A stretch of 64,000 nucleotides of DNA, taken from the NCBI RefSeq assembly GCF_018873765.1, contig NC_057925.1, positions 6,459,568 through 6,523,567 of the forward strand, given 5' to 3'. Position 1 is the first letter of the stretch, and every line of letters begins with the position of its first letter. Under the pieces are notes generated by a model. That model saw only the letters and a program-made list of their open reading frames with translations, was not told the DNA's origin and searched no databases. Shown piece after piece: positions 1 to 64,000 of the stretch. This DNA comes from Telopea speciosissima. Taxonomy: Eukaryota > Streptophyta > Magnoliopsida > Proteales > Proteaceae. A program made the translations under genes and the position numbers.

Positions 1-835
1 CCACAAGGGTGCATTCGTTGAGTGCCCCATGCCCATCATTCTTATTTGGGGAATTGATGTGATAAATAAATCCAAAGGCTTCCAATGGACATGAGCTCGC
101 CATCGACTATCTCACCAAGTAGGTGGAGGCTCAATCTTCTATGGTCCTAACCGCTGATGAGGTAGCAAAGTTCATAAAAGAAAACATCGTCTGCAGGTGT
201 GGTGCGCCTCAACAATGGATTTCAGATCAAGGCTTACATTTTCAAAGAAAGGTGGAAGAGCTTTGTGCTGAATTTGGCATAAAAGGCATAAGTCCACTAT
301 CTACAAGCCTCAAACCAACGGAGCAATGAAAGTAACTAACAAGATTGTGAAAGTCATATTGCAAAAGATGGCAGATGCGCACAATGATTGGCCCAAGAAG
401 CTCCTACTAGCCTTATGGGTCTACCAAACATCAAATCAGACCTCAGCTGGGGAAACTCTATATTCTTTAGCATATGGAATAAAGGCCATTTTACCTATGG
501 AAATTTAGGCTCTATCTTTTCGAGTATTAGCCGCCAGAAGAGGAATGGACGAGGTCTAGAATTCAATCTCTTGAATAAAAAGGGAATGAAAGTCATGTCA
601 GCAAAAGATGGCCAGAGCGTCCAACAAGGGGGTACACTCTCGAAATATCAAAGAAAGAGGTTTGGATCTAAGGAAGCAAAAGGACCACGATACATGAACC
701 AAAGGGAGAATTCTGGCCCAATTGAAGTGGTCCTCACAGAGCGAAAGCAATATTGTCAAGCCAAGCGGTACATCTCATTGACCTTGAGAAAGAACATTTT
801 CGGGATTGGTTTTAAATTGAACTAAGTTCGACCTG
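1..835 (+). mobile_element. Ty3/gypsy fossil, end of pol (integrase), probably Tat-like
   Basis: Translations in this stretch resemble the integrase of plant Ty3/gypsy elements: a stretch like the conserved WISDQG core followed by a KPTEQ-type motif, and upstream a piece reminiscent of the AIDYFTKWVEA block. After the coding part comes GGATACGTAGGCAACTC, a phrase common near the end of pol in plant Tat/Athila-type elements. The element is broken in several places and its 5' part lies outside the window. Family assignment beyond Ty3/gypsy is inference. It looks old. Confidence 0.7.
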
Positions 836-2402
836 ATTCCTCTCGAGGGATACGTAGGCAACTCGGCATCTTGAGTGCGGTCTCAAAAAAAAAAAAAAAA
901 AAAAGAGAAGGGCATTGTGTTAGTCCATTCCATAATCCCGCCAACTGACGTCCCCTGCAAATACGGTAAATCTCGCCATTTGGCCTTTAGAATCTGACTT
1001 ATAATGTACCTAGGGTTGTTAAAGGCTGGCTACTAGTTGAAGACTAGTTAATGTTCAGGGTACTAACAAGATCCTTGACGCAGGGATCATGTGAGGACCC
1101 AAGGAAGAAAGGGAATAGTTATGGACCCTCCACGTGCGTGTGAATGGTCCTATGTTGCTGGACGATCTCAATTCATCAAAATTTGGTAGAATCGGATAAA
1201 TGATGGAATCCTCGGTTACATGACTCCCATTTTGAGAAGGTCAGGATAGCCCTACCTCTTGAAGAATGTCAGGTTTGCCTCTCCTCAAGGAAAGTCGTTC
1301 CTCCTAGTCATGAAGAAGGAACAATTTTTCACAAAAAAAAAAAAAAAAAACCTTGGAAGATTCCTTCATCATGGACAAGAAAGAGAATCCCAGACGGGGT
1401 CAAGACTGGAGGAATCACCTCTGACCTATGTGTTGCCAAGCAAGAAGGGAAACACAAGGATTTCACAAGATCCAAGATTGAAAAGAATACTTGGATAAGA
1501 GGAAGGCTCCAGAAACCCATAGGGGCTGTCATCAGAGATGCCAGGTTACAACTATGTGAGGTTCACGGGTTCGACTCACACCAGTTTAGGTCCCCCTCTT
1601 TGGTATCTCTAAAACCAGAGCAGTTTAAGTTGAAGAATTGTAAACCTCCAGAGGCCTTGACTCAGGAAATGGTGATTTTGCTATCAGATACATGTTGCAA
1701 ACAAGTGATGTCAGCTTGATGTTTGAATTACCGTTTCAGCATCCATGAACTCAAACCAGTTATCAATAAAACCTTGTGCTTCTAAGGAAAAGAGAAGTCA
1801 TTGTGATATACAAAGGTGAGTGAATCCAAAGTCATACAAATGATCACAATAAGTTTGTTCATCAAAAAATAAAAACGAGAGTATATATGTACAACACAAA
1901 AAAAGAAGAGAGACGAAGGTCAGTCATCGCGGCAGTAATCCTCCAACGAAAAGCTCCCCCTAGTGCCCTCGGCCATCTCGCGATCCATGCGCAAGCCCTC
2001 GAGATCGACTGTCCTGCTCTCTCTAAAAAAAAAAAAAAAAAGGAAAAGAAACAAATAATAAATTAAAACTAAAAAAAAAACTATATATAATAAAATGATG
2101 AAAAAAAAAACTCACTAAGTGACGAATCGAAGGTCGTCCCGACCGGGTACTACTCTACCCAAGCATCCGTGTCTGTGGTCCCCAATAGTAGGCCATGTGA
2201 GGACTGACATGGACGCCTGCGGAAGGCCATCTCACTCAAAAGTCCAAAAAAGGGCAGAGTCTGGGAACGAACTTGGATGAGAAATATAAGGGGGTGACCC
2301 TACTTATAAACAAATAGGCAAAGGGGAGCCAAGCCATGGCGCCATGCAATATCCCCACGGCACCGTGGTGGGGGATTACCACCACGGTGCCTTGGAGACC
2401 AC
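836..2402 (+). other. Non-coding 3' region of the Tat-like element
   Basis: No gene is visible here. The stretch follows the integrase remnant and precedes the minisatellites, where Tat-lineage elements carry a long non-coding region between pol and the 3' LTR. It contains several poly(A) tracts (about 885-903, 1335-1350, 2024-2040) and no convincing reading frame. The block at about 2135-2235 recurs at about 7215-7315, so the same element family supplied both stretches. A short palindromic segment at about 2335-2400 is built of GGCGCC- and CACGGTG-type words. Confidence 0.5.
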
Positions 2403-2925
2403 ACGGCGCTGTGAGGATTTTTTTTAAAAAAGGAAAAAAAAAGTCCTAAAAATAAACTAAAAATAAAAAATTGCAAAAAAGGCCCTAAAAAATAAAAATA
2501 TTCAAAAAAAGACCCTAGAAAAGGAACAAATTTCAGAAAATACCCTGGAAAATGAAATTTTTTCAAAATAGTCCCTAAAAAATTCAAAAAAATTCAAAAA
2601 GACCCTAAAAAATAAAAATTTTCAAAAGAGACCCTAGAAAAGAAACAAATTCAAAAAAGACCCTAGAAAAGGAAAAAATTTTAAAAAAGACCCTAAAAAT
2701 AAGAAACTTTCAAAAAAGACCCTAGAAAAGTAAAAATTTTCAAAACAGACCCTAGAAAAGGAAATTTTTTCACAAAAGACCCTAAAAATAAAAAAAATCC
2801 AAAAAAGACCTTGAAGAATAAAAAATTTCAAAAAAGGCCCTAAAAATAAAAATTTTCAAAATAGACCCTAGAAAAGAAAAAACTTTCAGAAAAGACCCGG
2901 AAAATGAAAAAGATTTTCGAAAAGA
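2403..2925 (+). repeat. A-rich minisatellite, unit about 28 bp, copy 1
   Basis: Roughly eighteen degenerate units run head to tail, each an A-tract, a GACCCTA(G/A)AAAA core, then AAATTTTC. The unit length varies from about 24 to 30 bp because of A-tract slippage. The same array recurs at about 7490-7785. On the minus strand it translates into phenylalanine-rich open frames that are by-products of the repeat and not genes. Confidence 0.8.
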
Positions 2926-3420
2926 CCTTGGAAGAACCCTAAAAGTCGCGGGGAAGAACCCCAAGACATCTGAAAATTAGAAGAACCCGAAAAATCGAGG
3001 GGAAGAACCCCAAGACACCTGAAAATTGGAAGAACCCTAAAAGTCGCGGGGAAAAACCCCAAGACACCTGAAAATTGAAAGAACCCTAAAAGTTGAGGGG
3101 AAGAACCCCAAGACACCTAAAATTGAAAAAAGTCGTGGGGAAGAACCCCAAGACACCTGAAAATTGGAAGAACCCTAAAAGTCGCGGGGAAGAACCCCAA
3201 GACACTTGAAAATTTGAAGAACCCTAAAAGTCGAGGGGAAGAACCCCAAGACATCTTGAAAAGGAGAAAAACCCTAAAAGTCGAGGGGAAGAACCCCAAG
3301 ACAGCTGAAAATAGGAAAACCCTAAAGGTCGAGGGGATGAACCCCGAGACGTCCTGAAACCAAAAAAAAAAAAAAAAAGAAGAAACTCTAATGGTCGAAG
3401 GGAAGAAAAACCCCAAAATA
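2926..3420 (+). repeat. 49-bp minisatellite with CCCTAAA in each unit, copy 1
   Basis: About ten tandem units of 49 bp, some shortened. A unit reads GAAGAACCCTAAAAGTCG, then AGGGGAAGAACCCC, then AAGACACCTGAAAATTG. Most units carry the plant telomere-type heptamer CCCTAAA and a small GGGG/CCCC inverted pair. The array follows the 28-bp array directly. It sits where Tat/Ogre-type elements are known to carry tandem repeats, in the hypervariable region between pol and the 3' LTR. Confidence 0.85.
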
Positions 3421-3565
3421 TACCAGTAACAAAGATTTGGATTCTCTTTTGAAATTTATCGAAGGATTAACCACCTATTTTAGCAACTCTGCCGCCTTGA
3501 GCAAAGCATCAGCAATACATGCTCTTGGTGACAAAATAAGTTCGTCACCTAGAGCAATTTGCGTG
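3421..3565 (+). mobile_element. Tail of Tat-like element, cut off
   Basis: The stretch up to about 3547 matches 8401-8522, where the same sequence leads into a polypurine tract and an LTR. Here the match ends before either is reached and the sequence passes into the segmental duplicate. This is therefore the broken end of the first element copy. Confidence 0.6.
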
Positions 3566-4218
3566 ACTTACCCATGAGACTATGACAAAGAATGAAATAA
3601 TAGACTTTTGTGGTTGCATTGTCATTTTTGATGGGTCACAGTTCATTCATTCATAGACTCAGTTGGGCTCCACTGCACCTTGGAAGAGATTTCTCTGTTA
3701 ATTGTTGGATCAACTACCTCTTCCAAAGAATTTTTAGATGATACAGATGTTCAAGATGGAATTCTTACTCCATTAATGCATAAGGTATATATCAAGAGCA
3801 ATCCTGATACAGAAGCTCCAATCATGGTTCGTAATCTCGGTGGTATCGGGATCATCCAAACTAGTGCCAAATATGACACATTTGCCCGTCTTTTGTAAAA
3901 AAATAAAAATCTAATTTTTTTTTTACCTTTTTACCCTTGTCCATACTAGTGGATCGGATCGGTCTCGACATGAATCGACATATTGAAGTCTGAGATCAGA
4001 TAAGATCAATTGCTAAACATGATGAGCTCAAGCATCGACCAATTAATAGTAAGTTGTGGTGTAGTGGTCCGATGGTATATAGTCCGATTAGCCCGTTTAA
4101 GCCCATTTAGACCAAATATGGCCCATTTAAAGATCATTTGTAGCCCAATTTCTCAATCAATCCATTTATAATCTGATTATTAGTCCAATTACCTTGAACC
4201 CAGTTATGGACCAGTAAT

Positions 4219-4488
4219 TAGGGATGTAAACGGATCGGATTCGGCTCGGATAGTGCTATATCCGCATCCGCATCCGATTAGCTATCAGACAGATTCGGAT
4301 AGTGCTAAACGGATAAGGACACGGATACGGATCGGATATTTTATCCGTTTACATGTAAATATAGCTTTTCAGACAGCTATAGCCTATCCGTATCCGCATC
4401 CGTTTAGCTTTCGGACGGATTCGGATAGTGCTAAACGGATACAGACACGGATACGGAAACGGATTTCGGCTATTCATTTACACCCCTA
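4219..4488. mobile_element. hAT-type MITE with 8-bp target duplication
   Basis: The 270-bp element starts TAGGGATGTAAACGGAT and ends ATTCATTTACACCCCTA, giving imperfect terminal inverted repeats. It is flanked by CCAGTAAT (4211-4218) and CCCGTAAT (4489-4496), an 8-bp target duplication with one mismatch, as expected for hAT elements. The duplicate block has the empty site at about 47,822-47,831 (CCTGTAATC). The interior is made of repeated CGGATACGGAT-like words and is itself palindromic. It encodes nothing. Confidence 0.85.
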
Positions 4489-5091
4489 CCCGTAATCGAC
4501 CGAGCGAATAGAAATATGATCATGCCCTAGCCTATCAATTAGCTAAATGGGAAAAACCGATACGGGACCGTAAAATTGGTGGGGACCAATTAAACCCAAC
4601 CATAACTGACCGAGCTCGACCGATTGACACCCTTACTCATGTACAAGAAGGTGTTGCCCATGTTCCATACAATAACCCAGAAGCATCACGATATTGGGGT
4701 TCCTTAGACGGACCACCTTCCAAATTACATCAAAGAATTAATGTTACTCTTCATGAATAGAAAGTCCCACAAAATGTTGATGCTCGTCACAGCCAAAATC
4801 TTTTGGAAAACCCAGCAATCCACAACACTCATCCATGGCTCAAGCTATTAATAATCTCCTAACCTATAACAATATAATCCATTAGTTCAGGTACCAAAAT
4901 CATACTTGGCCATTAGGAAATTAAGCTTTTTAAACAAAACCCAATGACCCTTTCCCAAGAATGTTCTCCTCACTGAAGCTCCTAGTAGCAGATTGAATCT
5001 CTACCAGGGTGTTGGTTTTGCAATTGACCGGTTTTTGCTACCTACTGAGAAACTTCCTCAATCCCCTCCTTCAGTTCTGTAATGCCAAACA

Positions 5092-5318
5092 GAGAGCATG
5101 ACACCAAATGTGCGAATATAAAGAATGCCACCCGGTCACGCCACCCTGTGCTGTAACATAGGGGCACGTGAAATGATTGCCACACCCCTCGGAACCTTGG
5201 AAATGACCACAGGTGCAATGGTCATTTCGCATGCCCCTATGTCAGGGCACAGAGGTGGCGTGTATGGCGCGACCGGGTGGCATTCTTTATATTTGCACAT
5301 TGGTGTCATGCTCTCGCT
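5092..5318. repeat. Long palindrome (hairpin repeat, family A)
   Basis: Two arms of about 110 bp face each other around a centre near 5204. The outer arm pairs GAGAGCATGACACC with GGTGTCATGCTCTC. The inner arm pairs ATGCCACCCGGTC with GACCGGGTGGCAT and CATAGGGGCA with TGCCCCTATG. The centre carries the shared hairpin core as GAAATGATTGCCACACCCC. The duplicate at 53.96-54.15 kb has the inner hairpin but lacks the outer left arm. Confidence 0.85.
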
Positions 5319-5958
5319 TTATATATGGGGTTGGGCATGCTACGCGATCTCGGTAAACTAACGACATACACCAATCATAAGGCATCACACAGAAGGGCAA
5401 GAAGGTCTTTTTCAAAGGGAGAGAGGAGAGGATGACACATACTGGGCATCCCGGTCAAGAGCCTAGCTATTTCCCAAATATATAAAATAAAAAAAATAAA
5501 AACTTTAAACATAATATGTTAAACTTAAGGTATCTCAAACATATTTTTTTCTACACGTTAGGTACCCAAATTTAATAGTTTACCCCTTTTTTTTTTTGGT
5601 ACAGACCTTTCTATTTTATTATGAAAAAAGAGCACATAACTTTTTGATTAACCAAAAAAATTAAAAAAAAAAGCTAACCGATCGTATAGTTCCTACACTC
5701 AGACTCAGCAGCATGCAAAATTACCGTTCCACTCCATGGAAATTGAGAACTCTCATTCATGTTGATGCATGTGCCAGCTGGGTCTCTGTTCTATCAGGAC
5801 AAAAAATGGCGTTCCAGGGTCTATGAAATGAAAATTTTGGCCAGTAGCCAAGGACCAACGTGGGGAATCTGCCACCTTCGGCAGCAGTTGGGACTTGAAG
5901 TTGGAACACTCGTCGTTCACTGTAATTCTTCCGCCGTAGTATTTTCAAGCTCGAATCA

Positions 5959-6678
5959 ATGGCGGAAACAAATAAAGATACAAAAACTGAAGATGATGAC
6001 GAAGATTACATGGGCGATCTCTCTCTGTTCCTCCCTCCCGAAACCACTGAGTCTTCTAAAATCTCTCAAAAAAAGGTAATCCATGTTTCCTTGATTTCTC
6101 TTCCTTTTTTTATTTTTCTTCGCCAGTTTACAGAACCCTAACTTCTCTCTTCTTCACAGAACTCCAACACCAAAACCCTCATCAATCAACCTTCAACGAA
6201 GAAACTCAAGACCTTAAACTGGCAAGAACAACGGAGACTCGATCGAGAGCGGAAGCAGAGAGACGAAGACGAGCAAACCCTAGCGAAACTAGATTATGCG
6301 ATACCTCCATCCAACATTGGGTTCAAGATGTTGAAGCAGATGGGGTACAATCCCGGTTCAGCGCTCGGCAAGGACGGATCCGGTCTGGCCGAACCGGTTA
6401 GTCTCGAGATACGGCGGTCGAGGGCGGGGATTGGGAGGGAAGACCCGCACAAGGAGAAGCAAAGGAGAGAAGAGGCCATAGCGGAGATGATGAGCAAGAA
6501 GGACGAGGCTTTAATGGCCGAGTTCGGTTCTCGGCAAAAGTCTCAGTGGAGAAGCCGCAAGATTGCTGGTGACTTTAGTAAGGCCAAAGCGGCACTTGCC
6601 CAGTTGGAGAACAAGGAGGTCATCGAATCCGATAACGAAGACGAAGACAGTGATGGAGATGAAGAGGAGGAAGAATAA
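5959..6678 (+). CDS. G-patch protein (GPATCH11/CCDC75-like), C-terminally truncated duplicate
   Basis: Exons 5959-6075 and 6160-6678 encode about 211 residues in one frame, with a GT-AG intron of 84 bp. The start ATG is the same as in the complete paralogue at 55,675. An acidic N-terminus holds the motif DYMGDLSLFLPP. A basic stretch follows, then a G-patch beginning near residue 92 with IGFKMLKQMGYNPG and GLAEPV, then a lysine/arginine-rich helix and an acidic tail. G-patch proteins bind DEAH-box helicases and RNA. This copy stops inside the acidic tail at 6676 and lacks the two last exons (cysteine-rich end) present in the paralogue, because the duplication ends at about 6700. Its promoter region was copied too, so it may be expressed. 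I see no stop or frameshift in the retained exons. It could be a young pseudogene or a shortened isoform gene. Confidence 0.8.
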
Positions 6679-6705
6679 GAACAATAGATAGCAGAAGACG
6701 TTGAA

Positions 6706-7095
6706 CCAATTTGCGTGCCTAAGGTTGATGTTTTTAGGTTTCGTCTCGATTTGCCTGCCAAAAGGCTGTTGATGTGGCATTTGATGCCATCGCCTTAATT
6801 TCTGGCCAGAATATTACCAAGGTGGTATCTAATAGTCTTGTACTAATTTGTGCGCTTAAAAATGCTTAAGTTGGTGTTTTAGAGTTTTACCTCAATTTAC
6901 GTGTCAAGAGGCTGTCGATGTGGCACCTGATAGCGTCGTCTTAATTGTTGGGCCGAAAGATTATCTATTCGGTATCTGATAATTTGTGTACCTAAAGGAA
7001 CTTAGGACGGAGTTCTCAGGACTTGTCTCAATTGTTGTGCCCAAAGATATTTGATATAGCATCTAAGGACCTCGCCTCGATTTACGTGTTTAAAT
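6706..7095 (+). repeat. Diverged tandem repeat, unit about 140 bp
   Basis: About three degenerate units each contain a version of TTTGCGTGCCTAAGG, then a TTT(C/A)GTCTCGATTT phrase, then GGCTGTTGATGTGGCAT. Units start near 6706, 6845 and 6985. The array begins where the G-patch gene copy is cut off and leads into sequence shared with the first Tat-like tail, so it is probably part of the element's repeat-rich region. Confidence 0.6.
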
Positions 7096-8578
7096 ATTTA
7101 AATGTTGACTAATAAGTAAATAAATGCAATAAAAAAGAACATACAAGATAAAGTGGAACACTTACCATAGGCAACTGCCTCCAGATCACGTAGTAGATGT
7201 GGCGAGAGGTGTCCCATAAGATTGTCCCGATCGGGTACTAATCTACCCGAGCATCCGTGTCTGTGGTTCCTACTAGTAGGCCATGTGAAGACTGACGTGG
7301 ACGCCTGCGGAAAGCCATCTCACTCAAAAGTCAAAAAAACGACAGTCTCGAAACGAAATTGGATGAGAAATATAAGGGGATGACCCCACTTATAAACAAA
7401 TACGCAAAGGGGGCCAAGCCATGGCGCCATGGAATATCCCCCACGGCGCTGTGAGGAATATCTTTAAAAAAAGAAAAAGAAATTCCCAAAAAGACCCTTA
7501 AAATAAAAATCTTCAAAAAAGGCCTTTAAAAATAAAACTTTTCAAAAAAGACCTTGGAGAAGGAAAAAATTTCAAAAAATACCCTAGAAAAGGAAAAATT
7601 TTCAAAAAAGACCCTAAAAAAGAAAAAATTTAAACAGACCCTAGAAAAGGAAAATTTTCAAAAAAGACCTTGAAGAATAAAATGTTCAAAAAAGGCCCTA
7701 AAAATTAAAATTTTTAAAAAAGACCCTAGAAAAGAAAAATAATTCAGAAAAAACCCTGAAAAAGGAAAAGATTTTCGAAAAGACCTTGGAAGAACCCTAA
7801 AAGTCGCGGGGAAGAACCCCAAGACACCTGAAAATTGGAAGAACCTTAAAAAACGAGGGGAAGAACCCCAAGACACCTGAAAATTGGAAGAACCCTAAAA
7901 GTCGCGAGGAAGAACCCCATAGCACCTGAAAATTGGAAGAACCCTAAAAGTCGGGGAAGAACCCCAAGACACCTGAAAATTGGAAGAACCCTAAAAGTCG
8001 AGGGGAAGAACCAAGACACCTGAAAATTGGAAGAACCCTAAAAGTCGCAGGGAAGAACCCCAAGACACTTGAAAATTGGAAGAACCCTAAAAATCGAGGG
8101 GAAGAACCCCAAGACACCTGAAAATTGGAAGAACCCTAAAAGTCGCAGGGAAGAACCCTAAAAGTCGAGGGGACGAACCCTAAGAAACCTGAAAATTGGA
8201 AGAACCCTAAAAGTCGAGGGGAAGAACCCCAAGACGTCTTGAAAATGAGAAAAACCCTAAAAGTCGAGGGGAAGAACCCCAAGACAGTTGAAAATAGGAA
8301 AAACCCTAAAGGTCGAGGGGAAGAACCCCAAAACGTCCTGGAAAAAAAAAAAAAAGAAGAAACTCTAATGGTCGAAGGGAAGAAAAACCCCAAAATATAC
8401 CAGTAACAATGATTTGGATTCTCTTTTGAAATTTATCGAAGGATTAACCACCTGTTTTAGCAACTCTACCGCCTTTGAGCAAAACATCAACAGTACATGC
8501 TCTTGGTGACAAAATAAGTTCGTCTTTTGTCTTTACCCTTCGGTTGTTGGCACAAGCCTCAGCCAAAGAGGGGCAAAC
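7096..8578 (+). mobile_element. Second Tat-like element: repeat-rich region before the 3' LTR
   Basis: The stretch from about 7215 repeats the order seen at 2135-3547: a unique block with a GATCGGGTACTA phrase, then the 28-bp A-rich array (about 7490-7785), then the 49-bp CCCTAAA array (about 7786-8395), then a shared tail. Unlike the first copy it continues to a polypurine tract, AAAGAGGGGCAAAC, directly before the LTR at 8579. No pol coding survives. Only the 3' portion of the element is present. Confidence 0.75.
7786..8395 (+). repeat. 49-bp minisatellite with CCCTAAA in each unit, copy 2
   Basis: About twelve units of the same 49-bp repeat as at 2926-3420, some shortened. The unit order and the variant units near the 3' end (with GACGTCTTGAAAA and GACAGTTGAAAATAGG) resemble those of copy 1. 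That suggests both arrays descend from one element and have since changed in copy number. Confidence 0.85.
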
Positions 8579-9702
8579 TGTAGACACTGAATTTTGTCAC
8601 CCCCCTAGCGATGATGACGACGGGACACAAGCGATGGACATCACACCCCTTTTCCTTTCCCAAGACCAAAATGACAAGGCCCATGGGCCCAAACACATCC
8701 AAAACCTCAAGAAAGCCCATTTGAAGCTTAAAAAATAGGAAGAGGGGGACCACATCGCCCACGACACTGTGGACAGTGCCCCACGGCACCGTGGAGGCCT
8801 CCCACGATAGTGGTGTAAGGAGCCACGCCGCCGTGGAGGATTATGACGTCGACAGGATGACGTCATCCACGGCGCCGTGGACAACTTACCCAGCGCTGTG
8901 GAAATGGGACCTCCCCTATAAATAGGAGGGTCCCCCTCCTTTCATTTCAAGCAATTCCAAGCTGAGGGAGACCCTCCCAGTCCTATTTTTACCCTCTTTT
9001 AGCCCTTTGTGAGAGGTTTTTGAGCGGTGTTCTAAGTTGTGGGTAGATCCATCGATTACCCACTTGAGTTGCGGGTAGATCTATCGATTAGCTATTCGAG
9101 TTGTGGGTAGATCCGTCGATTACCCACACATCCGAAGAGCGATCCCATTTCGGTCAAGTCGTTATTCCGTCTGTATACGGATAACGAAAATTCCTTTTTT
9201 ATAACCGTTATTCTATCCAATCACAGATAACGAAACTTCCCCTTTACTAGCCGTTATTCTGTTCGCTTACAGACACATCCAGAGAGTCGTTACCCTGTTC
9301 GAGAAACCAAGTGTTGGTCCATTCGTTCGTCTTCCCCTGAACTAGGGGATCGTCAAGATCTGAGGTATACCCCTATGAAGGTATAATCATTGCATTTTAG
9401 TCGTTACAATGTAGTCTTTTGTGTTTTCCCGTTTTAATGTATATATTGTAAATATAGATATAATTAACATTATATAGCCTCATTGTCATAGAAAGAGAGA
9501 ATATTCGTCTTTTTAGCATCTATAACAGAAAGATCGGTTTTCGTCGAGCAAGATGGGTGCCTAACACCTTCTCATGCGTAACCTGACCCCTTACCCAAAT
9601 CTCTGATCAGACCATATGGAGCTCTGTAGCCCGTTTCCGTTCATAACGAATAGGGCTACACTTATTGGGTCCTAGGCCCTAATCCTAGGTGACAACTCCT
9701 CA
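8579..9702 (+). repeat. LTR of the Tat-like element
   Basis: The LTR starts TGTAGACACTGAATTTTG just after a polypurine tract and ends GGTGACAACTCCTCA, giving TG...CA ends and a length of about 1.12 kb. LTRs beginning TGTAGAC(A/G)CTGAATTTTG and ending GGTGGCGACTCC recur at 22,716 and 34,967. Inside are short palindromes of the CCACGGCGCCGTGG type (about 8760-8885), a likely TATA element followed by a gene-like AGGAGGGTCCCC stretch (8918-8938), and two tandem arrays at 9025-9290. No clear target duplication was found. Confidence 0.7.
9025..9290 (+). repeat. Tandem repeats inside the LTR
   Basis: Three units of about 36 bp contain GTTGTGGGTAGATCCATCG and ATTACCCAC (9035-9135). Three units of about 60 bp follow, containing CCGTTATTCTGT and ACGGATAACGAAA (9155-9290). 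Both are diverged. Confidence 0.6.
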
Positions 9703-10549
9703 TTTTATTTTAGTATTTTTATGAAGTATGACCCTCACCCCCTTATAATGTATCAAATTGACCCCCCCCATTACCAGATCCAATAGTCTGTCGCCAAAAG
9801 CTGAGGAAACCTCATCGCAGAGGACCACGGTACTTACACTTAGGTGAACCTTGGACCGCCACAATCCCGCGATCCAATTAACCAGTTCTTCATCCAGCTG
9901 CTCAAGAGGGTGAAGGTTCTCTAATTCGGGAGGAACATCCTACCCAAGTCCAAATTATCGACACAATCAAATGAGCAGATAGAATGATGGGCATGACAAT
10001 CCCATCAGACGAACATAGTAATATTTGGAAGAATTCATTACTAGGGCATCAGACGGCCATCATGACATCCCGAGATACGTAGGCCTGGCCCTGGCTAGCT
10101 TGGGTAACCTAGGCCAGGCCAACCAATTATTAAGGTTATTCCAAGATTGAACTTAAGGAACCTGTCGGGTGATCTCAGTTACCATTCGTTCTGTTGCATT
10201 ACATTTTCATTTTTGGGAAAATTAAAGTGAGCCCAATCCAAAGAGAGCTAAGGCCCAAGCCTAACCCGTAGACCAACTCCACAAGTCCAATTCATAGATA
10301 TAGTAGTTATCCAAAAAGAAAAAGAAAAAAAAAAAAATTCCATGGATGTGATAAGATTTTGATTTAATTATTGAAAAAAATCTCTCTACTTGGTGGTGTT
10401 TTCTATGCCTTCTCACAGGGCATCATGAAATGACATTTCTACCCTTAAGTAGATTCCCAGACATGCTCCCCCATTGACCCAGATTATTATAAAACTTAAT
10501 AGCAACTAGTACATGGCATTTCCCTTCGTAGGGTATATGAAGTCATAGC
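9703..10549. other. Intergenic, no gene recognised
   Basis: No reading frame or repeat can be named with confidence. The phrase GAGATACGTAGGCC near 10,072 resembles the end-of-pol phrase at about 846, so part of this stretch may be further element debris. An AATAAA hexamer on the minus strand at 10,550-10,555 would suit the beta-glucosidase gene that ends at 10,668. Confidence 0.4.
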
Positions 10550-10667
10550 TTTATTAAAAAAGGAAAAAACAATTTGAAAGAGAGAGATGGGTGGTAGAGG
10601 TTACTATATATGGGCAAAACACAATATATTAATGGAAGTACATATGCATGGAATAGTCTATATTAGT

Positions 10668-16428
<5,761 letters not shown>

Positions 16429-16471
16429 AGATGATTAATTTGTGTTCTTTTTCCCTCCTCCCTCGTCTCAC

Positions 16472-16478
16472 ATTTATA
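16472..16478 (-). promoter_or_regulatory. Probable TATA box of gene A
   Basis: On the minus strand the sequence reads CTTATAAATG, with TATAAAT about 44 bases before the start codon. That would put transcription start about 10-20 bases before the ATG, a short leader. Position and sequence are seen; function is inferred. Confidence 0.5.
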
Positions 16479-16780
16479 AGGAAGTTTACTAAGACAATAG
16501 TGATCACAAAAAGATAAAATCCTCATTGAAATGCCCAAAATACCCTTATGTCCTCTTCTTGGGGCAATTTTAGTATTCTAAATTTTATAGAAGATAAAGT
16601 ATAAAGTATAAGTGTATCCATCTTTATAATGGTTACGTGGAAATCAAGCAAGAGCACATTTGAGTTTTCAAAGAAGTGTACTTGGCAGAAGATATCACCC
16701 ACTTTGGCTACTTTTCAAGGTAAGCAGTTGTTGGAACAATAATATAGCATGTGTTTTGTATTAACTTGGTATTGAACTTA

Positions 16781-16960
16781 GGGCAAAGTTTTCCTCCACC
16801 TATAGAGGACGGTTCACCCATTCTCTTAGGGTTCACAAATTAAACCCATCTTAGGGTTTTAGTATATTCCAAAATATCCTCTTGATACCCATTCTCATCC
16901 TCTCCTGTCCCACGGTGAATGAGAGATTCCATTTACCGTGGGTAGAGGGAAACTCAGTCC
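16781..16960. mobile_element. Hairpin MITE upstream of gene A
   Basis: The 180-bp element starts GGGCAAAGTTTTCCTCCACC and ends GGGTAGAGGGAAACTCAGTCC, which are imperfect inverted repeats. Flanks are TTGAACTTA and TTGAACAAT, a decayed 9-bp target duplication. The GGGNAAAGTTT start is shared with the elements at 40,177 and 41,972. Confidence 0.65.
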
Positions 16961-18434
16961 TTGAACAATCCTATATTGATAGGAACTCTATCGTAGATGG
17001 ATGGAAAGAATCTTAGATAGGATTGCATACAATAGTGATTGATACGAATTAGGAAACGGAATATTGTATGCCATGCCATCCCATGAACACTTAACTGTTT
17101 GAGAGAGATGCAGTGAATGAATCTCGATTGATAAACCCTCTTAAGGTGATGATTGGAGGCTTCTAATCTTCAGCTTATCACGAAGAAAAGTAAAATGAGC
17201 GGTGCTAATAAGACCCTTGGTCAATATATCAGCAACTTGATCATCACAAATTAAATGAAAAAAAAAAAAAATTAATTAATTAATTAGGACATTTATATAC
17301 TTTCAGATATGATACTCAACATCAACCCTAATGCAATAGTGGATTGCCCTTTAACTTTTTGTTTTCCCCAATTCTTTGTTGCTCAATGCAAGCAGTGAGA
17401 CCAGAATGCAGTCCTCTCCAGACTCACGACTCTACTCTCTAGTCTCTACTGGAGATGTATATGAATGGTCATAAATCTATATCTCAGCATACCTGTTTAG
17501 AGGAAATCATATTCAAAAAATTAGTTTCAAAAAACTATTTGAATCTATTCGCAAGGTAATCAGATACGGATACAAATAGTATTAATTTCTATTCGAATTT
17601 AATCCATTTACAGAAGGGTTTATGAATATTATAATATGTAATGGTAGTTTTGAACCTTCTTGGGGGAGTGTGGCTGCAGCAAGCAAAAGAGCAAGGATGG
17701 AAAACCTTAACAATATGGGTGGATAGCTTGCAAGTTGTGGAGTAGATTTCTCAAGGTAGTTAGGAAGGTTGAACATGGGACTTGTTCAATCTACATATGG
17801 ATATTTCTGTTTTGATAAAGTCTTTTGTTGATGTAAAAATTTAACAAAAAACAAAGCAGAAATATCTTCTATTGGTCATAGATGGAGAATAGAGCTAGGG
17901 TTGAAAAACTACAATCAGTTATAGTACATAATGTAAGAGAGAGAATAATAATGCTAACTGGTGATGTATCCTCGATGTGTACCTGTGCCTGACACAACCC
18001 AACACGAAAAGCAGATGGATATTATCATTTGGGGATTTTAGTGTCGGGTTTGACTAGTATTGCAGGATGAATCAATATACATTCAATAAACATACGAAAA
18101 ATAGAAAGGCGTGGACTGTTAGCTCCATATAGAGGACAGGCATTAATTCTCAATCAAAGATAAATCCATTTTAGCTTGTTTTATTACTAAAGGTCACCCA
18201 TCATTTTCATCCTATATCCATGGAAATATGGAATATACCTAATAGTTTTCCACATCAGTTGTTGATATTTATACGTATTGGATAAAAGTCTTATTGTTGT
18301 TCCAAGTAGTCAATTAAACTCTTTTGCCACGTGGTTGACTCACCAAATGAAATCCTCTTTTCAAGTCTAGTAATTGTTCAACTACCTAATATATCTCACG
18401 TTTGTTTATAATTAGCCTAATTAGATAAAGGCAG
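16961..18434. other. AT-rich intergenic stretch, nothing recognised
   Basis: I see no gene, RNA or named repeat here apart from a short A-tract followed by TTAATTAATTAATTAA near 17,270. Reading frames are short and without recognisable motifs. Confidence 0.5.
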
Positions 18435-18594
18435 AAAGAACGCCACTCGATCGCGCCAGACATAGGGGCACGTGAAATGACAATCGCATCTCTAATCATT
18501 TTTGGGGTTTTAGGGGGTGCAGCGGTCATTTTGTATGCCCTGTGTCAAGGCACAGGGGCAGTATGCGCTGCATGATCGGGTGGTGTTCTCTTTC
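18435..18594. repeat. Hairpin repeat (family A)
   Basis: The ends pair GAACGCCACTCGATCG with GATCGGGTGGTGTTC, and CATAGGGGCA with TGCCCTGTG. The core is GAAATGACAATCGCATCT. Close relatives are at 5.1 and 54.0 kb. Flanks TTAGATAAA and TTCAAATAAA may be a decayed target duplication. Confidence 0.7.
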
Positions 18595-18689
18595 CTTCAA
18601 ATAAATGAATAAAGTCCAATGCAATGACATTAATTTGGTTTTTTCAATTAGAGAAAATGTTGTTGCACCTTGTAATCAAGCTTAGTGAA

Positions 18690-19165
18690 AATGAAGTTGT
18701 AACATTACATTTTTGCCCCCTTTGGCAAAGGTAGTGTGGTTCAATGGTCATATCCCAAGGCATTCATTGCTTGGAGGTGCATTGTTGATGATCTTCCAAA
18801 GGCATATCAGCATGTTTGTTACAATGTGTAGATCACTCTTTCCTATTTTTCTTGAGCGGGCTTGGATACTCGAGATCGTCTTTTCTTCAAGTGTAGAAGC
18901 ATCTCTCTTAAGGGGAAGGATTTTGATCGTAACCGTTACTTGATAAGAAATTAGGGTGTGTAAGTGATGTAGCTCCCTTCTCCCTAATGGTTTCCTTGTG
19001 GGAGGGAGCTGGGCCTTTGTCTCCTTGCTTTGCTGGCCTCGTTTTTTATGTTTCTTCCTCGATTTTGTTTAGGCGATCTTAACCACGCCTTTCTTTACTA
19101 TACATTTTTCTGCCCCTCTAGTTCCTTTGTAATAAAATTGATATTTATTTTCCAATGATGGTAAA
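18690..19165 (+). mobile_element. LINE (L1) 3' end relic
   Basis: A frame from about 18,713 reads VVWFNGHIPRHSLLGG, which resembles the zinc-binding zf-RVT region near the end of plant L1 ORF2 (W..HIPRHS). A long untranslated-like stretch follows, ending near AATAAAATTGATATTT. The relic is short and carries later changes. Assignment rests on this one motif plus the 3'-end layout. Confidence 0.5.
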
Positions 19166-19961
19166 ATCTTATCATTTCATTTATTTACTCAAAAAAACAT
19201 GAAAAAACAATGATAGCTCTTGATAGTATTATAATATTAAAAATCTCTTTTAACCTTTGACTTAAAGAACTTTTAAGAATAAAACAAGGACAACAAAAGA
19301 AGGTTACAACTTCTAAATTCACCATTTTGATGACAACAAGAAGCATCTCGTAAGTTAATCCAAGAAGAGTCAATTGATAAAAGCTGTGCAAATTTGACAA
19401 AAGCAACACGTTCCATCCTCATCCGATGAAGATGCCAGATCACAACTTATCCTCTATTTTCTATTTCAATTCAATCAAGTCTGACTTTTCTTCTAAATTT
19501 TATGATAACAAATCACTTAGAGAGTCAAAAATGAGAGTTGTAATAATAGCACGAGATTCAATAGTTCACACTCCACTCTGTACGACTTGATCAGACACCA
19601 TAAATAAGATATCTTAATCTACGTAGAATCTGAGGTATAGAAAGCACCTGAAAGTCATGCACACCAACAAAAGATTGTGGTCCAATGAAGAAAAAATATA
19701 TATATTTAGAGCTAATCTCAAGAAAAAGATTGAGGTCACCATTGAGAGAGAGCGACCCAAGTTTCTTAAGTCTAAATCAACTCCATCATTTGCAAGATAG
19801 GGTTTGTATATTTATTGTCGTGTTGTCTGGTAAGATAAATGATCTTTGAAAAGCTCAAAAAAATACTAAAAGAGGATTTATGGAACAAGCAACCTTTAAT
19901 GTGTTGTAATGACAACTACCCCCAACCATCATCCTGTCCAAAAAAAATGAGGGTGAAGGAT
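19166..19961. other. AT-rich intergenic stretch, nothing recognised
   Basis: No gene-like frame, RNA gene or repeat was recognised in this stretch. Confidence 0.5.
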
Positions 19962-20090
19962 TTGGGTCTTCTATAGCGCGACATGATGTGTAGTGCATCA
20001 TCCAACGGCCTACAGTGTTTGGGCTACATGCCCAAGCACTGTAGGCCGTTGGATATGCGCTACACACTATATCGTGCTATAAAGGAGTCC
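19962..20090. repeat. Hairpin repeat (CTATAGC/GCTATA arms)
   Basis: The central stem pairs CCAACGGCCTACAGTG (20,003-20,018) with CACTGTAGGCCGTTGG (20,037-20,052), perfect over 16 bp. Outer arms pair CTTCTATAGCGCGA with TCGTGCTATAAAGGAG. It lacks the GAAATGACC core, so it is a separate family. Confidence 0.8.
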
Positions 20091-20387
20091 AACGCGTGAA
20101 ACTCATTCAAATTTGGGACTTAGGGACTCTATCTCCAAGTCCAAGGCAAAGTTGGTGCTTTTGTTGAAGCTTACTTGGATTATTTTGGTTTTTTGCCCAC
20201 ATTGACATTTCTCTATTTTATTCTGACCATGTGGGTCTCATAGGAATGATACTAGTTTCTAACCACTCGTAGCTTGTAGAATGCAGATTCATTTTTGCAC
20301 TTTCCGTGTAGGGAATCCTCTCCAATATCAAATTTATTACAAAATAAAAAGGGAAAGAATATATAAATACACCAGCCGACGAGTTGA

Positions 20388-20525
20388 GCTCAGCTCCTCA
20401 TATGAGGTCGCTCCTCGGGAGCTGACCTCCACTCAGATGGAATCCACTGCCATCAAGTGGGTCTAGTGGTTCCATCTGAGTGGAGGCCAGCTCCCAACGA
20501 GCGACGTTGTATGAGGAGCAGAGCC
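20388..20525. repeat. Hairpin repeat (GAGCTC arms)
   Basis: Arms of about 55 bp pair GCTCAGCTCCTCATATGAGG with CGTTGTATGAGGAGCAGAGC, and GACCTCCACTCAGATGGAA with TTCCATCTGAGTGGAGGCC, around a loop of about 30 bp. There is no coding and no GAAATGACC core. Beyond it, to about 21,050, nothing could be named. Confidence 0.8.
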
Positions 20526-21049
20526 GGAATCCTAGCCGACGGCCTCTACATGCATCTCATGGACAAAACCCATGAGAGCACAATAGAGCCCGAAGAATTA
20601 AAAAACAAAGGACCAACAAATGTAAACCATAACAGAGAAAGATTAGGGACCCAGGAGGGTCACCACACAAAACATCTACCCTCACAAAGAACTATCAACA
20701 TGCTGAGTCCATGTAGCATGAGCTTCCCAATGCTGAACAAGAAAGTCGTTTCCACTAGACTACTCCTTTCCTTTGAAGATCGCAGCACTGCAGCGATTGA
20801 GAACATCTAACGGGATATCCCTCACAATGAGAGGGTGAGGTCGTCTTTTGATATATGTTTCTTGAATTCTTGTACCCGTTTTGAAGTTTGCCCCACTCTG
20901 ACATTTTTGGTGGCAGCCCCAAAAGGAAAATTTTGTGAGGTCTGTGATGGTAGAGGAGGGTTTGGGCCTATCGGAGCCTATCACTGATCTTGTTTGAGGG
21001 TGCGGGGCAAAAACCTCCATGGTATGGTACAACCCAACCTGGTGAATCT

Positions 21050-21557
21050 ACCTGACTTGGAGGAGTATGGCCTAGCAGGCCTGTGGGCACGCATGGCCTA
21101 GCAAGGCCTTGCAGCCATGTGTGCTCCAGGACCATGCCATGACTCTCTTAACCCATACGAGCTCCCCTGGTCTTTTCATCAAACGCTTGGGGGGCTCTAA
21201 AGGACTTAGAAGAGGATTTTTTTGGGGGGAAAAAAATGTATACACTTAGCCATCACTCCCCTCTTTCCATTGCAACTACCACACCCCAAAACTCCTCCCC
21301 ATAAAAGTTTATAAAATTCCCCAAATACTCCTTGCTCACCTATTGTATCATAAGGAGCAAACAAAATTGAAGCAGCTATTGGTGGATTCCAGCAACAAAT
21401 TCCAACCGACCAAAGGTTCCTACACTGAGTTAGAACAATCCCACGCTTAAAGGGTAATTTTACCTAATTTTTTGTTAATTTTTGTATTTAGTTTAATTTT
21501 TAGTGAAAAAGGGTTGTTTTCAATACAAAAAAACTCTTAAAAATATATAATGTATTG
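21050..21557 (+). mobile_element. Outermost long LTR (family L), left piece
   Basis: This stretch aligns with the middle of the family L LTR at 22,716-25,301. Both have the order AATTCC(C/T)CAAATAC, then a GGAGCAAAC or GGGGCAAAC phrase, then a TTTAGT...TTAGTGAAAAAGGG or TTAGTTAAAAGAGG phrase. The match breaks at 21,557, where a Ty3/gypsy element is inserted, and resumes at 33,328. The LTR start was not found; it is a broken, old copy. Confidence 0.7.
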
Positions 21558-22119
21558 TGATGCAGCATCGGATATGGCCGATCAGGTGGACCACGATCAC
21601 AACCACCCCAAAGAGCTTAGGCGTTCCACATGGGCGCGCCAACTGTCTCAACGCCTTCGCCACGTCACCTAGGCGCCACATCATTTTTTGGAGCACAAGA
21701 TATTGGGGCCTAGCATATCTTTAGATTTTAGAATATGTTTTAGAATATTTACCTTCCAATTTATTAGTTTCTATATGTATGTAGGATTATTGGCTTTCCT
21801 ATTTACTAGTTTCCTTATGTGCTTAGGATCCCTTGAGATATGCAACTTGGGTTGCAAGTTTTAGTAGTTTAGGAAGGTTTCCTATTATTTTTAGATTTTA
21901 TTTTCTACTCTTACCAATATTTGTAATCAATTCTTGGGCTAAAAATCCTCAACCATGGAATGGAATTGACCCAAAATTTTGAAGAGAAATATTGTGCAGC
22001 CTTTGCTCCAATCGATCCTATTGTGATCACCCCTCCTTGGCCTTGAAGAGCCATCCATCGGCAGCCTTGAAGAGCAGCCCACGCCTAGAAGAGCGCCACC
22101 CCCTCCGCTCCTTGAAGAG

Positions 22120-25100
22120 TATTGGATAGTAGAGAATCTTTTCTCCCATTGGACAGCAAAGAATCCCTCACCTTTGATCACCATGTCATATATCAAAAAT
22201 TGACTTGTCAGATTGTGATCCTCCAGGTTTGGTAACTCCAATCCTGGACAGCCATGGCACCTACCTCACCTGCCTCACCAACCTTCCTTAACTGTGCATG
22301 GCTCATTTATCACAGGTGATATCTCTCAAGAGTTATTATTGGTAGTTCATTGATATGAATCCAAGCCTTGCATGGCAACCCTATCTCCTTGATTCATCAC
22401 CTTCCATTTATTGTCATGCATTATATATAGTTTATTATACAAAGAATATTCAAGGCAATGAAATACATTTTGAATTAATATGGTATCATGAGCCAAATGC
22501 TCCATTGAGCACTCAAAAGAAAAGAATTCGATCCCTCCACCACCCCATCTTTTCGTCCCTCCTTCAACCTCTCTTCTCAATATGGGTGACACCACCACCG
22601 CCATGACTACCACTCCTATCTCTATCTCATCTAATCCTCATCATGTGCGATTTGATGAGAATGTTTTTCCATTTAGTACATCCCAGCCCCAATGTCCTCC
22701 ACACCAATCACCACATGTAGACGCTGAATTTTGGCACCTTGGAAGTGTGACTCGACAATGATGATTAAAGCTCGATTGGCTTGCGTGGTGACCAAATGGT
22801 AGAAAATTACCAATTTACCCTTACCCCACTTTTTGTAACCAAACTGTCCCAAGTAGAGCCCAAATCTCTAGGATAGCCTTGTTTAACCATTTTAAGCCCA
22901 CATGTGAAATTTCACTCCAATCTGACGCCTTTTTGTCAAAATGACTGTCTTACCCCTGGCCTGGTTCTCGGTATCTGGACTGCCCGATTTGGCCCAAAAC
23001 ACTTTGGATGACCTTATTTGGTCATATTAAGCTTTCACGAAAAGTTTCGGCCAAATCGGATAACTTTTATGAAAATGACCATTTTGCCCCTGGCATGGTT
23101 CTTGGTACCCAAGCCACCCGATGTGACCTGAAACCATTTGGATAACTTTATTTGGTCATATTGTGCTTACACATTAAATTTCATGTAATTCCGGTATCAT
23201 TTGGACCTTGATCAGTGTGAAACACCATTTACGTGCTTTTCTCGATATCCGTGCTATTTTTAGGCAAAATCTGACCATATCTACCACACGGATGGAAAGT
23301 ACATGTTGAGACCTTCGCGGCGATATGTGGCGCATCAAAATCGGCCATTCGGATCAAAAGATATTGATGTTTGAATGTGGACCTTTAAAATGGAATCTCT
23401 AAAAAGAATATATAAAAAAAATAAAAAATAAATAAAAAATGGACCAGCCTGACCCGACCCAGCTAGGACTGTCGGCAGGGGACAAAGCCCCACCTTTTAG
23501 GCTGAGCCACACAAGGCCCATCACCCATGCCCACCTACCCAGCAGGCCTAGGCACACCCATGCCCAGGCTGCACAGCAAGCCTAGGCACACGCAAGCCCA
23601 GGCCATCACTCACCTTATCCCCAGCCTTTAAGGCCCCAAGGGTCTTTGAGACCTTTCATCGAACAGATTTTCTCCTGTATATAGGAGGCCATTTGGAGGG
23701 TTTAGGGACCGAGAAAATTCATGAAAAAATTATCATTGTGAAGTTCGTTCTCCCCTATGTCCATCCATTCTAGAAACATCTCCATATCATGCTTCCAAAG
23801 ACATATAAAATTCCTCAAATACCCCTTGTTCACCACTCTTGCCATTTGGGGCAAACACACTTGGAGTGGCTTTCGGTGCCTTCCGACGATAATTCCGGCC
23901 ATCCAAGGATATGTAGACTGAGCCCAGACACTTCCACTCTTCAAGGGTAGGTTTTCTATATCTTTATTTAGTTTTTATGTATTTCTTTTGATTTTCTTTA
24001 GTTAAAAGAGGCTGTTTTCAGTTAAAAAATCTTCAAAAATAATACAAGAGTGGTAAATTTCTGAAAATTTTAGGGAAGATGTTCCCCACTGTGCTTGATG
24101 TCCATTAATTTTCTCAAGCTCCAAATCACGGTTTTTGTGATATTTTTACCCCTATGAAGGATTTTAGATTATGTAAAATCTGAACCTGTGGATGGGGATT
24201 TGGACAAAATCATTATGACCATGTTAAATATCATGTTTTGATTAGTGGGTGTGGGCTCCGGTTTGATCCAATTCGGATCTGTGATGGGGATTTTGTATTT
24301 TTCTTTGTTTTCCCTTCTTTTTAGCATTTCAGAAAATATTAAAAATAGTATAAATGCATAAAAATTCACAAAAAAAATTATGGGATACATATTTCATCAG
24401 GATTGATTTTATGGGATCATTAATCACTGACATTAATGTTTGATCATTTTCATAGGTGTTCCTTACCATGTTAGGGATGTAGATGTCATTTTTGTATTTG
24501 TTGTGAAAATCCAAGAAAATTAGAAAAAATACATTTCTAAGCATTAAATTCTGTTTTAAGTTGTTTTAGAATGTTTTCATATGCATACATGCCCACCATG
24601 AATCATAACCATGCATAAAAAGTCACTTCTACCCTCGGGGGTATTTTGGTCATTTTGCGACCAAATCATATTTAGGGCCCTGGAAAGGTTTCTATCACTT
24701 TATTTGCATGTTTTAACTTTCATAAGCATGCTTTAAGTATAAGTTTGCATTTTCATGCATATTTGTATTTTTGCCTTAATAGGGGCATTTTGGTAATTTT
24801 ACCACTTTGTAGTATTGTATATATTTTAATAATTCACATGCATGCCATTAATCATGTTTAATCATTTCAGCATTTAAATGTGATTTCTTGCCTTTGTACA
24901 TATTTTGGTCCTCTAGGGGTATTTTCATAATTTTGACCATTTTGGCTCTACATAATCACCTAACTTAGGGGTAGTAATTAGGATTAAAACATTAATTTTA
25001 ATTAGCCTAATTAGGTCCATAAATTTCAACAAAGATAATCAAAACACAAAAAATAAAATAGTTTAATTACGTGCATAATACGCATAACACAACAGTATAC

Positions 25101-27565
25101 AATAGAGTTTGGTCTAGGAAGACCGGCCGTCGGCCGGGCGGTTGCTGGGTGCCTAACACCTTCCCAGCCCATAACTTGACACCTACCCAGAGATCTGGAG
25201 CAGACCATTCATTGAGTCATTGGAGTTAATTAGCGCCCTTCTCTAAAGAACCGGCATCATTTGTGGGTCCTAGACCCTGATCTAGGTGGCGACTCCCTAC
25301 ACCATCAACAACAATCCCCGCACCGCTCCCACACTCGGGTGCACCACACCAGAAAAAGGTCGGGGATCAATCTTCATCCGTTGCGCCTACATCACCACTC
25401 ATCACCCCATGGGTATCTTTGCCATTACAATCAAACTCTTTCCCACCATTGGATGTCCCACCACCACCAATACCTAAACCCCCGAACCCAGTTGATCCCC
25501 CACCCGCCATCTCCATAGCCCCACCATTAACACCCTCACCCACGGCTCCCACTCTTTCCCCCACATCTACACCGCCACCCAGTCCCCCACGTCGTACAAG
25601 GCTGTTAGCAGACATTTATGCCCTCACCGAGGCTCAACCCTCCTCTCTTCACGCCAACCTATCATCCTCACCGTGACCCCCATTGGCGTTCTGCCATGTC
25701 CGAGAAATTTAATGCCTTATTGAGTAATAACACGTGGTCTCTTGTTGCACGGACTCCTAACATGAATTTAATTGGCTGTAAGTGGATATATAGGATTAAG
25801 AGAAAGGCGGATGGCTCTCTTGAACGTTACAAGGCGAGGTTGGTGGCCAAGGGTTTCCATCAGCAGCTCGGGGTTGATTATGATGAGATCTTCAGTCCCG
25901 TCATCAAACCCACAACCATTCGGATAGTTCTTTCCTTTGCCATCTCCAATGGATGGTCTGTTCACCAACTGGACATTAACAATGCCTTCCTTCATGGCAT
26001 CTTTGATGAGGAAGTGTATATGACACAACCACAGGGGTTTGAAGACCAATCTCAGCCCACTCATGTCTGTCGCCTTCATAAGTCCCTATATGGGCTTAAG
26101 CAGGCACCACGGGCCTGGTTTCAACGATTATCTCAGTTCTTGGTCTCCTCAAGTTTCACCCCATCTCAGACAGACACATCCTTATTCATTTATAAGCAGG
26201 GGATGAAGAACACTTATGTCCTTGTTTATGTGGACAACATCTTGGTCACTGGTAATGACCCCTCACATATCACTAGGCTATTGGCAAATCTTGCATCTGA
26301 ATTCGCCATCACTGATCTGGGCCACTTGAACTTTTTTTTGGGTTGAGGCAATATATACAACCACGTGGGGGATTCTATCCCAAGCTCGGTACATCAAAGA
26401 TCTGATTGACAAAGTCGGGATGAGTGATTGCAAACCGGTTCTCACTCCCATAGCCACCTCAGTCAAAGCATCCTCCACAGGGGGTGCCCTGTTTACTGAT
26501 CCAACAAAGTACAGGTCCATAGTTGGAGTGTTACAATACGCTACATTGACTCGTCCGGACATTACTTACTCTATTAATCGAGCCTGTCAATACATGCATG
26601 CTCCAAGTGATGATCACGGTCCATGGTCAAGCGCATCCTACGATATCTCCAGCACACAAAACATTATAGGCTCTTCATTACTCACTCTAGCTCCCAAAAT
26701 CTACAGGCATTCATTGATGCCGACCAGGCGGGGGATGATACTGATCTTAAGTCCACAGGTGGATATGCCATTTATATGGGTCCGAACCTCATTTCATGGA
26801 ACTCTAGGAAGCAAAAGACTGTGGCCCAAGCGTCCAATGAATCAAAATACAAGGCATTGGCCGATGCATGTGCCGAGCTCACCTGGTTATAATCTCTATT
26901 TGGAGAACTGGGCATTCCCCTCACTCAGCCACCAGTGCTATGATGCGATAATATTGGAGCTACATATCTGTCCGCTAATCCGGTATTTCATGCGCGTACA
27001 AAGCATGTTGAAATTGACTTCCATTTTGTTCGCGACAAAGTCACCAAAAAGGAACTCCATGTTCGCTTCATCTCCACCGCTGATCAGATCGGCAATATTA
27101 TGACCAAGGGCCTATCTTCAAACCGGTTTGCATTTCTTCGTGACAAGCTGAAGATCCGAGCCATCGAACCTCCACCTTGAGGGGGTGTATTGGACAGTAG
27201 AGAATATTTTCTCTCATTGGACAACAGAGAATCCCTCACCTTTGATCACATGTCATATATCAAAGATTGACTTGTCAGATTGTGATCCTCCAGGTTTGGT
27301 AACTCCAATCCTGGACAGCCATGGCACCTACCTCACCTACCTCACCAACCTCACCAACCTTCCTTAACGGTGCATGGCTCATTTATCACATGTGATATCA
27401 CATGTGATATCTCTCAAGAGTTATTGGTAGTCCATTGATATGAATCCAAGCCTTGCATGGCAACCCTATCTCCTTGATTCATCACCTTCCATTTATTGTC
27501 ATGCATTATATATAGTTTATTGTACAAAGAATATTCAAGGCAATGAAATACATTTTGAGTTAATA
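22120..27565 (+). mobile_element. Ty1/Copia element with TA...TA LTR ends, broken, holding another LTR
   Basis: LTRs are 22,120-22,480 and 27,188-27,565, with ends TATTGG and TTAATA. A perfect 5-bp target duplication AAGAG flanks it (22,115-22,119 and 27,566-27,570). The intact site is visible in the sister LTR near 32,925. A primer site TGGTATCATGAGC follows the 5' LTR, and a polypurine tract GAGGGGGTG precedes the 3' LTR. Recognisable parts are the start of gag (from 22,579), reverse transcriptase (about 25,680-26,340, with RYKARLVAKG and LYGLKQAPRAW motifs) and RNase H (about 26,620-27,170). The element is broken. LTR divergence by eye is about 3-4 percent. It must be younger than the Ty3 element it entered. 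Confidence 0.9.
22716..25301 (+). repeat. Family L LTR inside the Copia element
   Basis: The 2.6-kb sequence starts TGTAGACGCTGAATTTTGG and ends GGTGGCGACTCCCTACA, the ends of a long Ty3-type LTR. It lies between gag-start and reverse-transcriptase parts of the Copia element. Flanks CCACA and CCATC do not form a clean target duplication, so a rearrangement as well as an insertion is possible. Its middle and 3' part match the outermost LTR pieces at 21,050-21,557 and 33,328-34,967. The interior has long AT-rich stretches and a phrase GGGGTATTTTGGTCATTTT repeated in variants. Confidence 0.8.
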
Positions 27566-30500
27566 AAGAGAGCCACCACCACCACGGCCTAGAAGAGCCG
27601 CGGCTTCACCTCCACCATGCCACCCTCCATTCCCCATTCCACTTTCTTTTCCCTCTCATGCACACCAGCCACGTTACCCCATTAGCTCTCTCTCTCCATC
27701 CATTAACCTCTCTCCCACATTACTTCCTCTATCTCTCTCTCCCTCCACGTTACCCCCTCCATTAACCTCTCTCCATCTCTCTCTCTCTCTCTCTCTCACG
27801 TTACCCTCTCCTCCTAAAATATTAAACCCACATAAAATATAAAACCCACCGTCCCGTTATCACAACATGTGTTAACAGCCCGCCAACCCAATCCCTCTTC
27901 CATTGAGCGATCCTCGATCTCTCTTGAGGAGATCCCCATTATTTGGTATCAGAGCTGGATCGAAGAGGAGATTATTTCCATGGCACCACGCCAAGGAGGC
28001 TGCACTGCCCGTATCACAGAAGTTGAGACGCACAACGATGCTGCCCAAGCCAAGACAGCCCTTCTTCGACGTCAGGTTATGGAACTCACCCCCGAACTTG
28101 AGTTGATGCGCGCTACTTCGCATCGGATGAGCCAATCCGAGGAAGAAGTAGGAGGTGGCGATAGCCATTCCTCCATAGATGAGGACTTGCGCCATGTTCG
28201 GGGAAGAGGATTGAGGGCCAAAAACACATGCCCCCCTCAACCTCCACGTGAGCAAGACTGGAACCATAAGCTAAAGGGAGACATTCCCGATCTCATAGGT
28301 AATGAAATGCCTGATGAAGTTGTTGACTAGCTTACCCTTGTGAATGAAATTTTTGAGCACCGAGAAGTTCCTGAAGATAAGCGTGTAGGCCTTATAGTCA
28401 TGCGACTGCGAGGCAAGGCGATTGCATAGTTTAGGCGAGAGAAGCAGACACGCCAGAGCGCCGATAAAGATCCCATCACCCTATGGCAACATATAGAAGA
28501 GAAGCTGCGAAAACACTTCCTCCCCACTAGCTACAAGAGGGAACTCTACCAGCGTTACCAAAATCTTCAGCAAGGTATCCGCACTATAGATCAGTACACC
28601 AATGAATTCAATGAATTGCTTACCCGCAATAACATTGGTGACACCGAAGAGATGCTTGTGAGCAAGTATTTGGGTGGACTGCAAACCCAAATCCAGGAGG
28701 TGCTTGAAGTCCTTGACATATGGGACCTTGGCGAACCTCATCAGCGTGCAGTGAAGATCGAGAAGTCACGGTAGTAGAGATAGTCTACAGGCAGCCAGCG
28801 TTTCTCCTCTACCCAGGGTACTAACAACCCACTTTTTATCCAGGCAGCCGTAGGCCAACAAGTAGCAACCAAAGCATCGCAGTCCCCTGCATCGGCTACA
28901 GGCTCGCAGTTTAGCAAAACTGTGACCTCGCAACCCACTTCTTCTCTTAAGTGCTATGCTTGTGGAGAATTGGGACATCATGTGAGCAACTGTCGCACCG
29001 TAAAGAATAGACCGGCCGGCAAGGGACTTTTGTTAGAGAATGATCTTGATGCGATAGATGATGAGGAAGCCAACTTGGAAGATCCCCAGTATGACAGCCA
29101 AGGCGATCCAGAAGGAGAAATTCTCCATGCAGATTCGGGCGAATTCCTTATGATGAGAAAGGTGTTTCTCACCCCCCCCCCCCCCGCCATGAATCTAATG
29201 ACCATTGGCTCCGCAACAACATATCCCACTTGGCTTGTACCATAGCTGGAAAGGTGTGCCAATTGATCATTGATTTTGGGTGCTGTGAGAACGTTATTTC
29301 TGAAGAGGCGGTCCAAAAATTACAGCTCGAACAGAAGGAGCACCCTACCCCTTACAAGATGACTTGGTTGAAGAAAGGTATTGAGGTAACTGTTTCTAAA
29401 CGATGTCTGGTTGCGTTATCTATTGCCTCTACTTACTTCGACAAGATTTGGTGTGATGTATTGCCTATGGATGCCAGCCATATTTTATTAGGGCGCCCCT
29501 GGCAATTTGATAGAAAGACCTTGCATGATAGGTATAAGAACACTTACTCTTTTATGTATGATGGAAAAAAAATTGGTCTAGCCCCATCCAAGGAGTCCTT
29601 GAAGTCCCCCCTAGCCGAATATGGCTCCTCTAATTTACTTACATTGAGGGACTTACGGGGTGCCATGACCAATGTGGACGTTGTGTATGTGTTGCTTAAT
29701 AAATCTGAAAGTGATGGTGCTTCACATGTTGTACCTGAAGAGGCCAAGCCTTTACTGGCCGAATTTCATGATGTGTTTGAAGACCTTCCCATGGGTCTAC
29801 CCCCTATGAGAGATATCCAGCACCAAATTGATTTGGTCCCTGGAGCTCAACTACCCAACTTGCCTCATTATCAGATGAGTCCGGCTGAACATGCAGAGCT
29901 ACACCGGCAAGTTACAAAGCTGTTGAATAAAGGCTTCATTCGTGAAAGTCTTAGCCCTTGTGCAGTACCAGCCCTCTTGGTTCCAAAGAAGAACGGCACT
30001 TGAAGAATGTGTGTGGATAGTATTGCGATTAATAAAATCACTGTTAAATACCGCTTTCCTATCCCATGCCTTGATGACCTACTGGACCAACTTACTGGTT
30101 CTACCATTTTCTCTAAGTTAGATCTCAAGAGTGGTTATCATCAGATCCGGATTAGACCAGGGGATGAGTGGAAGACTGCATTCAAGACACGAGATGGCTT
30201 GTTTGAGTGGATGGTAATGCCATTTGGTTTATCCAATGCTCCTTCTACATTCATGCGTTTCATGACACAGATCTTGAAGCCGTTTTTGGGCCATTTTGCT
30301 GTAGTGTATTTTGATGATATACTTGTATTTAGTAAATCTACTGATGAGCACTTGCAGCATCTTACCGCTATTCTTGTTGTGTTGAGGAGAGAGCATCTAT
30401 TTGCAGCTATGGAGAAGTGCTATTTCTTTCAAACAAAAATCCTATTCTTGGGATTTGTTGTTTCTGATGATGGCATTACAGTTGACGACGCCAAGATCAA

Positions 30501-32373
30501 AGTCATCTGGGATTGGCCTACTCCATCCTCCATCTTTGATGTTTGTAGCTTCCATGGACTTGCATCCTTTTATCGGAGATTTATTTCACATTTTAGCTCC
30601 ATTGCAGCACCACTCACAGCTTGCATGAAGAAAGGTGTATTTGAGTGGACTAGTGCAGCCCAGGAAAGCTTCGAACAGTTGAAGGAGAAGTTGATTTCAG
30701 CGCTAGTTTTAGCCCTACCTAACTTTGACCTTGTGTTTGAGGTTCATTGTGATGCATCAGGTACAGGTATCGGCACAGTTCTTAGTCACGGTGGTGGCCC
30801 TATTGCCTATTTTAGTGAAAAGGTTAACGGCGCAAAGCTTCGTTACAGCACTTACGACTTGGAGTTCTATGCGATTTTTCGCACTCTAGAGCACTGGCGA
30901 TCCTACTTGATCCACCGGTAATTTGTTCTTTACACTGATCATGTGGCGTTGAAGTATCTTGCAGGACAACATAAGCTTAATTCCAGGCGCGCAAAGTGGG
31001 CAGAGTTCCTTCAGGAATTCACTTTCAATATCAAGCACAAGGTTAGCGTTCAAAATCAGGTGGCGAATGCTCTTAGCAAAAAGAAGAGTTTGCTTACCAC
31101 CATGCACAACACCACCCTTGGCTTTGATACTTTTTCAGGATCTCTATGCGAGTGACCCTTACTTTTCTAAGGTGTTGATGGATGTGCAAGCAAGGGCCAC
31201 TACCAATTTTGTCATCCATGATGGTTTTCTATTCAAAGGAAATCGACAGTGTATTCTCGACTGTTCCCTTCGCCTGAAAGTGATTGCAGACTTACACAGT
31301 GAAGGACACTTTGGAAGAGTCAAGACTCTACAATTGGTGCGTTCTCGCTATTTTTGGCCTAAGCTTACCACGGATGTGCAGCATTTTATGCAACAGTGCC
31401 AGATTTTTCAGACTTCGAAGGGGCAGTCCACCAATGCAGGCTTATATATGCCTTTGCCCATCCCTACTGCACCGTGGACTGATATCTCCATAGACTTCGT
31501 TCTTGGGTTACCTAAGACTCAAAAGGGCATGGACTCTATTTTTGTGGTGGTAGACCGTTTCTCTAAGATGGCGCATTTCATTCCTTGCCGAAAGACGATG
31601 GACGCATCTCGCATTGCAGATTTGTTCTTTAGAGAAGTCTATAAGTTGCACGGCTTACCCCACACCATTACTTCTGATAGGGACACCAAGTTCCTTAGTC
31701 ACTTTTGGCTGCAATTATGGAGGAGTATAGAGACGGCACTGCAGTTCAGTTCAGTCTTTCACCCTCAAACTGATGGCCAAATCGAAGTTGTCAACCGTTC
31801 TTTGGGAAACTTGCTTCGTAGTTTGACTAACGACAACCCTCGCTCTTGGGAATGTCGATTATCCTTGGGTGAGTTTGCATGCAATTGCTCTGTGAACCGC
31901 TCCACCGGCCTTAGTCCTTTCATGATTGTTTATGGACGACAACCTACATCTGCAGTGGACCTACCTCCAATCCCATTCCCGGACAAGCCACTAGTACAGG
32001 TTGAAGAAATTGCATCACAGTTGCGGCGTATTCATGATGAAGTACACTAAAAGCTGGTGACCAGTACAGCTACCTACAAGCAAGTAGCCGACCAGCGGCA
32101 TCAACAGGTTCTATTTGAGCCTGGTGATTATGTGTGGGCTTACTTGCCGCCTGAGCGTCAACTAGCCGGTACCTATGGCAAGCTCAGCAATAGGAAAATT
32201 GGACCTTTGGAGGTCTTGGAGCGTATCAATGATAACGCCTACCGCTTGAAGTTGCCTTCCCATATTCGCACCCATGATGTATTCAATGTGCGACATTTGA
32301 CCTCTTACCATGGTGATTCCTCCGATGATGGTACTGCGAATTCGGGGACGAATTCTTCTAAACCGAGAGGGAA

Positions 32374-33322
32374 TGATGCAGCATTAGATATGGCCGATCG
32401 GGTGGACCACAATCGCAACCACCCCAAAGAGCTTAGGCTTTCCACATGGGCGCGCCAACCGTCCCAACGCCTTCGCCACATCACCTAGGCGCCACATCAT
32501 TCCTTGGAGCACAAGATATTGGGGCCTAGCATATCTTTAGATTTTAGAATATCTTTTAGAATATTTACCTTCCAATTTATTAGTTTCTATATGTATGTAG
32601 GATTATTGGCTTTCCTATTTACTAGTTTCCTTATGTGCTTAAGATCCCTTGAGATATGCAACTTGGGTTGCAAGTTTTAGTAGTTTAGGAAGGTTTACTA
32701 TTATTTCTAGATTTTATTTTCTACTCTTACCAATATTTGTAATCAATTCTTGGGCTATAAATCCCCAACCATGGAATGGAATTGACACATTTTGAAGAGA
32801 AATATTGTGCAGCCTTTGCTCCAATCGATCCTATTGTGATCACCCCTCCTTGGCCTTGAAGAGCCACCCATCGGCAGCCTTGAAGAGCAGCCCGCGCCTA
32901 AAAGAGCGCCACCCCCTCCGCTCCTTGAAGAGAGCCACCACCACCACCACGGCCTAGAAGAGCCGCGGCTTCACCTCCACCGTGCCACCCTCCATTCCCC
33001 ATTCCACCTTCTTTTCCCTCTCATTCACACCAGCCACGTTACCCCATTAGCTCTCTCTCTCTCTCCATCCATTAACCTCTCTCCCACATTACTTCCTCCA
33101 TCTCTCTCTCCCTCCACGTCACCCCCTCCATTAACCTCTCTCCATCCATTAATCCCTCTCTCTCTCTCTCTCTCTCTCACGTTGCCCTCTCCTCCTAAAA
33201 TATTAAACCCACATAAAATATAAAACCTACCGTCGCGTTATCACCACATGTGTTAACAGTCCGCCGACCCAATTCCTCTTCCATTGAGCGATCCTCGATC
33301 TCTCTTGAGGAGATCCCCATTA
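32374..33322 (+). repeat. 3' LTR of the Ty3/gypsy element
   Basis: The 949-bp LTR starts TGATGCAGCATTAG after a purine run AACCGAGAGGGAA, and ends CCCCATTA. It contains CT-rich runs and TATA-like words. It shows the uninterrupted site (CTTGAAGAGAGCC near 32,925) that the Copia element hit in the 5' LTR. Confidence 0.9.
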
Positions 33323-33327
33323 TATTG

Positions 33328-34967
33328 TAAATTCTTAAATTTTTATGCGAGATGTTTCCCACTATGCTTGATGTCCAATAATTTTCCTAGGGTCTAAATC
33401 ATTTTATTTTGGACAACTTTGCCGCTGTGAATGTATTAGAAGCATGCGAAACTTGAACCTGTGGGAGGTGTTTTGGGTCTAACTTCTATGATGGGTTTAA
33501 AGAGCATGTTTGATTGACAAACATGTGTTTTGTTTTGGGCCAATTTGGCCACTAATCCCAGTTTTTGTATTTTTTACTTTTATGCCACTATTTTAGAATT
33601 TCAAAAAATATAATAAATAATAGAAATACAGAAAATTACTCAAAATAAATGAGACAAATTCTTTTAGTATGTTTAATTTTGTGGGTTCATTAGCCATGTT
33701 GTGCATGCTTCCCATCCCCTAAGACATAGATGTCATTTTAGGATTTGACGCAAGAAATGAAGAAAAAACAAAAATATAAATACATGTGCTGTTTTTATGA
33801 CTTGTATGTATGTAGAATAATGTAATCCGCTGTATAGCATGTATTTTCATATATGGGTCATTTGTATCATTTTTTATGTATTTATTTAACATATTTCATA
33901 TTTTTTTCATAAATATGACAAAATGCATTATAAAATTGCCATGACATGTACATGATGAATTTCAGCTATTTAAGTATGTGTACATGATACATCAGCATGT
34001 AGGATCATCATGCATAATTTTTTGCAATTAAAAAAATACTTACGTTATTTTCCAAAAGTGCATATCTACTTTTGCCCTCCGAGGTCATTTTGGTCATTTC
34101 ACCAAGTCCAAGTCCAAAATGATTTTCCAGCATCAAAGCTTTGGGTACTTTTTCATTTTAGCATGTTTAACATCATTTCTCATCCTTTCAATGATTTTAA
34201 AACGCATGCCCTAGTACTTTCTACCATCTTGGTGTATTTTGATTATTTTACGACCAAATTTCACTCAGAGTTTTGGGAGGGTTTTTGTCACTCACTTTGC
34301 ATATTTCAACCTTCATAATTATGTTTAAACTACAAAATAGCATTCTCATGAGGTTTTCATGCATTTTGGTAATTTGATATCTTATACTTTTTAACCTAAT
34401 ACATATTTTTAATAAGTAACATGCATGCGTAAAAGTATTGTAATCATATTTTAGTTATTTGTGATATTTAAATTTGATTTTCATGCATACAAGATTCCTC
34501 CTTTCATCATGTTTAATCTAGCTTAGGTTTTTAATCATTTTGTATAGTTAACCGTCGACCATAGAGTTAGAATTTCTAACTTAACAAAAATGTATGAATT
34601 AGATCAAAATAAGATCCATAATCAGCTAACTTAGAGTTAACGAATAGGATTTAAACATTAGTTCTCATTAACCTAATTAGGTTCATAAATCTCCACTCAA
34701 GATAGGTTAAATTTTCCAAAAAATAGATTAACTAGTTGCATAATACGTATAACCAACAAGTGTATAGCAAATAACGTGGTCTATGAAGACTGGTCATTAA
34801 TCGGGCGGTTACTAAGTGCCTAACACATTCTCAACCCATAATCTGACACTTATCAAGAGATATGGGGCAAACCAACCATTGAGTCATTGAATAAATTTAA
34901 CACCTTTTCTACGAAGGAAGGGTACCATTCATGGGTCCTAAACCCCAAATCTAGGTGGCGACTCCCA
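33328..34967 (+). mobile_element. Outermost long LTR (family L), right piece
   Basis: The sequence resumes the match to family L where the left piece broke off: GATGTTTCCCACTATGCTTG here against GATGTTCCCCACTGTGCTTG at 24,079. It runs to the family's end CTAGGTGGCGACTCCCA at 34,967. No coding is present. It is a solo or partial LTR, older than everything inserted in it. Confidence 0.75.
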
Positions 34968-35245
34968 TTTTTCACATTCAATCCCCTGAGGTTATCCTAG
35001 TCAACGGATTTCTTTCATCTAACACACCACACTTTAAACGTCAAATTAATGAGATAGAGGCCCAGATTTGTTGAAATGTTCTTGATTTCTAGACCATCTT
35101 CTTCAAATTTTTTTCCATCCAAACATGATAGATAGATGCACATTACTACGACCCATGGTGCCAATTCTTGATTTCCCATTGCAATAACATACTTTATATT
35201 TGAGTATAAGTATAATGGCCTAATATACATACATGAAGTGTATAC

Positions 35246-44832
<9,587 letters not shown>

Positions 44833-45190
44833 ATCACGGAGTGGCCGTCCGTCTCAAACTCTCAACCTTCCTGTCCTATTTGATGCTTCTCTTCTCAATG
44901 AAAGAGGAGATTCCTACTTTTAAACGAAAACAAAAGTTCGAAAATAAAATGAATTTTAAAATGGGAGAAAAAACGCCAGAGCTAGAAACGCCACCCGGTG
45001 CACCGTCCCTGCGCCTTGACACAGGGGCGCCACTTGACCAGACAGCCTAAAATGCCCTTCAAACTAGAGCGAACTGCTGATGTATCTACATCACTCTAGG
45101 ACAGTCTTAAATTAAGGGTCTTATTGGAATTTTGAATTTTAATGGTTTTTTGGAGAATAAAATATAAGAAACTTTGGGGAAGAAAATGAC

Positions 45191-45334
45191 GAATCTGGAT
45201 CAGCTACCCACATGGGGACAGCCGGACAGGAGAGGACAGATCTGACCCCTTCATGGGGTGTGGATCCCATACCTTCATGAAGGGTTCAGATCTTTCCCCA
45301 CCCGTCCCCTTGTGGATCGCAGATCTGAACTTTT
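45191..45334. mobile_element. Hairpin MITE with 9-bp target duplication, upstream of gene B
   Basis: The 144-bp element starts GAATCTGGATCAGCTACCC and ends GGATCGCAGATCTGAACTTTT. Perfect copies of GAAAATGAC flank it (45,182-45,190 and 45,335-45,343). A partial relative lies at about 41,094-41,185 (CAGATCTGCTACCCACATAGG). A half-hairpin of family A is at about 44,985-45,050. Confidence 0.8.
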
Positions 45335-45530
45335 GAAAATGACTAATGAACACAAAGGCTTTTGACTTTTCAAAGAGACAGAATGACCATTGATCTTCTG
45401 ATATGTTGTCCATTACATTTTATTATCTACATGGGGAAGTAAATGACTAGTGAGCACGAAGGTTTTGACTTTTCAAAGAGACAGAACCATTGATCTTCTG
45501 ATATGTTGTCCATTACATTTATTATTTACA
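45335..45530 (+). repeat. Tandem duplication, unit about 100 bp
   Basis: Two copies of a unit containing TTTTGACTTTTCAAAGAGACAG and TGATCTTCTGATATGTTGTCC start at about 45,338 and 45,442, differing by a few bases and short gaps. Confidence 0.85.
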
Positions 45531-47104
45531 ATTCTACTTGGATTTAATTAATTTCTCATATAATGTTATACCTTGGGGAAGCGCTAAGAGGCATAAGTGG
45601 TGGCTGCCAGTACAGTAGAGTGCTAGCCTAAGTCTGAGACCCCAACCCCTAGTCTCCTCAATAGGAGACGATCAAAAAAAAATTTGTTATACCTTCAAAT
45701 GTATATATTTATACACCCTATAGTCTTCCGTTCCCTCTTGTAACCCTAAATTGTATTTTGTCACACATGGCAAACTCAAATCCAGGATTTCAAAACAAGG
45801 AATCAGTATCTAAATTGGGTCTAGCACAATTTTGATCCAATTATATTCCATACCAATTAGAATCGATTGTGAATCAGTCAAATTCCACCTGAACCCTAGA
45901 AACACTGTATGGAACTATGGATCGGCCACTCTAGAATGCAAGAATTAGGATCAGGTTAGGCTGATTCTGGTTTGAATCAGCTGATTCACCCGATTTAATT
46001 CCATGTCAGATCAACCGAAATCAGTCATGAATCCACTAGATTCTGCTTGAACCCTAGAAACGTTGTGTGGATTGCTCGCTCTCTAACGACTAGAATTGGG
46101 TTCGAACTTAGCCGATTCAAATTATAATTGGCTTATTCACCCAAAATCCGATTCCAGTTTTTTAAATCTTTGTTCTGATTGAATTGAAACTTGAAATATT
46201 AATGACAAGCCTTGGTATTTATGTCCACAATTTTTCAACCTCATCTCATCTGAGCTACCACGCATCAGAAAGACTTAGAACCATAGTACTTTTTTTTTTT
46301 TTTTTTTTTTTTCACCAAGGACCACAAAAATACTAAGGAATTTAATTAGGCCTTATTGGGCAAAAATTGAGAAACAATACTAAGGAAATCCATGGACAAA
46401 TCGGACACCAAAAATCCGTAGGCCCTGTTTGTCTAGAGGGATCTTAGGTGGGGTGGTATAATGCTGATGTTGCATTTCAAAATCCCACCCATACCTTATT
46501 TGTTAATTTAAGATGATGAACTTACAAAAGCTCTGGGGATATCATTAATTATTTTATCTATTAGTGTAATAATTTCAAAATTCCACTCCTTTGGTTACTG
46601 TTAAATGAAACAAATAACTTTACATCAACTTTACCTTAACATTTCTATTCAACAAAATCTCACTAACATGTGGGTCTCATCTTCTCCTCTAAACAAGCGG
46701 GACCCACTTAAAAATAGAATGGGCTATAGGACAGTTTAATTTGTAAAACAATGTGGTCATGTTATTAATGGAGAAGTACAATGATACAGCCATGCAAATT
46801 GCAATTTACCCCAAAAAAATAAAAGATTGCAATCAGCCAACAGCACATGGGCAGTGTCCTGATTAGCCCAAAATTAGGCTTTAATTCCGAAGGCCAGCTG
46901 GCCTCATACGTGTTTTTTTATTCTTTTCTTCCCCACTCTTTACCAGATAAACAAAACCTGTAAAGTCTAGGACTTCACCTATCTTGATTAATGATTCTCC
47001 ATTGGGAATTTTTGTCCGATCTTGGACTTTGATGGGCCACAGCTCATTCCTAGATCTCAGTTGGGCTCCACTGAACCTTAGATGGGCCCGGAGGCTAATT
47101 ACTT
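45531..47104. other. Intergenic; diverged repeat at 45,830-46,180, otherwise nothing recognised
   Basis: Two diverged units of about 180 bp contain CCTGAACCCTAGAAACACTG and a GAATCAG/GATTC-rich context (45,830-46,180). A T-tract of 32 bases is at about 46,290. A short duplicate of the phrase CAGTTGGGCTCCACTGAACC appears at about 47,062 and 47,200. No gene was found. Confidence 0.5.
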
Positions 47105-48009
47105 ACCCATGAGACTATGACAAAGAATGAAAGAATTGACTTTTGTGGCTGCATTGTCTATTTTGATGGGTCACAGTTCGTTCTTTCATAGACTCAGTTG
47201 GGCTCCACTGAACCTTGGAAGAGAATTCTCTGTTAATTGTTAGATCAACTACCTCTTCCAAAGACTTTTTAGATGATACAGATGTTCAAGATGGAATTCT
47301 TACTGCATTAATGTGTACGGTATATCAAGAGCAATCCTGATAGCAATCCTGATACGAAAGCTCCAATCATGGTTTGTAAATCTCAGTATCAGGATCAGAT
47401 CGGTGGATCGGATTGGATCCGCTGGATCGGGATCATCCAAACTAATGCCAAATATGACACATTTGCCCGTCTATTGTAAAAAAAATAAAAATCTAATTTT
47501 TTTTTTACCTTTTTACCCTTGTTTACATGTGGATCGGATCGGTCTCGACATGAGTCGACATATTGAAGTCCGAGATCAGATAAGATCAATTGCTAAACGT
47601 GTCAAGCTCAATCATCGACCAATTAATAATAAATTGTGGAGTAGTGGCCCGATGGTCATCCAACTGACACCAACCATTAATCGACGATATATAGTCCGAT
47701 TAGCCTGTTTAAGCCCATTTAGACCAAGTATGGCCCATTTAAAGATCATTTGTAACCCAATTTGTCAATTAATCCATTTATAGTCCGATTATTAGTCCAA
47801 TTACCTTCAGCCCAATTATGGACCTGTAATCAACCGAGCGAATATAAATATGATCATGCCCTAGACTTTCAATTAGCAAAATGGGCAAAATCGATACGGG
47901 ACCTTAAATTGGTGGGGACCAATTAAATCCAAGCAAAGTTGACCGTGCTCGATCGATTGACACCCCTAGTCATGTACAAGAAATTGTTGTCCATGTTCCA
48001 TACAATAAC

Positions 48010-51000
48010 TGTCACACCCCTATCCCAATAAAGGATAAAATACTATAAATGGGGCATGATAGGATGCTTACCAACATCCTAACCACTACAAGGATCTCGA
48101 TGAAGTGGTCAATGCACAGTCTTACACTAATATTAAATTACAATAGTATTAGAACGCGGAAAGTAAAGGAATATTTCATTCCAAAAGATCAGAAATGAGC
48201 GGAAGCGTTACAAATACAAAAGGTTCAAGTCTACGTGATAGACAATTTAATGCTTTACATTTCGACCCAAAAGTTTTACTAGGAACTGAAACTGTAGAAA
48301 TACTACCAAATACATATACAATACCTACCCATGATAAACAAAATAACAAAAGATATAAATTGTGCCTCAATGGCACAGACCATGAGTGTACGCTATCATC
48401 AAGATCCAAAATCACGGGCTCCTATCAGTCCACATCAAAAGAAAGAAGATCACCATCATTCATCACCTGCATATAGCTAAAAAGGGTTGCGCAACGGGGG
48501 TAAGCTCCACTGAGCCCAATGAGGGGATGGGGAGTGCACATACATACATTCACATATAGTCCATGATGTATGAAATGTTAAATATATTTTTCCCCTAACA
48601 AACAATCTAAGTCATGGTATATGCTATTGTGATAACTCGGAAGACACTGAGGGTCACTTATCCTATCGCCCCAGTGAAACCTCAATTATCACGAGGGAGC
48701 CTACGCTGGTAGAAGCCATCATGACCACCCAGTGGCAGACCCCGATAGCCATCACTACCCCTGACCTGGCCTCTCCCGCCTCCACAGCTATCAGGTGCTC
48801 AGACTATCCAACACATAAACCCCTGTTGGCAAGGGTCGTAGCATAAGGGAGCATAAATCCTAGCCGCAGATATACTACATGCAAATCCTATCGTCCCGAG
48901 AGGTATTCCGGGTGCATCAACGTCCCATTCCATCTAGTACCCGGATATCAGCACGGCACGGCATATACAGACCAGGATGGTGAACAATGATTTTAATAAT
49001 AAAAATTTTGGGTTCCGACACCGGCATACCCAGCACCATAACCCAATGAAATAAAGTAAAGCAACATATCAGCAATTCATCAATTTATATCCAACATAGT
49101 TTATATGCAAGGATGCAACATGTTAAAAATGAATGCAAGCATAAACACAATTATATGATCTATATATATATATATAACAAGCCCAAATGTCACCCAAAAC
49201 CCACTCACAGTTCGTTTGCTTGTCGTTCGATGTGTTTTGTAAAGTTTCATTTGGTGCACGTACTCCCGTATAGATTTCAAAGTCTGAGGACGCATGAGAA
49301 CAATGTTAGAAGTGTATAGGTGGGTCCCACGAAGGGTCACAACAGTTTATTTAAAGTTTGGGTCTAAACAACAGGGGCGGATGAAGGAACTGAGTCAGCC
49401 AAGTAAATCCGGTAGTTCCCCCGCCACCATTCTTTTGAAATCTGAGAAGATTTTCACCTTCAGCCTTTCATCCATGGAACCACAAGGGTCCCAGGGTTAG
49501 GGAGGTGAGTCCAAACCTTCGTTGGAGGTCCTAAACATCTAGCCCTTTATAGGACTTAGGGGATTCAAGGGATTGGATCCAACACCAATGTTTTCCCCAA
49601 ATATTACAGACAAGTAATTCTAAATATGAAATCCTTAAGTCAGTCTGATTCCCAGCCTTCTTCGTGAGATCCAATAGCCTCATGAGGTAGGGGAGGGTGT
49701 CCTAAACCTTCCCAAGGGCATAATGTCTCATATCATTCATTGGTCTTGGGAGATCCCATAGATTGGTCTCTCCTTAGGATTTTCCATTCCTAGGTTAAAG
49801 TCACAAGTCCCTTAGGACAGCAAGGGGGTTTTGAGGACATCAAGGGTAGACCTTGGCACCTCGATAGGTCAATTAATTAATATATTTAGGGAGACCACTT
49901 TAGATGATAATTAACCCCCAATAAGATTTATTAAGTCTTAAACAAGCAGCCACAATGTGGGCGAGGTCACCGGACTAAAGTTATGTTCTAAAGTTGCTGT
50001 CAAAATACATCAGCTAGGTTTGGGCCCACTTTTGAGGGTCTTTTATTTGGATTGGGTCCACGATTACTTTAAAAAACTGTATCCCTTTGAGTCTATTTTA
50101 CAACACAACTTGAATCATGTCGATACGATATGTATAGACAAAGTTATGGCCAAAATACTGAGCAGTGGTCATGTTGTAAACTGCGGGCTGATCCACAAAC
50201 GGATTCTATTGTGTGAGTCCGCCCATACATCCGGTCGAACCCTGAGACACGTCCGAGACACACCCAAGGGGGTGGATCCACGGGAGGATGCACGATGGTG
50301 AGTCCGGTCCTTAGTCCGCTCGTAGCAGGAATGGATTTTTTAAGTTCGAACTTCATCCAAATTGATCCCCAATGCCTCCAATGGCTTTAAGGGCTTGTAG
50401 GAATGACTTCCAAGGTTCATTAGGGTCCTAAATATCCAAATGGCATAAAACATTAAGCCATCTATAGTCTATATCCAATTCCTCAACCCAAACTTGAGTT
50501 TTTGGGTAAAAATCTAGGTTTTCATGGCTTGGGTTGAATGGCACTTCAAAGAGAGGTGCAAGGGTGTGCAATGGCACCCAAAGGGACTAAGAACAAGCCC
50601 CAACACAAGAGCATTGGGTCCCAAGTGGAACCCAAGCTATTTCCAATCTCAAAATCCAAAACCCTAAGCTAGAAATTAGAGAAATGGAAAGGGAGAGATG
50701 GAAATCACTCACCTCCAATGGAGAACCAAAACCTAGGGCTAGGTGAGCCCCCTTTCACCTTCTTTTCTTCTTCTTCCTTTCCTTTTCTTTTCTTCTTCTC
50801 CTTCTTCCTTTCTTTCCTTTCCTTTTCTTCTTTCCTTCTCCGGACAGCAAGAGGGGAGGGAGGGGATGAGGTGTAGGAGGAGAGGACAGCAACTTCCTCT
50901 CTTCTCCCTTCCCTTCACTTCTTCTACTTCTTCTTCTTCTTCCTTTATTCTTCTCCTTTCTCTCCTCTAAGGTTTTAACAATTGGGAGAAATGAAAGAGC

Positions 51001-51816
51001 TTAAGAGATCCCTCCTCTATTTACCCCCCTTAAGGCTAAAATAACCAATAAATGTAAGCTCCCTAAACTACCTTAACTTTTATTCCCTTTTCCCTACAAC
51101 AAGCCATGGTCCAACTATTGGGCCAAGATTAAACCCATGGTCCTTGAACCAACCCAACTTCTCAAACCTAAAAAGAACCTATTGGCAATAAAACAAAATG
51201 GGCCTTAGGGTCAGTTTAGTTAGGTGCCCTCAAACACTTAGTGGCCTCTAGGTTTAAATAGGTTTTTGTTGGGCTTTAAGTCTTGTTTGGCCATGTCTTT
51301 ACCCATTAGGTCTAGTTAGTTAGTTAGGACATGTTTGGTTTAGCCTTAAGTCTCAAAAGACCTATTAGTCCTTAGGCTTTGTTTGGTTTTGAGTTAAATA
51401 TAAAACTCATTAATTATTTAAGTTAAGTCTTGTGGGCCCACTTTCATGACCCAATTAATAACTTAATGGTAAGGGTGAGGGTCCATTTAGTCTAAGGGTC
51501 TAAGTATGGTGTCCGAGACACGGGAATGTGGTTCCCACAGAAAAATAAACCAAAAAGGCAGATAATAGCACTGGCGGATCATCGAGCGGTTTCATTTCGA
51601 GTGAGTCCGATCGTGACTCTGGTACTGTTGTCAGGGCCCAAACTTCAAGGAAAGCTACGGGGCTTTGGCCCACACCTCCAAAACTTCGAGGGGATTCTTA
51701 TTATAATATTTTGAGTCCAAGGTTATCAGTGTTGACCATAGCCATAAGGCATTACCCTTCAGTAAGGTCTAAATTGCCCCGGGGTATTAGGGTATATTTT
51801 GGGTGCAGGTGTAACA
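48010..51816. mobile_element. Solo LTR of a Ty3/gypsy element, 3.8 kb
   Basis: The sequence starts TGTCACACCCC and ends GGTGTAACA, ends typical of long LTRs in Tekay/Del-type chromoviruses. A perfect 5-bp target duplication ATAAC flanks it (48,005-48,009 and 51,817-51,821), and D1 shows the empty site at about 4665-4680. No gag or pol coding was seen, so it is a solo LTR. Contents include an (AT)n run near 49,158 and a CTT-rich stretch at 50,755-50,965. Confidence 0.85.
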
Positions 51817-52134
51817 ATAACCCAGAAGCATCATGATATTTGGGTTCCTTAGATGGATCACCTTCCAAATTACATTAAAGAATTGTTCCTCTTCATGAAT
51901 AGAAAGTCCCACCATGTTGATGCTCTTCACAGCCAAAATCTGTGGAAAACCCACAACACTCATCCATGGCTCAAACTATGAATATATATTCTCCTATCCT
52001 ATAACAATATAATCCATTAGTTCAGGTACCAAAATCATACTTGGCCATTAGGAAATTAAGCTTTATAAACAAAACCCCTATGACCTCCCCAAGAATGTTC
52101 TCCTCACTGAAGCTGCTAGTAGCAGATTGAATCT

Positions 52135-53648
52135 TCTTACCATATGAGTTTTCATAATCTTGTATATATGCTGACTAAGCTAATTGATTCTAATTTATTC
52201 TTTCCATTACACAAAGCAATATCTTAGGATGTGATTAGGCAGTAATATGGGATGATTCATCCCTTGTATTTTGTAATAATCTTGTATAACTTCAACCCTC
52301 ATATCAATGGATAAGACACACAAAATCTTTCCATTCATTTTATCATTTTATGCCAATCTTCAATATGCTTAACATGGTATCAGCCTAGCACGGTTCTAGG
52401 ACACTTGCTTTTCTTCTCCAATGGACGGCACCACCACAACCCTCCCTGCCGCCACCGCTGCCACCACCATTTTACCTACTTCTCCTTATTTCCTCCACAG
52501 TTTCGATCAGCCGGGCACGCCACTCTTCACCCCGCTACTTGATGGCGATAACTTTCCAACTTGGAATCGCGCCATGATCATGGCTCTTGAAGCCAAGAAC
52601 AAACTCCAATTTCTTGATGGCTCCTTGCCCAAACCGGAGCCAACTTCGGCCGATCTCTCTTCTTGGATTCGTTGCAATAGTATGCTTCGTTCTTAGATCG
52701 TTCACTCTACGGTTCCAACTATTGCACACAGTATCCTTTGGTTCGATACTGCTCGTGATGCCTGGCTCGACCTGCAGGCTCGCTTCTCTCAAAAGAATGC
52801 ACCTCGAATTTTTGAGATCCGCCGCTCTATCTCCATTTTGCGCCAAGATCATGATTCCATCTCGGCCTACTACACCAAACTCAAGGGTCTCTGCAATGAG
52901 CTTTCTTCCTATCGCACCCTCTCGTCATGTACTTGCGGCACCGCTACCACCCTTCATGGCCGGTTTGAAGCCGACTCTCTTATGGATTTCTTACAAGGCC
53001 TCAATGATTCTTACTCGGCTGTTCGCAGCCAGATTCTTTTGATGGATCCTCTTCCATCGGTTGCCAAGGCTTATTCCTTGCTGTTGCAGGAGGAGCGCCA
53101 ACGCAATGGATAAGACACAAAATCTTTCCATTCATTTTATCATTTTATGACAATCTTCTATATGCTTAACATGGTATCAGCCTAGCATGGTTCTAGCACA
53201 CTTGTTTTTCATGAACGAACCAAGCACATCGAGATCGACTACCATGTTGTTCGTGAAAAACTTCAACAGGGGTTCCTACAGCCAATTAAGATTGCTAGCT
53301 CCGACCAATTAGCCGATCTCTTCACCAAGTCCCTCCGTCGTGAACCATTTCGGCATCTCAGTTCCAAGTTAGGCGTTTGTGACCTCCACGCTCCAACTTG
53401 AGGGGGAGTCTTACCATATGAGTTTTCATAATCTTGTATATATGTTGACTAAGCTAATTGATTCTAATTTATTCTTTCCATTACACAAAGCAATATCTTA
53501 GGATGTGATTAGGCACTAATATGGGATAATTGATCCCTTGTATCTTGTAATAATCTTGTATAAATTCAACCCTCATATCAATGGATAAGACACACAAAAT
53601 CTTTCCATTCGTTTTATCATGTTATGCCAATCTTCTATATGCTTAACA
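52135..53648 (+). mobile_element. Small Ty1/Copia derivative, non-autonomous, 1.5 kb
   Basis: LTRs of 240 bp each (52,135-52,374 and 53,409-53,648) begin TCTTACCATATGAG and end ATGCTTAACA. A 5-bp target duplication AATCT flanks the element (52,130-52,134 and 53,649-53,653), and D1 has the empty site near 4995. A primer site TGGTATCAGC follows the 5' LTR, and GAGGGGGAG precedes the 3' LTR. The interior holds a gag fragment (about 52,421-53,112; LLDGDNFPTWNRAM), then a second copy of the LTR tail plus primer site (about 53,106-53,200), then the end of RNase H (DQLADLFTKSL). It is broken and cannot code for a full set. The LTRs differ at about 9 of 240 positions. Confidence 0.9.
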
Positions 53649-53963
53649 AATCTCTACCAGGGTGTTGGTTTTGCAATTGACCAGTTTCTGCTACCTACTG
53701 AGAAACTCCCCTCAATCCCCTCCTTCAATTCTGTAATGCCGAACAGAGAGTATGTGTCATGTACTGATTGTGGGAGCCGGGAGAACTACAAGGAAAGGAA
53801 TTGGGAAAATAAATTTTCTCTTTTTGGCACAAATATTAGTGATATCCACTGGTGACAAACAGAAATATCAAAAGCTTGTTTTAAAGTTCCCCTCAGCCCA
53901 ACCCAAAGAAAGCGACTTGAAAATTTGCAATTATCAATTTTTTATTCATAATTATCTTTAGGG

Positions 53964-54150
53964 TGAAGGAACGCCACCCGGTCGTGCCACAAGTCACCCC
54001 TGCGCCCTAACATAGGGGCGCGTGAAATGATCACCACACCCCTTGGAACCTTGGAAATGACCATGGGTGTGATGGTCATTTTGCACGCCCCTATGTCAAG
54101 GCACAAGGGTGGCGTGTATGATCGGGTAGCATTCTCTATCTGTGCACATT
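53964..54150. repeat. Hairpin repeat (family A) in D2
   Basis: Arms pair GAACGCCACCCGGTC with GATCGGGTAGCATTC, and CATAGGGGCGCGTGAAATGA with its partner ending CACGCCCCTATG. Core copies are GAAATGATCACCACACCCC and AAATGACCATGGGTGTG. This is the counterpart of the longer palindrome at 5092-5318. Confidence 0.8.
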
Positions 54151-54485
54151 GGTGTCATAGTCTCCCTTTATATATAGGGTTGGGCATGCAGATCTCAGTA
54201 AACTAACATCATGCACCAATCATAAGGCATGACACAAAAGGGCAAGAAGGTCTTTTTCAAAGGAGAAGGAGAGAGGATGACACATGCTAGGCACCCTAGT
54301 GCTGACGAGCCTAGCCAGTTCCCATATATATAAAAAAAACTTTAAACATAATATATTAAACTTGAGTCATCTCAAGCATAGTTTTTCTAAATGTTAGCTA
54401 CCCAAATGTAATAGTATACCTTTCTTTTTGTCTTTTTTGTAAAGACCTTCCTATTTTATTATGGAAAGAAGAGCATATAACAAAA

Positions 54486-54978
54486 TTTAATGTGGACGGC
54501 GCAAGCAAAGGTAACCCTGGCAATACAGGTATAGGAGGAATCTGTAGATCGTTCAACTCGTCTTTCATTTGCTGTTTTTCTTTGGGGATCAGCTGGAACT
54601 ACACTCTGGTAACATAAACTATGGCAATCAGACACGCTCTTGTTACTGCCTCAAACATGGGTTTCTCCTACTTGATCATCGAGAGCGATAATCTATTAGT
54701 CATAGATATTCTCTCTCGAAAAGTCAATTCCATGCCTTGGAGGATCTCGGCTTTAATCAATGATTGTTGGTCCTACTTCCCTTATTCGCAATAGTTCTAT
54801 TCAGACACTCTCAGAGGAGCGAACGGAGTTGTTGATCATCTTGCCTCCATTGGTGCAGCCTCTCAATCAAATTGTATCTAGAATGACTCCCCTCCTAGTA
54901 GCATTTCCTTTTCTATTTTTGTACACTCTTCGGGAACTTTGTTCCTTCATTAAGAAAGTATTTTGACCTAAAAAACAA
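54486..54978 (+). mobile_element. LINE fragment with plant L1 RNase H domain
   Basis: A frame beginning FNVDGASKGNPGNTGIGGI and continuing with a RHAL...LIIESDNLLV stretch resembles the archaeal-type RNase H found at the C-terminus of some plant L1 elements. It is about 490 bp, consistent with 5' truncation, and carries in-frame stops. A 16-bp target duplication flanks it: AGAGCATATAACAAAA (54,470-54,485) and AGAGCACATAACAAAA (54,979-54,994). D1 shows the empty site near 5630. There is no long poly(A) tail, only CCTAAAAAACAA. Confidence 0.8.
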
Positions 54979-55124
54979 AGAGCACATAACAAAAGGGGAG
55001 GGAGGAACACTAACCGATCGTGTAGCTCCTACGCCCAAACTCAGGAACATGTGAAATTACCGTTCCAGTCCATAGAAACCTCATTCATGTTGATGCCTGT
55101 GCACATACTCTCATTGGCCCCCAC

Positions 55125-55337
55125 CATGGTTTGTGATCTCGGTATCGGCTGGATCGGATCGGATTGACCGATACGGATCGGGATCGCCCAAACTCGGGTA
55201 AATATGAAACTTTTGTCCCTATTTACTTATAATAAAAAAAAAGTACTTTTTTTACATTTTTACCCGTCCGTACAGCTGAATCAGATCTGTATCGGAATCT
55301 GTCTCGGCGGATACCGATCCGATACCTCAAACCATGG
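55125..55337. mobile_element. MITE with CATGGTTT/AAACCATG ends
   Basis: The 213-bp element starts CATGGTTTGTGATCTCGGTATCGG and ends CCGATACCTCAAACCATGG. It has 7-bp flanks CCCCCAC on both sides. The interior is rich in GGATCGGATCGG words. Related, diverged sequence lies in both D1 (about 3824-3990) and D2 (about 47,366-47,560). Confidence 0.7.
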
Positions 55338-55674
55338 CCCCCACACTGGTGCAGGGACTACACGCCGAGATATAGATCCCTTACCACCCCAGAAAAAAAA
55401 AAATTAGAGCAATGGCCGTAAATGCATTTTTCTCCCATGAACATGGTATATTATTATCCCCTGCATCACGTTCTAGCTGGGTCTCTGACTCTCTGTTCTA
55501 TCAGGGGAAAAAATGGCGTTTCAGGGTCTATGAAATGTAAAATTTGGCCAGTAGCCAACGAGTCAAGGACCCACGTGGGGAATCTGCCACCTTCGGCAGC
55601 AGTTGGGACTTGGAAGTTGGAACACTCGTCGTTCACTGTTATTCTTCCGCCGTAGTATTTTCAAGTTCGATTCA

Positions 55675-56938
55675 ATGGCGGAAACAAATAAGGATACAAA
55701 AACTGAAGCTGATGAAGAAGATTACATGGGCGATCTCTCTCTATTCCTCCCTCCCGAAACCACTGAGTCTTCTAAAATCTCTCAAAAAAAGGTAATCCAT
55801 GGTTCCTTGATTTCTCTTCCTTTTTAACTTTTCTTCGCCAGTTTACAGAACCCTAACTTCTCTCTTCTTCACAGAACTCCAACACCAAAACCCTCATCAA
55901 TCAACCCTCAACGAAGAAACTGAAGACCTTAAACTGGCAAGAACACCGGAGACTCGATCGAGAGCGGAAGCAGAGAGACGAAGACGATCAAACCCTAGCG
56001 AAACTAGATTATGCGATACCTCAATCCAACATTGGGTTCAAGATGTTGAAGCAGATGGGGTACAATCCCGGTTCAGCGCTGGGCAAGGACGGATCCGGTC
56101 TGGCCGAACCGGTTTGTCTCGAGATACGGCGGTCGAGGGCGGGAATTGGGAGGGAAGACCCGCACAAGGAAAAGCAAAGGAGAGAAGAAGCCATAGCGGA
56201 GATGATGAGCAAGAAGGAAGAGGCTTTAATGGCCGAGTTCGGTTCTCGACAAAAGTCTCAATGGAGAAGCCGCAAGATTGCTGGTGACTTCAGTAAGGCC
56301 AAAGCGGCACTTGCCCAGTTGGAGAACAGGGAGGTTATCGAATCCGATAAGGAAGACGAAGACAGTGATGGAGATGAAGAGGAAGAGGAGGAAGAAGAAG
56401 AAGAGATAACAGAAGAGGTTTGTTTCTCGTCATGGATTGAATTCTGTCGTTTAATCTGTGCCTTTGCTTCTAACTTTCGTATGCATCAAGTGGAGTTTGC
56501 AACTCTGAATTCTTTAATTCAAGAGAATCAAAAAATCCATTGCGGAGTTGAGTGGCCTCACCATGTTGGTCATTAGCTCTGAAAAACAGAATAGGTTAGA
56601 CAAATTCAATTGCTTTGATCCTTGAGATGGGTTAGATAGCCAGTGGTCATCCAGTTCAATGCCGAGCTTTTTACTTGGTGGGTTTTGTTTAGGTTGCACT
56701 CACAGACATCTTTGGATGCAGGATTTGCAAGAGATATTGATGAAGCTCAGAGATGGACATCGGTATTGCCTCTTCTGCGGATGTCAGGTAAGATGAAGAT
56801 CCATACTTATACCTTCAGGATTTATTTCTAAGCATGGCAAATTCTGATTGTTTTCCATTCATACTGTTCTTGTTTCAGTATGAATCAGTGGAGGCACTGT
56901 TATCCAACTGTCCAGGAACTAATGAGGATGACCATTGA
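55675..56938 (+). CDS. GPATCH11-like: G-patch domain protein, GPATCH11/CCDC75-like, complete
   Basis: Four exons 55675-55791, 55875-56417, 56722-56787 and 56879-56938, all GT-AG and in frame, encode 261 residues. The order is: an acidic N-terminus with DYMGDLSLFLPP, a charged linker (WQEHRRLDRERKQRDED), a G-patch from about residue 92 (IGFKMLKQMGYNPGSALGK, GLAEPV), a basic helix, a glutamate-rich tail ending EEEITEE, and a C-terminal piece with HRYCLFCGCQ and LLSNCPGTNEDDH. That last pattern, CxxCxC followed by NCPG, matches the end of GPATCH11. Human GPATCH11 is similar in length. G-patch proteins typically activate DEAH helicases in RNA processing; the exact role of this one is inferred. 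The upstream DNA is shared with the truncated copy at 5959. Confidence 0.9.
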
Positions 56939-57849
56939 ATCTGCTCCAACTATAGAACTCAGTGAGAGATACAAGTGGATTCTATGTTCAAGAGTCGATC
57001 CCATGACCTCCTGGGACCCTGCAACCATCACTCACCACTTTAGGATAGAACCACATCAGAAGTGCAGTCCAAGAGCTGTTTGTGTTTGGGGTGTGGTAAT
57101 TGCAGTTAGAGATAAGTGTGAGGGTTCTTCCTTCCACAGCTTCACCATAGCATAACAATATTGATTGTATACATTTCACATTATCCAAAATGGAAATACA
57201 ATCGGAAAAAAAAGTACCCATTGTCTCACTTGTTTAATTGTTCTCATTAATTAACTACCAGCAGTATGTGGAATTTACCCTTCAGGGCAAATTGCAATGC
57301 AGATCATCAGCATTTGAGCATGTTCTACCGAATGAATATTTGCTAATTCACTGGATTTTGGTGATCCACATAGCACCCTCAGATGTCTTTCTCCATCTCA
57401 GGTTGTGGCCACGGTTTATACCTGACTGGTTTGTTTTAGGAGATCTGCTCTTATTTACAAGATCAAGTTTTGACAAAGACATCTTAAACAGTCATATACA
57501 CTGACCATACAATTACTGGAAAATGAAAATACCACTCCACAGGATTGAGATGTCCATCAATTAAGTTAATACAGATAATACCATTCCAAAGCATGTCTTA
57601 AGTAATATTGTTTCAAACCACCATAAGTGCCTACGCAGCGGCGACAATATTGTTAGTTCTGACAACATTCACACATACTAATCAAGGGTCCTCTTTCCCA
57701 ATGACAGCAAATGTAGCCCACTAGGCTCAAACTCAGAATATAGCTGAGTAAATTTAAGAGTCACTAGTAGCATAAAATGGAAAACATTAGACATCCATTC
57801 TAATCTGGAGACTGGACAGAAGCAATCCAAGTACTAGAACAGTCAGTCT
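56939..57849. other. Intergenic between convergent G-patch and SPL genes
   Basis: This stretch should contain the 3' untranslated regions of both genes. The open frames here have no recognisable motif, and I see no repeat. Confidence 0.5.
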
Positions 57850-58734
57850 CTAGAGAGACCAGTGCATCTGGTTATTGGAAGAGCCACATGCCCTAGCATT
57901 TCCTAGTCCAATGTCTTGACGGCTTCTCTGATGAGCTAACTCAAGCTCATCAGAGAACTGAAAATCAATACATTGTGAGACTTGTCCAACACCCAGATCA
58001 TGTGGCATTTGCTGTGAACGACTAATACCGGCTGCATTGCCCTTGAAACTCCATGTGTTTCTTGCTATGTCACTTGCTAAAGGACCATGTGGTGCTACTG
58101 AATGAAACACTGAAGCTCCTTCCGCATCTTTTAAGTTGTCCACTGCAAGACCAGATGCATGATTTCTGGAGCCCCATGGCTGATTTGACAGAAGAGAGAG
58201 AGCACATCTGGAGTCAGAGACTCCTGCAAAACATTCATTCGAAGGAATTCTGGCATTGGAGAAGGCCGTTCCACCTGTTGTATACATGTGGGATCCATGA
58301 GAGAAGACATTAGCTGGTCGGCTTTCTGGGTTCCCTTGCCATGGATGTGGAAACAATTTCCCCATAGTCATTGGTTGGTTGCCATGCCGATCGCTGTCAC
58401 TTGCGGTTGGCCATACTTCCCTCGTAGGCAGTCTTGACTGCATTGAGAAATCCATGAGAAAGCCTCCAACTCTACTACTGGCTGCTGTCAATTAATCATC
58501 AAAATTTTAAACCAATCACCAAATTGAGATAAAATATGACTGAAAAATGCAGTTTTAGTCCCCTCCCAAAGCAATTATACTGATCTTGTCTAACCATGGA
58601 AAGATGACGACAGCTGCCCAAAGCGTGAAGCTAATAAAGAGCCAGGTGATGGCTTTCTACGACGCTCATTATGCCCTGCCAAACGTCTACGACAACTCCG
58701 CTTCCCTTGGTCAAATTCGGGAAGCTGATGAAAC
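57850..58734 (-). CDS. SPL: SQUAMOSA promoter-binding-like (SPL) transcription factor, last two exons
   Basis: Exon 58734-58595 encodes the C-terminal half of the SBP DNA-binding domain: [20 protein letters not shown] followed by GHNERRRKP, which includes the second zinc-binding part and the nuclear localisation signal. A 110-bp intron leads to the last exon from about 58,484 to the stop at 57,850. It encodes [22 protein letters not shown] and the C-terminus NNQMHWSL. This order matches miR156-targeted SPL proteins of the SPL13/16/17 type. The first half of the SBP domain (a separate exon in SPL genes) was not found between 58,735 and 64,000, so either intron 1 exceeds 5.2 kb or this is a detached 3' part. 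SPL proteins bind GTAC motifs and control phase change and inflorescence form. Confidence 0.9.
58186..58205 (-). promoter_or_regulatory. miR156/157 target site in SPL mRNA
   Basis: The minus strand reads GTGCTCTCTCTCTTCTGTCA, the canonical miR156 target found in SPL genes. It is in frame within the coding exon as ALSLLS. The plus-strand complement differs from the known miR156a sequence at one position, which is usual for SPL targets. Confidence 0.95.
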
Positions 58735-59500
58735 CTGTGAATGAACTACCACAGATGATGTTAATCTAAAGAACACATACAGGACTAAATAGCCAGAAAC
58801 ATGGAAAAAGAATGAATTATTTTTAGATGAAAATAAATACACATTCAAGAATTTCTAGTTGATCAGCTAATCAAATAAATGAAAAGCGGTAATGACGTAT
58901 GTAAGCTTCCTTTGTCTTAAGGGTCCAAGTTGTCAACAAGGCTATGTTTAAGCATTATACATACATAAACCAGCCAATCTTCTAGGAGGAACACATTGAG
59001 CTATTGAATTGAAATAAATCTTTAGAGAAGAATTGCTGATCCCCACCATGACTTTGTCCTTTCACGGTGCTGTTTGAAGGCCTGGGGCCTGGTTACCACT
59101 AACCATAGAAGAGTACTTACCTGTGCCAAGTGCTGCTATCTTCTTCCAACTTTCAAGTTTCAAAGTGAACAAATAAGGATTCTTACTCCTTTTTTTACCC
59201 CTGTTGTTAGTTTTCTTAATTTATATTATATAGTCTTGATACATTATTGGGTCTACTAATCTATCATTGCTTTTTTTATTTTTACATAGCAAAAGGTGCA
59301 CATGTGGTCCTATGTTGGGTGAGAGAGAAGAGAGAGGAGAATAGTTTAAATAAGTGTAAATGCAAAAACTATGAAATCAAGACATGCTTTGCTTACTTCA
59401 ATTCATCAGTAGACATATGTTTGTAGTTTTTTTTTCCCAAGAGAGAGAGAGAGAGAGAGAATTGATGAAGCAGGGGGGAGTGGATGGGGTGTGTGTGTGT

Positions 59501-59549
<49 letters not shown>

Positions 59550-59989
59550 GGAGGAGGAGGAGGAGGAGCGAGTAAATATAGAGGGGAGAGTTGGAGAGCC
59601 AGATAGGGAAGTGGAGAAATAACTTTTAGGATTATACAGACTATTTATATAAACCAAACAATCAAAAGGTAGTTCGTAGTTTTAAATAATAGTACGATTT
59701 ACAGCATAAAAAATGGGAAAAGATCATACTTGTCTAAACCATTGTAAAGTTTTATATCTGCCCCACTATTTTGAAGATCAACAGTATATCAGTACGTCAT
59801 CCTGTAAATAGGTGGAATCTGTTTAACAATATTGAAGATTAATTGAAGAATCAAACAGCAACTGTAGTTATTAAAAAAGAAAAGGGGGGGGGGGGCAAAA
59901 AAATAAGACACTGCTACTGCTGGTCTGTTGCTGGGTTTCCAATATATTTTCCAGAAAATGATAAGTTTGCTTATTTGAGGGGCTAATAA
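58735..59989. other. Probable SPL intron 1, with GA repeats
   Basis: No coding was recognised. GA-rich runs at about 59,440-59,460 and 59,503-59,547 are followed by (GGA)n; a G-tract is at about 59,886. If the SPL gene is whole, this and the following elements lie in its first intron. Confidence 0.5.
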
Positions 59990-61389
59990 TGCAGATCAAA
60001 AGAAGGATTTGCTTGTGGAGGGCTTAAGAGAGAGAATAAGAGAAAGAAATAGAAGATAAGGGGTTGTTCCGGGACTGAACATTACCCATAAATAATAATT
60101 TATAAGAAAGATGGCAGAGGAGAGAAAGGAGAGGCACAATCTCCACTTAATACTAATCCTTGAACTCATTCCATTATCAAATCGTTGGGATTGGTGATAG
60201 GCTTACATAACAAATATTGAACCAGTCTCCCAATTGCACTCTATGGGAGGTTTCCTGAACAGACAATAAAACTGAAAATAGAAACTACTCAAAACTCAAA
60301 AGTAGAAACAAATAAAAAAAATAAACTGACCTAAACAAGGTCAAATTTATACGAACCTAATCCAGACCAATTATTAAAACATAATAAGCAACAGGTACTG
60401 GTTTTCTTTCTCCTTTCTAGCAGAATGCTGCATCATCAATTCGTTCTTCTTAAAAATAAAACTAAAAACTTGCCCTGGATGGACATTGCCCTCGTGTTTT
60501 GTAGAATGGGAGAATCTTTAACGCACGATCAACAACTGTCCTCCTTGACCCTACAAAATCATTGACCAGACCACGATCCAGTGGTACAAAACCAGCGACA
60601 AAGAGTTCATCGTCGAAGATGCAACTTGAAACAAGAAATCAATTGGAACCATTTTATGCTCCTCCACAAGCTGATCTTCAACGATCAATGGTGCCACCTC
60701 ATCCTCCATCATCAGTGGCTTGTCTTCTTGATCCTCCAGGCACTATTCAACTGAGATCAGCTTGTCAAAGGAAGCATCCATTCTTTAGAATGAGGGCAGC
60801 GGCATCTGACTTCATAGTTGTTTTTGCCGTCTACACTCCTGAAGATGCTTATAAGCTAATCACAAGCATTTCTGATTCACTTTAAATTCTTGAAAGAACA
60901 GGAACCTCTCGTACGGATCAATGACCAGGTTTGCTCTAATATGAATTAATGCAGATCAAAAGAAGGATCTACCTGTGGTGGGTTTAAGAGAGAATAACAG
61001 GTAAAAAAAGAGAAGATGAGGGATTGTTCTGGGACTGTGAACAGCACCCATCAACAGTACTTTAGAAGAAAGATGAGAGAGCGAAGAGAGACAAATGAGA
61101 GGCACCAACCTCCACTTAAAACTAAAACTTAACTTATTCCATTATCGAATTGTTGGGTTTGCCCATAGGCCTAAATAACTTTATAAAAACTCGAAGCAGA
61201 AAATAAAAAAAGAAACAAAGATTGACCCAATCTCCCAATTGCAATCTGTATGGGAGGTTTCCTAAACTGCCTATAAAACTAAAAATAGAATCTACGCAAG
61301 CATAGAAACAAATCAAAAAGGGAAACTGACCTAAACAATACTGGATTTATAGTAGGTTAGTAACCTATTCCAGCCCAACTATTATAATA
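59990..61389 (-). mobile_element. Small LTR-bearing element (TRIM/LARD-like), old
   Basis: Two direct repeats of about 392 and 440 bp (59,990-60,381 and 60,950-61,389) bracket about 570 bp. Read on the minus strand, the LTRs end TTGATCTGCA, and one begins TGTTTTAATAATTGG. A 6-bp flank TAATAA on the plus strand is present on both sides (59,984-59,989 and 61,390-61,395). After the 5' LTR on the minus strand comes CATATTAGAGCAAACC, similar to the Copia primer site TGGTATNAGAGC. No gag or pol is recognisable. LTR divergence is high, so it is old. Confidence 0.6.
60562..60885 (+). other. Unrecognised 107-codon open frame inside the small LTR element
   Basis: The frame is unusually clean for its surroundings and includes RNQLEPFYAPPQADL and DFIVVFAVYTPEDAYKL. 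I do not recognise it. It lies opposite to the inferred orientation of the element and may be captured host sequence or chance. Confidence 0.25.
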
Positions 61390-61639
61390 TAATAAGAAGA
61401 ATAAAGAAATAAAATTGACTCCTTGGGGCCTAACTATCCAAAAAGAAAAAATCCAAACAGAATCTGGCATGAACAGTAACTGTCCAGTACACATGTCAGG
61501 CCTAAACCAGAGAACTGGTTCAAAATTGAAACAATCTAACCCACAAGAACATGATCTTGTACCTAATCGGGTCACTCATTGGGCACCCTTCGAAGAGGCA
61601 AGCAAAGGGATCTCAGATTTAGTCCAGGTTTAGCATTCT

Positions 61640-61835
61640 GAGCCCAGCTGGGTTCCTCCTTATCAAGGTACCATCAAACTGAACTTTCATGGTTGCTTAG
61701 TGGGGAATTTACTCCTCTGAAGGGCTGCAATCTTTAGGGATCCTACTAAAGCCAATATGTCTGCCCTCTAGTCCCATAGGCAAATATTATTCCGCTAAGG
61801 CTGATATTTATTGTACTTTTATTTTGGTCTAGATT
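61640..61835 (+). mobile_element. RNase H relic, probably LINE-derived
   Basis: The translation has VPPYQGTIKLNFHGC and, in another frame, SSPIGKYYSAKADIY, resembling the start and middle of plant L1-type RNase H (KLNFDG, then A.KAE). It is short and disrupted. Confidence 0.45.
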
Positions 61836-62299
61836 TGCAGTTGATAAGGGGCAGATGACTTGTTACAGGAGGTAGGCCCAGCCACAATCATCAATTGGTG
61901 ATTGGGTGATGCCATTTGGGTCCTCACACTCGGAGATTGAAGTTATTCTTTGGTGATGTGACAAAATTGTTCACCGAAAAAACCAAACCATCGGGAGTTC
62001 TCTGGCCTAGCGCTTATCAAGCCAGCCCCTCCTAGATCCCAGTGGCCTCCATAAACTGTTTGACACTTTTCCCTACTCACAGCTCCACCGGACCACCTCC
62101 TCCCCCCCCCCCTTTCCAGCATATCCTCTCGCGCAAGCCACTGCCTCTCCACTCAAATAGCACACCACCCATGCCAGACACCCCCTCTTAAGCCTAACAT
62201 CACACAATCCACTGCTTGCACCACACCTCCCACCATAATCAAATTAGTTAGCCCCCTCCCACCCTGCCTACAGTCAGAGCCCAGCCCACACCACACCTG

Positions 62300-63865
62300 G
62301 TCCCCACTTATCTCAGACTTGCTTGTTGATGGCCTACGGCAGCACTCTCCTGGAGCCATTATCAACACACCCCTTGCTGATCCTCTGATTTTTACCCAAC
62401 ACATGGAGCCACCGCAGGAGCCTCTTGAAGACTTCTTAAGCGACCTAAGGCCCTCACAGTCCACTGAGCCTATGGAGGTAGATAAGGCCCTCCTAAGTGA
62501 TATTGTCGAGGAATGGAAGCTCACGCTAATAGGCCGAGTAATTGCACAAAAGCAACCTCATCCTGAAGCAATCCATGGAGCTCCGGGTCATGCTTGAAAT
62601 CCATCTACAGGTCTACAAGTTGAAGTCCAGCCGGATGGATCATACCTCATTAAATTATTTCACAGATTTGATATGCACAGAGCACTCATGGATGGTTCAT
62701 GGAGTGTTGGAGGTCATTGACTCTCTCTTAAGAAGTGGTCGCCCAAAATTGATTGTCGACCAGAGATTTTTAACTATATGAGAGTTTGGCAGCAACTCCA
62801 TGGACTTCCGCCAGCTTACAGAATCATCTCCATTGGAATGAAGCTCTCGGAGAGGGCTGAAAAGCCGATTGAGGGAGAAGTGATCAATGGCAGAAGCCAG
62901 TGGAGAGGCGGGTCATTAGAACCGGATCGGGCTCCACCCAAGTCCAGCCTACCCCATGGCCCTCCAACCCATCCCCCAACCTTTGTGCCTCCCTCCATGC
63001 AAACCGGGGTACTCCACCATGTACCCCACCTCCTATGTGCTTCCACTCTCCCCCCTATATGTTACCATCCCCTCATACTACCCCCTCACCCCTCTAGTGG
63101 GCCACCCCATATCATGCCAACTTCTGCTCCTCCCCCATCCTTTAATATTCTGGTGAGTCCCCCTCCCCCTCACCTTGCCTCGAGATGATTGAGGCCTCCC
63201 CTCATGGAGTGCGAGGAGAACACCCACCCTTACTACCTCGCCAATGCCGGTGAACCTGTTAATGGTTATAAGAGGAAGCTTGGCCCTGTCTTCATTCCCC
63301 GGATTGCGCTACCCAAGTCCCCAGATCATGGCTTAGTGGAAGAACAAATTACCTTACCAACTGGAAGCTCCTCATTGCAAGAGGATGTCTTTGAGAGCTC
63401 CACTGTTGGATCTAGTTACATGGCTGGAGATCCCCTCTCTCCATCAAGGAGATGGAAGAAGGCAGCTCATTTTGCTCCATACAGCTGCACACCATACTCT
63501 CAGCCAACAGAATTTGATAGTGCGGGATCGGTGGATGAAAATCTTAAGTTGGAACTGTCAGGTTCTCCAGATGCTCGCGTCGAAGCACTGCCGCTCTATG
63601 CTATTTCTCATGGAGACGAAGAGCAACCCAGATAAGCTTCATTCCCTTTCAAACCCTCTGTTTTTTTAATTTTTATATGGCAGACCCCATTGGTTTCAGT
63701 GGTGGTCAGTGTGTATTTTGGGAAACTCGTATCTCTGTACAAGTTTATTACATCTCCCAATGTATGATTTATTGCACTGCAGTATTAAGATTCCTATCAT
63801 GATCAGCCATAGAATTTAACTCTTGTGTATGGGCCTCCCAAGTCCTATGATCAGCCCCCTCTCTA
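62300..63865 (+). mobile_element. LINE/L1 with ORF1 and the start of ORF2
   Basis: ORF1 starts at 62,319. It holds a DUF4283-like region typical of plant L1 ORF1: LIGRVIAQKQ, then (in a shifted frame) PDGSYLIKLFHRFDMHRALM, then RVWQQLHGLPPAYR from about 62,780. A proline-rich segment follows (62,940-63,180). At about 63,534 ORF2 begins with MKILSWNCQ and LFLMETKSN, the start of the apurinic endonuclease. A further piece near 63,700 resembles DPIGFSGG. At least two frameshifts interrupt ORF1, around 62,590 and 62,780. ORF2 is lost soon after 63,790, where another repeat follows. Confidence 0.75.
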
Positions 63866-64000
63866 ACATCCATAGTTATCAAGGCGGCAAGGCGACCATG
63901 CCGTTGGAGAGGGTCTAAATTCAAGGCGACACCAACAAGACGCCCAAGGCGACCAAGGAGCCTGGACGTCTAGGCGACGCCTTGTGACATCTTACCTCTA
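63866..64000. repeat. GGCGACC-rich repeat at the window end
   Basis: The stretch begins CATAGTTATCAAGGCGGCAAGG and contains several variants of AAGGCGACC and CTAGGCGACGCC. Repeats of this kind are common in plant genomes. Only part is in the window. Confidence 0.45.

Follow-up and report, generated by a model that had tools for sequence, protein, structure and literature searches.

Within a 64,000-nt stretch of Telopea speciosissima DNA (the whole of which is called the window here), eleven places had been singled out by a sequence-only reading as hairpins with unrelated arms and one shared 19-base core. The question that they raise is what this core is: a segment that keeps acquiring new arms or one that is under selection, for example as a protein-binding site, as that reading proposed.

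Hairpins of several foldback families

Both the shared core and the hairpin folding are well borne out in the window. With up to 3 mismatches, the core 19-mer has 8 matches, a count attained by none of 100 shuffles and set against a mean of 0.02 expected. Of the 11 listed places, 10 are much more stably folded than their shuffles, with z at -5.4 or lower (RNA parameters, 60 dinucleotide shuffles each), against a background in which 5% of 60 random windows fall below -4 and the lowest reaches -8.9. The remaining place at 42056 is a weak fold, and the listed cores at 5169, 18475, 42056 and 44153 are absent from those 8 matches and were detected only by matrix or two-part scans. The core itself is a two-part motif, AAATGACC-N4-TACCCC, and occupies the inner stretch of a single arm or of both, while the loop is free of it; a core at the loop centre is rejected.

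The hairpins are short Mutator-type foldback MITEs of several families with palindromic bodies of about 160 to 220 bp, an assignment that follows from their 9-bp target duplications, inverted ends, and palindromic body. They do not form one MITE family aligning end to end, just as the sequence-only reading had held: the eleven places represent about six families by eye, and 93 genome contexts, compared with the motif masked, sort into 22 clusters. The same reading stated that the outside varies and the ends are not shared, which is right for the arms but wrong in part for the ends, since the arm words that it quoted lie mid-arm and the real ends further out were missed. These true ends resemble one another (GGATCTTTATC, GAATCTTTATC, GGGAAAATTT, and GGGATT).

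Family F1, with inverted terminal repeats GGATCTTTATC / GGAAAATTATC and a palindromic body, comprises 2 plus-strand elements in the window (elements are given without strand unless one is named). The first (13396..13573; GAATCTTTATCC...GAATAATTCTCC; z -5.4) carries the motif at 13460-13477, 64 bp from the end, and an 8/9 target duplication (CTTTCTCTT/CTTTCTCTC at 13387-13395 and 13574-13582), and the second (38034..38211; z -11.0) has the motif at 38097-38114, 63 bp from the end, between 9/9 duplications of TTTTCCTAC (38025-38033 and 38212-38220). Family F3 is represented by palindromes at 12277..12415 (GGATCCTCTAC end; motif at 12333-12350 (+); z -7.9), where the outer border is lost among runs of C and a target duplication is undecidable, and at 15433..15621 (z -14.7). 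Each arm of the latter contains the motif (15498-15515 (+), at a distance of 65 bp from the left end, and 15539-15556 (-)). The element has a target duplication of ATGAAAATA (15424-15432 and 15622-15630) and sits inserted within another hairpin of the type found at 39298..39388 (F7), whose own motif (39336-39353 (-)) is degenerate. For an empty-site comparison, the paralogous regions at 12 kb and 38 kb have diverged too far.

Three palindromes form family F4, and none of them shows a target duplication at a match of at least 8/9. That at 5092..5315 has arms CCACCCGGTC, is found by its self-reverse-complement match (z -15.8), and contains motif-like copies with 3/14 mismatches each in the motif scan (5171-5188 (+) and 5210-5227 (-)); its duplicate locus at 53969..54134 (z -11.0) has copies at 54025-54042 (+) and 54064-54081 (-), and a decayed relative recognised by fold and motif scans at 18430..18600 (z -6.0) has copies at 18475-18492 (+, degenerate) and 18514-18531 (-). 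The F2 palindrome at 43899..44094, identified by self-match and motif scans (z -10.4), lies between 9/9 duplications of CCCAAAAAC (43890-43898 and 44095-44103), and its motif copies at 43953-43970 (-) and 44003-44020 (+) point outward, not inward, so that their direction with respect to the element ends is reversed. Next to it, a half element related to F2 (44090..44235, plus strand; z -5.4) is recognised by a self match of 43914-43996 to 44126-44207 and has a degenerate motif near 44152-44169; another motif copy at 15836..15853 (+; AAATGACCCAAACACCCC, then CCTCCAGCTCC) lies in an apparent half F2-type element.

Two elements stand apart from these families. One has ends GGGAAAATTT / GGGAGAGGG (40177..40359; z -5.4), the motif at 40231-40248, and a 9/9 target duplication of AAAAATTTA (40168-40176 and 40360-40368) that the automatic search had missed and that emerged with the border placed by eye. 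The other is a weak, decayed element on the minus strand (41972..42133; ends GGGGAAAG / GGGAAAATAAT; motif at 42055-42072 (-); z -2.1) whose flanks AAAAGAATT / AAATGATTT match poorly as a target duplication. Other hairpins of the window are free of the motif, among them a Mutator-type one at 36813-37022 that has a perfect 9-bp duplication.

Genome-wide, 21 of 44 F1 elements have target duplications at a match of at least 8/9 when the border may move by up to 2 bp, compared to 0.001 under the null. It is this comparison that singles out a length of 9 bp, whereas the steady fall of perfect duplications over lengths of 7, 8, 9, 10, and 11 (33, 24, 18, 10, and 3 of 100 entries) does not.

A strictly spaced motif within and outside MITEs

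In the genome of 822.9 Mb, 8413 sites match the core 19-mer with up to 2 mismatches, compared to 13 for the reversed control. Exact two-part sites with a gap of 4 number 4825 (reversed control 4), while there are 179 with gaps of 0-3 (control 31) and 95 with gaps of 5-8 (control 23). The window behaves alike: a gap of 4 gives 10 sites at up to 1 mismatch, each other gap from 0 to 12 gives 0 or 1, and 300 permuted versions of the motif give a mean of 0.03 sites and a maximum of 1. A chance origin of the motif is ruled out by these shuffled, permuted, and reversed controls in window and genome. No match was found in a core scan of viral contigs.

About 100 places with exact sites were listed, of which 30 loci and then 40 more were extracted for study. 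In 28 contexts taken from the 22 clusters, the full motif is RAAATGACCANNNTRCCCCY with little signal outside it and sharp borders, as seen from R at -1 in 24/28 and Y at +18 in 26/28, neither of which had been set by the searches. A at +8 is present in 21/28 contexts, partly forced in the 9 taken from a search with A/T gaps, and in 13 of the 19 others.

The motif is not always hairpin-borne. Under strict palindrome scoring, 14 of 57 distinct motif loci are palindromic compared to 2 of 60 control windows (15/60 as run, before three duplicate loci, L032, L044, and L060, were merged). Only 15 of the 127 motif entries, all families included, have a mirror copy with up to 3/14 mismatches no more than 90 bp away.

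Beyond the MITEs, about eleven repeat contexts in which no MITE anatomy is visible also have the motif, as judged by eye on the 22 clusters; these contexts comprise groups A, B, and C as well as singletons. In the window, such sites include 22939..22956 (+; AAATGACTGTCTTACCCC) in a diverged repeat of about 134 bp with genome relatives L107 and L119, 23073..23090 (+; AAATGACCATTTTGCCCC) in the next unit of this repeat, and an exact motif at 24638..24655 (-; AAATGACCAAAATACCCC) in repeat group A with genome relatives L101, L102, L105, L108, L109, and L110. One repeat family has two motif copies 169 bp apart, and in two window repeats the copies, some of them with 2-3/14 mismatches, are 134-149 bp apart. 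The letters in the gap tend to track their surroundings, with ACCC in GC-rich MITEs and AAAA or ATTT in AT-rich repeats, so that the site is no single copied block.

Position within the elements and constraint

Elements were also sampled by their ends alone, which gave 951 matches to the exact ends for F1 and 314 for F3 (the latter including both strands of near-palindromes), each with a reversed control of 0; both families are thus of high copy number, as is usual for such MITEs. Among 73 F1 rows (of about 100 listed, leaving out near-identical copies of one subfamily), 64 contain AAATGACC at up to 1 mismatch, and the motif lies 62-70 bp from the end in 63 of the 71 rows within 2 mismatches; F1 copies sampled by the motif have an offset of 61-67 in 30/44. 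For F3, the first 40 of the rows listed, some of which are two arms of one element, contain the motif at up to 4/14 mismatches in 39 cases, 32 of them with an offset of 59 from GGATCC, and the mean mismatch is 2.4 at a gap of 4 compared to 4.15-6.45 at the other gaps from 0 to 8. The first half in F3 is mostly CAATG(A/T)CC and not AAATGACC (first base C in 32/39, sixth base T in 16/39). In both families the core thus begins about 64 bp inside the end behind a variable stretch of arm; outside these families, the element at 40231 is an exception with a distance of 54 bp.

Among 17 F1 representatives chosen with arms less than 72% alike, one of which is probably not F1, the first motif half averages 85% identity and the arms average 56%; permuted controls in the F1 test have a mean of 0.018, and the one that reached 0.90 presumably is a shifted form of the motif. 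Between ends and core that stay fixed, the F1 arms grade from one into the next. This pattern resembles drift more than replacement and does not support the notion of a core acquiring new arms.

We also compared 40 young F1a copies matching a motif-free arm query at 97-100%, in which 45/553 motif columns, 22/160 gap columns, and 175/1360 inner columns differ. Split by base type, the motif and inner counts are 4/200 and 2/195 for A, 35/233 and 79/585 for C, 4/40 and 86/424 for G, and 2/80 and 8/156 for T. After allowing for base type there is no clear extra constraint on the motif in these copies, and its overall gain is mostly base composition; clear selection on inserted copies is therefore rejected. 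G and T do change less in the motif than in the inner columns, on few events, and, with copies matching the query this closely, inserted copies may still be under a weak constraint. The proposal of a core under selection is hence supported between lineages by the strict gap of 4, the sharp borders, and the unequal F1 identities, but not on inserted copies, and conservation appears to act on the lineages that spread.

Candidate readers of the motif

We give an even chance to the motif being a protein recognition site that serves in the MITEs as the inner site of a mobilising complex and is shared with other repeats. A DNA-binding protein would contact the two half sites, and this protein could be a MULE transposase or a host protein that the transposase needs. 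MITE lineages losing the motif would stop spreading, and the other repeats that bear it would use the same protein. In favour of this reading are the strict gap, the sharp borders, the F1 target duplications, the set distance from the ends in F1 and F3, and the abundance of MULE domains. The maize Mu elements have a MURA-binding site inside the TIR at about 25-56 bp. Likewise, the motif is a candidate recognition site at a set distance within the TIR and apart from the terminal bases, but its sequence is different and its distance is about 64 bp. MULE domains are abundant in the genome (150 scored of 827 candidates, with transposons and domesticated genes pooled), and three open-frame loci among the 150 matches have no motif copy at up to 1/14 mismatches (a copy at 2 is present in one of them) and lack a clear long-range inverted repeat, so that no autonomous partner emerged from these three. 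These loci count against this reading, as do the orientation in F2, the spacing at 40231, the variant first half in F3, the motif-less hairpin at 36813-37022, the rarity of mirror copies, and the young copies without clear extra constraint.

The copies outside MITEs, which need no transposase, also weigh against it, and since the other repeats would use the same protein, host factor and transposase are nearly equally likely as its identity. The motif might be read by a transcription or chromatin factor of the host with the transposase uninvolved, a tentative explanation that we nonetheless take seriously: unrelated elements could have kept or evolved the site for the expression, the open chromatin, or the nuclear position that it gives; alternatively, the factor could silence the elements and the sites mark its targets. 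The same gap-4 site in the contexts without MITE anatomy, its paired copies in one repeat family and in two window repeats, and gap letters that follow their surroundings all fit a host factor, while the spacing of about 64 bp between MITE end and motif is left unexplained and the young copies reveal no visible host conservation. Also against this explanation, the only plant silencing motif family that we compared, the REM/CLSY3 motifs of Arabidopsis siren loci, consists of TTTTGCTTAT or AAGCGGAT repeats with a 1-nt spacer (PMC12270911). It is similar as a short motif with a strict spacer that in Arabidopsis is found at many silenced loci and read by a DNA-binding complex, but the motif described here has two dissimilar halves with a 4-nt gap, and we reject identity of the two because sequence and spacer differ by eye (PMC12270911, as far as covered).

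Common descent without function appears unlikely. One old MULE would have left the motif as the least-changed part of its inner TIR, and other repeats would have gained it by MITE insertion. F3, F4, and F5 do have by eye a CAGACACA-like box upstream besides the motif, so the families may be related, and the young copies without clear extra constraint are also consistent with descent alone. However, drift by itself should not produce the difference in identity between motif half and arms among F1 representatives selected for their dissimilar arms, the remaining repeat contexts contain no further MITE sequence by eye and differ in their gap letters, and the reversed control shows that chance origin of the motif is rare.

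Repeated capture of new arms by the core, for example when fold-back synthesis copies the flanking DNA into each arm, is very improbable. In its favour, the arms are unlike between F1, F2, F3, and F4, and of the duplicated loci 5092-5315 has a longer palindrome than 53969-54134, its outer arms being 95% complementary along 37 nt. The graded F1 arms and the many copies flanked by target duplications, as in transposition, speak against it, and at the 54026 locus the left arm may equally well have been lost and some 211 bp of other sequence have taken its place.

Foldback MITEs that make 9-bp duplications are already known. The MuTAnT elements of Medicago truncatula, 90% of which are 200-300 bp long, are foldback Mutator-like MITEs and as such share short hairpin-folding bodies, G-rich ends, and 9-nt target duplications with the elements studied here (PMC4486113). 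Unlike these, MuTAnT is a single family inserting into TA microsatellites, whereas we find several families with different arms and a common internal two-part motif of which the part of the MuTAnT report covered makes no mention (PMC4486113). The Tm1 Mutator/Foldback family of root-knot nematodes has 9-bp duplications and composite TIRs, and these resemble our elements in having separate conserved and variable motifs with a conserved one at the inner TIR end, according to the portion of that report consulted (PMC3169594). As described there, Tm1 TIRs are tandem repeats of about 14 bp, while the arm between end and motif here contains no such array, and, unlike in Tm1, the motif also occurs outside its transposon type (PMC3169594). 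In the parts of the literature covered by searches with the motif letters and the subject, no counterpart came up to a motif of strict gap that a number of MITE families share with about eleven further repeat contexts, at more than 8000 sites (19-mer, up to 2 mismatches).

It is conceivable, though we hold this only tentatively, that one host protein with two recognition halves four bases apart reads the 20-bp site throughout a large part of the mobile DNA of this genome, in Mutator-type MITEs and unrelated repeats alike, a site on which the unrelated elements would have converged or which would be a mark of host surveillance. If so, transposons of different classes would have a common address in this motif. 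If it is a protein site, it would give direct access to the question of how unrelated mobile elements are able to spread in, or come to be recognised by, a single plant genome.

Two halves at a fixed spacing

The window is plant-like nuclear DNA (C10:6459568-6523567), and the genome searched comprises 822,943,500 bases in 1287 contigs. The sequence-only reading had proposed that at least eleven hairpins with unrelated arms share a 19-base core, and we find both the core and the folding well supported. The core has 8 window matches at up to 3 mismatches (0.02 expected; 8 reached in 0/100 shuffles), and 10 of the 11 hairpins fold at z ≤ -5.4 relative to dinucleotide shuffles (-2.1 for the one at 42056); among 60 random windows, 5% fell below -4 with a minimum of -8.9. 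The core sits in the arm's inner portion, outside the loop, and a matrix scan of the window found further relatives beyond the hairpins.

When the core was split into AAATGACC and TACCCC for a free-gap scan, a gap of 4 gave 10 window sites at up to 1 mismatch and each other gap from 0 to 12 gave 0 or 1, with a mean of 0.03 sites (maximum 1) for 300 permuted versions of the motif. Six of these ten sites fall in the 4% of the window marked as hairpin. Genome-wide, with the pattern read backwards as control, the core at up to 2 mismatches has 4178+4235 sites (control 2+11), the exact gap-4 motif 2341+2484 (control 4), and an A/T-only gap with TRCCCC 1492+1517 (control 0); pooled gaps 0-3 and 5-8 gave 97+82 (control 31) and 48+47 (control 23), respectively. 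Contig C102 (15043-54039) carries 13 copies of AAATGACC-N6-TACCCC spaced by ~2.5-6.6 kb, with TCAAAT in the gap (CCAAAT in one), and these near-motif copies with the wrong gap are possibly a large tandem array.

Mutator-type hairpins and conservation between lineages

Their GGATCTTTATC/GGAAAATTATC-related ends, palindromic bodies and 9-bp duplications identify these hairpins as Mutator-type foldback MITEs, the same type of element as MuTAnT (PMC4486113). In hairpin family F1, duplications matching at 8 or 9/9 positions flank 21 of 44 elements when borders are placed by end sequence with shifts of up to 2 bp, compared to a null of 0.1% for left and right flanks paired from different loci. Window hairpins with 9-bp duplications are those at 13461, 15500, 38096, 40231 and 44004. 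The 15500 element (15433-15621) is nested in another hairpin (15389-15682) of the type of 39298-39388, inserted at a core-like stretch of that family, so placed that its target duplication ATGAAAATA shares bases with the beginning of the host family's AAAAGACACCTCTACCCC.

The paired hairpins 5092-5315 and 53969-54134 sit in a duplicated stretch (3566-6702 and 47101-56420; blocks 79-94% identical) whose second copy is enlarged by insertions; their left arms are unlike, with ~211 bp of other sequence instead at 54026. In a diverged duplication (10668-13787 and 35246-39528; blocks 69-88% identical), the MITEs inserted between conserved blocks differ from one copy to the other. Tandem arrays with units of ~30 bp and ~49 bp (AGAACCCTAAAAGTCG...) occur twice, ~5 kb apart (2430-2852 with 2930-3378, and 7469-7684 with 7788-8404).

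Queried by its two ends only, with the motif outside the query, F1 gave 459+492 matches (control 0). We analysed 73 of ~100 listed rows, omitting near-identical rows of one subfamily; among these listed matches, 64/73 have AAATGACC at up to 1 mismatch (permuted motifs: mean 1.8%, single outlier 90%), and in 63 of the 71 that have it within 2 mismatches it starts 62-70 bases from the end. Across 17 representatives chosen for arms less than 72% alike (one probably not F1), mean identity is 56% in the arm versus 85% in the motif half. Family F3, likewise queried by ends only, gave 165+149 matches (control 0; near-palindromes counted on both strands). Among the first 40 listed, 39 have the motif at up to 4 mismatches in its 14 fixed bases; 32 of these 39 place its start 59 bases from GGATCC, and the mean mismatch is 2.4 at gap 4 versus 4.15-6.45 at other gaps from 0 to 8; the first half in these 40 is mostly CAATG(A/T)CC and thus differs from F1 at one or two positions. 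The distance from motif to element border is 61-67 in 30/44 motif-sampled F1 copies and 65 in the F3 elements with a clear border (L015, one L090 element and window 15500); in the window it is 63 at 38096, 64 at 13461 and 54 at 40231. The motif therefore stands at almost one distance in two families with dissimilar arms. By eye, a box resembling CAGACACA precedes the motif in F3, F4, F5 and some singletons (L046, L048, L059, L065, L067, L082, L089, L094 and L096 are cited for it), and F1 and F2 seem to be without it.

The earlier suggestion of a core under selection is supported for the comparison between lineages, where constraint is seen, as for a site required for transposition or expression, but the test on inserted copies did not clearly indicate preservation by the host. 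The latter test is weak because its 40 copies of F1a, collected by a 61-base motif-free arm query, are young (97-100% match to the query). They differ at 8.1% in motif columns, 13.8% in the gap and 12.9% in the inner region; motif C and A are not better kept than elsewhere (15.0% vs 13.5 and 2.0 vs 1.0), and G and T are (10 vs 20 and 2.5 vs 5.1), with few events.

Contexts and extent of the motif

We read 60 loci from core and exact-motif searches (three duplicates), 40 further places from the exact gap-4 list and 20 from the A/T-gap list. From the exact gap-4 and A/T-gap searches, 93 motif-masked contexts formed 22 single-linkage clusters, the biggest of which (47 contexts) joins F1, F3 and some others via weak similarity. 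Judged by eye, about 11 of the 22 have no visible MITE anatomy, namely groups A, B and C, the L069/L070/L095/L104 group, and the singletons L031, L050, L063, L103, L106, L111 and L112. In the window, the group A copy at 24638 and the group B copies at 22939 and 23073 are neighbours of decayed, nested retrotransposons, which have left RVT_2 at 25618-26346 and protease, RVT_1, RNase H and integrase within 29230-32050. Window repeats place motif copies 134-149 bp apart (22804, 22939, 23073; 24638, 24782, 24916; 34082, 34231), some at 2-3/14 mismatches, and a genome repeat family has a pair 169 bp apart (C1:45578849/45579018); gap letters vary in both.

Borders were analysed in 28 contexts, comprising at least one from each cluster plus six extra members. 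Position -1 is A/G in 24/28 and position +18 is T/C in 26/28, neither base being fixed by the searches; position +8 is A in 21/28, or in 13/19 without the nine contexts from a search permitting only A or T there. Little information is added beyond -1 and +18, so the common stretch is 20 bases with three positions free, RAAATGACCANNNTRCCCCY. Such sharp ends would fit a binding site, as similarity left by common descent should tail off outwards.

A putative recognition site

We infer that the motif is a putative recognition site for a DNA-binding protein, which in MITEs would serve as the inner contact of a mobilising complex. Several observations argue against a simple reading with the transposase as this protein. 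Just 15/127 entries contain a mirror copy as well, and in family F2 the motif's orientation is inverted. The hairpin 36813-37022, a long palindrome with Mutator-type ends (arms 82% complementary, 7-base loop) and a perfect 9-bp duplication AACAATATG (36804-36812, 37023-37031), has no motif at up to 3/14 mismatches and is thus a counterexample to every such MITE having it; nor do the hairpins at 19972, 20388, 42258 and 45224 have one at 3/14. In three open-frame loci of Mutator-like elements (MULEs), out of 150 scored matches, the motif is absent at up to 1 mismatch (one copy exists at 2), and no long-range inverted repeat stands out clearly. Given the motif copies in other contexts, contact by a host protein is nearly as likely as contact by the transposase itself.

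In our literature searches for the motif or the elements, which reach few subscription journals, we recognised no description of the motif, and it may nonetheless be described already. Words like AAATGACCAAAATACCCC may also occur in other flowering plants. If they do, the motif could be of old origin and wide distribution, and a host factor would then be favoured as its binding partner.
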